A DNA stretch of 47,867 nucleotides from assembly GCA_021295965.1 (NCBI GenBank), contig JAGWBI010000039.1:24998-72864 (forward strand), in the 5' to 3' direction. The notes under the pieces were generated by a model. That model ran no database searches. It saw only the letters and a program-made list of their open reading frames with translations, and was not told the origin of the DNA. The position numbers and the translations under genes are program-made. This document shows positions 1-47,867 of this stretch, piece after piece. The stretch comes from Dehalococcoidia bacterium (GTDB lineage Bacteria; Chloroflexota; Dehalococcoidia; Lucifugimonadales; UBA3495). Every line of letters begins with the position of its first letter. The stretch's first letter is position 1.

Positions 1-79
1 GCAAGGCATCGAGCAAGGCATCGAGCAAGGCATCGAGCAAGGCATCGAGCAAGGCATCGAGCAAGGCATCGAGCAAGGC
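1..79. repeat. 12-bp tandem repeat array inside a coding region
   Basis: Six perfect head-to-tail copies of the 12-mer GCAAGGCATCGA followed by a partial seventh, running into the window edge, so the true copy number is unknown. Because the unit is 12 bp the array is frame-neutral. In the reading frame of the overlapping protein it encodes Gln-Gly-Ile-Glu tetrapeptides. Confidence 0.95.
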
Positions 80-193
80 CAACGCGGAATCATTGCAGCC
101 ATGTGGAGATCGGCGCAGTCCGACGAGGAACGGGCTCACATTCGGCGCATCGCAGAAGAGCACGGCGTTGCTTTGCCGGCCCAGGGGGAATAG
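2..193 (+). CDS. C-terminal end of a nuclease-like protein with QGIE repeats (partial)
   Basis: Only the last 63 codons are inside the window; the start lies upstream. The visible part is a run of QGIE tetrapeptides, predicted helical and strongly charged, followed by a tail with the pattern MWRSAQS..ER..IRR.AEEHG..LP before the TAG stop. Gln/Glu-Gly-Ile/Met-Glu runs of this kind are common near the C-terminus of Rpn-type (PD-(D/E)XK transposase-like) nucleases, which is the basis of the guess; no catalytic domain is visible. The same tail motif recurs in the small protein just downstream, which suggests a duplicated C-terminal module. The assignment to Rpn is an inference; the reading frame itself is well supported by the repeat. 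Confidence 0.5.
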   Translation, partial: QGIEQGIEQGIEQGIEQGIEQGIEQGQRGIIAAMWRSAQSDEERAHIRRIAEEHGVALPAQGE

Positions 194-227
194 GTTGGAT
201 GAGTATCCGTACTGAGGAGGCAGGGTC

Positions 228-452
228 GTGTTTTGGGCATTGGCACAATGGCAAAAGGATAAGGACGCCGCAGCAAAGGCGCGCCGGGAAATGCGCGCCA
301 AAGCTTGGGCAAAAGGTTGCTATCGCCAGGGCATTATGAATATATGGAATGAGGCGCAGTCTGCGAACGAGCGGGAATTCATTCGTCGCTGGGCCGAGGA
401 GCGCGGTATCACGCTGCCGACGGGACAGGCGTCCGACGCTACAATAATTTAG
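228..452 (+). CDS. Small protein sharing the C-terminal tail of the upstream nuclease-like protein
   Basis: A 74-residue protein starting at GTG 228 with a good AGGAGG ribosome binding site at 215-220. The N-terminal half is rich in Lys, Arg and Ala (DKDAAAKARREMRAKAWAKG) and probably helical. The C-terminal half, NIWNEAQSANEREFIRRWAEE followed by RGITLP, matches position by position the tail of the gene that ends 35 bp upstream (MWRSAQSDEERAHIRRIAEE followed by HGVALP). It may therefore be a stand-alone copy of that tail, either a remnant of a duplicated nuclease gene or a real small partner that competes for the same contacts. No enzymatic motif is present. It is probably cotranscribed with the upstream gene. 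Confidence 0.55.
   Translation: MFWALAQWQKDKDAAAKARREMRAKAWAKGCYRQGIMNIWNEAQSANEREFIRRWAEERGITLPTGQASDATII
440..445 (+). promoter_or_regulatory. -10-like TACAAT upstream of rseP
   Basis: TACAAT lies about 40 bp before the rseP start codon, inside the end of the preceding small gene. No convincing -35 is present. Similar TACAAT or TGCTACAAT boxes stand before several other genes of the window. Confidence 0.3.
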
Positions 453-486
453 TCGCACGAACCAATCGAACACACTGTTTTTGCTT

Positions 487-1884
487 ATGGATTCTTGGCT
501 GATTGCGCTGGCATCGTTCATACCGATGCTGTTGCTGCTGGTGGTGGTGCATGAACTGGGGCACTTTTGGTCGGCCAAAGCGTTTGGCGTCAAGGTGCTG
601 GAGTTTGGCGTTGGCTACCCGCCGCGCGCCTTCGGCATCTATACCGGGCGCACCGAGACGCTGCTGGCCCCGACCACAGTCTGCCTCAACGGGTCGCTGG
701 GAGCCATCCAGCCGGGGCAGGTGGTGCGCGTCCTGTCCGGTGAAACCGCCGATGGGGAACTGGTGGCCCGGTACGTCGAGCTGCGGAATGCCGGTCAACG
801 GGAGGGCCTTTTGGGATCTCTGGCCCGCCTGGCTGGATTCGGCGGCGAGTCCCGGCGGGACGAAGTCGTGGAACGTCCCAACAGTCGCCGGCTGGCGGAC
901 GTGGAGAGCGACGAGTACCTGCGGCATGAGGGCCGAATCCGTGAGGTTCATCCCGACCGCATCGTTCTGGCCGACATGATCTACTCGGTCAACTGGCTGC
1001 CCCTGGGCGGGTTCGTGCGGCTGTCCGGTGAGAACAATCCGGCCGCGCCGCGCAGCCTGGCCCGCCGGGGATTGGGCCAGCGGGCGGTGGTACTGGCGGC
1101 CGGTTCGGTGATGAACGCGATATTCCCCATCGTGGCCTTCGCCATCATGTTCATGATCCCTCACACGGAGCTGGTGGGCGGCACAGTGGAAATCACTCAG
1201 GTCGCGCCGGGTTCGCCGGCGGAAACGGCGGGCCTGCAAGCCGGCGACCGGGTGGTCCAGATTGGCGATGCGCCGTTGGGATCGCCCCAGGATTTGCCCC
1301 AGGAGGTGCGGCTGTCCGCCGGCTCCGAGATGGTATGGGTGATCGAGCGCGACGGACAGCAGCAGGTGGCCCAGGTTACGCCACGAGTCGATCCTCCGGC
1401 CGGCCAGGGCGCCGTGGGCATCGGCTTTACGGTAGTGGACCAGCAGGAAGAGCGGCGGGTGGAACCGCCGTGGACCGCGGCCAGGATGGGAGTGACCAGA
1501 ACCTGGGACACCCTGGAACTGATGGGCCGGGAGATACGCGGCTGGTTCGGCGGGGGCCGAAGTCCGGAGTTGAGCGGGCCCATCGGCATCGCCCAGATCA
1601 CCGGCGAAGTCACCCGTCAGGGCGGATTCCAGGGCTGGGTGCTAGTGGCCATTCTGTTGAGCATTAACCTGGCCATACTGAACATACTGCCCATTCCGAT
1701 GCTGGACGGCGGCCGGCTGCTGTTCGTGTTCATCGAGTGGATCCGGGGCGGCAAGCGGGTTCCGTCGGAGAAAGAGGGCCTGGTGCATCTGATCGGGTTT
1801 GTGGCCCTGCTGGCGCTGGTAATCGCCATCTCCGCCAACGACATCCTGCGCCTGATACGGGGGATCAGCCCGTTGGGAGGGTGA
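487..1884 (+). CDS. rseP: RIP (site-2 type) zinc metalloprotease, M50 family
   Basis: A membrane-embedded metalloprotease that cleaves transmembrane substrates such as anti-sigma factors and leftover signal peptides. The first transmembrane helix carries the zinc motif HELGH at residues 22-26, counted from ATG 487. A PDZ domain follows at roughly residues 235-320, and the second metal/active-site motif NILPIPMLDGG lies near residue 400, followed by two more membrane segments. An in-frame TTG at 481 is an alternative start; neither has a strong Shine-Dalgarno. The protein (465 aa) is longer than many relatives because about 95 residues separate the HELGH region from the usual NWLPLGGFVRL segment. 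This insert is hydrophilic and includes GQVVRVLSGETADGELVARY. In many genomes rseP sits with dxr and cdsA, but here it stands alone. Family identity is very secure; the substrate is unknown. Confidence 0.95.
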   Translation: MDSWLIALASFIPMLLLLVVVHELGHFWSAKAFGVKVLEFGVGYPPRAFGIYTGRTETLLAPTTVCLNGSLGAIQPGQVVRVLSGETADGELVARYVELRNAGQREGLLGSLARLAGFGGESRRDEVVERPNSRRLADVESDEYLRHEGRIREVHPDRIVLADMIYSVNWLPLGGFVRLSGENNPAAPRSLARRGLGQRAVVLAAGSVMNAIFPIVAFAIMFMIPHTELVGGTVEITQVAPGSPAETAGLQAGDRVVQIGDAPLGSPQDLPQEVRLSAGSEMVWVIERDGQQQVAQVTPRVDPPAGQGAVGIGFTVVDQQEERRVEPPWTAARMGVTRTWDTLELMGREIRGWFGGGRSPELSGPIGIAQITGEVTRQGGFQGWVLVAILLSINLAILNILPIPMLDGGRLLFVFIEWIRGGKRVPSEKEGLVHLIGFVALLALVIAISANDILRLIRGISPLGG

Positions 1885-1932
1885 TCATATGGTGGTTGGC
1901 GCACCCGGACCAGAACAAGGGTGGCCCACAAG

Positions 1933-2332
1933 TTAGTCGTTGCTGAGGGTGACGGCGCCGGCGCGTCCATCGTAGGACAGGTGGAAATACCGTAAAAAAT
2001 CCCGGCCGATGATAGCAGAATGAGGTTGCCCGCCGGCATTCAGGTAAGCGCCAACAAACACGCCAGAGAAAACAACATCCAGCTCTGGCACGAAAATCTG
2101 GGCTAGGTGCATGTTCACCAGGCCTTCGCCGTGAACACCCGACACCGTTCGCTGGCTGACTACCGGCAACCGTAGCGTCATGGCGAGTTGGGAATCGACG
2201 CAACTCGTTTCTGAGGCCGGTATCCACCAGGGCCGTCCAAAGTTCCCGCACCGCTTCCCCGCGGAAGGGAATTCCAACTGCAACCTCGCTATCGAGGCTG
2301 ATCGCGACTGATAACGTTGGCCCGCGTCTCAT
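1933..2332 (-). pseudogene. Retropepsin-like aspartic protease, frameshifted at its active site (module copy 1)
   Basis: Two overlapping minus-strand frames together give a complete small retropepsin-like protease. The first frame runs from MRRGPTLSVAISLD to ALVDTG. The second continues as ASETSCVDSQLAMTLRLPVV, then SQRTVSGVHGEG, and ends with the family's IIGRDFL...YDGRAGAVTLS block. The frames change exactly at the catalytic motif near 2216-2220: GATACCGGCCTCA would read DTGAS if two bases (GC) were restored. A 2-nt deletion is therefore the simplest explanation, and no functional product is expected. The gene lies 31 bp downstream of, and on the same strand as, a small partner gene; similar pairs occur at 11986-12667 and 21565-22193. 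A sequencing error cannot be excluded from one sequence. Confidence 0.75.
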
Positions 2333-2363
2333 CAGGAAGTCGGGCTGACCTGCAAACCCACAG

Positions 2364-2612
2364 TCAGTCGTTGGCGTTGCGTTTCCTGTATGGCACGTAA
2401 GGTGGCAACGTTAGCGGCGGCTCTCCTACCTGCTTGATCAGGCAGGGGTTGCGGCCAAAGCGCTTTATTGCTACTTCGGCGGCGTCCTGGGATGTTTCAT
2501 AGACGCCAAAAAGCTCCTCATTATGAAAAATGACCCACTTGCCGAAGTGATCCAGCTCCAGATCATCTTGCATCGCTTCGTACGCTGCTAGGTTCTCTTT
2601 CAGAGTGCTCAT
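2364..2612 (-). CDS. Small DUF5678-like partner protein of the aspartic protease (module copy 1)
   Basis: An 82-residue protein starting at ATG 2612 with GGAGG about 7 nt upstream. The core HFGKWVIFHNEELFGVYETS followed by QDAAEVAIKRFG and the IKQVGEPPLTLP ending resembles the small DUF5678-type domain (GKWV, then a Gly-x-Tyr-Glu turn, a helix with Ala-Ala, and a valine-rich last strand). It has no catalytic motif, signal peptide or membrane segment. The same general pattern (GK[WV]V, GxYE, Arg-x-x-Pro, VG[FE]P) appears in the proteins preceding the other two aspartic proteases of the window, so all three may share a fold. It is the first gene of a two-gene unit whose protease is broken while this gene remains intact. 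The DUF5678 assignment is from memory of the pattern; the function is unknown. Confidence 0.7.
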   Translation of the reverse strand: MSTLKENLAAYEAMQDDLELDHFGKWVIFHNEELFGVYETSQDAAEVAIKRFGRNPCLIKQVGEPPLTLPPYVPYRKRNAND

Positions 2613-2668
2613 ATGTGAGCCTCCTACGGCGTTGCCAACGAGCGAACCGGAACTGTAAGTGTATGCTA

Positions 2669-2700
2669 ATGGCCCCCCTGCCGACGAGCAGGGGGGCCAT
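2669..2700 (-). terminator. Perfect 13-bp GC-rich hairpin between the module and the dienelactone hydrolase gene
   Basis: Arms ATGGCCCCCCTGC (2669-2681) and its exact complement (2688-2700) enclose a 6-nt loop. It lies 22 bp beyond the stop codon of the hydrolase gene on the minus strand, so a terminator is the natural reading, although no long T run follows. A TACACT box on the minus strand (2658-2663) comes next, so the palindrome could instead act as an operator for the small-protein/protease module. Confidence 0.55.
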
Positions 2701-2721
2701 TAAAACGCACGGCGATTCGGC

Positions 2722-3510
2722 TTACTTCAGGTGCTCGTTGAAGAAGGCCAAGGTGCGGGCCTGGGCGTCTTCGGCGGCGGCCTGGTTGTAGCTGTCGCGG
2801 TCGTCGCAGTTGAAGCCGTGGCCGGCTCCCGGGTACATCTTGAAGTCGTAAGACTTGCCAGCGGCATCCAACGCAGCCTCAATCTGAGTGACGTCTGCGG
2901 GCGTCGGGTTCCCATCGGTTTCACCGAAATTGCCCATCAACGGAATGCTGATGTTGGCGGTGCCGTCGATGGGGGTGACGCCGTCGCCGTAGGCGCCCAT
3001 GATAGCGCCGCCGTAATAGACTACGCCGGCGGAGAGGCCGTCGCACGCGCTGGCGGCCAGATAGACGACGCGTCCGCCCATGCAGTAACCGACGATGCCG
3101 ATCTTCTGCCCCCGGGTGCGGGGATAGGTGCGCTGCAGATAGTCAACGGTGGCGTTGATGTCGGCGATGATGCCCTGGCCGGTCAGTTCGGGCATATAGG
3201 TGTTGATGGCGGCGTCGAAGTCCTCGGGGGTGTAGCCCAGCACGGGGTTGGGGTTGCGGTCGTTGCGGTGGAACAGAGCGGGCGCCACGGCGACATAGCC
3301 CGCGGCGGCAAACTGGTCAGCCACTCGCTGTATGTGCCGGTTCACCCCGAAGGCTTCCTGGACCACGATGACGGCCGGCAGGCTGGTGCCGGCGCTAGGC
3401 GCGGGGAAGCTGACGTAGGCGGCCATGTCTCCGGCCTCGGCGATGTTGGCGCCAGATTCGCGATCTTCCATTGGGTCGGGCATTCGGATGTTTTCCCAGA
3501 ACGACGGCAT
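2722..3510 (-). CDS. Dienelactone hydrolase family protein
   Basis: A 262-residue alpha/beta hydrolase. The start is taken at ATG 3510 because GGAGGAGGA lies just upstream; a longer frame to 3570 lacks this. Family landmarks are all visible: QEAFGVN (the Glu of the oxyanion region), the nucleophile elbow GYCMGG with Cys as nucleophile, the Asp in GNFGETDGNP, and the His in GAGHGFNCDDR. This Cys-Asp-His triad is characteristic of dienelactone hydrolases, which open lactone rings such as dienelactone to maleylacetate in chloroaromatic breakdown. Many homologues act on other esters or lactones, so the substrate is uncertain. The protein should be cytoplasmic. It is apparently monocistronic, with a strong hairpin after its stop codon. 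Confidence 0.9.
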   Translation of the reverse strand: MPSFWENIRMPDPMEDRESGANIAEAGDMAAYVSFPAPSAGTSLPAVIVVQEAFGVNRHIQRVADQFAAAGYVAVAPALFHRNDRNPNPVLGYTPEDFDAAINTYMPELTGQGIIADINATVDYLQRTYPRTRGQKIGIVGYCMGGRVVYLAASACDGLSAGVVYYGGAIMGAYGDGVTPIDGTANISIPLMGNFGETDGNPTPADVTQIEAALDAAGKSYDFKMYPGAGHGFNCDDRDSYNQAAAEDAQARTLAFFNEHLK

Positions 3511-3681
3511 GGTTATTCCTCCTCCATTGGTTGCGCGAATGACAGTGATACAAGGGCGTGGCGGTGACAATGCGGAATTGCCCGCCGATAGTACCTTTCG
3601 TGCGCGGGAATTGTAACAAAGGATTGCCGGCCAAACAAGCGGGATACGGTGGCCCTGCCGAGCGACGCTCGGCGGCAGCGG

Positions 3682-3897
3682 TCACTCGCCAGGCTCCTGG
3701 GCCCGTCCGGTGCGCGTTGATTGGACCGCGGTCCGGGGCATCAGGTGTTCGAGGGTGGTCGCAGGGAGCTGATGTTGGTGGTGGTGGCGGTAACGACCGC
3801 ACTGCATGCACAGCCAGTCGTCTTTTGCGCGGTATTGGTCGTGAAGAAATAGATCGCCTCCGCAGCGGCGGCAGCCACGCAGAATGTACCGGGTCAC
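3682..3897 (-). CDS. Small zinc-ribbon protein
   Basis: A 71-residue protein starting at GTG 3897 with GGAG six bases upstream. Two Cys pairs, CRRCGG and CMQCGRY, are spaced about 19 residues apart and form a classical zinc ribbon within the first 35 residues. The remainder is rich in His, Gln, Thr and Arg and looks disordered (HHHQHQL). Single-ribbon proteins of this size are frequent and mostly uncharacterised; a nucleic-acid-binding or protein-docking role is plausible but not shown. It stands alone on the minus strand, 170 bp upstream of the hydrolase gene, and could share its transcript. Confidence 0.65.
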   Translation of the reverse strand: MTRYILRGCRRCGGDLFLHDQYRAKDDWLCMQCGRYRHHHQHQLPATTLEHLMPRTAVQSTRTGRAQEPGE

Positions 3898-4170
3898 TGC
3901 AAACTCCTGGGTCGGCCACGAGGGTTTTCCGAATCCCGCAACCGCAGGTGGGAATGTTCAGCCCCCCTATCGGTTTGGAAGCAGTGAGCCAATGATAAAA
4001 CATATGTGCTAAATTAGCAAGAAGCAGCAGGGCCTTGCCGGGATAGTGCACTATCCCGGTCATTACCATGAAAATAGCCGTCATGACGTAGGGGCAACCA
4101 CAAGGGTTGCCCCGGCTGGCGCGACCTTATTTTTTCAGTCTGCCTACGCGGCCTCGCAAGGCCATCCGCC

Positions 4171-4268
4171 GTTCCGGCGAAAGCCGGAATCCAGTAACCG
4201 AAACCGGTTGTCACTTTCACGATTCTTGCAGTTTATGGCTTCTGGACTCCGGTTTTTGCCGGAGTGAC
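4171..4268. repeat. Type-B dispersed palindromic element (REPIN-like)
   Basis: Two inverted half elements: GTTCCGGCGAAAGCCGGAAT at the left and the mirror image ACTCCGGTTTTTGCCGGAGTGAC at the right, about 98 bp overall. Each half is itself a hairpin. The same type is found at 16567-16669, with half elements at 32686-32713 and 40859-40886. Confidence 0.75.
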
Positions 4269-4313
4269 AGGGATGACGCGATTGCCCTGGGCGCAACCCA
4301 GGTTCGTTCGTTT

Positions 4314-4349
4314 GTCATTGCGAGTCCGCCTCTGGCGGATGGCAATCTC
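4314..4349. repeat. Type-A half element (REP-like)
   Basis: GTCATTGCGAGTCCGCCTCT followed by GGCGGATGGCAATCTC. It is identical to the left half of the full element at 19897-20005 and, inverted, to 19005-19043. Confidence 0.8.
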
Positions 4350-4641
4350 CAAGATACCAGGGTTTCGAGGACTATTTGGATTGGCCGGATTTGAGGAAAG
4401 TAATCCCGAGAATCCTTACAATACGGTCAATCCTGCTTCTGACGAAATCAAGGTCATTCCCTCACGCGTACCCAGTTTGTTGGCATGAGCTACGGCGGGC
4501 CCGTGGCGCGGAGCTTTGACGCAAAGACGCAGAGACGCAAAGGGACAATTGGGCTTGCGAGGGGAGTGTCCAATAATGAACCTCGAGATCCTGTTGCGTG
4601 AGCGCCATGACGGTTTGATCAAACTGGGTAAGCGTGAGAGG

Positions 4642-6297
4642 TCATTCCTGCCGGCGTTCTTCCCGCATGGTGATGATGGCCAGGGGGACCGAGGAAACCG
4701 CCACCAGCAGCAGGGCCGGAGCCGCCGCCCTGGCGAAGAAGGCTTCCTCCGCAGCGGCCCAGATGGACGACGCCAGGGTGGTGAATCCGATGGGACTCAG
4801 GATGAGGGTGGCTGGCAGTTCCTTCATGGTGAGCAGGAACACCAGCGCCGCGCCGGTCAGAATGCCGGGACGAATCAGGGGTAGCGTTACCATCACGAAC
4901 ACGCTTACCGGGCGTTTGCCCAGGCTGCGGGCGGCGTCCTCGTATTCGGGTCGCACCTGCACCAGCGAGGTCCGCAGGGATCCCACCGCCGCCGGCAGGA
5001 ACAGGGTCACGTAGGCCACGGCCAGCATGGCCAGCGACTGGTAGAGCCAAGTGGCATAATTCGCGCCGAAGAACACCAGACCCAGGGCGATGACGATACC
5101 GGGGAGGGCGAAACCGACGAAGCCCAGCCGTTCCAGCCACCGGCTGAGGACACCTGGATAGCGCACCGCCAGCATGGCGATGGGCACGGCGCAAACCACG
5201 GTGAGAGCGGCGGCCAGCGCCGAGACGCCCACGGAGTTGGCCGCCGCCTTCCACAGCAGCAACAGTGGCTCCCCGGCGGCGACGCCCCGCACCGTCCAAT
5301 ACACCAGCACCGCCACCGGCAGACCCAGTGAGACCAGGCCGACAGCGCTGCAATAGGCCAGGGCTGGCCAGCGCCAGCCTCCCAGGGGGATTGGTTCCGC
5401 CAGGCGCGACGCTCCGCCCTGGCTGCGGTAGTAGCGTCCGCTGCCGGCGTTTCGCGCCATATTCTCGCCCCACACGACCGACAGGGCCAGGACGATGAGC
5501 ACCAGCGACCAGGCGGCAGCCAGGTCGCGGCTGAACGTGTCGTACGCGATGAAAATGCTCCAGGTAAAGGTCTCATAGCGCATCATGGCGACAGCGCCGA
5601 AGTCGCTGAGGGTGTACAGAGCGGAGAGCAGCCCACCGGCCAGGATGGCCGGCCGCAGCATCGGCAGGGTAACGCTGCGGAAGGTCTGCCAACGGCTGCG
5701 ACCCAGGGCCCGGGCTGACTCCTCCAGGGTGGCGTCCATGTTCCAGAGAGCGGCGCGGACCGGCAACAGCACGTATGGGAAACTGAGGATTATGAGTGTG
5801 AAGGCAGCGCCGGGAAAACCGTAAATACTCGGAAGGCGTTCCACTCCGAAGCGCAATTCCAGCCACTCTTGCAGGAAACCGACCGGCCCCAGGCTCACCA
5901 CAATGGCGAACCCCACGATGTACGACGGCAGGGCCAGCGGCAGCATGGTGACCACGCGCCAGAAGCCACGGAAGGGCAGGTCGGTGCGCACGGTGAGCCA
6001 GGCCAGCGGCGCCGCGATGACCACGCAGCCCACCATTACCGTGCCCATGAGCGCCACGGTGCGAAGCAACACCCCAAGGATGCGGGCACGGAAGATCAGG
6101 TCGGCCGCCTCCGGGCCGGCGCCCAGTGTGCGCAGAGCCAGATAAACCGGCGCAATCAGCAGCAACGCCGCGATCAGCAGGGCCGGCGCCCAGGCGACGG
6201 CCGGAGGGCGAGCCATGCCCTCAAACAGCCAATCCCCGCCGATCCCCAGATCAATTACACGCCGGGTTGGCCCGGTTATCTTGGCGGCGAATGACAT
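4642..6297 (-). CDS. Iron(III)-type ABC transporter permease (fused two-domain)
   Basis: A 551-residue inner-membrane protein of about twelve helices. It carries two binding-protein-dependent transport permease domains, each with the cytoplasmic EAA loop that docks the ATPase: ESARALGRSRWQTFRSVTLP in the first half and DAARSLGKRPVSVFVMVTLP in the second. The duplicated layout is that of FbpB/AfuB/ThiP-type importers for ferric iron, with thiamine, phosphonate or other anions as alternatives. The linked DtxR-like gene 21 bp upstream favours a metal. No binding protein or ATPase gene is adjacent, so they must be encoded elsewhere or the set is incomplete. The start ATG 6297 has only a weak ribosome binding site; expression is probably coupled to the preceding regulator gene. 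Confidence 0.88.
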   Translation of the reverse strand: MSFAAKITGPTRRVIDLGIGGDWLFEGMARPPAVAWAPALLIAALLLIAPVYLALRTLGAGPEAADLIFRARILGVLLRTVALMGTVMVGCVVIAAPLAWLTVRTDLPFRGFWRVVTMLPLALPSYIVGFAIVVSLGPVGFLQEWLELRFGVERLPSIYGFPGAAFTLIILSFPYVLLPVRAALWNMDATLEESARALGRSRWQTFRSVTLPMLRPAILAGGLLSALYTLSDFGAVAMMRYETFTWSIFIAYDTFSRDLAAAWSLVLIVLALSVVWGENMARNAGSGRYYRSQGGASRLAEPIPLGGWRWPALAYCSAVGLVSLGLPVAVLVYWTVRGVAAGEPLLLLWKAAANSVGVSALAAALTVVCAVPIAMLAVRYPGVLSRWLERLGFVGFALPGIVIALGLVFFGANYATWLYQSLAMLAVAYVTLFLPAAVGSLRTSLVQVRPEYEDAARSLGKRPVSVFVMVTLPLIRPGILTGAALVFLLTMKELPATLILSPIGFTTLASSIWAAAEEAFFARAAAPALLLVAVSSVPLAIITMREERRQE

Positions 6298-6318
6298 TGG
6301 CGGGGCCGCCCCCGAGGT

Positions 6319-7077
6319 TTATTCGGTGTCAGCCGGGCGCACCGCGATCTGGGTGGCCACGTCGTAGCCGATGGAGACCAGGGTAGCTTCGGTTTGCACG
6401 CGCAGCACTCCCAGGTATGGCATCGCTTCCAGGAGCGTCATGTTGCGGCCCGGCACCAGCTGGGCCTCGCCCAGGAACTTCAAAAGCTCGGCATTCTCTT
6501 CCGGTACACGGTCCACGACATACGGCACGTCGCAGGTGGCGTTGTTCAGCGTCACCGCGCCGGGCGCGGCAGTCGGCGCGCCGCTGCCGGGTATCGGCCA
6601 TCCGAAGGGAGAGTGGGTCGGATGGCCCAGGCGTTCCATCAACCTGACCTCCAGGGCCGGCGACATGCCATGCTCCAGTTGATGGGCCTCGATATGCGCC
6701 TCGTGCAGCTCCATACCCAGCAATCTGACGACCAGCCACTCGGCCAGCCGGTGCCGCCGGGCGATGCTCTCGCCCTCCATCTGGCCCCGGTCGGTCAGCC
6801 GGATGCGCTTGTCCTTGCCAATATCCACCAGGCCCAGCTTCTCCATGCGTCGCAGCATACCGGCAACGGACGGCACCGAGGTACCCAATCCCTCGGTAGG
6901 CGGCAACTGGCGCAGCGCCTCCGTCAATCGGGTCAATGTGGGGATCTCCGAGTCCTCCCACATTTTGTACAGAGAGAGGAGATAGTTCTCAGTGACCGGC
7001 GACAGGCGCTCGGCGCCATTGTGCGCGTGCGTCTGCGGGTTGGCCGCGGCGGTGGTTGATTTGCGAGGACGTGGCAC
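6319..7077 (-). CDS. DtxR/MntR-family metal-dependent repressor
   Basis: A 252-residue regulator starting at GTG 7077. After a disordered N-terminus (about 25 residues), a winged-helix region (about 26-95) contains VTENYLLSLYKMWED and SVAGMLRRMEKLGLVDIGKD. It is followed by the dimerisation/metal-binding domain typical of the family, with RHRLAEWLVVRLLGMELHEA and EAHQLEHGMSPALEVRLMERLG (His and Glu ligands). The last 75 residues resemble the SH3-like FeoA domain. Proteins of this family bind Fe2+ or Mn2+ and repress metal uptake genes. Here it is followed after 21 bp by an iron-type permease, so it probably controls its own operon. The loop between the dimerisation and FeoA-like parts is longer than usual (PIPGSGAPTAAPGAVTLNN). 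Confidence 0.87.
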   Translation of the reverse strand: MPRPRKSTTAAANPQTHAHNGAERLSPVTENYLLSLYKMWEDSEIPTLTRLTEALRQLPPTEGLGTSVPSVAGMLRRMEKLGLVDIGKDKRIRLTDRGQMEGESIARRHRLAEWLVVRLLGMELHEAHIEAHQLEHGMSPALEVRLMERLGHPTHSPFGWPIPGSGAPTAAPGAVTLNNATCDVPYVVDRVPEENAELLKFLGEAQLVPGRNMTLLEAMPYLGVLRVQTEATLVSIGYDVATQIAVRPADTE

Positions 7078-7188
7078 GAATTATTCCGATGGCAGTGCGT
7101 GATTACTCATCAGATTATACCCCACTGGAAGCATAGTTATTTCGTCGCTACCGATCAGCACACGGCAATTGCATTTCTGAGAACAATA

Positions 7189-7224
7189 GGAGAAGGGCTC
7201 CTGGATGGTCAAGAGCCCTTCTCC
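7189..7224 (-). terminator. 12-bp hairpin downstream of the repeat-protein gene
   Basis: GGAGAAGGGCTC (7189-7200) and GAGCCCTTCTCC (7213-7224) form a perfect stem with a 12-nt loop. It lies about 50 bp past the stop of the minus-strand repeat-protein gene and before the regulator gene. The following minus-strand sequence is moderately T-rich. It separates the two transcription units. Confidence 0.6.
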
Positions 7225-7274
7225 AGACCCCTACCTCCCCAGCGAAGGGAGAGGAGATCTTTGGGAAACTAAAC

Positions 7275-8135
7275 CTACGCCGACTGCTGCCGGTTCTGAT
7301 CGTTCTCGTTGTCTCCGGACCTGGCGGTGTCAACAACTACGCGCACGCCGCTGATAGTGCCGGTTACGGCATCGCGCACCGCGTCGCCGGCGGCGTCGCT
7401 GACGTCATAGGCGGCGTCGATGGCGCCCCTGGCGGCGGCGGAGGCAGTCTCCTCGACGTTCTGCCCGGTGGTGCGGGCCGCGTCGATGGCGCCGTTCACT
7501 GCCGACACAGCGACCTCAGCGACGTCCTCGCCGGTCTGGGCCGCGCTGGAAATCAACTGCCGGGTAGTGGCGGTGGTTGCGGTGGTAACGTCGCCGGCGG
7601 TACCGGCGACAGCGGCGATGACGCCGGCCACGGTGCCTCGGGCCGCGTCGGTCAGCGCGCCGCCGACCTCCCTGGTGGCATCGATGGTGCCGCGGGTTAC
7701 CTGCACCACGGATTCCTGGCCGGTCAACCCCACGGACGCGCCGCCCCGGAGGGCTCCTTCCACCGCGCTCTGGGTGGCGGTGCCCAGTTCCGCTCCCACT
7801 CCGCTGGAGCCGCGAATGGCGCCCACCACAACGTCGTGCAGCATGGTGGTGGTGGCGGTGCCCACCATGCCCACGCCTTGAATGACGCCGATGGTGGAGT
7901 CGCGAACCACGGTTCCGGCGGCGCCGCCAACGTTGCCGGCGGCTTGCAGGGTTCCGACGACGGCATCCTGGGCCAGGTTCCCGACCTCACCGCCCACGGA
8001 ACGGGCGCTGCGCAGAGCGTTGGCCGTGGTGTCGCGGACCGTATCAATGGCAACGTTGCCGACGCGCCCGGTACCCTGCAGCGTCCCCGTCAACGCATCC
8101 CTGACCGAAGTGCCGATTCTTCCAAGGATAGTCAT
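7275..8135 (-). CDS. Glycine/alanine-rich repeat protein, LEA/phasin-like
   Basis: A 286-residue protein with a very strong ribosome binding site (AAGGAGGAG) before ATG 8135. Most of it is a degenerate repeat of about 36 residues in the form [AV]VxGTLQ/IRG..GVGxxxGTxxxxxV.G.[IL], for example AVVGTLQAAGNVGGAAGTVV and VVVGAIRGSSGVGAELGTAT. The C-terminal third becomes alanine-rich (SAAARGAIDAAYDVSDAAGD) and ends in an acidic, Asn/Gln-rich tail. It has no Cys, Trp or recognisable catalytic motif and no signal peptide. The composition suggests extended amphipathic helices as in LEA-type, phasin-like or apolipoprotein-like proteins. A surface-coating or stress-protective role is a guess. It is followed by a hairpin terminator and appears monocistronic, with a promoter probably within 8136-8300. 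Confidence 0.75.
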   Translation of the reverse strand: MTILGRIGTSVRDALTGTLQGTGRVGNVAIDTVRDTTANALRSARSVGGEVGNLAQDAVVGTLQAAGNVGGAAGTVVRDSTIGVIQGVGMVGTATTTMLHDVVVGAIRGSSGVGAELGTATQSAVEGALRGGASVGLTGQESVVQVTRGTIDATREVGGALTDAARGTVAGVIAAVAGTAGDVTTATTATTRQLISSAAQTGEDVAEVAVSAVNGAIDAARTTGQNVEETASAAARGAIDAAYDVSDAAGDAVRDAVTGTISGVRVVVDTARSGDNENDQNRQQSA

Positions 8136-8339
8136 AATCTCTCCTCCTTACCGGCGCCTTCCCGCCGGACGAACGTATTCCAAAAAATTCGCGTTTACAA
8201 AAATTCAAGTGGCTCATGCCGCTCGTTGCTATTTAGTTTACATATTTCGCGTATCGGCTCAAAGTACTCAGTGTCACCGAATGGCGGAAATTTGACGCTG
8301 CCGATGAGCATCAACGGCCGGTGGCAGGTTGCGAGCTGA

Positions 8340-8348
8340 TGCTAAAAT
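8340..8348 (+). promoter_or_regulatory. Extended -10-like TGCTAAAAT before Uma2
   Basis: TGCTAAAAT lies 17 bp before the Uma2 start. It matches the extended -10 pattern TGnTAnnAT seen before several genes of the window; no -35 is evident, and the very short leader is a reason for caution. Confidence 0.3.
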
Positions 8349-8365
8349 GAGGGCGGGAGGTCGTG

Positions 8366-9004
8366 ATGACGACGCAAACGGGAACGCGCATCTGGCCGGA
8401 CAACGCGCTGGTCATAGACCCGACGCACCTGGGAATTTCCGCCACCGGGCGGGAGTTGGAGAAGCTATTCGTCGATTTCTGCAACCGGAACAGCGACAGC
8501 GTCTGGCAGTTCGAGCTCAGCCCAGAAGGAGAAATCATTATCATGCCTCCGGTTCATCATCCCAGCGACCGTGACGAAGGCAAAATGTTTTCGAGGTTGG
8601 AGTGGTGGACGGATGATTTCGGGGGAGAAGCCCGAGGTTCCAACTCCGCGTTTCAGATGCCAAACGGCGGCATCCTGATGCCTGACGCTTCTTGGACGTC
8701 GCAGGAGACATGGGATACTCACCCCCATGTGGCAGGTGATGCCCATCCTTTCTGCCCCGATTTCGTGGTGGAGATCCGGTCAACTTCCGACAACCTGGCG
8801 CCATTGCACGCCAAGATGCGGCTGTACCTGCAGAACGGCGCGCTGCTGGGTTGGCTGATCGACGCCCGCAACCGGCGCGTGTACATCTACCGGGCCGGCC
8901 GGGCAGAACCGGAGCGACTGGACAATCCGACAACGCTCTCCGGCGAGGACGTGCTGCCCGGGTTCGCCTTTGACGTAGCGCGATGGATCTTCGACCGGGA
9001 ATAA
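8366..9004 (+). CDS. Uma2-family putative endonuclease
   Basis: A 212-residue member of the Uma2 family (restriction-endonuclease-like fold). ATG 8366 is preferred over the adjoining GTG 8363 because of its spacing from GGGAGG (8355-8360). Landmarks are ELEKLFVDFCNRNSD near the N-terminus, MPDASW (family Asp), and the core FCPDFVVEIRSTSDNLAPLH followed by KMRLYLQNGALLGWLIDARN. Uma2 proteins are very abundant in Cyanobacteria and Chloroflexota, often as many divergent copies, and are thought to be nucleases or nuclease-derived; the true biological role is not established. Four copies occur in this window. The downstream NTF2-like gene follows after 15 bp and is probably cotranscribed. Confidence 0.88.
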   Translation: MTTQTGTRIWPDNALVIDPTHLGISATGRELEKLFVDFCNRNSDSVWQFELSPEGEIIIMPPVHHPSDRDEGKMFSRLEWWTDDFGGEARGSNSAFQMPNGGILMPDASWTSQETWDTHPHVAGDAHPFCPDFVVEIRSTSDNLAPLHAKMRLYLQNGALLGWLIDARNRRVYIYRAGRAEPERLDNPTTLSGEDVLPGFAFDVARWIFDRE

Positions 9005-9019
9005 CCCGCGTGGCTTGAG

Positions 9020-9433
9020 ATGGGCGATCCTGAGACCGAAAACCGCTGGCCGGAGCGCGCGCGACAGGCGGTGGCGGCAATTGAGGACTTCATGGCCGCG
9101 CTGAACGCCCGGGACGACGCGGGCCTATACGACCTGCTGCACCTGCCTCACGTCCGAGTGTCCGGCGCCGGGGTCGCCATCTGGCACGACCGGGCCGAGC
9201 TGGAGGCAACCTACCTGAGCGACTTCTACGCGAGGGCGGGGCCGGACTGGCATCACACCATCCTCGATTCCACCGAAGTCCTGCACAGCTCGGAGCACAA
9301 GGTACACGTCCTGATACAGTTCACGAGGTGCGACGCGGCCGGCGCGGCTATCGCCACCTACCGCTCGCTGTGGATAATGACCTGCATGGATGGGCATTGG
9401 GGCGCGCAGGCACGGTCCAGCTTCGCGCCGTGA
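9020..9433 (+). CDS. NTF2-like / SnoaL-like small protein
   Basis: A 137-residue protein with the cone-shaped NTF2-like pattern: an N-terminal helix (ARQAVAAIEDFMAALNARDD), then a conserved pair of short helices (GLYDLLHLPHVRV) and a curved sheet ending with HKVHVLIQFTRCDAAG and YRSLWIMTCMDGHWGAQARS. Members are either enzymes (cyclases, isomerases) or ligand-binding scaffolds; no specific active-site set can be named here. The start ATG 9020 has no good ribosome binding site but is close to the stop of the Uma2 gene, so translation may be coupled. Confidence 0.75.
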   Translation: MGDPETENRWPERARQAVAAIEDFMAALNARDDAGLYDLLHLPHVRVSGAGVAIWHDRAELEATYLSDFYARAGPDWHHTILDSTEVLHSSEHKVHVLIQFTRCDAAGAAIATYRSLWIMTCMDGHWGAQARSSFAP

Positions 9434-9436
9434 TGG

Positions 9437-9465
9437 TTGACAATTAGGCATCCCCTGGCTACTAT
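9437..9465 (+). promoter_or_regulatory. Near-consensus sigma-70 promoter
   Basis: TTGACA (9437-9442), exactly 17 bp of spacer, then TACTAT (9460-9465). It is the best promoter match in the window. Transcription is expected to begin near 9472, immediately before two hairpins. Confidence 0.65.
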
Positions 9466-9471
9466 TGTGTT

Positions 9472-9533
9472 ACCCCCCCTATCGGTTCGACGGTAGGGTC
9501 GAGGCCGCTTCGAACAGCGGCCTCTGTCGTTTT
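9472..9533 (+). ncRNA. Candidate small RNA or attenuating leader upstream of the NYN gene
   Basis: Between a near-consensus promoter (9437-9465) and the NYN gene lies a 62-nt segment that can fold into two consecutive hairpins. Hairpin 1 has arms CCCTATCG (9477-9484) and CGGTAGGG (9491-9498) with one G-U pair. Hairpin 2 has arms GAGGCCGCT (9501-9509) and AGCGGCCTC (9516-9524), followed by TGTCGTTTT, an intrinsic terminator shape. The unit either makes a short stable RNA or ends transcripts prematurely before the nuclease gene. No protein-coding frame fits. No known RNA family is recognised. Confidence 0.4.
9501..9533 (+). terminator. Intrinsic terminator upstream of the NYN gene
   Basis: Perfect 9-bp GC-rich stem with a 6-nt loop, then TGTCGTTTT. 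It lies only 12 bp before the NYN start codon, so it may act as an attenuator as well as the end of the short upstream transcript. Confidence 0.6.
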
Positions 9534-9544
9534 AACGCGCATCG

Positions 9545-10174
9545 ATGATCACCAACTTTTACATTGACGGGTTCAATCTGTATTACCGCGCGTTGAAGGA
9601 TACCCGGTTCCGGTGGTTGGACCTGCGAAGGTTGGCGGAATCTCTATTTCCGGACGACGAAATACGGGTCATTTGCTACTGCACCGCGCTGCTGAACCAG
9701 CGTCCGGATAACCCTGACCAACCTGCTCGACAATTAACATATTTGCGAGCGTTGCAAACGCTGCCCGGGTTGGAGATCCATTATGGAACATTCCGCCCGC
9801 GCACCAAAGTCCGTCGGTTAGCGGAGCCTATACCGGGGCTGCCGGCATACGTTCGGATCGTCGATTCTGAGGAGAAGGGAACGGACGTGAACCTGGCCAC
9901 CCGTTTGCTGGTTGACGGGTTCAACGGGGCATATGAGCAGGCGGTGGTTGTGTCCAACGATTCCGACTTGGCCAGCCCGATGCGATACGTGCGGGACGAG
10001 TTGCGCCGCAAGGTCTCGGTGGTCAACCCCGACAACAACAACTATACGCATCGGGATCTGGTGCACGCGGCAACCTATGTCAAACGGTTGCGCAGAAGCC
10101 ACTTGCGGCGCAGCCAGTTTCCGCCGGAGGTCAGCGACGCGCAGGGGCGCATCACCAAGCCGGCAGGGTGGTAA
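9545..10174 (+). CDS. NYN (PIN-like) domain ribonuclease
   Basis: A 209-residue single-domain protein of the NYN/DUF88 (LabA-like) family, metal-dependent RNases related to PIN domains. The acidic active-site positions are visible: Asp8 in NFYIDGFNLYY, the Asp of EEKGTDVNLATRLL near residue 116, and the pair in VVSNDSDLASPMRYV near 138-141. The C-terminal VSVVNPDNNNYTHRDLVHAA matches the last strand and helix of the fold, after which about 40 basic residues (KRLRRSHLRRSQF) may contact RNA. There is no clear Shine-Dalgarno at ATG 9545. A strong promoter and terminator-like hairpin lie directly upstream, so attenuation is possible. There is no antitoxin-like neighbour, so a toxin role is not indicated. 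Confidence 0.88.
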   Translation: MITNFYIDGFNLYYRALKDTRFRWLDLRRLAESLFPDDEIRVICYCTALLNQRPDNPDQPARQLTYLRALQTLPGLEIHYGTFRPRTKVRRLAEPIPGLPAYVRIVDSEEKGTDVNLATRLLVDGFNGAYEQAVVVSNDSDLASPMRYVRDELRRKVSVVNPDNNNYTHRDLVHAATYVKRLRRSHLRRSQFPPEVSDAQGRITKPAGW

Positions 10175-10216
10175 CGCGGAGGGGCGACGAATTTTCCGAC
10201 GATACCGGGGGTTTGG

Positions 10217-10225
10217 TGTTAGACT
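10217..10225 (+). promoter_or_regulatory. Extended -10-like TGTTAGACT before the carboxymuconolactone decarboxylase-like gene
   Basis: TGTTAGACT lies 31 bp before the start codon at 10256 and resembles the TGnTAnnnT boxes before other genes of the window. No -35 was identified. Confidence 0.3.
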
Positions 10226-10255
10226 GGCGCATCTCACCGATGCAGGGAGGAAATC

Positions 10256-10813
10256 ATGGCCCGAACCCCGACCGTGACCCGAGAATCCGTTCCCGAAAAT
10301 GAACGCGCCGCCTTCGACGCCTTTGTCGCTGACCGGGGCGAGGTGCCCACCACCGGCCCCGGCTCGGTGATGCTCAACGCGCCCGAAGTGGCCCAGCGCG
10401 CCCTCGGCCTGGCGCTCTACCTGCGCACCGATACGTCGCTGTCGCCCCGCATACGAGAGCTGGCGATGCTGCTGGCGGCGCGGGAGAACAACTGCCAGTT
10501 CATCTGGAATGCCCATGCCCCGCCGGCGCGGGCGGCCGGCCTGCGCGACGAGATCGTTGACGCCCTGCGGGACCAGCAGGACCTTCCCAACCCTTCAGCG
10601 GACGAACAGGCCGTCGTGAACTACGGGCAGGAGTTCTTCCGCACCAGGCGGGTCAGCCGGGAGGCTTTTGACGCGGTGGTGGCGCAGTTCGGCACAAACG
10701 GGGCGACCGAGCTGACCACGCTCATGGGTTGCTATGCCATGCTGGCCTTCAACGTGAATGCCTTTGGGGTGGAGTTGCCGGACAACATTACCGAGCAGCC
10801 GCTTCCAATTTAA
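10256..10813 (+). CDS. Carboxymuconolactone decarboxylase (CMD/AhpD-like) family protein
   Basis: A 185-residue helical protein with GGGAGGAAATC before ATG 10256. The central segment SPRIRELAMLLAARENNCQF followed by IWNAHAPPARAAGL is the family signature (Glu, Cys and His about 8-10 residues apart on successive turns). The CxxC pair of peroxidase-active AhpD is not present; a single Cys precedes the His. Relatives act as gamma-carboxymuconolactone decarboxylases, disulfide reductases or proteins of unknown substrate. The downstream gene, after a dispersed repeat, is a COG3618-type lactonase, so the two may serve the same degradative pathway. The exact reaction cannot be assigned. Confidence 0.85.
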   Translation: MARTPTVTRESVPENERAAFDAFVADRGEVPTTGPGSVMLNAPEVAQRALGLALYLRTDTSLSPRIRELAMLLAARENNCQFIWNAHAPPARAAGLRDEIVDALRDQQDLPNPSADEQAVVNYGQEFFRTRRVSREAFDAVVAQFGTNGATELTTLMGCYAMLAFNVNAFGVELPDNITEQPLPI

Positions 10814-10845
10814 CCTAACAGAACGATTGCAAAGTTGACCCTGCC

Positions 10846-10905
10846 CCGTTCGTCCTGAGCTTGTCGAAGGACGGTGGTTCGACAAGCTCACCATGAGCGG
10901 TTTGG
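10846..10905. repeat. Type-C dispersed palindromic repeat
   Basis: Contains CGTCCTGAGCTTGTCGAAGG and, inverted, GTTCGACAAGCTCACCATGAGC. The second half is almost the same as a sequence embedded in the prohead-protease gene at 31914-31935. It lies between two catabolic genes. Confidence 0.75.
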
Positions 10906-10947
10906 GGGCTTTGCAATCATCTGGCCGCATTTTAGGGAGGTGTCAAT

Positions 10948-11949
10948 ATGTCCACCCAACGCGCGGAATGGCTGGCCCAGAACGTGGAGGAGGCGATAGA
11001 GCCGGGGTTGCCGATCTGCGACCCGCACCACCACTTCTGGGACCGAGCGGGCGACCGCTATCTCCTCGATCAGCTAACCCAGGACGTTGGCGGTGGCCAC
11101 AACGTCGTGCAGACGGTGTTCATTGAGTGTCACTCCATGTACCGGGCGCAGGGGCCGGAGGAGATGCGGGCGGTGGGAGAGACGGAGTTCGTGCAGGGCA
11201 TCGCCGCCCAGTCTGCCAGCGGGCAGTACGGCCCCACGGCGGTGGCCGCCGGCATCGTGTCCAACGCCAACCTGATGCTGGGCGACGCGGTGGCCGCGGT
11301 TCTGGAAGCGCACCAGGCCGCCAGCAGCAACCGTTTTCGCGGCATCCGTTTCTCCTGCGGCTGGGACGCCAGCCCCGAAATCGCGCCCGGCAGTACCAAC
11401 ACGCCGGGGATGCTGGCAAACGCCAACTTCCGCGCCGGGTTCGACCGGCTGCAGCGCATGGGGCTGAGCTTCGACGCGCTGGTGTATCACACCCAACTCG
11501 GCGAACTGGCCGACCTGGCCGGAGCCTTTCCCGACGCCGTCATCATCCTGAACCACGTGGGCCGTCCGCTGGGCATCGGTCCCTACGCCGGGCGGGGGGA
11601 TGAGGTGTTCGCCGACTGGCAGCGGGGCATCGCCGCCGTGGCGGAACGCGAGAACGTGGTGTGCAAGCTGGGGGGCTTCGGCAACCTCATCAGCGGCCAC
11701 GACTGGCATACCTGGGAAGTACCGCCCAACTCGGAGCAGCTGGCGGAGACCATCCGTCCCTGGCTGACGCACTGCATCGAGCATTTTGGGCCGGAGCGGT
11801 GCATGTTTGAGAGCAACTTTCCGGTGGACAAGGCGTCCTACGCCTACACCACCTGCTGGAACGCCTTCAAGCGCGTGACCGCCGGCTTCTCGGATGCGGA
11901 AAAGGCCGCAATGTTCCACGGCACGGCGGCGCGGGCGTACCGGCTGTAA
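10948..11949 (+). CDS. Amidohydrolase-fold lactonase (COG3618, PDC-hydrolase-like)
   Basis: A 333-residue TIM-barrel hydrolase with GGAGGTGTCAAT before ATG 10948. It begins with the metal-binding CDPHHHFWD motif near residue 28 and continues with TVFIECHSMYRAQGP, RFRGIRFSCGWD, ILNHVGRPLG, VVCKLGGFGN and the C-terminal MFESNFPVDKASY, where the last catalytic Asp sits. This order matches the 2-pyrone-4,6-dicarboxylate hydrolase/L-fuconolactonase branch, which opens lactone rings. The substrate is unknown; the CMD-like gene upstream and the SMP-30-like lactonase downstream make a role in lactone or aromatic breakdown likely. Alone it would be called a predicted metal-dependent hydrolase. Confidence 0.9.
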   Translation: MSTQRAEWLAQNVEEAIEPGLPICDPHHHFWDRAGDRYLLDQLTQDVGGGHNVVQTVFIECHSMYRAQGPEEMRAVGETEFVQGIAAQSASGQYGPTAVAAGIVSNANLMLGDAVAAVLEAHQAASSNRFRGIRFSCGWDASPEIAPGSTNTPGMLANANFRAGFDRLQRMGLSFDALVYHTQLGELADLAGAFPDAVIILNHVGRPLGIGPYAGRGDEVFADWQRGIAAVAERENVVCKLGGFGNLISGHDWHTWEVPPNSEQLAETIRPWLTHCIEHFGPERCMFESNFPVDKASYAYTTCWNAFKRVTAGFSDAEKAAMFHGTAARAYRL

Positions 11950-11985
11950 AGCCGGATTGCGATTTGCGAGCGAGGGGGCCGAATC

Positions 11986-12258
11986 ATGGCAGTCAACAAC
12001 AGCGGAGATGATGCGGCCATCGTGGGCCGGGCCATCTACAACGAGAAAATACTCCCCACCCTGGGGCCCGAGCACAAGGGCAAGGTGGTGGTCATCGACG
12101 TGAACAGCGGTGATTACGAGATTGCGGACAAGCACATGACCGCCGCCACGCGATTGAGGGAGCGGCAGCCTGAGGCATACACTTGGGCGGAACGGGTGGG
12201 TTTTCCGGCAGTGTTCCGTATGCCATTTCGGTACACTTACGGAAGTTTTCCACACTGA
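11986..12258 (+). CDS. Small partner protein with GDYEIAD motif (module copy 2)
   Basis: A 90-residue protein beginning 36 bp after the lactonase stop, with a GAGGGGG-type ribosome binding site. The core HKGKVVVIDVNSGDYEIADK, a helix TAATRLRERQPEAYTW and the strand VGFPAVFRM align well with the partner protein at 21924-22193 (GRYLALEVETGDYEIADS, EMRERHP, RIGYPA). The shared GDYEIAD and R-R/E-R-x-P blocks show homology, and the layout also resembles the DUF5678-like partner at 2364-2612. It has no catalytic residues, membrane segment or signal. A gene for an aspartic protease starts 10 bp downstream, so the pair is a conserved unit. Its molecular role is unknown. Confidence 0.75.
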   Translation: MAVNNSGDDAAIVGRAIYNEKILPTLGPEHKGKVVVIDVNSGDYEIADKHMTAATRLRERQPEAYTWAERVGFPAVFRMPFRYTYGSFPH

Positions 12259-12268
12259 GAAAATAAGC

Positions 12269-12667
12269 ATGATCAGGGGCAGAGTAGAGCGGAACTCTGG
12301 CGGTGGATTGGAGCCATGGCTCATCATACCCGTTGAAGACGCTAACGGAGAGTTGCATCACATTGACGTCATCGTTGATACCGCATTTACCGGGTGTCTG
12401 ACGTTGCCCGAAGCCGTTATCAGTCGGCTTGGCTTGGTCAGGCAGGGCGTGCAGCAGGCAACTGTAGCCAGCGGTGAAGTGGAAGGTTTTGACTACTACG
12501 CCGCAAGGATGCTGTGGCATGGGCAACTCCGACGAGTGGAGGTTTTCGAGTCGATAGACTAGTCCCTGCTTGGAACTGAATTGCTGGAAGGCAGCCGCGT
12601 GGTCGTTGACACTTGGGAAGGCGGCGACGTGATCATTGAGGAAGTCCCGCCAGGGCCGCCGGCATAG
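12269..12667 (+). pseudogene. Clan AA aspartic protease (DTGF type) interrupted by a stop codon (module copy 2)
   Basis: The frame starts at ATG 12269 and reads IDVIVDTAFTGCLTLPEAVI, homologous to VVIDTGFNGDLTLPAEFI of the gene at 21565-21927. It stops at TAG 12560-12562 directly after VFESID. The same frame continues with SLLGTELLEGSRVVVDTWEG then GDVIIE to a second stop at 12665-12667, matching SLLGTNLIQGSRLTVQMWEG then GDVVIE of the intact copy. A single C-to-T change (CAG to TAG) would explain the stop. In addition, the catalytic DTG reads DTA. Both changes argue against activity, although Ala at this position might occur in some relatives. The partner gene upstream is intact. Confidence 0.8.
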
Positions 12668-12713
12668 TATCCGGCGATTACGCTTACGCACCGACTCGCA
12701 CAGGAGGAACAAC

Positions 12714-13631
12714 ATGGCATTGCAATGGGATAACGTGGCCGGGCCGTTCAGCCGTTTGACCGAGGGGCCGGCATGGGATGGCCGGCGGGTCCTTTTCACT
12801 CACATTCCGGCCAGCCGCATCATGGCCTACGACCCGCAGACCGGCGATTGCAGCGTGCACCGGGAGAACACCAACCACACCAACGGCTTGGCCTTCGACA
12901 CTGAGGGCCGTCTCTACGGCTGCAGTTCCGGCGGCCGCGCCATCGTGCGGTTTGAAGCCAACGGCACGACCACCACCATCGTTGACCACCTGGGCGACCA
13001 GCGCCTGAACACTCCCAACGACCTGGCCATCGACCGCCGGGGCCGCGTCTGGTTCAGCAATCCCTGGAACGCCGGCAACGTTGACCCCAGCGAGGTGCAG
13101 GAGATCGAGAACCGGGACATCCTCCGCGCCGACCCCCAGCCCGACGGCAGCTATACCTGCCAGCGCATGACCTTCGACACCACCGGCACCAACGGCCTGC
13201 TGGTGTCGCCGGATGACCGCAGCCTGTACATCATCCAGACCGACCCTGAACCCGACGGCGTGCGGGAACTGCGGTCGTATCCCATCAACGACGACGGCTC
13301 CCTGGGCCAGTACATCGTGCTGCACCAGTTTGGCTTCGATCACCGCGGCCCCCAGCGGGGGATCGACGGGATGTGCCTGGACTCCGAAGGCAACATCATC
13401 GGCACTGCCGGCAACTGGGCCGCCGGCCCCGGTCCGATGCTCTACGTCTGGACGCCGGAGGGTCGGGTTCTGGAAACCTACCCCATGCCCGTCGGCGTGG
13501 ATATGCCCACCAACTGCTGCTTCGGCGACCCCGACCTGAGCAGCATCTACGTCACCACGCTGGGCGGCCACCTGCTGCGGCTGCGCGGCACCGGCCGGCG
13601 CGGGTGGATAATGTGGCCGCCGGCTCGGTAA
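12714..13631 (+). CDS. SMP-30/gluconolactonase-like beta-propeller protein
   Basis: A 305-residue protein with AGGAGGAACAAC before ATG 12714. Six-bladed propeller landmarks of the SMP-30 family are visible: the metal-binding Glu in RLTEGPAWDG (about residue 17), TNHTNGLAFDTEGRLYGC, LNTPNDLAIDRRGRVWFSNP with the Asn ligand, and NGLLVSPDDRSLYIIQTDPE with the Asp. Members hydrolyse sugar or other lactones using Ca2+ or Zn2+. The neighbouring COG3618 lactonase and CMD-like genes support a lactone-processing cluster. There is no signal peptide, so it is cytoplasmic. Its C-terminal codons overlap the possible start of the next gene. Confidence 0.88.
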   Translation: MALQWDNVAGPFSRLTEGPAWDGRRVLFTHIPASRIMAYDPQTGDCSVHRENTNHTNGLAFDTEGRLYGCSSGGRAIVRFEANGTTTTIVDHLGDQRLNTPNDLAIDRRGRVWFSNPWNAGNVDPSEVQEIENRDILRADPQPDGSYTCQRMTFDTTGTNGLLVSPDDRSLYIIQTDPEPDGVRELRSYPINDDGSLGQYIVLHQFGFDHRGPQRGIDGMCLDSEGNIIGTAGNWAAGPGPMLYVWTPEGRVLETYPMPVGVDMPTNCCFGDPDLSSIYVTTLGGHLLRLRGTGRRGWIMWPPAR

Positions 13632-14032
13632 TAGCGATTTGGGCGGCTCACGGACTGGCCTGGGTCGCCGGGATTGGGCTGTCAATCGTGCCGGTGTATC
13701 AGGGTGCGAGCACTAGGGCCACAGCCCCCGGCGAGCCGCCCGCCGAAACCATCATGCACAGCGCCACGTTGATTGAAGCCAACGGCACGCACGCCATCCT
13801 GCTACTGCTGATCCCCGTGCTGCTGACGGGCGTGGCAGTATTGGCGTTGTACGTCACTCGTCCCCAGCGTCCGATCCGCCGGTTTCTGTTGTGGATACCC
13901 GGAGCCATCCTGCTGGGGTTCTGTGCGGTGGGGATTTTGTCCATCGGCGCGCTTTACCTGCCGGCAGCTATTGTGCTGCTGTGCGGCGCCGGGCTGCAAA
14001 GTACCGGAGGAGACCGGGCACGGACCGATTAG
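13604..14032 (+). CDS. Small integral membrane protein, function unknown
   Basis: A protein of about 142 residues if it starts at GTG 13604 (GTG 13613 is equally possible); both overlap the end of the SMP-30-like gene in another frame. Hydrophobic segments fall at IAIWAAHGLAWVAGIGLSIV, HAILLLLIPVLLTGVAVLAL, FLLWIPGAILLGFCAVGILS and IGALYLPAAIVLLCGAGL, giving four transmembrane helices with a short extracytoplasmic loop between the first two. No family is recognised. The overlap with the preceding gene suggests translational coupling. The start is uncertain, but the hydrophobic pattern makes a real gene likely. Confidence 0.6.
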   Translation: MDNVAAGSVIAIWAAHGLAWVAGIGLSIVPVYQGASTRATAPGEPPAETIMHSATLIEANGTHAILLLLIPVLLTGVAVLALYVTRPQRPIRRFLLWIPGAILLGFCAVGILSIGALYLPAAIVLLCGAGLQSTGGDRARTD

Positions 14033-14075
14033 ATACAAACACTCGATGAAAGCATTGTCCTCCAGGAGGTTTCTA

Positions 14076-14597
14076 ATGGACGTTTTCAACTGCATCAGGA
14101 CACGCCGCACCGTGCGGGATTTCAAGCCGGATCCGGTGCCCAACGCCATCATCCACAAGATCCTGCAGGCGGCCCGGTGGGCGCCCAGCTCCAGCAACAC
14201 GCAGCCCTGGCACTTCATCGTGGTCAAGGACCGAGATACCATCGCCGAGTTGGGGCGCATCTGCACTCAGGGCACGTTCATCGGGCAGGCGCCGCTGGCC
14301 ATCGCGGTGGTGATGGGGGAAACGCGGCGTCCTCAGCTGGACGCGGGGCGGGCGTTGCAGCAGATGGAACTGGTGGGCTGGTCGGAGGGCCTGGGCACCT
14401 GCTTTGTGGGCATACGGGGAGAGCAGCAGACCGAAGTCAAGACGCTGCTGGGCATTCCTGAAGAGATGGAACTGATCACCGTGCTTCCCTTCGGCTACCG
14501 CATTCCCCGAGAGCCGGGAACCGGCACGCCGCGCAAGCCCATGTCGGAAATCACCCACGGGGAGAAGTTCGGGCAGGCGCTCACCTTTGCGGAGTAA
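14076..14597 (+). CDS. Nitroreductase-family FMN oxidoreductase
   Basis: A 173-residue protein with CAGGAGGTTTCTA before ATG 14076; longer frames lack support. The N-terminus FNCIRTRRTVRDFKPDPVPN and the following QAARWAPSSSNTQPWHFIVV are the FMN-phosphate-binding segments of nitroreductases. GRALQQMELVGWSEGLGTCF forms the dimer helix, and the C-terminal ITVLPFGYRIPR matches the usual GYP-type ending. These dimers transfer electrons from NAD(P)H to nitroaromatics, quinones, flavins or other acceptors. The protein is shorter than the 200-220 residues of NfsB. The substrate is unknown. It is a different subfamily from the BluB gene at 25256. Confidence 0.87.
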   Translation: MDVFNCIRTRRTVRDFKPDPVPNAIIHKILQAARWAPSSSNTQPWHFIVVKDRDTIAELGRICTQGTFIGQAPLAIAVVMGETRRPQLDAGRALQQMELVGWSEGLGTCFVGIRGEQQTEVKTLLGIPEEMELITVLPFGYRIPREPGTGTPRKPMSEITHGEKFGQALTFAE

Positions 14598-14611
14598 GGG
14601 AGCATTGCCCA

Positions 14612-14620
14612 TGTTACACT
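14612..14620 (+). promoter_or_regulatory. Extended -10-like TGTTACACT before the Mrr-like gene
   Basis: TGTTACACT lies 30 bp before the ATG at 14650, which has no Shine-Dalgarno. This agrees with a short-leader transcript. It resembles the TGnTAnnnT boxes elsewhere in the window. Confidence 0.35.
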
Positions 14621-14649
14621 TGCGTCAATAAACGACGCGGGCCAACCAC

Positions 14650-15675
14650 ATGGCTGTTTGGACGATAAAAGGGGGCCGTTACGGCGAACATGAAAACGCC
14701 TTTTTGGAGAAGGGCGTCGTGTCCGTGGGTTTCGGCTTGAGCCATAGCGTCACGGATTTCCCTGACCGGGAATCCTTGCGATCCCACCTCGCGAGTCGCA
14801 GCGCGGCCGATCAGATATGGAGATTCTGTAAAGAAGTCGCCGAAGGCGATATGGTGGTCTTGCCCCGCAAGATGACTCGCGAGGTTGCTGTGGGGCACGT
14901 CAGGGGTTCGTATGTTTATCAGCCGGAGTCGGTAGGCAGCAGCGCGCCACATGTCCGGACCGTTGACTGGCAGGTCACGAACATACCACGCTCACATTTT
15001 GACCGTGACCTGCTCAATTCCTTTGGTTCATTGTTGACGATTTCGCAGCCTGGAGCGCCCGATGCTGAGGCGCGCATTTCGCGAGTCGCCAATGCTTTCC
15101 TGGGTAATGAACCTGTCGCGGAAGCCTCAACAACACCGAGCGCCGGTCTGGGATCTTCAGAAGATGATACCCCGGGCGCCGACCTTTTCGACGAAATAGA
15201 CATCGATCAAGAGATCAGAGACCGCATCGTGGCCCGTCTCCGGCAAAGATTCGCTGGTACTCGTTTGGAATATCTGGTTGCCAGCATCCTGAAAACCTCC
15301 GGCTACTTTGTACTGCAAACGCGGGAAGGAGCAGACGGAGGCGTCGACGTACTGGCGGGCAAAGGCGATATGGGCTTCGGCGAACCGCGCCTGTGCGTAC
15401 AGGTCAAAGGCCGCACGAGTCCCGTGGACTTGGCGGAATACGACCGTTTGCAAGGGAATATATCCTCATTCCGGGCCCAGCACGGCTTGCTGGTAAGCTT
15501 GGGAGGGTTCACCAAACCCGTCCACGACCGCAATGAGCGGTCGTTCTTTGTGATACGGCTATGGGGTCCGGATGAGTTGGCGCAGCAACTGTTGGACAAT
15601 TACGACTCTTTGCCGCAAGAGATTCGCGCCGATATCCCATTGGAAACCGTGCGGATACTGCGTCAAACGGAATAG
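14650..15675 (+). CDS. Mrr-like restriction endonuclease with N-terminal EVE-like domain
   Basis: A 341-residue two-domain protein. Residues 1-95 (WTIKGGRYGEHENAFLEKGV, then IWRFCKEVAEGDMVVLPRK) form a small modified-base-sensing or EVE-like domain often attached to Mrr nucleases. Residues 190-330 are a PD-(D/E)XK nuclease of the Mrr type: helix RLEYLVASILKTSGYFVLQT, the acidic EGADGGVDVLAGKG with the catalytic Asp, then LCVQVKGRTSPVD with the Gln-x-Lys that completes the site. Mrr proteins are type IV enzymes cutting DNA with foreign methylation. The gene stands alone between a nitroreductase and a crotonase gene. The linker (about 155-185) is acidic and low-complexity. All catalytic residues are present. 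Confidence 0.87.
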   Translation: MAVWTIKGGRYGEHENAFLEKGVVSVGFGLSHSVTDFPDRESLRSHLASRSAADQIWRFCKEVAEGDMVVLPRKMTREVAVGHVRGSYVYQPESVGSSAPHVRTVDWQVTNIPRSHFDRDLLNSFGSLLTISQPGAPDAEARISRVANAFLGNEPVAEASTTPSAGLGSSEDDTPGADLFDEIDIDQEIRDRIVARLRQRFAGTRLEYLVASILKTSGYFVLQTREGADGGVDVLAGKGDMGFGEPRLCVQVKGRTSPVDLAEYDRLQGNISSFRAQHGLLVSLGGFTKPVHDRNERSFFVIRLWGPDELAQQLLDNYDSLPQEIRADIPLETVRILRQTE

Positions 15676-15714
15676 CCATGCTGCTCCAAGCGATCCCACC
15701 CAGGGGTTTTCCAA

Positions 15715-16542
15715 CTACCGCCCCTTGAACTCCGGCGCCCGCTTCTCCAGGAAGGCTTGCCGCGCCTCCCGGGCGTCCTCGGAGCCGCTGAGGATGCCGC
15801 CGGCGTTGGAGGTGAGGGTCATGGTGGTTTCCAGGGTGCTGTCCAGGGCGGCGCGCATGATGCGCTTGCTGATCCACTGCACCATGGGCGGCGTGCGGAT
15901 GATGCGGTCGCACAGGTCTTCCGAGGGCACCAGGTAGTTGAGCATACCCCACTCGTAGGCGCGCTGGGCGTCCAGGTGGCCGGTGTAGGCGAACTCCAGG
16001 GCGCGGCCCAACCCGACCATCTTGGGCAGGTAGTAGCTGCCGCCGTTCTCGATGATCTGCCCCAGCTGCTGGTAGCCGATGAACCGGGTGTTCTCGCAGC
16101 CCAGGCGGATGTCGCAGTGCAGGGCCATGTCCATGCCGGAGCCGACGGCGGGGCCGTTGATCATGGCGATGGTGGGCTTGCGGACCTGGGAGATGTCCCG
16201 GTGCAGCTTGGTGAAGCCGTGGTAGAAATGCTCCCGCGCCGCGTCCGGCCCCTCGTGTGTGCCTCGGTTGCCCACGAAGTTCTCGCCGGTGACGTCAGGC
16301 GAGTTGTCGCGCCGCATATCGGCGCCGGAGCAGAAGCCCCGGCCCACGCCGGTGAGCACCATGACGCGCACGTTGGGATCGTCGTCGCCGGCCCGCATGT
16401 ACTCGCCCACCTTGGCGACGGTGCCGTTCTCCTCAGAGGAGCCGATCAGCGCGTTCATCCGCTCGGGACGGTTGAACTTGATCCACAGGATGCCCGATTC
16501 CTCGGGTTCATAGAGCAGGTAGGGGACCAGGTTGGGGGGCAT
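15715..16542 (-). CDS. Enoyl-CoA hydratase/isomerase (crotonase) family protein
   Basis: A 275-residue crotonase-fold protein with AAGGAGAATCCCC before ATG 16542. Family marks are ILWIKFNRPERMNAL, the oxyanion-hole segment GVGRGFCSGADMRRDN, and PTIAMINGPAVGSGMDMALH with the second oxyanion loop. The catalytic-Glu region reads QIIENGGSYYLPKMVGLGRA. The C-terminal helix carries AREARQAFLEKRAPEFKGR, the standard ending. Members hydrate, isomerise or cleave acyl-CoA thioesters; the precise reaction is unknown because residues around both catalytic Glu positions vary in this family. It is probably monocistronic, flanked by a type-B palindromic element. Confidence 0.9.
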   Translation of the reverse strand: MPPNLVPYLLYEPEESGILWIKFNRPERMNALIGSSEENGTVAKVGEYMRAGDDDPNVRVMVLTGVGRGFCSGADMRRDNSPDVTGENFVGNRGTHEGPDAAREHFYHGFTKLHRDISQVRKPTIAMINGPAVGSGMDMALHCDIRLGCENTRFIGYQQLGQIIENGGSYYLPKMVGLGRALEFAYTGHLDAQRAYEWGMLNYLVPSEDLCDRIIRTPPMVQWISKRIMRAALDSTLETTMTLTSNAGGILSGSEDAREARQAFLEKRAPEFKGR

Positions 16543-16566
16543 GGGGATTCTCCTTGTAAAATCGTC

Positions 16567-16669
16567 GTCACTCCGGCGAAAGCCGGAGTCCAGGAATGGC
16601 AGGGTGCGTATATTCGGCTAAGTTGCCAGCGACTGGTGGCACTGGATTCCCGCTTTCGCGGGAATGACG
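16567..16669. repeat. Type-B dispersed palindromic element (full length, REPIN-like)
   Basis: Left half GTCACTCCGGCGAAAGCCGG and right half ATTCCCGCTTTCGCGGGAATGAC in inverted orientation, about 103 bp in total. The outer ends GTCA and TGAC are complementary. It matches the element at 4171-4268 in design. Confidence 0.8.
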
Positions 16670-16677
16670 GTGAAATG

Positions 16678-17361
16678 TCAACACGGTCTGGTGAAAAGGT
16701 CAAAAATCCGTTCCCGCACGGCGAAACGGAAGCCGGACAGAACGTCATCGTCGCCGTCAATATACTCCGGGTCACACAGCGTCTCCGGCTTCTGTCCGGG
16801 CCGGAACTTGATGACCGTGCGGGTTTCGCTGTCGATGTACCACGCCAGTTTTGTGTCGTGTTCCAGGAACAGATTGATTTTGTCGAGCAGTTCCGCGTTG
16901 CTGTTGGACGGCGATTTTATTTCGGCGATGAAGTCCGGCACGACGTGGGGAAAGGCCCGTGTTGCCGGCTCGTCCAGCAGGTGGCGACGTTCCTCGCTAA
17001 TCCAGGCGGCGTCCGGCCCGTAGTACGAACCGTCCGGCAAGGTGAACCGGCTGCTGGACGGGAAGGCGATCCCTCCGTGATGACGAGTCCAGATGAACAG
17101 GTCTGCGCTCATCTCGCCTTCGTACACTGAGCCGGGATAGCCGGTGGGTTCGCGAATCAGCAGGTGGCCCGTGCTGGAAATTTCGTACTCGTACATATCA
17201 GAGTTCCGCTCCGCGAAAGCCTCAAACCATTGGTCAAGGTCGGGGTCGTCTAGCGACTTGCCGAACTCGGCCAGTGGTATCGCCACCGCCCTCGTCCATC
17301 GCGGCGGCGGCTTGGGTCGGGTTCCCCGTGACTGTAATGTACCGGCGGTCGTCATAGTCAT
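16678..17361 (-). CDS. Uma2-family putative endonuclease (tandem copy b)
   Basis: A 227-residue Uma2 protein. Its start ATG 17361 overlaps the stop codon of the preceding Uma2 gene (TAATG), so the two are translationally coupled. Key blocks are DLDQWFEAFAERNSDMYEYE, the family Asp in YGPDAAWISEER, and VVPDFIAEIKSPSNSNAELL followed by DKINLFLEHDTKLAWYIDSE. It is very similar to the upstream copy, most strongly in the C-terminal half, and the DNA is nearly identical over long stretches around IKSPSNSNAELLDKINLFLE. This points to a recent tandem duplication with possible gene conversion. The divergent N-terminal halves contain the parts expected to set target specificity. Confidence 0.9.
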   Translation of the reverse strand: MTMTTAGTLQSRGTRPKPPPRWTRAVAIPLAEFGKSLDDPDLDQWFEAFAERNSDMYEYEISSTGHLLIREPTGYPGSVYEGEMSADLFIWTRHHGGIAFPSSSRFTLPDGSYYGPDAAWISEERRHLLDEPATRAFPHVVPDFIAEIKSPSNSNAELLDKINLFLEHDTKLAWYIDSETRTVIKFRPGQKPETLCDPEYIDGDDDVLSGFRFAVRERIFDLFTRPC

Positions 17362-18038
17362 TACTCCGCGTCGGTGAAAAGGTCAAAGATCCGTTCCCGC
17401 ACAGTGAAACGGAAGCCGGGCAGAACGTCATCATCGCCGTCAATGTACTCCGGGTTGTGCAGCGTCTCGGGTTCCTGTCCGGGGCGGAACTTGATGACCG
17501 TGCGGGTTTCGCTGTCGATGTACCAAGCCAGCCGGGCGCCGTGTTCCAGGAACAGGTTGATTTTGTCGAGCAGCTCCGCGTTGCTGTTGGACGGCGATTT
17601 TATTTCGGCGACAAAATCGGGCACGATGCGCGGAAAGGGTAGGTTCTCCGGCAGCATGATTTCATGCCGCCGTTCCTCGCGTAGCCAGGCAGCATCGGGA
17701 CCGAAATGGGAGCCATCGGGCAAAATGAACCGACTGGTGGGACCGAAGGACATACCCCCGTATTCGCCAGTCCAGTTGCCCAGTACGATAGCCAGTTGAT
17801 TCTCGTACAGAGCGCCGGGGTTGCCGGTAGGCTCCCGAATCATAAGGTGGCCCGTGTTGGAAATTTCGTACTCGCCCATGTCCGAATTCCTTTCTGCGAA
17901 TCCTTCAAACCATTGGTCAAGGTCGGGGTCATCCAGCGACTTGCCGAACTCGGCCAGCGGAATCGCCACCACGCCCGGCCATTGTGGTGGCGGTTTGCCT
18001 CGGACTTCCCGCGCCTGCGACGCGACGGAGGTTGTCAT
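17361..18038 (-). CDS. Uma2-family putative endonuclease (tandem copy a)
   Basis: A 225-residue Uma2 protein with GGAG seven bases before ATG 18038. Blocks are FGKSLDDPDLDQWFEGFAER, FGPDAAWLREERRHE, IVPDFVAEIKSPSNSNAELL and LEHGARLAWYIDSETRTVIK. The family Asp and the Glu-x-Lys pair are present, consistent with a PD-(D/E)XK active site. It is followed by its tandem duplicate with a 1-nt overlap, and together they form a two-gene operon on the minus strand. Both are of a different subtype from the copies at 8366 and 47249. The biological role of Uma2 proteins is unresolved. Confidence 0.9.
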   Translation of the reverse strand: MTTSVASQAREVRGKPPPQWPGVVAIPLAEFGKSLDDPDLDQWFEGFAERNSDMGEYEISNTGHLMIREPTGNPGALYENQLAIVLGNWTGEYGGMSFGPTSRFILPDGSHFGPDAAWLREERRHEIMLPENLPFPRIVPDFVAEIKSPSNSNAELLDKINLFLEHGARLAWYIDSETRTVIKFRPGQEPETLHNPEYIDGDDDVLPGFRFTVRERIFDLFTDAE

Positions 18039-18107
18039 CGTTGCTACTCCCTGTTGGCGAAAAGGTCACCAGTCCATTCCCGTCACAACGACAGAGCGGA
18101 GGTGCCG

Positions 18108-18860
18108 CTACTGCGCCGTCCGTCCGCCGTCGATTACCAGTTCCGAGCCGGTGACAAAAGATGATTCGTCGCTGGCCAGGTAGAGGACTCCATAGGCGAT
18201 TTCAATGGGTTGCCCGACCCGGCCCAGGGGAACGCGGCCCACCTGCTGGGCAATTCTGACCTCGTCATCTTGGGTGGTGCCGAGCATGGGGGTCTGCACC
18301 GGGCCGGGATGTACGGAGTTGCAGCGGATGCCTTCGCCGGCGTACTGGATGGCGGTGGACTTGGTGAACAGGCGCACGGCCCCCTTGCTGGCGGCGTAGG
18401 CTCCCGAGGTGCCGGGAGCCGGCGCGATGCCGGCGCCGGAGGAAATGTTGATGATGGAGCCACCGCCGGCCTGCCGCATCGCCGGTATGACCTCGCGGGT
18501 GCCCAGGAAAACGCCCTTGACGTTGATGTCCATGGTGCGTTCCCATTGCGCTTCGGTCATGTCCTCGATGCCGCCCCTGGTGGAAATGCCGGCGTTGTTG
18601 ACGAGGATGTCCACCTTGCCGAAACGGGACACCGCCGCAGCGACCGCGCTCCGCCAGTCGTCCTCACTGGTGACGTCCAGGTGAACGAACAGGCATTCCG
18701 CGCCGGTCTCGTTGATTTCGGCCTCGGTGCGGCGTCCCTCCTCGTCCAGCACATCTCCGATGACTACCTTCGCGCCTTCGCCGGCGAACAGCTTGGCTTC
18801 CTGCGCGCCCATACCCCGTGCTCCCCCGCTGATGATGGCGACCTTGTTTTCCAGCCGCAT
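18108..18860 (-). CDS. Short-chain dehydrogenase/reductase (SDR)
   Basis: A 250-residue classical SDR with CAGGAGGTTAAGCC before ATG 18860. It has the nucleotide-binding ISGGARGMGAQEAKLF (TGxxxGxG variant), the adenine-ring motif VDILVNNAGIS, the Ser of SIINISSGAG and the catalytic YAASKGA. The C-terminal DESSFVTGSELVIDGG is also typical. Asp after the second strand (VVIGDVLDEEG) predicts NAD(H) preference. It resembles glucose-1-dehydrogenase or cyclopentanol-dehydrogenase-like enzymes, but the substrate cannot be read from the sequence. A TACAAT box on the minus strand (18893-18898) lies 32 bp upstream. It is divergent from the second SDR gene at 19106. Confidence 0.9.
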   Translation of the reverse strand: MRLENKVAIISGGARGMGAQEAKLFAGEGAKVVIGDVLDEEGRRTEAEINETGAECLFVHLDVTSEDDWRSAVAAAVSRFGKVDILVNNAGISTRGGIEDMTEAQWERTMDINVKGVFLGTREVIPAMRQAGGGSIINISSGAGIAPAPGTSGAYAASKGAVRLFTKSTAIQYAGEGIRCNSVHPGPVQTPMLGTTQDDEVRIAQQVGRVPLGRVGQPIEIAYGVLYLASDESSFVTGSELVIDGGRTAQ

Positions 18861-18892
18861 GGCTTAACCTCCTGGTGCCGATAGGTGGGATG

Positions 18893-18898
18893 ATTGTA
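18893..18898 (-). promoter_or_regulatory. -10-like TACAAT for the minus-strand SDR gene
   Basis: On the minus strand, GGGCTACAAT stands about 33 bp upstream of the start codon. No clear -35 is present. Confidence 0.3.
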
Positions 18899-19004
18899 GC
18901 CCGGCTGTGCTGGGGGTCAAGTTGAGACCTGCGATGTCCCATTGGTCATTGCCAAGAGCGTAGCGACTGGGCAGTCTCGCCGGCGAGCCGACGATCCCCC
19001 GGCA

Positions 19005-19043
19005 ACGAGATTGCCATCCGCCAGAGGCGGACTCGCAATGACA
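19005..19043. repeat. Type-A half element (REP-like)
   Basis: Inverted copy of CTGTCATTGCGAGTCCGCCT followed by CTGGCGGATGGCAATCTCG. It is preceded (18948-18990) by a more degenerate related segment with AGAGCGTAGCGACTGGGCAG, so the pair may be a worn full element. Confidence 0.75.
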
Positions 19044-19063
19044 GGTGGGCAGCGCTCATCCGC

Positions 19064-19069
19064 TATAAT
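19064..19069 (+). promoter_or_regulatory. -10-like TATAAT before the plus-strand SDR gene
   Basis: A perfect TATAAT 37 bp before the start codon at 19106; the position where a -35 would lie falls at the end of a dispersed repeat and does not match the consensus. Confidence 0.35.
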
Positions 19070-19105
19070 CCGGCAACTTCAACGATATGCAACGGGGTAA
19101 CAATC

Positions 19106-19870
19106 ATGGAAATTGCGGGCGGAGTGTTCATTGTCACCGGTTCGGCCACCGGGTTGGGGGCGGAGGTGTCGCGGCGGCTGGCCGGCAAGGGCGGCAACGT
19201 GGTCATCAACTACACCAAGAGCGAGGCCGAGGCGCAGGCGACCGCGGAAGAATGCAGAAAGCTCGGAGCGGATGCCATTCTGTGCCGAGCGGATGTCTCA
19301 GTGGACGAGGACTGCCGGCGGATGGCGGCGGAGGTGCTGAAACGATGGGGCCGGATCGACGGCCTGGTGAACAACGCGGCCACGTCGGTGATCGTGCCTC
19401 ACGCCAACCTGGAAGGGCTGTCCTCCGAGGACTTCCAGCGTGTCCTCTCGGTGAATGTGGTCGGGGCGTTCCAGATGGTGCGGGCGGCGACGCCGGCCAT
19501 GCAGGCGCAGGGCAAGGGGGCCATCGTCAATATCTCGTCGGGTTCGGCCTTCAGCGGGTCGGGCAGTTCCATCGCCTACGCGGCATCCAAGGCGGCGCTG
19601 AACGTGATGACCTACTCGCTGGCCCGCGCCCTCGCGCCGGCGATCAGGGTCAACGCCGTATGTCCCGGCGTGATGCAAACCCGATGGTGGCGCGAGGGTC
19701 TGGGCGAGGAGGGCTACCAGGCGTTCATCGACCGCTACGCGGCGTCGGCCCCGCTGGGCACGGCCGGCACCACCGAGGCCGTGGCAGATCCGGTAGTGTG
19801 GCTGCTGGAAGGAGCGGATCATGTGACCGGCGAGACCATCATGGTTGACGCCGGGAGCCACCTGCGCTGA
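19106..19870 (+). CDS. Short-chain dehydrogenase/reductase (SDR)
   Basis: A 254-residue classical SDR. VFIVTGSATGLGAEVSRRLA is the TGxxxGxG cofactor site; GRIDGLVNNAATS, the Ser of AIVNISSGSAFSG and YAASKAALNVMTYSLARALA supply the catalytic Asn-Ser-Tyr-Lys set. The ending DHVTGETIMVDAGSHL is usual for the family. The second strand ends VVINYTKSEAEA, lacking the Asp that favours NAD, so NADP may be used. It has a perfect TATAAT box 37 bp upstream and a weak ribosome binding site. It is divergently arranged with the other SDR gene and followed by a full-length type-A repeat. The substrate is unknown. Confidence 0.9.
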   Translation: MEIAGGVFIVTGSATGLGAEVSRRLAGKGGNVVINYTKSEAEAQATAEECRKLGADAILCRADVSVDEDCRRMAAEVLKRWGRIDGLVNNAATSVIVPHANLEGLSSEDFQRVLSVNVVGAFQMVRAATPAMQAQGKGAIVNISSGSAFSGSGSSIAYAASKAALNVMTYSLARALAPAIRVNAVCPGVMQTRWWREGLGEEGYQAFIDRYAASAPLGTAGTTEAVADPVVWLLEGADHVTGETIMVDAGSHLR

Positions 19871-19896
19871 GCCGGTCGCTCATGCGTACCTCCTTT

Positions 19897-20005
19897 GTCA
19901 TTGCGAGTCCGCCTCTGGCGGATGGCAATCTCGTTGCTGCAACGAGGCTCGTCACGAGGGTGATTCTGCCATCCGCCTGCGGCGGACTTCGCTCCTCGCA
20001 GTGAC
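19897..20005. repeat. Type-A dispersed palindromic element (full length, REPIN-like)
   Basis: Two inverted halves: GTCATTGCGAGTCCGCCTCT at the left and GGCGGACTTCGCTCCTCGCA followed by GTGAC at the right, joined by a short spacer with GTTGCTGCAACGAG. Outer ends GTCATTGCGAG and CTCGCAGTGAC are complementary with one mismatch. Similar full elements are at 31402-31508, 32571-32671 and 34129-34229. Confidence 0.85.
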
Positions 20006-20037
20006 AAAACGGGTATCCGCGGCAGCGGCTAAGGATC

Positions 20038-21552
20038 GTGGCAGCGTCCGCTGACATAATTCTCCACAACGCCGTAGTGCACGGGCCGGTAAGGACGGCC
20101 GACGCCGTGGTGGTGTCCGGCGGGGTCATCGCCGCTGTAGGCAACAGCGCGGAGTTGATGCGGCGGGCGGGCGATGACACGCAGGTCATCGACTGCGGAG
20201 GGCGGGTCGTCGTGCCAGGCATCGTTGACCCCCATTGCCACCTGTTCGCGGCGGCAGCGGCCCGCAACGGTGTGGACTGCCGGCCGGCGGCGGCCCCGGA
20301 TGTCGCGGCGGTGATCGCAGCGTTGCGGACGGCGGCGGCCCAGGGTACTGGTTGGCTACGCGGATATGGTTACGATGATTCTCCGACGGGATTGGGTCGG
20401 CACCTGAACCGGCATGACCTGGACGCTGTAGCGACGCAAGTACCCGTGCGGGTGGAGCATCGCTCGGGCCACGCCTGCGTGCTGAACAGCGTGGGGTTGG
20501 CGCAAGTGGGCATTGGGCGAGACACGCCGGATCCCCCCGGCGGTGTCATTGTGCGGGACGCCGCTGGTGACCCGACCGGCCTCCTGCTGGAGATGGGCGG
20601 CTGGCTGAGGGAGCGCGCCGGTGTCCGCTCCGGTACGGACAAGACCGCGTTGCGGCGTCTGGCGCAGCGGTTGCTGGGATACGGCATTACCGCCGCCACC
20701 GACGCGGGGCCGGACAACGGTTTGGAACGGTGGCAATCGTTTATCGCGGTTGTTGGCGATGGGACGCTGCCACTGCGGTTGACGATGATGGTCGGCTTCG
20801 GCCACATGGATGCAATACGGCAGGCTGGCCTGAGTTATGGATCAGCCGCGTGTGACGGCATGCTGACCGTAGGCCACGCCAAGATCATGTTGACGGCGTC
20901 GGGCGGAACGCTGCAGCCGCACCCGGCGGAACTGGCCGAGATGGTAGCGGAGGCGCACGGGCTGGGCTTCCCGGTGGCAGTACACGCGGTGGAGCGGGAC
21001 GCGGTAGTCGCGGCGGCTTTGGCGCTGGCGGACGCGCCGTCGCTGGAGTTACCGGACGGACGCATCGCGCCGGACCGCATCGAGCATTGCGCCGAGTGCC
21101 CGCCGGACGTGCTGGAGCTGGTGGCGTCTTCGGGAGCGGCGGTTACGGTCAACGCCGGGTTTCTGCACTACGACGGGGAACGCTACCGGCGCACCGTTGC
21201 CGCCGACCTGCTGCCGCACCTGTATCCGGCCGGCGCTCTGGCGGCCCGGGGCGTACCCGTTGCCCTGGCATCGGATGCGCCGGTGGTCGAGCCGAACCCG
21301 TGGGCGGCGATGGCGGCGGCGGTTACGCGGCGGTCAGCGGAGGGCGAATCGCTGGGCGGTGTAAGTGTGCCGTCGGTGGCGGATGCGCTGGGGATGCACA
21401 CTAACGGAGAACGCATCGCGGCCGGCGGTCCGGCTGACCTGGCGGTGGTGGAGCCGGACCCGTTGGGGGCGGTGGTTGAGGAATTGGCGTCGGTTAGGGC
21501 AGTGGTTACGGTGGTAGGTGGGCGTGTGGTGTGGCAGCGAATCAGGGGGTAA
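20038..21552 (+). CDS. Amidohydrolase (YtcJ-like, Amidohydro_3 type)
   Basis: A 504-residue metal-dependent hydrolase starting at GTG 20038 with AAGGA upstream. The N-terminal composite beta domain (ADIILHNAVVHGPVRTADAV) is followed by the metal ligands in VVVPGIVDPHCHLFAAAAA, GFPVAVHAVERDAV, PDRIEHCAECPPDV and the final Asp in PVALASDAPVVEPNPW. It ends with GPADLAVVEPDPLG and VRAVVTVVGGRVVW, the returning beta domain. The order fits the COG1574 group of imidazolonepropionase/YtcJ-like amidohydrolases acting on N-acyl or cyclic amides. Codons are very GC-rich. The precise substrate is unknown. The last 12 bp separate it from a convergent protease gene. Confidence 0.9.
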   Translation: MAASADIILHNAVVHGPVRTADAVVVSGGVIAAVGNSAELMRRAGDDTQVIDCGGRVVVPGIVDPHCHLFAAAAARNGVDCRPAAAPDVAAVIAALRTAAAQGTGWLRGYGYDDSPTGLGRHLNRHDLDAVATQVPVRVEHRSGHACVLNSVGLAQVGIGRDTPDPPGGVIVRDAAGDPTGLLLEMGGWLRERAGVRSGTDKTALRRLAQRLLGYGITAATDAGPDNGLERWQSFIAVVGDGTLPLRLTMMVGFGHMDAIRQAGLSYGSAACDGMLTVGHAKIMLTASGGTLQPHPAELAEMVAEAHGLGFPVAVHAVERDAVVAAALALADAPSLELPDGRIAPDRIEHCAECPPDVLELVASSGAAVTVNAGFLHYDGERYRRTVAADLLPHLYPAGALAARGVPVALASDAPVVEPNPWAAMAAAVTRRSAEGESLGGVSVPSVADALGMHTNGERIAAGGPADLAVVEPDPLGAVVEELASVRAVVTVVGGRVVWQRIRG

Positions 21553-21564
21553 TCTCCTGGACAC

Positions 21565-21927
21565 CTACTCAATCACCACGTCACCGCCCTCCCACATTTG
21601 CACGGTCAACCTGCTCCCTTGAATCAGGTTAGTACCCAGCAGGGATTGATTCCTCGACTCCATCACTTCAATGACTCGCCTTTCTCCTTCCCAAAGCACG
21701 ATAGCTCCGTAATGGTTGTAATCGTTGGTTTGCCCATCAGCCAGCGTTGCTGGAATTTCGCCATACAATGGTAGCCCGAGTTCACGTATGAACTCTGCCG
21801 GTAGAGTGAGGTCGCCGTTAAACCCGGTGTCGATGACCACTTCCTGGCGCCATCGATACCCGTTGCCGTCCACCAGAGCAACAGGAACGATTGCTTCCAG
21901 GTCGCTATTGACGTACCCGGAGATCAC
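21565..21927 (-). CDS. Clan AA aspartic protease of the DTGF type (intact, module copy 3)
   Basis: A 120-residue retropepsin-like protein, the size of one lobe, so it must dimerise to form an active site as retroviral proteases do. The catalytic motif is WRQEVVIDTGFNGDLTLPAE, followed by the flap-like region GEIPATLADGQTNDYNHYGA and the hydrophobic-Gly segment SLLGTNLIQGSRLTVQMWEG. It starts at GTG 21927, which overlaps the TGA stop of the partner gene by 3-4 bases (GTGA), with CGGAGG upstream, so translation is coupled. It is the only uninterrupted protease among three such modules in the window. The substrate is unknown; the partner protein is an obvious candidate inhibitor or target. Confidence 0.87.
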   Translation of the reverse strand: MISGYVNSDLEAIVPVALVDGNGYRWRQEVVIDTGFNGDLTLPAEFIRELGLPLYGEIPATLADGQTNDYNHYGAIVLWEGERRVIEVMESRNQSLLGTNLIQGSRLTVQMWEGGDVVIE

Positions 21928-22193
21928 AGCCTGCCTCCGAATTGACCCCCTAGTTTCAATGCCGCTGGATAACCGATGCGAAAAGTGTAAAACAGGGTCG
22001 GCAGCGGATGCCGCTCCCGCATTTCCTCGTTGGCGGCGACGATGCTATCGGCAATCTCATAGTCGCCCGTTTCCACCTCCAGCGCCAGGTAGCGGCCGTG
22101 TTCGTGCGGCTCCAGCTTGTGCCGCAGCTCGGTGTCGTAGATGGCGTGGGCGCGAGTACCCAACTCGCTACGTTGCTGTTTCTCGGATGCCAT
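21924..22193 (-). CDS. Small partner protein with GDYEIAD motif (module copy 3)
   Basis: An 89-residue protein. ATG 22193 is chosen because AAGGAG lies 7-8 nt upstream; the frame stays open to 22247 without support. The core HGRYLALEVETGDYEIADSI, a charged helix AANEEMRERHPLP and the strand YTFRIGYPAALKLGG match the protein at 11986-12258. The N-terminal helix EKQQRSELGTRAHAIYDTEL is polar. No enzymatic motif, signal or membrane segment is seen. The last codon overlaps the start of the aspartic protease gene, so the two proteins are produced from one message in a fixed order. An inverted repeat overlapping a -10-like box precedes it and may allow autoregulation. Confidence 0.8.
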   Translation of the reverse strand: MASEKQQRSELGTRAHAIYDTELRHKLEPHEHGRYLALEVETGDYEIADSIVAANEEMRERHPLPTLFYTFRIGYPAALKLGGQFGGRL

Positions 22194-22243
22194 ATCCGTC
22201 TCCTTCCCCACATTCCGGTGTCGCTGACGCATCTGCGCCGTAC

Positions 22244-22264
22244 ACAATGGCGCCGCCCATTGTA
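22244..22264 (-). promoter_or_regulatory. Inverted repeat overlapping a -10-like TACAAT upstream of module copy 3
   Basis: Arms ACAATGG and CCATTGT (22244-22250 and 22257-22263) form a palindrome. On the minus strand, TACAAT (22259-22264) overlaps one arm, about 66 bp upstream of the partner gene. Such overlap is typical of operators in autoregulated modules. It also lies 31 bp past the stop of the polyprenyl synthase gene and could be that gene's weak terminator. Confidence 0.4.
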
Positions 22265-22293
22265 ACCTCGATAAGCGCGTCAGATCGCAAAAA

Positions 22294-23346
22294 CTAGCGG
22301 GTGCGTTCGCGGATGTAGTCCACCATTTCCAGGAGAGAGCGGCGGGGCGGACAGTCGGGGAAGTCGTCCAGGGCGGTGGCGGCGGCCGTGCAGTATTCGC
22401 GGATGATGGCGAAGCAGTCGGGGATGATGCCGGAGTCCGTGATCATGTCCAGCGACTTGTTGAGCAGGCGGTCAACATCACTTGATCTGGAGCCCGGGCT
22501 TGATCCGGAGTCCGGGCCGCCGTTTTTGATTTCGGCGAAGAGAGCGTCGATGGGATGGTCGTCGGGATAGCGTTCCATCAGCATGATGGAGGGCAGGGTG
22601 AGGACGCCCTGGAGCAGGTCGTTGCCCACGGGCTTGCCGACTTCGGCGGTGTCGCCCTGAACATCCAGCAGGTCGTCCACAATCTGGAAGGCCATGCCCA
22701 CGTTGTAGCCGTAGTGCCGCAGGGCCTGTACCTCATGCTCCGGCGCGCCGCTGAGGATGGCCCCTGACTCAGCGGAAGTGCAGAAAAGGGAGGCCGTCTT
22801 GCGGTAGATGCGCTCGTCGTAGAGGCGGCGGGCTTTGGAAGGGTCGAAGGTGGTGAAGAACTCGATGAGCTGCCCGCTGGCCAGCTCCATGATGGTCTCG
22901 GAGAAGCGGCGGATGACCCGGATCACGCCGGTGTCGCAGACGAAGGTGGCCGACGTGGCGAAGAGGTAATCGCCCAGCAGCACGGCGACGTGGTTGCCGT
23001 AGAGCTTGTTGATGGTGGGTTTGCCCCGGCGCAGGCCGGCGTTGTCCACGGTGTCGTCGTGGATGAGGGTGGCGAGATGCAGCAGTTCCACCGCCGCCGC
23101 CATGATGAGGGAGAGCTGCCTTTCGTGCTCGCGGAATTCGGCGGCCAGCAGGGTCAGGGCCGGGCGCACGCGCTTGCCGCCGGAGCGGAGGGCGTAGTCC
23201 AGCAGGGGATCCAGATCGGCGATGTCGGTCTGGCACAGCTCACGCAGGTGCTCCTCTACCTGAGCCAGTTGCGAGACCACCGGAGCGTAGATGGATATGG
23301 TTTGCAGGTCCAGCCCGCGCTGGACGGGGGTACGCCCTTTTGGCAA
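22294..23346 (-). CDS. Polyprenyl synthetase (trans-isoprenyl diphosphate synthase)
   Basis: A chain-elongating prenyltransferase making C15 to C50 diphosphates for quinones and lipid carriers. The first aspartate-rich motif LATLIHDDTVDNAGLRRGKP and the second MAFQIVDDLLDVQGD are complete, and RSGGKRVRPAL binds the diphosphate. The start is uncertain: no ATG lies between the metG stop (23366) and the first conserved block. TTG 23346 (350 aa) is proposed, with GTG 23280 as an alternative; neither has a good ribosome binding site. A Gly/Ser-rich insert (GGPDSGSSPGSRSSDVD) interrupts the last third where relatives have a short loop, and its DNA resembles a dispersed repeat. It is cotranscribed with metG upstream. 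Confidence 0.88.
   Translation of the reverse strand: MPKGRTPVQRGLDLQTISIYAPVVSQLAQVEEHLRELCQTDIADLDPLLDYALRSGGKRVRPALTLLAAEFREHERQLSLIMAAAVELLHLATLIHDDTVDNAGLRRGKPTINKLYGNHVAVLLGDYLFATSATFVCDTGVIRVIRRFSETIMELASGQLIEFFTTFDPSKARRLYDERIYRKTASLFCTSAESGAILSGAPEHEVQALRHYGYNVGMAFQIVDDLLDVQGDTAEVGKPVGNDLLQGVLTLPSIMLMERYPDDHPIDALFAEIKNGGPDSGSSPGSRSSDVDRLLNKSLDMITDSGIIPDCFAIIREYCTAAATALDDFPDCPPRRSLLEMVDYIRERTR
22481..22518. repeat. Palindromic repeat-like insertion inside the polyprenyl synthetase gene
   Basis: CTTGATCTGGAGCCCGGGCT followed by TGATCCGGAGTCCGGGCC: two related blocks with internal CCCGGG and CCGGAGTCCGG symmetry. It encodes the Gly/Ser-rich loop of the enzyme. Short repeats with TGATCCGGA...TCCGG symmetry are a common class of bacterial dispersed repeat. 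Confidence 0.45.
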
Positions 23347-23365
23347 ATGGTCTGGGGGGGAGAGG

Positions 23366-25081
23366 TCAGGCGGTGACGCCAAGCTGCTCGACCTCCTGCT
23401 CGGCGACCGCGTCGTCCAATTTCTGGTACAGCGGAGCGGGGTTCCGCAGCGGATTGCCCGGCTTGATGGCGGATGCCAGCGCGTCGGCGTCCCACGGCTC
23501 GGTGGTGACGTCACCGTCAAACCCCAGGAATTCGTGGAGCTTCTGGCTGGTGAAGGGCAGGTAGGGCGCCAGCATCACCTTGAGGCAGTTGAGAGCCTTG
23601 GTGGCGGTGGTCAGCGAGAGGGCCGCGTCGGCGCGGTCGGTCTTGATGGCCTGCCAGGGGGCGCGGCTGTCCAGGTAGCGGTTGCAGTCCTGGGCCAGGC
23701 TGAAGGCGCGGCTTACGCCGGCGCGGAAACGAGTGTGGGCCAGGCTGTCGTCCACGTCGGCCATGGCCTGCTTCGTGGATTCCAGCAGGGCGGCCTCCGC
23801 CTCGCCGGCGGGCGCCGGGTCAGCGGGCACCTGCCCGTCGAAGTTGCGATAAGTGAAGCGCAGCACCCGGTTGACCAGGTTGCCGTAGGTGGCGACCAGT
23901 TCGTCGTTGTTGCGCCGGACGAACTCGCTCCAGGTGAAATCGGTGTCGCCGGTTTCGGGCATGTTGATGGACAGCAGGTAACGCAGCGGGTCGGGGTCGT
24001 AGCGGTCCAGGTAATCGGGCACCCAGACGGCCCAGTTCTGGCTGGTGGAGAACTTGCGGCTCTCCAGGCTGAGGAACTCGTTGGCCGGCACGTCGTAGGG
24101 CAGGTTCAGCTCGCCGTAGCCCATGAGCATGGCGGGCCAGATGATGCTGTGGAAGGGAATGTTGTCCTTGCCGATGAAATAGTAGGAGCGGGCGCTTTCC
24201 CCTGATATGGGGTCCGGCTTCCAGAAGTCCTCCCAGGCGTCGGCGTTGCCGCTGCGCTGGGCCCACTCCACGGCGGCGGATAGGTAGCCGATGACAGCCT
24301 CGAACCACACGTAGATGCGCTTGTCATGATATTTAGTGGAATCCGAGCCTTCCAGCGGGATCGGCACGCCCCAGGTGAGATCGCGGGTGATGGCCCGGTC
24401 TTTCAGGCCGCCCTGGAGGAAGCTGCGGGTGGAGTTGGCGACGTTGGGCCGCCAGTGCTGTTTGTCGCCAATCCACTCCAGCAGAGGCTCCTGAAAGGCG
24501 GACAGGCGCAGGAAGAAGTGCTCGGAGTCGCGGAACTCGGGGGTCTGACCGCAGATGCTGCAGTAGGGGTTGACCAGCTCGATGGGATCCAGGGTGTGGC
24601 CGCAGTCGTCGCACTGGTCGCCGCGGGCGCGCTGGTTGCTGCAGTGGGGGCAGGTTCCCTCCACGTAGCGGTCGGGCAGGAACCGGTTGCAGCCGGCGCA
24701 GTGGGCCAACAGCATGGTGTCGGTGTAGATGTAGTCCTGCTCCAGGAGGCGCTGGAAGATGCCCTGCACCACCCGCTGGTGGTTCTCGGTGTGGGTGGTG
24801 GTGAAGAGGTCGAAGGAGATGCCCAGGCGCTGCCACGTATCGAGGAACTGGGCGTGGTAGCGGTCCAGGACGACCTGGGGATCGACGCCCTCCTGGTCGG
24901 CGCGGATGGTGATGGGGGTGCCGTGGGCATCGGAGCCGGACACCATCAGGACCTCGTTGCCTTTCATGCGGTGGTAGCGGGCGAAGATATCGGCTGCCAG
25001 ATAGCAGCCGGCGATGTGGCCCATGTGGAGCGGGCCGTTTGCATAGGGCCAGGCAACACCGATGAAAATACGCTCGGGCAA
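23366..25081 (-). CDS. metG: Methionyl-tRNA synthetase
   Basis: A 571-residue class I synthetase that charges tRNA-Met. It starts at TTG 25081, supported by GGAGGA seven bases upstream. The HIGH motif is NGPLHMGH (residues 15-22). The zinc-binding knuckle insert contains four Cys pairs, starting CAGCNRFLPD and ending CSICG. IPFHSIIWPAMLMGYG matches the methionine pocket region. The KMSKS loop reads KFSTS near residue 345, the usual variant of this branch, followed by the helical anticodon-binding domain ending near 550. The C-terminal tRNA-binding (EMAP-like) domain of the E. coli enzyme is absent. It is an essential gene followed by the polyprenyl synthase gene 20 bp downstream. Confidence 0.97.
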   Translation of the reverse strand: MPERIFIGVAWPYANGPLHMGHIAGCYLAADIFARYHRMKGNEVLMVSGSDAHGTPITIRADQEGVDPQVVLDRYHAQFLDTWQRLGISFDLFTTTHTENHQRVVQGIFQRLLEQDYIYTDTMLLAHCAGCNRFLPDRYVEGTCPHCSNQRARGDQCDDCGHTLDPIELVNPYCSICGQTPEFRDSEHFFLRLSAFQEPLLEWIGDKQHWRPNVANSTRSFLQGGLKDRAITRDLTWGVPIPLEGSDSTKYHDKRIYVWFEAVIGYLSAAVEWAQRSGNADAWEDFWKPDPISGESARSYYFIGKDNIPFHSIIWPAMLMGYGELNLPYDVPANEFLSLESRKFSTSQNWAVWVPDYLDRYDPDPLRYLLSINMPETGDTDFTWSEFVRRNNDELVATYGNLVNRVLRFTYRNFDGQVPADPAPAGEAEAALLESTKQAMADVDDSLAHTRFRAGVSRAFSLAQDCNRYLDSRAPWQAIKTDRADAALSLTTATKALNCLKVMLAPYLPFTSQKLHEFLGFDGDVTTEPWDADALASAIKPGNPLRNPAPLYQKLDDAVAEQEVEQLGVTA

Positions 25082-25130
25082 GATCAGTCCTCCTCCGCCG
25101 CAGTACGCCGCGACCTGATTCCGTTCGATA

Positions 25131-25139
25131 ATTCTAGCA
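25131..25139 (-). promoter_or_regulatory. Extended -10-like TGCTAGAAT upstream of metG
   Basis: Minus-strand TGCTAGAAT lies 50 bp upstream of the TTG start. It shares the TGCTAnAAT form with boxes at 8340, 27961 and 42491. Confidence 0.4.
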
Positions 25140-25255
25140 CAACACGATTTGGGCGGGTATTATGGCGGCGTGCGCCTACGACCCGGTTTCAGGCCGGGGA
25201 ACGTCGGAAGGCGCATCATCGGCAATTTGGGGATCAGGGGGAAAGGGATACTGAA

Positions 25256-26011
25256 ATGAACCATGATGGCCAGGATGCTAATCACTTTCCCGTCAACGGC
25301 GCGGGGTACGCTTTCCCTGAGGCGGACCGGGAGGCAGTGTACCGGGCGATTTTCCAGCGTCGGGACATTCGTAATTTCCGGCCCGACCCAATTCCCGATG
25401 AGGTTTTGGCGCGCATAATCCGCGCGGCGCATCACGGCCCGTCAGTGGGGTTCATGCAGCCCTGGGATTTCATCCTGGTGCGGGACACGGAGCGTCGGCA
25501 GAAGATGAAGGATCTGTTTGACCGGGAGCGGGAGGCGGCGTCCTGCTTTTTCGACGAGCCGCGACGCTCAGCCTATCTCTCCCTGAAACTGGAAGGCATC
25601 CTGGAGTCGCCGGTGAACGTGTGCATCACCTGCGATCCCACCCGCGCCGACGTGGTGCTGGGGCGCAACTCCATGCCGGAAACCGACGTTTACTCCACCT
25701 GCTGCGCCGTGCAGAACCTGTGGCTGGCGGCGCGAAGCGAGGGCGTCGGCGTGGGCTGGGTGAGTATCCTGAAGCTGCCCCAATTGCGCGGCATACTGGG
25801 CATACCGCACCACATCATCCCGGTGGCCTACCTCTGCCTGGGCTACCCGGTTGAGTTTCCGCCGGAACCTGGATTGCAGACGGCCGGCTGGCGGGACCGC
25901 CTGCCCCTGGACCAACTGATTCACGTTGACGGTTGGGGCAACTCCGGTGAGGAAGAAGGCTGGCAGGGATTCTGGGACGCGCTGGATACCGAGGTCGGAT
26001 CGAGCCGATAG
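25256..26011 (+). CDS. bluB: 5,6-dimethylbenzimidazole synthase
   Basis: A 251-residue flavin-destroying enzyme that converts reduced FMN plus O2 into dimethylbenzimidazole, the lower ligand of vitamin B12. It is distinguished from ordinary nitroreductases by YRAIFQRRDIRNFRPDPIPD, RIIRAAHHGPSVGFMQPWDF, SLKLEGILESPVNVCITCDP, ETDVYSTCCAVQNLWLAARS and EGVGVGWVSILK, all in BluB order. The start is ATG 25256; the frame is open further upstream, antisense to metG, but without a start signal. No other cobalamin gene is adjacent. It is divergent from metG with about 170 bp between them, containing promoters for both. Identity is secure. Confidence 0.9.
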   Translation: MNHDGQDANHFPVNGAGYAFPEADREAVYRAIFQRRDIRNFRPDPIPDEVLARIIRAAHHGPSVGFMQPWDFILVRDTERRQKMKDLFDREREAASCFFDEPRRSAYLSLKLEGILESPVNVCITCDPTRADVVLGRNSMPETDVYSTCCAVQNLWLAARSEGVGVGWVSILKLPQLRGILGIPHHIIPVAYLCLGYPVEFPPEPGLQTAGWRDRLPLDQLIHVDGWGNSGEEEGWQGFWDALDTEVGSSR

Positions 26012-26232
26012 CCGGTCCCGATTGTCCGGGTGCGCCCTGACGCGCCGGGGGCAATCGAAGCGCCCTGGTTTGCCGCCGCATATGCCGTTCCCGGAAATCC
26101 TCGGTACCCGCTTCTGACCACGCGCCAAAGTGAGTACGCGTGAGACTCGTTTGGGATTGACGAAAAGAGGTTACACTAGAATGGCCACCCGGATAGGGTG
26201 CAGTATCCACGGATACAAGCAGCGGAGGTTTT

Positions 26233-27924
26233 GTGGTGAAGCAGCGTCACGTGGCAGTTATATTGGTCGCGGTTCTGGCTTTGACGTTGGCCCTGGGACC
26301 GTTGGCGTGTGGCGGCGGGGATGGCGGCTCGGGAATGGTGGAGGTAACTGTTGGGCCGGCCACGGCTATGCCGACAACCGCTGCCGCGGTCGCGGCGCCC
26401 ACAGCGGCGCAGGAACCCACGAGGGTCGCGCCGGCGCCCGCCATTTCGACGCAGGCTCCCGGCGTAGCCCCGCCGGCTCCTACCGCCGCCGCGCCGGCTG
26501 CGGTCGCCGCCCCACAACCGTCTCCCACACCGGTTCCCACCGCCGCTGTGCCACAGCCAACGGCGACGCCGGAACCCGCTGCCGCAACGCCGGCTCCCAC
26601 CGCGCCGGCTCCCGAGCCCACCGCAATCCCGTCGGACCCAACGCTGGCACCATACGCCGAGCGACACGCCGGGGGACCGGGGGCGATCTACGTCGGCGAC
26701 GCCACGCAGCTGCTGGGTCTGCCACCCCACGCCGGGCTGATGTTCAACCTCCCCCAATCCTTCTACACCCAGGCGTCGGCGGCCGCGCTGTTCGGTCTGC
26801 CGGGGGGCGTTCCCGGCCATCTGTTCATCTTCACCAGCGATTACTACCAGGAGTTGCTCGAGACGGCCAAACTGTCCAACCCCACCCCCTTGACCTCGTC
26901 CGGCCAGAGCTTTGAGATCCAGCACGTCTGCATCGACCGCCGGCTGCCGACGTGCGTGCTGGTGCAGAGCTACTGGGCGCCCAACCTGGAGCAGCGCACC
27001 AACGGGCAGGTGAAGCTGTCGGTATCGTCCTTTGCCGAGCTGGGGCTGGCCGGGCCGGACACGTTGAGCCAGGTGGCCGACGGGTCGCTGGACATGGTGA
27101 ACATCTACACCGGGTACGTGGCCGGAGCGCATCCGGCGCTGGAGGTACAGTCATTATGGGGGACGGTCAGCGACTGGGAGACGTCGTACCTGGCGCTGAC
27201 CGACCTGGCTCCGGACGTTGACCGGCTGGTGGTGGACTTCTCCGGGGGCAGCCAGGTGCTGAACCGCAACTGGTTCGCCGGTTCCGACCAGTGGTTCTAC
27301 AGCAAGGAGCCGTTGGAAACCCCAGCCGATTTCCAGGGCAAGAAGATACGCACCCACTCCGCCGCCATGTCGGACTTCATCCGGGGCATGGGCGGCGAGC
27401 CGGTTGAGCTGGACGTGACTGAAATCTACAGCTCCATGCAGATCGGCACGGTGGACGCCACGGTGACCACGGCGCTGCTGGGAGTCAACGGCCGGCTGTT
27501 CGAGGTGTCCGACCACATCGCCGGGCCGTTGATCGGGTTCGGCTACACCAACAACGTCATCAACAAGGACGTCTGGGACCGGATGCCCGCAGACCTGCAG
27601 CAGATCATGATCGAGGAAGGGGCGAAGATGGAACTGGAGGCGCTGCGGCTGGCCCCCTTCCAGAACTTCGTCGCCCTGGAGGCCAACAAGATGGCCGGCC
27701 TGAAGCCCATCCCGTTCTCCGAGGACACGCTGCGGCACATCAACGAAACGGTGGTGCCGGAGCACATCCTGCCCGGCTGGCTGCGCCGGCTGGGCTATCC
27801 GGAGCGGGGGCAGCAGATCGTCGATATCTACAACAGCAAATCGGCGCCCTACACCGGACTGCGGATCAACGCGGACGGGACGGTGGAGCGGGTGACGATA
27901 ACGAAGGGGCCGCAGGCGGAGTAA
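26233..27924 (+). CDS. TRAP-type transporter substrate-binding lipoprotein (DctP family)
   Basis: A 563-residue exported protein starting at GTG 26233 (GGAGG upstream). The signal peptide ends in a lipobox, LALGPLACGGG, so the mature protein is a membrane-anchored lipoprotein. Residues 45-135 are a Pro/Ala/Thr-rich linker (for example PQPSPTPVPTAAVPQPTATP), giving a long flexible tether. From about residue 230 the DctP fold begins: VSSFAELGLAGPDTLSQVAD, GSLDMVNIYTGYVAGAHP, the specificity motif region TPADFQGKKIRTHSAAMSDF and VDATVTTALLGVNGRLFEVS. The region between linker and DctP fold (FIFTSDYYQELLE) is extra. No DctQ/DctM membrane genes are adjacent, so it is an orphan; the ligand is probably an organic acid but is unknown. 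Confidence 0.87.
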   Translation: MVKQRHVAVILVAVLALTLALGPLACGGGDGGSGMVEVTVGPATAMPTTAAAVAAPTAAQEPTRVAPAPAISTQAPGVAPPAPTAAAPAAVAAPQPSPTPVPTAAVPQPTATPEPAAATPAPTAPAPEPTAIPSDPTLAPYAERHAGGPGAIYVGDATQLLGLPPHAGLMFNLPQSFYTQASAAALFGLPGGVPGHLFIFTSDYYQELLETAKLSNPTPLTSSGQSFEIQHVCIDRRLPTCVLVQSYWAPNLEQRTNGQVKLSVSSFAELGLAGPDTLSQVADGSLDMVNIYTGYVAGAHPALEVQSLWGTVSDWETSYLALTDLAPDVDRLVVDFSGGSQVLNRNWFAGSDQWFYSKEPLETPADFQGKKIRTHSAAMSDFIRGMGGEPVELDVTEIYSSMQIGTVDATVTTALLGVNGRLFEVSDHIAGPLIGFGYTNNVINKDVWDRMPADLQQIMIEEGAKMELEALRLAPFQNFVALEANKMAGLKPIPFSEDTLRHINETVVPEHILPGWLRRLGYPERGQQIVDIYNSKSAPYTGLRINADGTVERVTITKGPQAE

Positions 27925-27960
27925 GGCTGGGGTTTCCATCCACGGGCGCGCGACCGGCGA

Positions 27961-27969
27961 TGCTACAAT
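27961..27969 (+). promoter_or_regulatory. Extended -10-like TGCTACAAT
   Basis: TGCTACAAT, 43 bp before the proposed start at 28012, is identical to the box at 42491-42499. No -35 is seen, as usual for extended -10 promoters. Confidence 0.45.
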
Positions 27970-28011
27970 GGCGCCTGATGATCAGACATGTCATATCATC
28001 CGGAGCTTCGC

Positions 28012-28392
28012 ATGGTTAACACCGAAAACCTGCGTCCCATAGAAGTAACTGGCCAAGTTTGGGGGGTACAACTCGCGCCGCCGGGAGAGAGCGACGGCGG
28101 GACCTTTCAGCTGCTGCTGGAAAACGGCAGCATTGTGACCGCACCTTACCCAAAAGAATTGCACCAGCCAATCGCGTCCGCTCTCCAGGCCAATGACGTC
28201 ATTCTGGTCAGAGTGACAGGCATAGGCGAACATTTGCCTTCCGGGGAATTGCAGCGCATCGTGGAACCTGAATCCATCACACGCTGTTGGGCGCCGGCGC
28301 CCAATCGTCTTTTTGAAAAAGAGGCGCCGGATTGGGAAACTCCCCTGGTGACCAGCGGTAAGATGGGTCGTCGTCTCGTTCCGTGTTTGTAA
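28012..28392 (+). CDS. Small beta-rich protein, function unknown
   Basis: A 126-residue protein from ATG 28012 (GGAG six bases upstream; ATG 27988 is an alternative start adding 8 residues). The pattern RPIEVTGQVWGVQLAP, GTFQLLLENGSIVTAPYP, a helix HQPIASALQ and NDVILVRVTGIGEHLPSGEL followed by QRIVEPESI suggests a small OB-like barrel with a concluding strand. Similar short domains occur next to nucleases and toxins in other genomes, but no partner is adjacent here. The last 35 residues are probably disordered. It is convergent with a 59-residue gene, a hairpin lying between the two. No function is claimed. Confidence 0.6.
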   Translation: MVNTENLRPIEVTGQVWGVQLAPPGESDGGTFQLLLENGSIVTAPYPKELHQPIASALQANDVILVRVTGIGEHLPSGELQRIVEPESITRCWAPAPNRLFEKEAPDWETPLVTSGKMGRRLVPCL

Positions 28393-28399
28393 ACACCTA

Positions 28400-28421
28400 C
28401 TGCCGCCTCTCATAGCGGCAG
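28400..28421. terminator. Bidirectional hairpin between convergent small genes
   Basis: CTGCCGC (28400-28406) and GCGGCAG (28415-28421) with an 8-nt loop. It lies 7 bp past the stop of the plus-strand gene and 2 bp past the stop of the minus-strand small gene, so it could end both transcripts. Confidence 0.5.
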
Positions 28422-28423
28422 CC

Positions 28424-28603
28424 TCAGTTTCCCGACTTCCCAGCGGTCTTTTCCATCGCGTCCCGTTTATCCAGCAGGTCTTTGGTAAGGAGTTTGTAGC
28501 CCGGCGGCTTTCCTCCGAAGTCAGGAATCGGTTGGGCTTTTGGCTCCTGCGCCCCGCGCAACTCAGGGGTCCCCTTGCCGCCGAAGAAAAAGAAAAAGAA
28601 CAT
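28424..28603 (-). CDS. Very small protein with a polyphenylalanine N-terminus
   Basis: A 59-residue frame starting at ATG 28603 with AGGGGTGAATA upstream. It begins with Met and six consecutive Phe, then GGKGTPELRGAQEPKAQPIP, a central DFGGKPPGYKLLTKDLLDKR and a basic end, stopping at TGA 28424. The hydrophobic Phe run is too short for a transmembrane helix but could insert into the membrane surface or act as a leader. The ordered codon usage, the ribosome binding site and the hairpin immediately after the stop favour a real gene. No family is recognised. It lies downstream of a lipoprotein gene on the same strand and may be cotranscribed. Confidence 0.5.
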   Translation of the reverse strand: MFFFFFFGGKGTPELRGAQEPKAQPIPDFGGKPPGYKLLTKDLLDKRDAMEKTAGKSGN

Positions 28604-28635
28604 TATTCACCCCTCGCTTGCAACAAAGTTCTAGG

Positions 28636-29403
28636 CTACGGCAATTGGAATGATACTATATCGTAAGCCGTGGTTCTGTTCCATCCTTTGGCGCCGGATA
28701 CTCGCCAAATCCCCAGTCGTTTCCGATTTTCTGCGTCGCGGGGATTAACACTGTCAGGGATTTTCCCAATTACTTTCATATTGTAGAAATGTGTGGTCAT
28801 AGACACAGCCTGAATTTCGTTTGATAGTACGTACTCGAAAGTCACTGCCGCCGATGCTCCGGGTTCAACTATGAGTTCATCTCTATTCCAGACGCGATGA
28901 ATTTCCTCCAAGTATTCCCATTCCAACGGCTGGTAATACCTTGGATATATATTAACGAATGCTCTGTGATGTAGGTTAGAAACATAATCATCGTCCGCCG
29001 GGGCTAACTGCTGCACAACGAAAAGGGCATCGCGAAAATCGACCTTGACCCGCGAAGTGTTGAACAGGGTTGCCGTTAGCTCGATCTGCACATACCCTGG
29101 ACTGACTTGCCGGTGGGCGATTTCGTGGTCAATCGTTATATGCGGCTGCCCGTACCGGAACAAATAGCCCCGCCGCCAGGCGAAAACGCCACCCAATCCG
29201 ATGGCGATGATGGTTGCCACCGCCTGCCCTACGATAGCCCCGTTACGTATTCGCTCGCCGATGGACTTTGACGCTGCCGGTGGTTGCTTGCTGGCCGCAC
29301 CCGTCGCCGTCGCAGTACCGGCCTCATCGTCAATGCTGAACAGGCTGGAGCACGCCACCGCAAAAACCGCAACTACCAAAGAGGCCAAGATTATCCTGGG
29401 CAC
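28636..29403 (-). CDS. Predicted lipoprotein with an additional membrane helix
   Basis: About 255 residues from GTG 29403 (GGAAGG nine bases upstream); GTG 29436 is an alternative start. The chosen start gives a typical lipoprotein signal, PRIILASLVVAVFAVACSS, with Cys in a VAC lipobox. After a Thr/Ala/Pro-rich linker comes a second hydrophobic stretch, GAIVGQAVATIIAIGLGGVF, then a folded domain with many aromatic and His residues (HHRAFVNIYPRYYQPLEWEY) and a beta-rich end. Base composition is distinctly less GC-rich than neighbouring genes, hinting at acquisition. No family is recognised. The domain might lie outside or inside the cell depending on whether the second helix crosses the membrane. 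Confidence 0.6.
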   Translation of the reverse strand: MPRIILASLVVAVFAVACSSLFSIDDEAGTATATGAASKQPPAASKSIGERIRNGAIVGQAVATIIAIGLGGVFAWRRGYLFRYGQPHITIDHEIAHRQVSPGYVQIELTATLFNTSRVKVDFRDALFVVQQLAPADDDYVSNLHHRAFVNIYPRYYQPLEWEYLEEIHRVWNRDELIVEPGASAAVTFEYVLSNEIQAVSMTTHFYNMKVIGKIPDSVNPRDAENRKRLGIWRVSGAKGWNRTTAYDIVSFQLP

Positions 29404-29468
29404 GCGGCACACCCCTTCCCAGTCACTCAGATTCACCCCGGATTTGCTGCCAGTTCCGCTAACCCTGA

Positions 29469-31292
29469 TTACAATCCGTACTGCGCGGCGTGAATCGCAA
29501 TCTGCTCCGCCGCGAACTGGGTGGCTTCAAAGAGGTCAACCAGGTCGCTCACCTTCTCAACGTACAGCAACCCGTGCATGGCGTTGTGGTTGCGCAGTTC
29601 TTCCAGGGTCATCCGGTTGCGCTTGATGCCGTTGCAGGTGCGGTGGAGCAGGGCCAGGTTGTAGAGTTCGTCGTTGCCGTGGGTTCCCTGTGTCGCCTTG
29701 CGAGCTCGGATGTGGTCAACTTCCAGCAGGGTTTCGTCCAGGCTGCCGTTGGGACGGCGGGGTTCGTAGCCGCATCCCCAGCATTGGGGGCCGAACTTGT
29801 CCATCAACAGCCGCTTGGCCTGGTCCTTGGAGATGCGCCCGGACCAGCTGGATGATTGGGTGCTTTGCCGTGCGCCCCGACGTCCGCCTACGGCGGAGCG
29901 CAGGGCGTGATGGGGCGCGGGGTCTTCGTCGTCTCTATCCGGCAGGTCATTCGGGCCTATCGTCTTGCTTGACGCTTCCGGCAAAACTTGGTCAATGCCC
30001 TCTTGACTGCCGAGCAAAGCTTTGGGCGTTGAGTCCGTCATATCGGAAAGAGCGTAACCGCTCAGGTAGAAACGGCGCTTGAGCATAGTCCACGCCCGGT
30101 ATGCCATATCGCAGGCAACCCATTGCCGCCCCAACCGCTCCGCTGCAACCGCGGTCGTGGCACAGCCGGCGAATATGTCCAATACCACGTCACCGGGGTT
30201 GCTGCTGGCGTTGATGATGCGTTCGTAGAGCTCCAGGGGCTTTTGCGTTGAATAGCCGGAGTATTCACCCCCACTGGTACTATAGTTTGTAAATCCGGTG
30301 GGATCGAGGACCAAGTTTTGCGGAGGGTTGCCGGTGTCAGCCTCAGCGTATCTTTTCAGGCCTGGCCATACTCCCCGGTTAGGATGGTGAATTAGTCCGT
30401 GTGCGTCGAGAGCGTCAAGTCGATCATGGACGCCCCCGATCTGTAGGTATCCAGGTATGATGTTTGAAGCAATCCATAGGGCATAACTGCTGTCTCTCGG
30501 CAGTGCCCAGTGTCTGCCTCTGGCGTTCACGTCGTAACCGCGCCACGCTTGACCTGATTCCCCTTCCCTCGTGCCGGCGCCGGTCAAGTCCGAAGTCCGG
30601 TACGCGCCGCGTTCATCGCGAGATGGGTAAGCCGTGGCTAACTGTTCCGCCGTTTTAGGCTCAGATACAGCAACACCGTTCCATGTGAATCTTGAGCCAT
30701 TGACGTAGTAAAGCAATGTGTCGGTGATGTTCCCATAGCGACGCGCATCATTGTGAGCTATGGCACGCCGCCATGTAATTTGGCTTCTGAAATTGCCGGC
30801 CTCGAACACTGCATCCATCAGCATCCGCAGGTAGCTGTTGGCATGGCTATCGCAGTGCAGGTAGATACTGCCGGTTGGCTTGAGGACGCGGCGGCATTCC
30901 AGCAATCTTGCCGCCATGAACGCGATGTAGGCAGCTTCGTTTTCTGAGGCGCAGGCTTCCACCGCCTGGATTACGGCGAACACTTCAGGGTAGTCGTCTT
31001 CGATGCTCATTTTCCAGGCGGGATGCACGTCCTCATCCCAGCTCCAGATGTCATGGACGCGGGTCAGTCCCTGGCCTTCGTTGTGCTCGACGCCGTGGGC
31101 CTGGGCCAGGGCGATTTCCTCGGCGTATTCGGCGTCGCTGATGGGCGGGCGGGGGTTGCCGGTGAAGGTTTCGTTGGCGGCAAAGGGTGGGTCGATGGCG
31201 ATGAGGTCGATACACTCGTTGTTCAGCCGGCGCAGAAAGGCCAGGTTGTCCATGACCGCCAGCGTGCGGTTTGCCACGTTCAGTTTGCCCAT
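29469..31292 (-). CDS. DNA methyltransferase fused to an HNH endonuclease domain
   Basis: A 607-residue protein from ATG 31292; the frame is open to 31343 without a better start. The N-terminal two thirds are an N6-adenine/N4-cytosine methyltransferase of the permuted type: catalytic DPPF at residues 34-37 (IDLIAIDPPFAANETF), then STQKPLELYERIINASSNPG and the SAM-binding VVLDIFAGCATTAVAAERLG near 385. After a linker of about 80 polar residues, a C-terminal HNH domain (about 500-570) shows QCWGCGYEP, LLEVDHIRARK and YNLALLHRTCNGIKRNR, with Cys pairs and the Asp-His catalytic core. Carrying both activities on one chain suggests a single-polypeptide restriction-modification enzyme. Target sequence is unknown. 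Flanking repeats and the phage-like cluster next door suggest a mobile origin. Confidence 0.87.
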   Translation of the reverse strand: MGKLNVANRTLAVMDNLAFLRRLNNECIDLIAIDPPFAANETFTGNPRPPISDAEYAEEIALAQAHGVEHNEGQGLTRVHDIWSWDEDVHPAWKMSIEDDYPEVFAVIQAVEACASENEAAYIAFMAARLLECRRVLKPTGSIYLHCDSHANSYLRMLMDAVFEAGNFRSQITWRRAIAHNDARRYGNITDTLLYYVNGSRFTWNGVAVSEPKTAEQLATAYPSRDERGAYRTSDLTGAGTREGESGQAWRGYDVNARGRHWALPRDSSYALWIASNIIPGYLQIGGVHDRLDALDAHGLIHHPNRGVWPGLKRYAEADTGNPPQNLVLDPTGFTNYSTSGGEYSGYSTQKPLELYERIINASSNPGDVVLDIFAGCATTAVAAERLGRQWVACDMAYRAWTMLKRRFYLSGYALSDMTDSTPKALLGSQEGIDQVLPEASSKTIGPNDLPDRDDEDPAPHHALRSAVGGRRGARQSTQSSSWSGRISKDQAKRLLMDKFGPQCWGCGYEPRRPNGSLDETLLEVDHIRARKATQGTHGNDELYNLALLHRTCNGIKRNRMTLEELRNHNAMHGLLYVEKVSDLVDLFEATQFAAEQIAIHAAQYGL

Positions 31293-31383
31293 GAGACTCG
31301 CCCTCGTTGTCGATACGGCAATGGGATGGCTTGATTCTACCACTGCGTATTGCCATGCCGAAGTCAGTCGCTGACACTAAACG

Positions 31384-31508
31384 CTCACGCGTACCCAGTT
31401 TGTCATCGCGAGGAGCGTAGTCCGCCGCAGGCGGATGGCGATCTCGTTGAGTTAGCGACGGCTTCTCCAAACTACGAGATTGCCGCGCTTCGCTCGCTAC
31501 GCGTGAGC
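31384..31508. repeat. Type-A dispersed palindromic element with a shared 20-bp flank
   Basis: The flank CTCACGCGTACCCAGTTTGT (31384-31403) is identical to 4461-4480. It runs into a full type-A element: GTCATCGCGAGGAGCGTAGT at the left and GAGATTGCCGCGCTTCGCTC at the right. The element lies between the methyltransferase start and the prohead-protease gene. Confidence 0.8.
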
Positions 31509-31695
31509 ACTAAACGGCGTCAAACACTGACACCCGCCCGTTGACGCTTTCTACATCTCTCCGGTAGCCTAGAGTCAATCAAGCAAGATAACAGCCGGTG
31601 GGACTGACCTGATGCCGGGTCGGTTCCGCCGGTTTTTTCGTGTGTATGCGCGCCGCGGGCCTTCTCGCATCGGGTTATACCGGCGGGAGGTTTCG

Positions 31696-32562
31696 ATGAT
31701 TGAGGAAGGTGTGCGGCGTCCGGGGCGGATGGAGTGGCCGACGGCACCGGCGGCGGGCGCGGCAAATGGGCGGATGGCGTTGCTGCGGGCGCTGGAGGCG
31801 TACCGTCGCGGCGTCGCTGAGGCTCCGGTGGTCTGCAAGTGGGGGACTGGTACGGGGATGGCGGAGGCGGCGGGATTGCCACGCTTCGCTCGCAATGACG
31901 AGGGGTTCGTGGTTCGACAAGCTCACCACGAGCGGGTCAAGGACCACCACGAGCGGGTCAAGGACCACCACGAGCGGGTCAAGGACCACCACGAGCGGGT
32001 CAAGGACCACCATGAGCGGGTCAAGGACCACCACGAGCGGGAAGGCGGCGGGCCGTTGGTGTTTGTGGCGTCCACCGGGGAGGTGGACCGGCACGGGGAT
32101 ACGGTCGCGCCGGAGGGGTGGCGGCTGGCCGGCTACCGGGAGAACCCCGTGGTCCTGTGGGCCCACGATTACCGGCAGCCGGCCATCGGGCGGGCCGATG
32201 CGGTGTGGAGCGACGGCCGGGCGCTGCTGGCGCGGCTGGAGTTCGCGCCGACGGAGTTCGCCGGACAGGTGGAACGGCTGTACCGCCAGGGCTACCAGCG
32301 CGGGGTGTCCGTCGGGTTCCGGCCATTGCGGTTTGAGGAACGGCGCGACCCGGTGAACGGGACGTTCCTGGGCATCCGGTTCCTGGAGCAGGAGTTGCTG
32401 GAAATCAGCGCGGTGCCGGTGCCGGCCAACGGGGATGCGCTGCTTACGGAGATACCCCTCGCTCCCGTATCGAGTACGGGGCAGGCTCCAACCCTCTCCC
32501 AAATGGAGAGGGGGCCGGTGGCGGATGAGGTGGTGGGGTTGCTGCGGGGGCTGCGGGGGTGA
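31696..32562 (+). CDS. HK97-type prohead protease with an internal repeat insertion
   Basis: A 288-residue phage-type capsid maturation protease (GGGAGG before ATG 31696). The protease domain starts near residue 120: PLVFVASTGEVDRHGDTVAP, catalytic His in PVVLWAHDYRQPAIGRA, then RQGYQRGVSVGFRPLRFEE with the catalytic Ser, and ELLEISAVPVPAN. Such enzymes cleave the scaffolding domain of the capsid protein encoded next. The first 120 residues are unusual. They include GLPRFARNDEG, the translation of a type-A dispersed repeat half, followed by a type-C repeat and five in-frame HHERVKD heptapeptides. The insertion adds about 55 residues upstream of the catalytic domain. Function may therefore be retained. 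Confidence 0.85.
   Translation: MIEEGVRRPGRMEWPTAPAAGAANGRMALLRALEAYRRGVAEAPVVCKWGTGTGMAEAAGLPRFARNDEGFVVRQAHHERVKDHHERVKDHHERVKDHHERVKDHHERVKDHHEREGGGPLVFVASTGEVDRHGDTVAPEGWRLAGYRENPVVLWAHDYRQPAIGRADAVWSDGRALLARLEFAPTEFAGQVERLYRQGYQRGVSVGFRPLRFEERRDPVNGTFLGIRFLEQELLEISAVPVPANGDALLTEIPLAPVSSTGQAPTLSQMERGPVADEVVGLLRGLRG
31868..31935. repeat. Dispersed-repeat halves (types A and C) captured inside the protease gene
   Basis: GGGATTGCCACGCTTCGCTC followed by GCAATGAC is a type-A half, as at 34129 inverted. It is followed by GTTCGACAAGCTCACCACGAGC, a type-C half like 10878-10899. Both are in frame and translated. Confidence 0.8.
31924..32040. repeat. 21-bp tandem repeat inside the prohead-protease gene
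   Basis: Five copies of a 21-mer (CACCACGAGCGGGTCAAGGA plus C) and a partial sixth, with one C-to-T change in the fifth unit. It encodes HHERVKD heptapeptides. The array grows directly out of a type-C dispersed repeat whose end, CACCACGAGCGG, is the first part of the unit. Confidence 0.93.
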
Positions 32563-32570
32563 TGAGGATT

Positions 32571-32713
32571 GTCATTGCGAGGAGCGTAGTCCGCCTGCGG
32601 CGGATGGCAATCCCGTTGCCAGTGGTGTGGCTCTCGCCGCGACGGGATTGCTGCGCTGCGCTCGCAATGACATTTGGCAAAGATTTCTGGATTCCCGCTT
32701 TCGCGGGAATGAC
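32571..32713. repeat. Full type-A element plus type-B half upstream of the capsid gene
   Basis: Type A spans 32571-32671 with complementary ends GTCATTGCGAG and CTCGCAATGAC. A type-B half, GGATTCCCGCTTTCGCGGGA followed by ATGAC, lies at 32686-32713. Downstream, GTCGAGAATGAC occurs twice in direct repeat before the capsid ribosome binding site (GGAGATAAGGAG). Confidence 0.85.
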
Positions 32714-32778
32714 GGTCGAAGTCGAGAATGACAGTCTAAGTCGAGAATGACGATCGAAATGGAGGAGATAAGGAGTTT

Positions 32779-34118
32779 ATGACGCTTTCCACATGGGAAT
32801 TGGAGACCATCAAGAACGAGGTTGCGGAGGTGCGGGAGTTCTACCGCCAGCGGCTGGACGCGGATATTCCGCCGTTGCAGGAGGAGTTGCAGCGGTTGAA
32901 CCGGGCCGTGGGCGAGATCACGGAAAAGCAACGGGCCGGGGAACGGCAGGCGATGCTGGCGCGGTACGCCAGCAGTAGCGCCGGCGGCGGCAATGACCGG
33001 CCGCGCGTGCCCTTCGGCAAATACCAGGGCATGGACGCGCTGGACCTGGCCTGCGTGCGCAGCGTATTGGCGGCGCAGCAACACGATCCTTTACCAGGCA
33101 CACCGGGAGACGCCAACCCCCGGATGCTGGAGGACTGGCAGGCCAACCTGAAGGCCGCCATGGACAGCACCACGGCGGGCAGCGGCGACGAACTGGTTGC
33201 CACCGGCGAGGCCGCCGCGCTTTGGGCCGACATCAACCTGGAGACCCATGTGGCCGGCCTGTTCACCCGGGTTGACATGCCCACCAATCCCTTCGAGATA
33301 CCGCTGCAGCTGAGCAATGTCTCCTGGTATCCCGGCACGGAGAACACGGCCGCCACCGAGACGGCGCTGACCACGGCGCGGCAGACGCTGACGGCATACG
33401 AACTGGTGGCCGAGGTGCCCTGGTCTCTGACGCTGGAGGAGGACGCGGTGATCGCCATGGCGGCGGAAGTGCGCAGCACGCTGGTGCGCAACGCTGTGGA
33501 GGTCATCGACGACGTGCTGCTGAACGCCGACCGGACGACGCAGAACAACATCAACGCCGACGGCGCGACCATTGCCGCATCCACGGCGGGCAAGGCGCAT
33601 TGGCTGCTGGGGTTCGACGGGCTGCTGCACCTGCCGCTGGTGGACAATACCAGCCAGGGCAACGACCACGCCGCCGCGCCCAGCGCGGATATGTTCAACG
33701 AGGCGCGTGGCCTGCTGGGCAAGTATGGAGTTCGCCCGTCGGAGCTGGCCTACATCGCCGACGTGGGGACGTACATCAAGTCGCTGGCCATCGGCGAGTT
33801 CCGCACGCTGGACAGCTCAACGGGCAGCTGGCCCAGGTGGACGGCATCCCGGTCATCGTGTCCGAGCAGATGGCCAAGTCCGACGCCGACGGCAAGGTCA
33901 CCGACGGCGGCAACACCAATACCAAGGGCCGGCTGCTGGTGGTCAACCGGACGCAGTGGCGGCTGGGGTTCCGCCGGGAGCTGATGATCGAGACCACCCG
34001 GGATATCCAGAAGCGGCAAAACATCATGGTGGTCAGCATGCGTCTGGCGTTTATGGAGCGGACGGGGACACGGTCGTCGGCGACTCACACGGCGTTGCAG
34101 TACAACATTACGGTTTAG
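32779..34118 (+). pseudogene. HK97-type major capsid protein, frameshifted
   Basis: The frame from ATG 32779 (AAGGAG upstream) encodes an N-terminal coiled-coil scaffold (about 1-60) and the capsid fold with VDMPTNPFEIPLQLSNVSWY, AYELVAEVPWSLTLEEDAVI and SELAYIADVGTYIKSLAIGE. After GEFRTLDSS at about 33815 the frame is lost. The expected continuation, LAQVDGIPVIVSEQMAKSDA then VVNRTQWRLGFRRELMIETT, is in another frame and ends at TAG 34118. Adding one base near 33815-33817 restores a protein of about 446 residues. No slippery heptamer is visible, so a mutation or sequencing error is more likely than programmed frameshifting. It lies between two full type-A repeats. Confidence 0.85.
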
Positions 34119-34128
34119 CGACGGCCCG

Positions 34129-34229
34129 GTCATTGCGAGCGAAGCGCGGCAATCTCATTGGGTCAGGGGCCGTTGCTACGAAGGCGAGATTGCCATCCGC
34201 CTGCGGCGGACTACGCTCCTCGCAATGAC
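34129..34229. repeat. Type-A dispersed palindromic element between capsid and connector genes
   Basis: GTCATTGCGAGCGAAGCGCG at the left, and GGCGGACTACGCTCCTCGCA followed by ATGAC at the right. The outer ends are exact complements over GTCATTGCGAG. It begins 11 bp after the capsid stop and ends 20 bp before the connector start. Confidence 0.88.
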
Positions 34230-34248
34230 AGGCTATGGGGGATATGGA

Positions 34249-35088
34249 ATGGCAAACGCCTATGGGGACCTGACGACGTTGAAATCGGCGGCATTTCTGA
34301 ACGTGCCGGACGACGCGCATGACGGACGGCTGCTGGATCTGCTGGAGGCGACTTCGCGCTGGATCGACGGATACTGCGACCGGCAGTTTGCGGCGATACA
34401 CGCGGAGCGGCGGTTTGACGGTACGGGCAAGGTCGCGCTGGCGGCGCCCGACGTGATTAGCGTCAGCGACCTGCGGGTGCGCGATCCGGGAGCGGGCGAG
34501 TGGATCGCCTGGCCCTCAGACCGGTGGCTGCTGTATCCGCTGAACGCTGCGCCCATGGAACCGGGCTGCCGACCCTACACGCGGATCATGGCGATGGGCG
34601 ACGGAGGGCGGTTCCCGCTGAGCCGCGGCGGAGTGAGCATCAGCGGCGTGTGGGGTTATGCCGACGTGCGAGAGGACACCGGGCTGTCCCTGTCCGGCGC
34701 GGTGGCGGATATGGACGGCGCGGTGGCCGTGACGGCTGGCGACGCAGCCATCCTGTCGGCCGGCCATACCGTCCGCATCGGCGACGAGCAACTGTACGTT
34801 ACGGGTGTGGTCGATGACGGGCAAGGTGCGTTAACGCTGGCGGCGCGGCGCGGGGTCAACGGTACGACGGCAGCATCCCACACCCCCGGCGCCGGAGTGT
34901 CAGTGTACCGCTACCCGAGGGCGGTGATGGAAGCGTGCCTGTTGCAGGCCGCCGTCTGGTGGCGGGAGAGGTTGGCCGGGCCATTCCCGTCGCCGCCGGC
35001 GGATTGGGGAGACGTTGGCGGCATCTCCCCGACGGCGCGAGTACTGCTGGAACCCTACCGCCGTCGGACGGCGGCGCTGGGGGTGTGA
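34249..35088 (+). CDS. Phage head-tail connector-like protein
   Basis: A 279-residue protein from ATG 34249 (GGGGGATAT upstream). The first 65 residues have the helical connector pattern YGDLTTLKSAAFLNVPDDAH followed by LLDLLEATSRWIDGYCDRQF, as in HK97 gp6-type adaptors that join portal and tail. The middle carries beta-rich segments (VISVSDLRVRDPGAGEWIAW) and a late helix RAVMEACLLQAAVWWRERLA. It is longer than the 100-residue HK97 adaptor because of a central beta domain with GDEQLYVTGVVDDGQGALTL. It is followed after 2 bp by a tail gene, so the two are coupled. Assignment rests on position in the capsid cluster and N-terminal pattern. Confidence 0.65.
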   Translation: MANAYGDLTTLKSAAFLNVPDDAHDGRLLDLLEATSRWIDGYCDRQFAAIHAERRFDGTGKVALAAPDVISVSDLRVRDPGAGEWIAWPSDRWLLYPLNAAPMEPGCRPYTRIMAMGDGGRFPLSRGGVSISGVWGYADVREDTGLSLSGAVADMDGAVAVTAGDAAILSAGHTVRIGDEQLYVTGVVDDGQGALTLAARRGVNGTTAASHTPGAGVSVYRYPRAVMEACLLQAAVWWRERLAGPFPSPPADWGDVGGISPTARVLLEPYRRRTAALGV

Positions 35089-35090
35089 CG

Positions 35091-35516
35091 ATGACCGGGT
35101 ATGCCAGCACGGGTCGCAGCTATGTCGCCGTGGCCGACGCCGACGGTGTGATGCGGGACCTCTCCGCCTGGGTGGAACGGGTCGGGCCACTGGGACGGGA
35201 GCTGAGCGGTCGGGACGTTACCGGCGTGAACGACGCGGCGGCACGGACGGCGGCGGGACCGGAGGCGGCGCAGGAGTTCACCCTTTCGGGCCGGTGGGAC
35301 GACACGCCGGGCATCGGGCCGGACGCGGCGCTGTCGGGCATCGTGGGCCGGTCGGTGCGGGTGGATTACGGGCCGGTTGGCAGCGGAGCGGGACAGCGGC
35401 GGGTGTCGGGAAGTTTCGTGTGCCTGTCCTACCGTATCAGCAGCCGGGCCGGAGAGCCGGTGCGGTTCGAGGCGCGGTTCCGGCAGGACGGGCCGGCGGA
35501 GCTGGGGGTGTGGTGA
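35091..35516 (+). CDS. Phage tail-type structural protein (small)
   Basis: A 141-residue beta-rich protein whose ATG 35091 follows the connector stop by 2 bp. It begins TGRSYVAVADADGVMRDLSA and continues WVERVGPLGRELSGRDVTGV, AQEFTLSGRWDDTPGIGPDA and RRVSGSFVCLSYRISSRAGE. The pattern (small N-terminal strand, 'Leu-Ser-Gly-Arg-Trp-Asp' strand, then a conserved C-terminal sheet) resembles tail-tube or tail-completion proteins of siphophages. The position between connector and hub gene fits. Direct assignment to major tail protein is an inference; no motif is diagnostic. Confidence 0.6.
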   Translation: MTGYASTGRSYVAVADADGVMRDLSAWVERVGPLGRELSGRDVTGVNDAAARTAAGPEAAQEFTLSGRWDDTPGIGPDAALSGIVGRSVRVDYGPVGSGAGQRRVSGSFVCLSYRISSRAGEPVRFEARFRQDGPAELGVW

Positions 35517-35530
35517 TGATGGGCGGGTGG

Positions 35531-35872
35531 TCAGTTGGCGGCGACTTCTTCAGGGGTTATAACCACTCGGCCAGCATCATCGTGGCGGTGTCGCATGAGC
35601 AAGTCTACTCGATTATTCAGGGACATCAGCAGGCCCCTGATTTCAGCCACCTGCTCGCGTAATGCCGACATCTGTTCCTCCAGCCTTTCGACCCTGCTCT
35701 CGAGACCGCTGACGCGGTCATTGAGACCGGTGATGCGGTCATTGAGACCATTGATCAGGCCCTCCAGCCGGCCTATGGAGCGACCTTGGCGGTAGAGGAC
35801 GCCGAGGATGGCAATCAGCAGCAGGGCTATGAAGCTCAGCAGGCTGATGAGGTAATAATCCGCTGGGGTCAT
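35531..35872 (-). CDS. Membrane-anchored coiled-coil protein
   Basis: A 113-residue protein from ATG 35872. One N-terminal transmembrane helix, YYLISLLSFIALLLIAILGV, is followed by perfect heptads INGLNDR, ITGLNDR, VSGLESR, VERLEEQ, MSALREQ, VAEIRGL, LMSLNNR, predicting a parallel coiled coil of about 55 residues. A short His/Arg-rich and acidic end completes it. It may anchor or space partners at the membrane; no specific function is recognised. It is oriented against the phage-type genes around it and belongs to a three-gene reverse-strand block. A TTGCCA-17-CACAAT promoter-like pair lies about 40 bp upstream on the minus strand. Confidence 0.7.
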   Translation of the reverse strand: MTPADYYLISLLSFIALLLIAILGVLYRQGRSIGRLEGLINGLNDRITGLNDRVSGLESRVERLEEQMSALREQVAEIRGLLMSLNNRVDLLMRHRHDDAGRVVITPEEVAAN

Positions 35873-35910
35873 CAAATTAACGCCTGAGTAGGTGCAGATG
35901 TATTGACAGA

Positions 35911-35939
35911 ATTGTGGCATACATCCATGCAAATGGCAA
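35911..35939 (-). promoter_or_regulatory. Sigma-70-like promoter for the coiled-coil gene
   Basis: Minus strand: TTGCCA (35934-35939), a 17-bp spacer, then CACAAT (35911-35916), about 40 bp upstream of the start codon. The -10 is imperfect. Confidence 0.35.
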
Positions 35940-35955
35940 CAGCGTCCCTCGGAGA

Positions 35956-36687
35956 TCAGTCGTCCAGCAGGGCTAGGACGCGATCAACGAAAGCCTGCAC
36001 CAAGGGCAGGCCGCGAGCGATGTCGTCGGGTTCCATGAAATCGTGGCGGGAGTTGGCTTGAAACTGCTGGGCGGCGAAGAAACCGGCAGCGATGGCGGCG
36101 TCTCCAGTGTCAGCGGCCAGGCGGTCGGCGGCGGCTTTGACGTCCTGGAGGCGGTCGGCGGGCCAGCCCCGTTGAACGGCCACGGCCGTTATGGCATGGG
36201 TGGCGGCCTGCCACAGCGTCGCCGAACCCTGGGTTGCGGAGCCAGAGGCGAACTCAGTATCGGCGGTTTGCAGGCATACCCGCGCCGCTTGAGCGTGTTC
36301 ATGGGCCGACAGCGATACAACGGGTCCGTCCTCCTCCAGCAGCGCGACCATGCGGGCGACGAACTCACGCATCAGGCGGCAGTAATCCGCCAGTTGGTAA
36401 GGCTCGACGAAGCCGTGGTTGAACTTGGCGCGGAACTGCTGGGCCACGGCGTACTGGTGGCGCAGGTGGTGGTCGCTGGCCTCGTTGGCCAGGCGGTCGG
36501 CGGCGGTTTTCAGGGCGCGGTCGTCGTCGGTGGGCCAGCCCCGCTGCTCCGCCACGGCGGTCAGGGCGTGGGATGCGGCATACCAGATGTTTTCGTAGGC
36601 CAGCAGCGGCTCTTCGTCCTCGAAGTGCCGGTCGGCGGCGGCGAAGTAAGCCTGGGCGGTTTGGGTGATGTTCTGCGCAAAAGTCAT
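35956..36687 (-). CDS. Protein with two tandem HEPN/PaREP1-like helical domains
   Basis: A 243-residue all-helical protein made of two homologous halves. Half one has LAYENIWYAASHALTAVAEQ RGW, then HLRHQYAVAQQFRAKFNHGF and FVARMVALLEED; half two has ATLWQAATHAITAVAVQ RGW, then FFAAQQFQANSRHDFMEPDD and FVDRVLALLDD. The xxxWxAASHAhxAhAxxRGW repeat resembles PaREP1/DUF5618-type HEPN domains, some of which bind nucleotides or RNA. The Rx4-6H catalytic motif of toxic HEPN RNases is not clearly present. It arose by internal duplication. It is the second gene of a reverse-strand block set between two phage tail genes. Its function is unknown. Confidence 0.65.
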   Translation of the reverse strand: MTFAQNITQTAQAYFAAADRHFEDEEPLLAYENIWYAASHALTAVAEQRGWPTDDDRALKTAADRLANEASDHHLRHQYAVAQQFRAKFNHGFVEPYQLADYCRLMREFVARMVALLEEDGPVVSLSAHEHAQAARVCLQTADTEFASGSATQGSATLWQAATHAITAVAVQRGWPADRLQDVKAAADRLAADTGDAAIAAGFFAAQQFQANSRHDFMEPDDIARGLPLVQAFVDRVLALLDD

Positions 36688-36741
36688 GAGGGATTCCCAA
36701 CTCCGATGGGCGATTTTACCAGACCGGCGCTGGCCGGCGCG

Positions 36742-37404
36742 TTACTCCATCTGCGTGAACGTGCCGCCGGTGCGCGCTGCGATGGTCTCCAGTGCGGTGG
36801 TGTCGGCGCCGTCGCCCATGGCGACGGTGTTGATGGGCACGTCGGATCGGGCCAGGACCTCCATCGTTTCATCATCCAGATCATCAATGGCGTGGGCTTC
36901 GCCGTCGGACACCAGCACGTAGCGTTGCTCCTGCTGGCACGATATATCCCCCAGATCCATGAACGTCGCGTCGCTTTTGAGCCTGATCGAGGGGATGTCC
37001 GGAATGGACAGCACCACGCTTCCGTTATCGTCGGCGGCGGGATCGTTACCAACACCCCCGGCCGCGTTGCTGCCGGCCAGGCTCGGACCTCCGGCGGATC
37101 CTGCCGATGGATCAAGTGTGCCGGATCCGCCACCCGCGTCGGCGACGGTCTCCTCTTCCGAGTCGTCCACCAGGAGATAGCCTCCGATGATCAGCAGCAG
37201 GAGCAGGGGCAGCAGCAACAGCAGCCAGGGCCAACGTCGGCGTTCACCGTCATTCGTCCGTCGGGGCCGGTTGATTCGGACCACCCGGGCACGGTTCCGC
37301 CTGGGCCACCGCCAGCTCCACGGCCACCGCCAGCGCCATCCCCAGCCGCGTCGCTGGCGTCTTCTGTTCTCACCAACGCTGTACGTAATCCAGTGTCTTG
37401 CCAT
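36742..37404 (-). CDS. Membrane protein with a truncated von Willebrand A-like domain
   Basis: A 220-residue protein from ATG 37404 (GGAG nine bases upstream). The first 60 residues are extremely rich in Arg and Trp (RRRQRRGWGWRWRWPWSWRW), giving a strongly positive cytoplasmic end. Then comes one transmembrane helix, WPWLLLLLPLLLLLIIGGYL, and a Gly/Ser/Ala-rich stalk. The last 70 residues, RYVLVSDGEAHAIDDLDDET followed by INTVAMGDGADTTALETIAA RTGG, match the second half of a vWA domain (TDG strand, final helix and strand). The MIDAS DxSxS of the first half is missing, so metal-dependent ligand binding is doubtful. It could be a decayed fragment or a minimal variant. It is divergently transcribed from the tail-hub gene. 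Confidence 0.65.
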   Translation of the reverse strand: MARHWITYSVGENRRRQRRGWGWRWRWPWSWRWPRRNRARVVRINRPRRTNDGERRRWPWLLLLLPLLLLLIIGGYLLVDDSEEETVADAGGGSGTLDPSAGSAGGPSLAGSNAAGGVGNDPAADDNGSVVLSIPDIPSIRLKSDATFMDLGDISCQQEQRYVLVSDGEAHAIDDLDDETMEVLARSDVPINTVAMGDGADTTALETIAARTGGTFTQME

Positions 37405-37424
37405 GACAATATCTCCGTATTGAC

Positions 37425-37439
37425 ACGGATACTAACCGT
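37425..37439. promoter_or_regulatory. Imperfect palindrome in the divergent region
   Basis: ACGGATACTAACCGT is symmetrical at 12 of 15 positions. It lies 21 bp upstream of the vWA-like gene and 84 bp upstream of the tail-hub gene, next to a TTGACA (37420-37425). It is a possible operator. Confidence 0.3.
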
Positions 37440-37522
37440 CTTGGGACATTTCCGCCAATTTGCACGGATCAAATGACGACTTTCAATCCGCCAGAACCGC
37501 CCATCGCCTTATGAGGAGGTCA

Positions 37523-39577
37523 ATGGAAATCATGCCAAATGCGCGAATCGGGAACGCGGGTGCGCCAGCCTATCCCAATGCTGTCTCACTCCTGCGCTGG
37601 CAGGTCTGGACCGACTGGTCGGCCGGCGGAATTTGGAGCGCGGACGGGGTGGATATATCCGATGACGTGCTGGGACTGCGGTGGGAGTGGGGCCGTCGCG
37701 GGCTGCCCGTGCCCGAGTTCGCGGCGCCGGCGACCTTGGAGTTGACCCTGCGCAACCCGGACCATCGCTACACGCCTAGCAACACCGGCGGGCCGCTGGG
37801 CGGCGGTGTGCAGCCGGGACGGATCATCTGGCTGCGAACCGGCCGGCTTTGGGACGACTTCGCCACGGTTGGCCCGGCTCCTGTGGACCTGAACGGGAGA
37901 TTGTCAGCCGACGGGACCAACGCTTGGGAAGTGCTGACCATCGGCAACAACGGGTTCTCGGCGCTGGGCGGTGAGGCGCGAGGCGTGGCCCCCTCGTTCC
38001 CGCCTTCGGATGCGATGGCGCTGCTGGATACCGGCGATACGCTGGCCACGCTGACGGCGCGTTTCCGGCGGGTCAGCAACGGGCTTGGCGGATTTATGCT
38101 GCGGTGCGCCGACCGGGATGACTGCCTGCGCCTGCGTTTCACCCACGAAGCCAGCATACTAGAACGCATATCCGGGCGACAGGAAACCGTCCTGGCCACC
38201 GGGGAGACGCTGGTGGCGCAGGCGTGGCACGAACTGGAAATCGAGCAGACGGCCGGCGGGGTGCGGGTCTTCGCCACCAACCTGGAAACGAGCGGCGTGG
38301 ATGGCAAAGAGATATTGGTCTCCGATGGCATAGTCGGCGCGCCGGTGTCGGGGCGGCATGGCCTGTGGCGCGGCTTTCGCAACATGGTGGACCGCTGGGG
38401 CGATTTCAGCGTGGGGCGCAGCCTCTTTCGCGGACGCATCACCGCCATCGCTCCGGATTATGCCGCCGGAGTTTGTCGCATCACGGCCCGCGACGTGTTG
38501 CAGCGCATTGAGGAAACCCGGCTCTATCGCGCCCTGCCCGGCGGCTTGATGCGTTCCGGCAACGTGGCCGCCGCAATCCTGGGGTGGGCCGGCCTCGGGC
38601 CGGCCGACCACGCGGTGGACGGGGGCCGTCTCCTGCTAACGGGTGGCCCTCGCTCGGTTTGGGATGTGTCGGCCGGCCGGGCGCTGCGCCGCTTGCAGCG
38701 TGAGGAACACGGGTTGATCTACACCGACGGGCGCGGGCGTGTCCGGCTGGAGACGGCATCGGTGCGGGCCGGCATTAGAGGTCACAGCGATCCGACGACG
38801 CTGGCGAAAACGTCGCTATCAGATAAGGCCGGCGGGTCCGACCCCTATGCTGCCAACATCAAATGGGATGACGGCGCGGGAGAAGTGGAGAAAACGGTCA
38901 CCTTCCGCTACCGCCGCCTGGCTGACGAGGGGCTGCAACGGGTGTGGAGCCTGAACGAGCCGCTGACGCTACAAGCCGGAGAGGAACGGCTGGCGCTTGC
39001 GGCAACGGATGCCTGGGACGCCATCGACGGAGTGGTTGCGCCGGTGGCCGGCGCCGACTACACGGCGACGGATGACGCGGCCGGCTCGGGGGACGACGTG
39101 ACAGACGACATAACGGTGGAGCTGCTGTTGGAGGCGGCCACCGGCATCTCGGGCCGGGGGCGGATGTTGCGCGTCCGCAACGGTGGGGAAAACACCGCAT
39201 ATGTGCAGACCCTGCGGGTGTCCGCCAGCCATTGCTGGCGTGCCGAGGGCACGACATCCTATCGCGCCGGAGATGCGTCTGCGTCGAGATCAGGCGGCCT
39301 GGTGCGCTGCCGCTACGCCGACAACTACACCGCGGCGCAGGCCGGAGCCGAAGCGCGACTGGCGGAACGCTCCCGACAACGCCCGCAGCTGGAGGTCACA
39401 CTGCCGCTGGCGGGCGCGGCCAACGGACGGGCGGTGATCGAAGGCCGCATTTCGGACGTGGCGGAGGTTCAGGCCCCATCCCAGGGCATCAGCGGCGCGT
39501 GGCTGCTGGAGGGCATGGCGGTGAACATCGTGGCCGGCGGTGAGGGCGAGGCGCGGTGGTGGCTGACGGGGGTGTAG
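37523..39577 (+). CDS. Large phage tail/baseplate-like structural protein
   Basis: A 684-residue protein from ATG 37523 with GAGGAGGTCA upstream. The N-terminus (LLRWQVWTDWSAGGIWSADG, then VDISDDVLGLRWEWGRRGLP) and LELTLRNPDHRYTPSNTGGP resemble tail-hub proteins that measure curves and planes of the baseplate. A lectin-like beta sandwich follows (ARFRRVSNGLGGFMLRCADR, HELEIEQTAGGVRVFATNLE). The second half has SLFRGRITAIAPDYAAGVCR ITARDVLQRIE and the helical RALRRLQREEHGLIYTDGRG. This matches the general plan of siphophage hub proteins, including a carbohydrate-binding-like insert that could recognise a surface. The gene is separated from the other tail genes by three reverse-strand genes. 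Exact subtype is uncertain. Confidence 0.65.
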   Translation: MEIMPNARIGNAGAPAYPNAVSLLRWQVWTDWSAGGIWSADGVDISDDVLGLRWEWGRRGLPVPEFAAPATLELTLRNPDHRYTPSNTGGPLGGGVQPGRIIWLRTGRLWDDFATVGPAPVDLNGRLSADGTNAWEVLTIGNNGFSALGGEARGVAPSFPPSDAMALLDTGDTLATLTARFRRVSNGLGGFMLRCADRDDCLRLRFTHEASILERISGRQETVLATGETLVAQAWHELEIEQTAGGVRVFATNLETSGVDGKEILVSDGIVGAPVSGRHGLWRGFRNMVDRWGDFSVGRSLFRGRITAIAPDYAAGVCRITARDVLQRIEETRLYRALPGGLMRSGNVAAAILGWAGLGPADHAVDGGRLLLTGGPRSVWDVSAGRALRRLQREEHGLIYTDGRGRVRLETASVRAGIRGHSDPTTLAKTSLSDKAGGSDPYAANIKWDDGAGEVEKTVTFRYRRLADEGLQRVWSLNEPLTLQAGEERLALAATDAWDAIDGVVAPVAGADYTATDDAAGSGDDVTDDITVELLLEAATGISGRGRMLRVRNGGENTAYVQTLRVSASHCWRAEGTTSYRAGDASASRSGGLVRCRYADNYTAAQAGAEARLAERSRQRPQLEVTLPLAGAANGRAVIEGRISDVAEVQAPSQGISGAWLLEGMAVNIVAGGEGEARWWLTGV

Positions 39578-39644
39578 GCTTATGCAGCGGATTAACCAAA
39601 CGACGCCAGCTTGTTTACAATTAAGCCCTCAAATTATAATAACG

Positions 39645-39682
39645 GTGCCGGTTATTGTAGCAAAGGACAATAACGAGGGCAC
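39645..39682. promoter_or_regulatory. Inverted repeat immediately upstream of the Fic gene
   Basis: Core arms GTTATTGT (39651-39658) and ACAATAAC (39667-39674) are perfectly complementary. Outside them GGTGCC (39645) and GGCACC (to 39682) pair as well. It ends 8 bp before the Fic start codon, so it can serve as an operator or as an mRNA hairpin hiding the ribosome binding site. Confidence 0.5.
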
Positions 39683-39690
39683 CGGCAACT

Positions 39691-40853
39691 ATGGAACGTG
39701 GAGCAATTGGCGAATACGACGTCAGAGTAGTTGGCGGCGAACGGGTCAACGCTTTCATTCCCGACCCGTTGCCACCCGACCCGCCTCTGGAGTTGGATGG
39801 AGAGTTCCTGCAATCCATGGAGTCGGCATCGTTCGCCCTTGGCGGGTTGAACGCCGCCTCGGTGCTGATGCCAGACAAATCCCTTTTCATCTATGCCTAT
39901 GTGCGCAAAGAGGCGGTGCTGTCGTCGCAGATTGAAGGGTCCAGGTCGTCGTTGGCAGATTTGCTGCTGGCCGAGTTGGATGAAGCTCCTGGTGTTCCCG
40001 TTGACGATATCACCGAGGTTTCCAACTACGTGGCCGCCTTGGAACACGGCCTGGAACGGATGCGCAACGGCTTCCCTTTGTCCAATCGCCTGCTCCGAGA
40101 AATCCACGGGATATTGCTTTCCAGTGGACGCGGCAGCCGTCTGCATCCGGGCGAGTTCCGTACCTCACAGAACTGGATTGGCGGCCGGCGTCCCGGAGAA
40201 GCGGACTTCGTGCCACCACCACCCCACGCGGTGGCCGAGTGCATGGGCGAGCTGGAGGAGTTCATCCACGCCACCAACGACGGCATGCCCACGCTGCTGC
40301 GGGCTGGACTGGCACACTTGCAGTTTGAAACCATCCGCCCGTTTCTGGACGGCAACGGTCGCGTGGGCCGGCTGCTCATTGCCATGATGCTTTGCCATGC
40401 TGGGGTACTGCAAGAGCCATTGCTGTATTTAAGCCTGTTCTTCAAGCAGCATCGCTCGGTTTATTACCAGTTGCTGGACCGCGTGCGCCGCACCGGGGAT
40501 TGGGAACGCTGGTTGGCCTTTTTCTCGACGGAGTGCGGGAGACGGCGGAAGGGGCGGTTTCCGCCTCCGTGCGCCTGACCCAGCTGTTTGAATCCGACCG
40601 CGGCCGGATCCAGCGAGTCGGTCGGCGCGCCATCTCGGCATTGCAAGTTTACGAAGAACTCAGGTTGCACCCGATATTGTCCTTGTCCGGTGCCAACGAG
40701 CGCACTGGATTAACCTTTCGCACTGCGGCCGCGACGATGGAATTGCTGATTGAACTGGGCATCGTCCGCGAAATTACCGGCCAGCGACGCAATCGTTTTT
40801 TCGCCTATGACGCCTACCTCTCCATCCTCAGCGAGGGGACGGAGCCGCTGTGA
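39691..40853 (+). pseudogene. Fic family protein, frameshifted and lacking the catalytic histidine
   Basis: The frame from ATG 39691 carries an N-terminal Fic/DOC-type domain with the self-inhibitory motif SSQIEG (about residue 80), then RLLREIHGILLSSGRGSRLH PGEFR and the Fic motif FETIRPFLDGNGRVGR near residue 216. The canonical motif is HPFxDGNGRxxR; here His is replaced by Arg216 (CGC for CAC). The reading frame then shifts at a run of five T (40519-40523). The remainder, DGVRETAEGAVSASVRLTQL through a winged-helix-like C-terminus to TGA 40853, is in another frame; six T would restore it. Fic enzymes transfer AMP to Ser, Thr or Tyr of target proteins. Both lesions suggest inactivity. Confidence 0.8.
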
Positions 40854-40858
40854 TGGGT

Positions 40859-40886
40859 GGATTCCGGCTTGCGCCGGAATGACGGT
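40859..40886. repeat. Type-B half element
   Basis: GGATTCCGGCTTGCGCCGGA followed by ATGACGG, a self-complementary half element as in the type-B repeats. It lies between the Fic remnant and the flavin dehydrogenase gene. Confidence 0.7.
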
Positions 40887-40964
40887 GTTTGGGGCTGTGG
40901 TATCATCAAACCGCAAATTCTGCCTGCCGGATACACGCGCCGGCCGGCCTTTGGAGGCGCTGTT

Positions 40965-42470
40965 TTGCCTGCTAATGACACTGTTTATGACGTTATCGTG
41001 GTGGGGGCCGGCAACGCGGCCCTGTCCGCCGCCATCGCCGCCCGCGAGCAGACCCAATCGGTGCTGGTGGTGGAGAAGGCGCCCGAGTACTTCCGCGGCG
41101 GCAATACCTACTTCACCGGCGGCATCATCCGCTTCGCCTACAACGGGCTGGACGACATCAAGGGGCTGATTCCCGATATGTCGGAAACCGAGGCCAACTC
41201 CATCGAGGTCGGCCAGTACACCGAGAACCAGTTCTACGACGACATGATGCGCGTCACCCACGGCCTGTCGGACCCGGAACTGGCCGAGATTTTGGTGAGC
41301 CACTCGTATCCCACGATGAAGTGGCTGCAGGAGCACGGCGTGCGCTTCGTGCTGTCCTTTGGCCGGCAGGCCTTCCGCGACGGCGACAAGTTCCGCTTCT
41401 GGGGCGGCCTGGTGGTGGAGGCCGTAGGCGCGGGCAAGGGCCTGTCGGACCAGCAGTTTGACGTGTGCCAGCGGCTGGGCGTGGAGGTGCGCTACTCCAC
41501 CGAGGGCGTGTCGCTGATCCAGGACCAGCGGGGCCACGTCGCCGGCCTGCGGGTGAAGGGGCCGGACGGGTTCGAGGATATCGCCGGCCGCGCCGTGGTG
41601 CTGGCCGCCGGCGGGTTCGAGGCCAACGCCGAGATGCGTTGCCGCTACCTGGGCCCCGGCTGGGAGATGGTCAAGGTGCGCGGCATCCCCTACAACACCG
41701 GCGACGGCATCAAGATGGCGTTGGACGTGGGGGCCCAGTCCTACGGGCACTGGTCGTCCTGCCACGCGGTGGCTTGGGACATGAACGCTCCAACCTTCGG
41801 CGACCGCACGGTCACCGAGCTGTTCCAGAAGCACTCCTATCCCTTCGGCCTGATGGTCAATATCAACGGCGAACGGTTCCTGGACGAAGGGGCAGACTTC
41901 CGCAACTATACCTACGTCACCTACGGGCGCGCGCTGATGGACCAGCCCCAGGGCCTGTGCTTCCAGATCTTCGACGAGAAGGTGAAGCACCTGCTGCGGG
42001 ACGAGTACTGGATTCCCCAGGCCACCACCGCCGAGGCCAACTCCATCGAGGAGCTGGCGCGGATGCTGGACATCGACCCGGCCGGCCTGGTGCGAGAGGT
42101 GGAAGAGTACAACGCCGCCGTGCGCCAGGACATCGAGTACAACCCCACCGTGAAGGACGGACGCTGCACCGAGGGTTTGGCGGTGAACAAGACCAACTGG
42201 GCGCAGACCCTGGACACGCCGCCCTATCGCGGCTGGGCCGTGACCACGGGCATAACCTTCACCTTCGGCGGCGTCAAGGTAAACAACCGGGGCCAGGTGG
42301 TGACCAACGCCCAGGATCCCATCCCCGGCCTCTACGCCGCCGGCGAGATGGTGGGCGGCCTGTTCTACCACAACTACCCGGGCGGTAGCGGCCTCAGCGC
42401 CGGCATGGTCTTCGGCCGCCTGGCCGGCAACAGCGCCGGCGAGGACGCGCTGGCGCTGAAGGACGTTTAG
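40965..42470 (+). CDS. FAD-dependent dehydrogenase (tricarballylate dehydrogenase/fumarate reductase flavoprotein type)
   Basis: A 501-residue flavoprotein. TTG 40965 is selected as start because GGAGG lies seven bases upstream; the open frame upstream includes a dispersed repeat. The Rossmann motif YDVIVVGAGNAALSAAIAAR and the acidic VLVVEKAPEYFRGGNTYFTG bind FAD. RAVVLAAGGFEANAEMRCRY and the capping-domain block GIPYNTGDGIKMALDVGAQS are family hallmarks. The C-terminal TTGITFTFGGVKVNNRGQVV and IPGLYAAGEMVGGLFYHNYP GGSG close the active site. It most resembles TcuA-like tricarballylate dehydrogenases and 3-ketosteroid-type enzymes. No TcuB-type electron-transfer partner is adjacent. The substrate is not certain. 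Confidence 0.88.
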   Translation: MPANDTVYDVIVVGAGNAALSAAIAAREQTQSVLVVEKAPEYFRGGNTYFTGGIIRFAYNGLDDIKGLIPDMSETEANSIEVGQYTENQFYDDMMRVTHGLSDPELAEILVSHSYPTMKWLQEHGVRFVLSFGRQAFRDGDKFRFWGGLVVEAVGAGKGLSDQQFDVCQRLGVEVRYSTEGVSLIQDQRGHVAGLRVKGPDGFEDIAGRAVVLAAGGFEANAEMRCRYLGPGWEMVKVRGIPYNTGDGIKMALDVGAQSYGHWSSCHAVAWDMNAPTFGDRTVTELFQKHSYPFGLMVNINGERFLDEGADFRNYTYVTYGRALMDQPQGLCFQIFDEKVKHLLRDEYWIPQATTAEANSIEELARMLDIDPAGLVREVEEYNAAVRQDIEYNPTVKDGRCTEGLAVNKTNWAQTLDTPPYRGWAVTTGITFTFGGVKVNNRGQVVTNAQDPIPGLYAAGEMVGGLFYHNYPGGSGLSAGMVFGRLAGNSAGEDALALKDV

Positions 42471-42490
42471 CCGTTTGGGGCCATACGCCC

Positions 42491-42499
42491 TGCTACAAT
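42491..42499 (+). promoter_or_regulatory. Extended -10-like TGCTACAAT
   Basis: TGCTACAAT 39 bp before the heptad-repeat gene, identical to the box at 27961-27969. Confidence 0.45.
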
Positions 42500-42537
42500 C
42501 AAGATAGTTGCCCAGGACCCTGACCTGAATCCCGGCG

Positions 42538-43323
42538 ATGGCTACCATCGATGACATTCATGCGGTAGAGCGCTTGATGCAGACGTTGGATGAAAATCCG
42601 CATCTGCTGGAAGCGGTGCGGTCTCGCTTGCTGACGCGGGAACTGCTGGAATTGCCGCAAACCGTGGCGAGGCTTGCCGAGCGGGTTGAGCAACTTGCCG
42701 AGCGAGTTGAGCAACTTGCCGACCGGATGGATCAACTTGCTGACCGGATGGATCAACTTGCTGACCGGATGGATCAACTTGCTGACCGGATGGATCAACT
42801 TGCTGAACGAGTTGACCAGATTGCGGAGCAATTGGCCGAATTCGCCGCCAAGGCAGACCGCCGGCTGGAGAACCTCGAACGTCTCCGGGACGATATTGGA
42901 GCGCTCAAAGGTCTGGCAACCGACAGTTTGGCGCGGAGAGTAGCTCCGGCTATCGCATTGGCGATGAACTTGCGCCTCACGAAAAACCTCGACGGTTCGG
43001 ACTTGTCCGCCATGGTCGTGGGTCAGGATCTGTCCGGCATATCAAGTAGCCAATTGGAGAGTTTCCTGTTGGCAGACTTGATAATGGAAACCACCGATAG
43101 CGACGGCCGTACGCTCTACGTGGCCGTCGAATCATCGTACACTGCCGATGGCCGCGATACCCACAGAGCCATTCGCAATGCGGGCTATCTGACCCGTTTC
43201 ACTGGCACTCCCTCACGAGCAGCGATAACAGCAGTGCGTACCGACCGGAACATAGACGAGCAGATTGCATCCGGCGCAGTGCACTGGTACAGACTGCCGG
43301 ATCGGTTGCTGCAGGGGATCTGA
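42538..43323 (+). CDS. Heptad-repeat coiled-coil protein with a nuclease-like C-terminal domain
   Basis: A 261-residue protein from ATG 42538 (poor ribosome binding site). Residues 1-45 are helical. Residues 46-94 are seven near-identical heptads (LAERVEQ twice, LADRMDQ four times, LAERVDQ), which must form a long straight coiled coil. The coil continues to about residue 125 (EQLAEFAAKADRRLENLERL). The C-terminal 130 residues include LESFLLADLIMETTDSDGRT, LYVAVESSYTADGRDTHRAI RNAGYL and AAITAVRTDRNIDEQIASGA. The acidic Glu-x-Ser in VAVESS and the order of strands resemble PD-(D/E)XK-type domains found after coiled coils in Cyanobacteria and Chloroflexota. The catalytic Lys is replaced, so activity is uncertain. 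Confidence 0.7.
   Translation: MATIDDIHAVERLMQTLDENPHLLEAVRSRLLTRELLELPQTVARLAERVEQLAERVEQLADRMDQLADRMDQLADRMDQLADRMDQLAERVDQIAEQLAEFAAKADRRLENLERLRDDIGALKGLATDSLARRVAPAIALAMNLRLTKNLDGSDLSAMVVGQDLSGISSSQLESFLLADLIMETTDSDGRTLYVAVESSYTADGRDTHRAIRNAGYLTRFTGTPSRAAITAVRTDRNIDEQIASGAVHWYRLPDRLLQGI
42673..42819. repeat. 21-bp tandem repeat encoding coiled-coil heptads
   Basis: Seven units of 21 bp (one heptad each). Four central units, CTTGCTGACCGGATGGATCA plus A, differ by at most one base, and the outer units are more diverged. Such homogeneity implies recent expansion or ongoing conversion. Confidence 0.93.
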
Positions 43324-43470
43324 TATAGCCGCGCATCCGCTACGGCGTCCGTGGTCTGAGATCTGGGAACCTCCGCACCGTGCGGACGCTGAAGCGACAC
43401 AATGGCGCTGAAGGACATAGAAGGCAGTCGTCCCCGGTCTAAAACACATCTCATCGAACTGTGATCCCAT

Positions 43471-43851
43471 ATGACTACGTCAGAACGCAAACCGCTTTTG
43501 ACCAAGGCAGATTTGCCCTTGGACAAAATCGCCGCGATCTGCCGGCGGTGGAACATCCATGAAATGGCTGTTGACACATGCCAGACCAGACCGCCTGCGC
43601 GCCAGAGCGCCTGGACAGAACCCGACCCCTTCGCCGAAGTGGACTTGTATCTCATCGTCAAGTTCCACTCGGACAAGTACGAGTGGCACTTCAACGAACA
43701 CCATTTCAACGTGATAAAGGAACTGCAGGAGGTGACGGGCGCAAAAATCTGGATAACAGACAACAGCATCCTGGAGAAGCGCATCGCCGAAGGTGCGGAG
43801 TGGGCGATCAGGGATCGGGAACATCGCGATGTCATTTACGCCCGAGGATGA
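43471..43851 (+). CDS. MNT-type nucleotidyltransferase, degenerate (antitoxin-like)
   Basis: A 126-residue protein starting at ATG 43471. It follows the plan of the MNT proteins that pair with HEPN toxins: a first helix KIAAICRRWNIHEMAV, an acidic strand FAEVDLYLIVKFHS, a helix FNVIKELQEVTGAKIWITDN and a terminal segment. MNT enzymes need GS (here DT, in AVDTCQ) and DxD (here EVD) in the active site, so both catalytic elements are altered and transfer activity is doubtful. The loop between them is also longer than usual. The next gene begins 23 bp before this one ends and shows HEPN features. The start has no strong ribosome binding site. Confidence 0.6.
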   Translation: MTTSERKPLLTKADLPLDKIAAICRRWNIHEMAVDTCQTRPPARQSAWTEPDPFAEVDLYLIVKFHSDKYEWHFNEHHFNVIKELQEVTGAKIWITDNSILEKRIAEGAEWAIRDREHRDVIYARG

Positions 43852-44198
43852 GCGCGGCCCCAGAGATGCAAATCCGATTGAACGCGTAGTTCACTGGTGC
43901 GACGTTGTTATCAGACTCGCGGAACGCAATGCTGACCTCTACTTGGCCGGCGACTTGACCGCACGTTTTGCGCTTTATCATGCCATGGGGCTGGTGGCCG
44001 ACAGCTGCCAGAGCCATCCCGGAACACGACACGGTGGCTATGGCGAGTGTCAACTGGATCGCGTTGTTCAGTATGCGAACGTTCCTTGTACACCGCCCTC
44101 ACTTAGTTGATAGCGAGAAAGTATGGCAAGCCGCCGCGGAAAGCGTACCGGCAACTTTGTCCGAGATTCTCGCGTACCAGTCAGGACTCGCTCAGTAA
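43829..44198 (+). pseudogene. HEPN (DUF86/HepT-like) toxin gene, frameshifted
   Basis: Two overlapping frames together give a HepT-like protein. The first, from ATG 43829, has RVVHWCDVVIRLAERNADLY and FALYHAMGLVADSCQSHPGT (typical first helices). The second, ending at TAA 44198, has MRTFLVHRPHLVDSEKVWQA AAESVPATLSEIL. The catalytic Rx4H motif of HEPN RNases, RTFLVH, is in the second frame. The frame changes between about 44020 and 44050 and needs one base removed or two added. It overlaps the MNT-type gene, as is standard for MntA-HepT modules, so this is a decayed toxin-antitoxin pair in which the toxin has been destroyed. Sequencing error would be the alternative. Confidence 0.65.
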
Positions 44199-44274
44199 GC
44201 GAAAAAAACTACTGACCTGCTGCATTTCAATACCGGTGTTACTACTGCATCAACAGGTGACGTTTCCGGTGGAT

Positions 44275-44517
44275 ATGCTTAAAAATAACACCCCACCTCC
44301 GGCGTCAGTCTGTTTCTACTGTGATAGACAACTCGAACCGATACACGACTATTCGTGCGTCCATTGTGGACGGCTGACTTGCGATAATCATTGCGAAATC
44401 TGCGACGATTGGGATTGCGGACTTATCACTTGCTTTCGTTGCATTGAGCCGCATATGCGAGCAGATCACCCTTTGATGTATGCAAACCTGCTGACGGATT
44501 TGCCAGTCTGTGGCTAG
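44275..44517 (+). CDS. Small Cys-rich zinc-binding protein
   Basis: An 80-residue protein from ATG 44275 (the frame is open upstream, but that part overlaps the HEPN remnant). It has four cysteine pairs or near-pairs: CFYCDRQ, CVHCGRLTCDNHC, EICDDWDCG and CFRC, plus three His near the end (IEPHMRADHP). Eight or nine Cys in 55 residues suggest two crossed zinc sites as in RING, B-box or treble-clef modules. The DDWDCG segment between them is acidic. No known family is recognised. A winged-helix gene starts 41 bp downstream and they may be cotranscribed. Protein-protein binding is a plausible role but is not demonstrated. Confidence 0.6.
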   Translation: MLKNNTPPPASVCFYCDRQLEPIHDYSCVHCGRLTCDNHCEICDDWDCGLITCFRCIEPHMRADHPLMYANLLTDLPVCG

Positions 44518-44558
44518 ATACAGACGAATTGCGAGTTACACATAAGGGGTACATCTCG

Positions 44559-44816
44559 ATGAGTGACGACACGGCCGCCCGGGTATTGGCACAGGAAGGA
44601 TTGTGTCATATCGAGAGAGCGATCCTGATATTGCTTGAGGATCACCCCGCAGGTCTGCGCAACTCGCAGATTGCCGATTTATTGGGCTTGCGCTCTTCCA
44701 TCCGTGGGCGCCAACGCAACTACCTGACATATTCGGTTCTCGGTGGCCTCATGGATAAGGGCAAAGTCGCTCAAGATCGAGAAACCTCGATTTTTACCCG
44801 GGTATATGACCCGTAA
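44559..44816 (+). CDS. Small winged-helix DNA-binding protein
   Basis: An 85-residue protein from ATG 44559 (GGGGTACATCTCG upstream). The core CHIERAILILLEDHPAGLRN, SQIADLLGLRSSIRGRQRNY and LTYSVLGGLMDKGKVAQDRE is a compact winged helix: helix 1, the helix-turn-helix SQIADLLGL...YLTYSVLGGL, then the wing before TRVYDP. It has no ligand-binding domain, so it is likely a small regulator or the DNA-binding part of a larger complex. The preceding gene encodes a zinc-binding protein, 41 bp upstream. Its target is unknown; no palindrome stands out in the immediate upstream sequence. Confidence 0.7.
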   Translation: MSDDTAARVLAQEGLCHIERAILILLEDHPAGLRNSQIADLLGLRSSIRGRQRNYLTYSVLGGLMDKGKVAQDRETSIFTRVYDP

Positions 44817-44931
44817 TCAAATTTCAAGGTGCACCATAACTGTCTGCATCAGCGAGGCATCGGCTAACCACGGCCGCCTCCCCGTGGCACGTGACGGCAA
44901 GAGATCAGGCCAATAGGCTGGAGGTTTCGAC

Positions 44932-46065
44932 ATGAGGTTTGCCGCATTCACCACCGTGGCGGCGTCGGCCGGGGAGGCGACCAACTCGGCTGACTTTCTC
45001 GATAATCTTCGCCAGCAGACCATCCTGGCCGAGGAGCTGGGCTTCGAGGCGATGTGGCTGGGTGAGCACCACTTCGGCCCCTACGGCGTGGGCGACATAC
45101 CCAATCCCATCCTGCTGGGCGCCGACCTGGCGGCGCGGACGAGCCGCATCCGCATCGGCCAGATGGCCAACATCGCACCCTGGTGGCATCCGATACGCCT
45201 GGCCGAGGACCTCGCCATCCTGGACAACATGACCAGGGGCCGCATCGAAGTCGGGTTCGGGCGCGGCATCTGGCCCTACGAAGGTCCCCAGTTTCATCCT
45301 CATGCCGACCCGCGTCTGGACCAGGAGAACCGGGAACTGTTTCAAGAGACCGTCGAAATCGTCCGCAAGATCTGGGCCGACGAATACTTTTCCCACCAGG
45401 GCGCAAACTACACCTTCCCCGTCGAAAACACGGTGTTCTCCCATCCGTCATATCCGCCCAATCCGGACTGGCAGGACGGCGAGCGGGTGACGCGACTCCG
45501 TGTAACGCCGCGTCCCTACCAGAAGCCACACCCGCCACTGTGGATGACCGTGTCCACCGACCGGTCGGTGGCGACAGCGGCGGAGATGGGACTGAAAGCC
45601 TGCTACTGGCAGCCGCCGCCGCTCAGGATCAAACAGCGCATGGAACTCTACGCCGAGGTCCGGTCAAAACGGGAAGGTCGGCCCTTCACCCTGGGCGAAG
45701 ACCAAGCGGTCATGCGTTCCACCTACGTCGCCTCATCCATGGAGGAGGCCCGCCGGGACGCCGAAGCCGGCATCATGTCCGCGTTCATATTCAACGACCC
45801 CTTCCGAGGTCGGCAGGTGTTCACCAACCCCGACGAAGAGCTGTCCCCCGACGTCGATCTGGACTGGGATTTCCTGCAGCCGCGTACCCTGCTCGTCGGC
45901 TCGCCGGACAACGTGGCCGAGCAGGTGCAGGAGCTACAGGAAGTCTGCCACCTGGACTACCTGCTGGTCGAATTCGCCCACGCCGGCATCCCCCTGCGCA
46001 AGACGCTGCAAAACCTGGAGAACTTCGCCACCAGGGTAATGCCCAGGTTTCGCTCAAACCGGTAA
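44932..46065 (+). CDS. LLM-class flavin-dependent monooxygenase (luciferase-like)
   Basis: A 377-residue TIM-barrel protein of the bacterial-luciferase superfamily (TGGAGGTTTCGAC before ATG 44932). Landmarks are QQTILAEELGFEAMWLGEHH, LAARTSRIRIGQMANIAPWW HPIRLAEDLAILDN, the flavin-phosphate strand GRIEVGFGRGIWPYE and RPYQKPHPPLWMTVSTDRSV ATAAEMGL. The C-terminal LVGSPDNVAEQVQELQEVCH LDYLLVEF is the usual ending. Members use FMNH2 or F420 with O2 to oxidise aldehydes, sulfonates, alkanes and other carbon or sulfur sources. Partner reductase genes are not adjacent. The substrate cannot be assigned. The gene is separated by 45 bp from an insertion sequence. Confidence 0.9.
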   Translation: MRFAAFTTVAASAGEATNSADFLDNLRQQTILAEELGFEAMWLGEHHFGPYGVGDIPNPILLGADLAARTSRIRIGQMANIAPWWHPIRLAEDLAILDNMTRGRIEVGFGRGIWPYEGPQFHPHADPRLDQENRELFQETVEIVRKIWADEYFSHQGANYTFPVENTVFSHPSYPPNPDWQDGERVTRLRVTPRPYQKPHPPLWMTVSTDRSVATAAEMGLKACYWQPPPLRIKQRMELYAEVRSKREGRPFTLGEDQAVMRSTYVASSMEEARRDAEAGIMSAFIFNDPFRGRQVFTNPDEELSPDVDLDWDFLQPRTLLVGSPDNVAEQVQELQEVCHLDYLLVEFAHAGIPLRKTLQNLENFATRVMPRFRSNR

Positions 46066-46112
46066 GACATGCAACGCAACCATGACTGCTGCCAGCGTCG
46101 CAGCCGGCACTA

Positions 46113-47198
46113 CTGATGCGTGAATAATGATCTAAACAACGAGTTGATGTGGTGGGATAATCGACCCTATGGACAAGGTTATCGTTGAACCGCCCAGGGA
46201 TTGGAAGGAGGCCCGCCGGCTCCGTGCTTGGGAGTTGGTCCAGGAGGGTTGGAAGCAGAAAGACGTAGCCGAAGCGCTGGGCGTCACCAAGGGAGCAGTG
46301 AGCCAGTGGGTCAGCAAGGCCCGTGAGGGCGGCCGGCCCGCCTTGCGTCATCGCAAGCCGCCGGGTGGGCCGTCCAAGTTGAGCGACCAGCAACGGGGTC
46401 AACTCCCTGAGTTGCTGTCTCGGGGGCCCGCCGCCTTCGGGTTCAGCGGAGAGGTTTGGACGCGGCGTCGGATTGCCCAAGTCATCGAGAGCGAGTTCAG
46501 CGTATCCTACGACCCGTCCCAAGTGGGACGGATACTGAAGGGCTGCGGCTTTAGCCAGCAGAAACCGACGCTCCGGGCCGCGCAGCGAGATGAGGACGCC
46601 ATCCGTGACTGGCGAGACCGGCGCTTCCCCGAACTCAAAAAAGCCCTGGCTGAAGGCCGGACCATTCTGTGGGCTGACGAATCGGGGTTTTACCTACTCC
46701 CCGCTTTGCTGCGCACCTGGGCGCCGGTGGCCCAGACCCCAGTCATCCGACGGAAGCTGAGTTACGACCATCTGAGCGCCATCAGCGCCATCAGTATGAC
46801 TGGAGACCTTTACCTGGCGGTGCAAGACCACTCCTACAAGAGCCCCGACGTCATCGGGTTTCTGGAAAAGCTGCTGGCCGAGATACCGGGCAAGTTACTG
46901 GTGATTTGGGACGGCGCGCCCATCCATCGCAGCCGAGCGGTCAAAGAGTACCTGGGCCAGGGGGCGGTCCAGCGGCTCCAGTTGGAGCAGTTGCCCGGGT
47001 ATGCGCCGGAGTTGAACCCGGACGAGGGGGTCTGGCGCTACCTGAAACGGGTGGAATTGAAGAACCTGGTCTGTGCCGATCTGGAACAGTTGCGCCGCGA
47101 ATTCTGGGCCGCTGCGGAGCGTCTGTTGGCCAAACCTGATGTGCTGCGGTCGTGTATCAGGGAAGTGGGCTATGTTTAGCTGCTCGTTCACGTGTCAG
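46113..47198 (+). mobile_element. IS630-type insertion sequence with defined ends
   Basis: The transposase gene lies between imperfect terminal inverted repeats of about 25 bp. Including the flanking TA, the left end TACTGATGCGTGAATAATGA (from 46111) and the complement of the right end (TACTGACACGTGAACGAGCA, to 47200) match at 20 of 27 positions over the full repeat, up to CTAAAC. TA occurs at both edges (46111-46112 and 47199-47200), the target duplication expected for IS630/Tc1-mariner elements. The transposase stop codon is inside the right repeat. The element is complete and possibly active. Confidence 0.85.
46169..47179 (+). CDS. IS630-family transposase
   Basis: A 336-residue DDE transposase, uninterrupted. 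N-terminal helix-turn-helix: RAWELVQEGWKQKDVAEALG VTKGAVSQWV (about 18-48), followed by a second winged/helical domain (SGEVWTRRRIAQVIESEFSV) that binds the ends. The catalytic triad of the RNase H-like domain is in RTILWADESGFYLLPALLR (first Asp), KLLVIWDGAPIHRS (second Asp) and LPGYAPELNPDEGVWRYLKR (Glu/Asp). The order and spacing are those of IS630. Single-frame organisation means no programmed frameshift is needed. The ATG at 46169 has no strong ribosome binding site, typical of weakly expressed transposases. Confidence 0.95.
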   Translation: MDKVIVEPPRDWKEARRLRAWELVQEGWKQKDVAEALGVTKGAVSQWVSKAREGGRPALRHRKPPGGPSKLSDQQRGQLPELLSRGPAAFGFSGEVWTRRRIAQVIESEFSVSYDPSQVGRILKGCGFSQQKPTLRAAQRDEDAIRDWRDRRFPELKKALAEGRTILWADESGFYLLPALLRTWAPVAQTPVIRRKLSYDHLSAISAISMTGDLYLAVQDHSYKSPDVIGFLEKLLAEIPGKLLVIWDGAPIHRSRAVKEYLGQGAVQRLQLEQLPGYAPELNPDEGVWRYLKRVELKNLVCADLEQLRREFWAAAERLLAKPDVLRSCIREVGYV

Positions 47199-47218
47199 TA
47201 ATACCGGGAACCATCGAC

Positions 47219-47224
47219 TATAAT
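47219..47224 (+). promoter_or_regulatory. -10-like TATAAT before the last Uma2 gene
   Basis: A perfect TATAAT 25 bp before the start codon and 20 bp outside the IS630 right end. The -35 position overlaps the end of the element, so insertion may have changed this promoter. Confidence 0.35.
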
Positions 47225-47248
47225 GGCCTGCATATGGGAGGCAACCTG

Positions 47249-47833
47249 ATGACTACCATCGCGATACAGCCTCAAATCGCCCGCCGGCTCTTCACCGTGG
47301 CCGAATATATGGCCATGGGCGAGGCCGGCATTCTGCATGAGGATGAACACGTTGAACTGCTGGGCGGGGAGATCATTCAGATGGCGGCAATTGGTAACCG
47401 GCACCTCTTTTGCACTGACTCGTTGACTACTCTGCTGGTCCCGGCCCTGGTGGGTCACGCCATCGTGCGCGTGCAGGGTTCCATACAGCTGGATGACTAT
47501 GGAATGCCGGAACCGGACATCGTCCTGCTGCGGCCCCGACCTGACTACCATGCTGAGACGGCGACGCCGGAGGACGTGCTGCTGCTCATTGAAGTGGCCG
47601 ACAGTTCGCTCGAGTACGACTATGGCCCGAAGTCAGAGTTTTATGCTGCCGCCGGCATCACCGAAATGTGGATTGCAAACCTGAGAACCGGCGAAGTGGA
47701 GGCGCGCACTGACCCGGTAGGGACGGAATACACTGCCATTCGCACCATTCCCACCGACGGCAGCATCAACCCGCAAGCCTTTCCCGACGTGACGCTGCTG
47801 CTGAGCGAATTCATGCCTCCCGCCAACGCCTAA
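47249..47833 (+). CDS. Uma2-family putative endonuclease
   Basis: A 194-residue canonical Uma2 protein. ATG 47249 is preferred because GGGAGG (47236-47241) lies seven bases upstream; ATG 47234 and the frame further upstream lack such a site. Landmarks are RLFTVAEYMAMGEAGILHED and EHVELLGGEIIQMAAIGNRH, then MPEPDIVLLRPRPDYHAETA with the family Asp. The core VLLLIEVADSSLEYDYGPKS, with Glu and Lys spaced as in PD-(D/E)XK nucleases, is followed by EFYAAAGITEMWIANL. The predicted active site is complete. It is a different subtype from the tandem copies at 16678-18038. It sits directly downstream of an intact IS630, whose right end may supply or disrupt its promoter. Confidence 0.9.
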   Translation: MTTIAIQPQIARRLFTVAEYMAMGEAGILHEDEHVELLGGEIIQMAAIGNRHLFCTDSLTTLLVPALVGHAIVRVQGSIQLDDYGMPEPDIVLLRPRPDYHAETATPEDVLLLIEVADSSLEYDYGPKSEFYAAAGITEMWIANLRTGEVEARTDPVGTEYTAIRTIPTDGSINPQAFPDVTLLLSEFMPPANA

Positions 47834-47867
47834 CCTTGCGCCCCGCCCCCGCCGGGCATACAATCCG

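Follow-up and report, generated by a model that had tools for sequence, protein, structure and literature searches.

Why should one bacterial genome repeatedly carry, on either strand, a short gene placed directly ahead of another that encodes a retropepsin-like aspartic protease? The question is raised by a 47,867-nucleotide stretch of a Dehalococcoidia genome (contig JAGWBI010000039.1 of assembly GCA_021295965.1, positions 24,998 to 72,864), here called the window, in which a preliminary description recognized three such pairs and took them for copies of a conserved functional unit.

The three gene pairs of the window

Re-derivation of the coordinates confirmed the order, strand and spacing that had been given for the three pairs; the proteases themselves, however, are in very different states. 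In copy 3, on the minus strand, an intact partner of 89 residues (21924..22193) is followed by an intact protease of 120 residues (21565..21927) with a DTGF active site, whose GTG start sits within the partner's stop (GTGA). Copy 2, on the plus strand, has an intact partner of 90 residues (11986..12258) and, after a spacing of 10 bp to the protease ATG, a retropepsin reading frame of 97 residues (12269..12562) that ends at an in-frame TAG (12560-12562) and has a DTA active site; its homology runs past the TAG, to about 12652. Copy 1, again on the minus strand, begins with a partner of 82 residues in an open ATG-to-stop frame (2364..2612), and 31 bp separate its stop from the ATG of a protease (1933..2332) that is broken into two frames directly 3' of the catalytic DTG. 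When these two pieces were each aligned separately to one intact relative, the piece ending in ALVDTG covered its residues 10-48 (E 0.001), whereas the second piece matched residues 49-139 (57% identity, E 3e-38). The catalytic D-T/S-G motif is present in copy 3 (IDTGF) and in the first piece of copy 1 (VDTG) and absent from copy 2. Because of the TAG and DTA in copy 2 and the two frames in copy 1, only one of the three window proteases, that of copy 3, is intact; the claim of an aspartic protease in every copy holds without qualification for this one, and a reading of the locus as three intact copies is rejected. Since the assemblies are draft or metagenomic, sequencing or assembly error may lie behind the broken proteases of single loci, including window copies 1 and 2.

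The proteases of copies 3 and 2 both match TIGR03698 (clan_AA_DTGF), the former at 7.9e-12 (45.4 bits) and the latter, as a piece, at 2.1e-6 (28 bits), but both score under its curated cut-off of 57.35 bits, and we therefore term the window protease a relative of this family rather than a member. All 45 members of a protease alignment (A5) match it at E <=0.001. The predicted structure of the copy 3 protease has the retropepsin fold (pLDDT 92), and a Foldseek search of the PDB placed 5c9b first (E 5.6e-5) and HIV-1 protease next (5.5e-4); by sequence, the best match to a solved structure had an E of 0.53, and padloc returned a single peptidase match, at 2e-4, for the window proteins. Three proteases of the host genome carry altered active-site triplets (DTA, DAG and DTE), so some copies may act otherwise than by proteolysis. 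In a tree of 53 named proteases, a starred branch unites one Myxococcota row with two from Chloroflexota, a grouping that fits transfer and its absence alike.

Partner families and their linkage to the protease

Partners 2 and 3 are, as had been proposed, homologous: they belong to one family (type A), which has no curated model and is represented in the host genome by the 12 members of alignment A1. Partner 1, which had been grouped with them, is of another family (type B), with BLAST relatives in 20 of the 251 genomes of the phylum, its own included; these relatives exceed the cut-off of DUF5678 (PF18929, 23.2 bits) at three places (G077:C12, G085:C22 and G101:C67). Window partner 1 itself gave no match to DUF5678 at E 0.1, nor did window partners 2 and 3 match its profile at E 1; in the type A alignment A4, 3 of the 53 members do so at E <=0.1 (best 0.0061). 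A third partner subfamily, type C, is cyanobacterial and is accompanied by its own protease. The homology of types A and C is clear from profile comparison (98%, E 4e-14). The other comparisons gave 60% for A with B (E 8.7e-5; shuffled control E 0.2), 5% for B with C (E 0.0087) and 1% for A4 with window partner 1 alone, controls consisting of one column shuffle per pair (E 0.13-0.68). On these profiles a homology of all three kinds is possible; because the A-to-B match is weak, it is also possible that A and B are unrelated and that each was paired with retropepsins independently. The modelled partner of copy 3 has an alpha-beta-beta-alpha-beta arrangement (pLDDT 84) that matches no solved fold in the PDB (best E 0.66), and a search of the partner sequence against the sequences of solved structures gave no result. 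Profile searches of the window partners found no recognisable inhibitor or DNA-binding domain and no RHH or HTH match. Pfam gives no function for DUF5678, and a literature search for it returned one paper, in whose available text the word is present once.

In the host genome all 12 type A partners, which are scattered, are followed on the same strand by a protease, with match edges no more than 187 bp apart, and the pairing therefore exceeds chance. Elsewhere the adjacency is reciprocal. Among 251 Chloroflexota genomes a protease follows 41 of 55 partner matches, one of them by a weak partial protease match, and a partner lies ahead of 40 of 42 proteases; among 194 genomes of Cyanobacteria the corresponding counts are 51 of 81 partners, among the matches listed, and 53 of 58 proteases, the thresholds being unequal (partner E 0.001, protease 1e-8 or 1e-12). 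Two of the five cyanobacterial proteases without a partner sit 623 and 1148 bp behind one, and the others include fragments. At the named loci (the best 80 of 112 relatives) a protease match lies directly downstream in 69, and partner stop and protease start overlap by exactly 4 bp in 61 of the 64 pairs measured. For type B, which has 41 matches, 29 loci were examined, and 22 of these have the partner paired with a retropepsin; at 14 DUF5678 loci read in the window's phylum the next gene is a protease in three by pattern and, judged by eye, resembles one in two more; the D[TS]G neighbours of type B, DUF5678 and fused loci were found by pattern, not by profile. Type A is present in 21 of the phylum's 251 genomes; for the 194 Cyanobacteria, where types A and C were counted jointly, the number is at least 43. 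Tandem copies of the unit are found. Tabulated across these other genomes, the two families are often adjacent; their linkage is strongly supported, and the two-gene unit is, judged from the sequences, real and widespread. A larger operon was also considered. From the flanks of 54 of the 80 named loci 104 ORFs were taken, the longest being chosen; the commonest Pfam family matches three of them, and no third gene recurs.

In Cyanobacteria the two components can also form a single protein. At 17 of 30 cyanobacterial DUF5678 loci, a single open frame encodes DUF5678 and, C-terminal to it, a retropepsin domain with DSG; a further fused protein has NSG in place of DSG, and in two of the fused proteins Pfam places both domains above cut-off. 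Such fusion points to the small protein as a direct controller of the protease.

Selection, gene loss and the role of the partner

The median dN/dS is 0.14 for the partner (98 sequence pairs) and 0.18 for the protease (109), and purifying selection acts on both genes. Together with the reciprocal adjacency in two phyla, the 4-bp overlap, the third partner subfamily and the one-chain fusions, this supports the original suggestion of a conserved functional unit; its second part, that the protease is regulated or inhibited by its partner, is something that we infer. The explanation that we favor, and to which we would give an even chance, is a free-standing two-gene module in which a cytoplasmic, dimeric retropepsin is served by a dedicated small partner acting as a split prodomain whose evolution resembles that of an antitoxin. 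Translation would begin with the partner and, coupled through the RTGA overlap, continue at once with the protease, so that the protease would emerge beside its own partner. The partner domain would then bind the protease and either keep it inactive or fold it, until some signal removed the partner and freed the enzyme. In the cyanobacterial fusions the DUF5678 version would be simply the N-terminal portion of the same chain; in trans or in cis, the role might be to restrain, to fold or to aim the retropepsin. An active protease would presumably be costly to the cell and hence would often be inactivated or deleted, whereas the partner could be retained, perhaps still taming further copies, whether resident in the cell or newly arrived.

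Gene loss is indeed asymmetric. A partner without a protease was found in 44 of 136 cases, among the matches listed and with contig ends checked for part of them only, versus a protease without a partner in 7 of 100 (Fisher p 2e-6); close reading of loci with solitary partners covered sets of 8, 11 and 9, one locus twice. Internal stops are carried by 7 of the 44 solitary partners, so many of these may simply decay. At three loci (L033, L035 and L036), by contrast, the loss of the protease seems to have a common breakpoint, and the partner has a pairwise dN/dS of 0.06-0.09. A deletion common to three genomes is no sequencing or assembly error, and a partner conserved long after the loss of its protease may have a role besides guarding it.

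Asymmetric loss of this sort is also toxin-like, and the unit could be a toxin-antitoxin module, with the protease as toxin and the partner as labile antitoxin, that persists by addiction or serves in phage defence; we consider this unlikely, though credible. As in type II systems, there are two short, adjacent, co-directional genes with the partner first and an RTGA overlap; copies are numerous (12 in the host), scattered and sometimes tandem; the distribution is patchy in both phyla; and losses affect the effector more frequently than the partner. Moreover, one plasmid copy lies within a BREX-1 locus, and at one locus (L238) an RHH_1 domain is fused to DUF5678. That fusion, however, has no protease within 900 bp, the window partners have no DNA-binding domain, and no known toxin family was matched. 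Phage records searched with one type A protein gave no match, none of 119 pattern matches in viral contigs, obtained with type A patterns only, was a relative, and no defence family recurs in the flanks taken from 54 of the named loci. The partner that remains under selection after protease loss is not predicted by plain addiction. Finally, a toxin and an antitoxin fused in one chain, as both halves would be in the cyanobacterial proteins, are unusual.

The fused proteins also fit an adaptor that brings targets to the protease, as does the tight coupling of the separate genes; alternatively the partner may be a substrate or processed product. Of the 18 fused proteins, with the one that has NSG counted, 17 carry between their domains an [FYL]P[IV] string, which we take to resemble retroviral cleavage sites; in 16 of these 17 it stands 33-34 residues ahead of the catalytic residue. 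But the string may belong to the fold, the 15 distinct linkers among the 18 include near-copies, and a partner conserved without its protease requires another role; we find both versions distinctly improbable. Mere shared transcription of functionally unrelated genes would suit the three protease-less partners under purifying selection, yet it is very hard to reconcile with three partner kinds each paired with the same protease fold, with the one-chain fusions and the 4-bp overlap, and with how few proteases lack a partner (2 of 42 and 5 of 58).

Comparison with known systems

The preliminary description knew of no named system of this composition, and none of the literature searched describes a partner-retropepsin pair; its parts, however, do have names, namely clan AA aspartic protease (TIGR03698) and DUF5678. 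With bacterial retropepsins (TIGR03698, the Rickettsia conorii protease of 5c9b, and RimB and RloA of Pseudomonas), the intact window protease shares the single lobe, the DTG and the retropepsin fold. RimB works together with RimK, and RloA is a secreted protein; the available portions of the accounts mention a DUF5678-like partner for neither (PMC12239564, PMC11957791). The likeness to DUF5678 lies in the type B relatives above its cut-off and in its adjoining or fusing to retropepsins; window partner 1 nevertheless falls below its reach, and type A partners touch it weakly. As regards toxin-antitoxin modules, the available text of a 2009 survey contains neither "aspartyl" nor "aspartic", and the protease predicted there for such modules is a zinc protease (COG2856) that partners Xre/HTH proteins (PMC2701414).

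The linkage provides a working context for DUF5678, a family of unknown function, and for the unnamed partner family, and it bears on how bacteria use and control the retroviral-type single-domain protease fold. The split-prodomain reading predicts a physical complex of partner and protease. If the partner does restrain the enzyme, such pairs might supply protease effectors to systems of a toxin-antitoxin-like or defensive kind. More tentatively still, and with a good deal of doubt, DUF5678 and types A and C may belong to a single superfamily dedicated to controlling retropepsins, and the pairs may make up a novel class of effector module in prokaryotes: cytoplasmic, split or fused HIV-protease-like zymogens that stress or an invader sets free and that have spread, in multiple mobile copies, in (probably sponge-dwelling) Chloroflexota and in cyanobacteria. 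A further parallel is with zymogens that have an N-terminal prodomain. In the window, and likewise at type A loci, each part has a gene of its own, unlike a zymogen, but the cyanobacterial chain has DUF5678 N-terminal to the retropepsin and the order of the split genes mirrors this arrangement; the [FYL]P[IV] string of the fused chains is at most a hint that the N-terminal domain may be removed on activation; restraint by the partner would thus be a prokaryotic counterpart, for retropepsins, of zymogen control.

The pairs of the window and their distribution

The preliminary description had recognized three pairs of a small partner gene and a single-domain retropepsin-like protease gene in the window; their positions were confirmed, but the proteases of copies 1 and 2 proved to be broken. 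Copy 3 forms a clean unit of two genes on the minus strand, its partner (22193-21924) and protease (21927-21565) sharing a GTGA that ends the one gene and starts the other. In copy 2 (plus strand) the partner (11986-12258) is intact, but the protease behind it has DTA in place of the usual DTG and stops at an in-frame TAG (12560-12562). Behind the intact copy 1 partner (2612-2364, minus strand) the protease is spread over two frames; when its two pieces are aligned separately to a single intact relative, the break falls directly after the catalytic DTG. The window thus contains three partners and a single intact protease and is a modest example of the module, two of its three proteases being broken.

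The proposal that the pair is a conserved unit was borne out by reciprocal adjacency. All 12 type A partners (the kind of copies 2 and 3) in the host genome are followed by a same-strand protease. Type A partners are present in 21 of 251 genomes of the window's phylum, the Chloroflexota, where a protease lies behind 41 of 55 partner matches and a partner before 40 of 42 protease matches at E 1e-8. The same unit recurs in a sample of 194 genomes of the Cyanobacteria, the phylum of Candidatus Paraprochloron terpiosi (genome G251, locus L132): for 51 of the 81 partner matches listed, counted at 50 bits at least, a protease lies no more than 260 bp away, and of the proteases matched at E 1e-12 a partner is present for 53 of 58. 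At 69 of the 80 named loci recovered via the partner (the best 80 of 112 relatives) a protease match occurs just downstream, and the overlap is exactly 4 bp in 61 of the 64 pairs with a measurable start. Matches at these loci (L059-L138) are metagenome bins almost throughout; many of the bin prefixes (RHO, COS, IRC, SB06xx and jk18x) presumably denote marine sponges as the source. At L178, L176, L179, L010 and L095, two or three modules stand in tandem, head to tail.

No recurrent third gene accompanies the named loci: the 104 ORFs taken from the flanks of 54 of these 80 loci represent 68 Pfam families, the commonest found in 3, and no defence model matched more than one of these same ORFs. 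Type A queries revealed no relative in phage records and viral contigs. A single type A query against plasmids recovered two records, both of Nostoc. In one of these, NZ_AP023442.1 (L272:10824-11461), the module interrupts a BREX-1 locus on the opposite strand, with pglZ and pglX on its two sides, and is annotated as a hypothetical protein and a clan AA aspartic protease. The solitary partner of L060 (identical with locus L040) precedes ORFs that by eye resemble an antitoxin of the Phd type and a PIN toxin.

Protease, partner families and single-chain forms

The copy 3 protease matches the NCBIfam model TIGR03698 (clan AA aspartic protease) at E 7.9e-12, below the curated cut-off, and all 45 members of a protease alignment (A5) reach E 0.001 or better against it. 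The folds nearest to its structure model (pLDDT 92) are the Rickettsia retropepsin-like protease 5c9b and the HIV-1 protease. Since the first strand of the model starts at residue 2, no room is seen for a signal peptide, and the enzyme is probably cytoplasmic. The host genome also has a separate set of DTGA-type proteases (L026, L027, L028 and L019), with which no such partner was seen.

Type A partners have no match of weight in Pfam and NCBIfam, and the copy 3 partner model (alpha-beta-beta-alpha-beta, pLDDT 84) matches none of the solved folds (best E 0.66). Relatives of type B, the kind of copy 1, occur in 20 of the phylum's 251 sampled genomes; a D[TS]G protease is downstream in 22 of 29 loci examined out of 41 matches, two of the 22 sitting behind a second partner copy. 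The Pfam model DUF5678 (PF18929) recovers some of the type B places, with G077:C12, G085:C22 and G101:C67 over the cut-off and G000:C12 just under it. A third kind, type C, was met in Cyanobacteria; it precedes a more distant DTGF protease and forms tandem arrays at several places. Profile comparison links A to C firmly (98%, E 4e-14), A to B weakly (60%, E 8.7e-5) and B to C more weakly still (5%, E 0.0087), the controls, one shuffle per pair, giving E 0.13-0.68.

In the cyanobacterial sample, 27 of the 194 genomes hold a total of 30 loci matched by the DUF5678 model. At 17 of these loci (L242, L243, L246, L247, L251-L253, L255-L258 and L260-L265) a DSG retropepsin-like stretch follows in the same open frame, one further fused locus has NSG instead of DSG, and at two a separate gene directly behind encodes the protease. 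DUF5678 and Asp_protease_2 are both above the Pfam cut-off in two fused proteins. The partner domain of the fused proteins is N-terminal, the same order as in the split genes. Retroviral proteases favour [FYL]P[IV]-like sites; an [FYL]P[IV] string lies between the domains in 17 of 18 fused proteins, in 16 of those 17 with nearly equal spacing to the catalytic residue, and one might speculate that the fused proteins cleave themselves there.

Several cyanobacterial DUF5678 ORFs (L244, L245, L248, L254, L266 and L271) have no protease part. At L238, an RHH_1 DNA-binding domain is fused to DUF5678, both above the Pfam cut-off, with no protease found within 900 bp; L219, L221 and L227, in another family within the phylum, have DUF5678 as the N-terminal part of proteins of some 550-580 residues. 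At L107:2989-3450 a single open frame covers the partner together with the beginning of a broken protease, possibly through a recent fusion or a lost stop.

Selection and loss of the protease

Purifying selection acts on both genes, with dN/dS medians of 0.14 over 98 sequence pairs of the partner and 0.18 over 109 of the protease, and the protease is lost more often than the partner: among the matches listed, 44 of 136 partners have no detected protease, versus 7 of 100 proteases with no partner (Fisher p 2e-6). Internal stops in 7 of these 44 solitary partners count against a simple loss story, whereas among the partners that have a protease a single one (G165:C48) contains such a stop. Of the named loci (the best 80 of 112, found via the partner), 52 have an intact protease, 17 a broken or incomplete one and 10 none, and 1 lies at a contig end. 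Among the solitary partners that were inspected closely, twelve (L033, L035, L036, L039, L078, L089, L120, L150, L158, L166, L168 and L169) retain roughly the first 10-40 protease codons before the sequence breaks off, and the remainder have no protease trace or stand where the contig ends (L081). The deletion breakpoint looks common to L033, L035 and L036, and the loss there would therefore be old; their partners nonetheless show dN/dS of 0.06-0.09.

Possible roles of the partner and known systems

Partner and protease form a conserved unit in which the partner comes first, the genes overlap and are at times one chain, and the protease is lost independently. Our leading interpretation, held at about even chances, is that of a split prodomain, the partner binding the protease and restraining or folding it. 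The conserved solitary partners fit the restraint of a harmful enzyme, the partner still guarding against other copies, and they also fit a role of the partner's own. That the pair is a toxin-antitoxin module in the strict sense seems to us rather unlikely, and that the partner is an adaptor or substrate of the protease more doubtful again. Wholly unrelated functions for the two products are very improbable.

The preliminary description knew of no named system of such composition, and none was found in the literature searched; an earlier description is possible. The full-text literature on bacterial and cyanobacterial retropepsins, clan AA aspartic proteases, TIGR03698 and antitoxins, a body with subscription papers mostly outside it, contained no description of the module, nor did the available portions of PMC12239564, PMC11957791 and PMC2701414; DUF5678 occurs in one full-text paper, as a single mention of the term. 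Within this literature the pairing is undescribed. It includes papers on the bacterial retropepsin-like proteases RloA and RimB. The pairing itself is real and widespread, and joins a known protease fold to partner families of unknown function.
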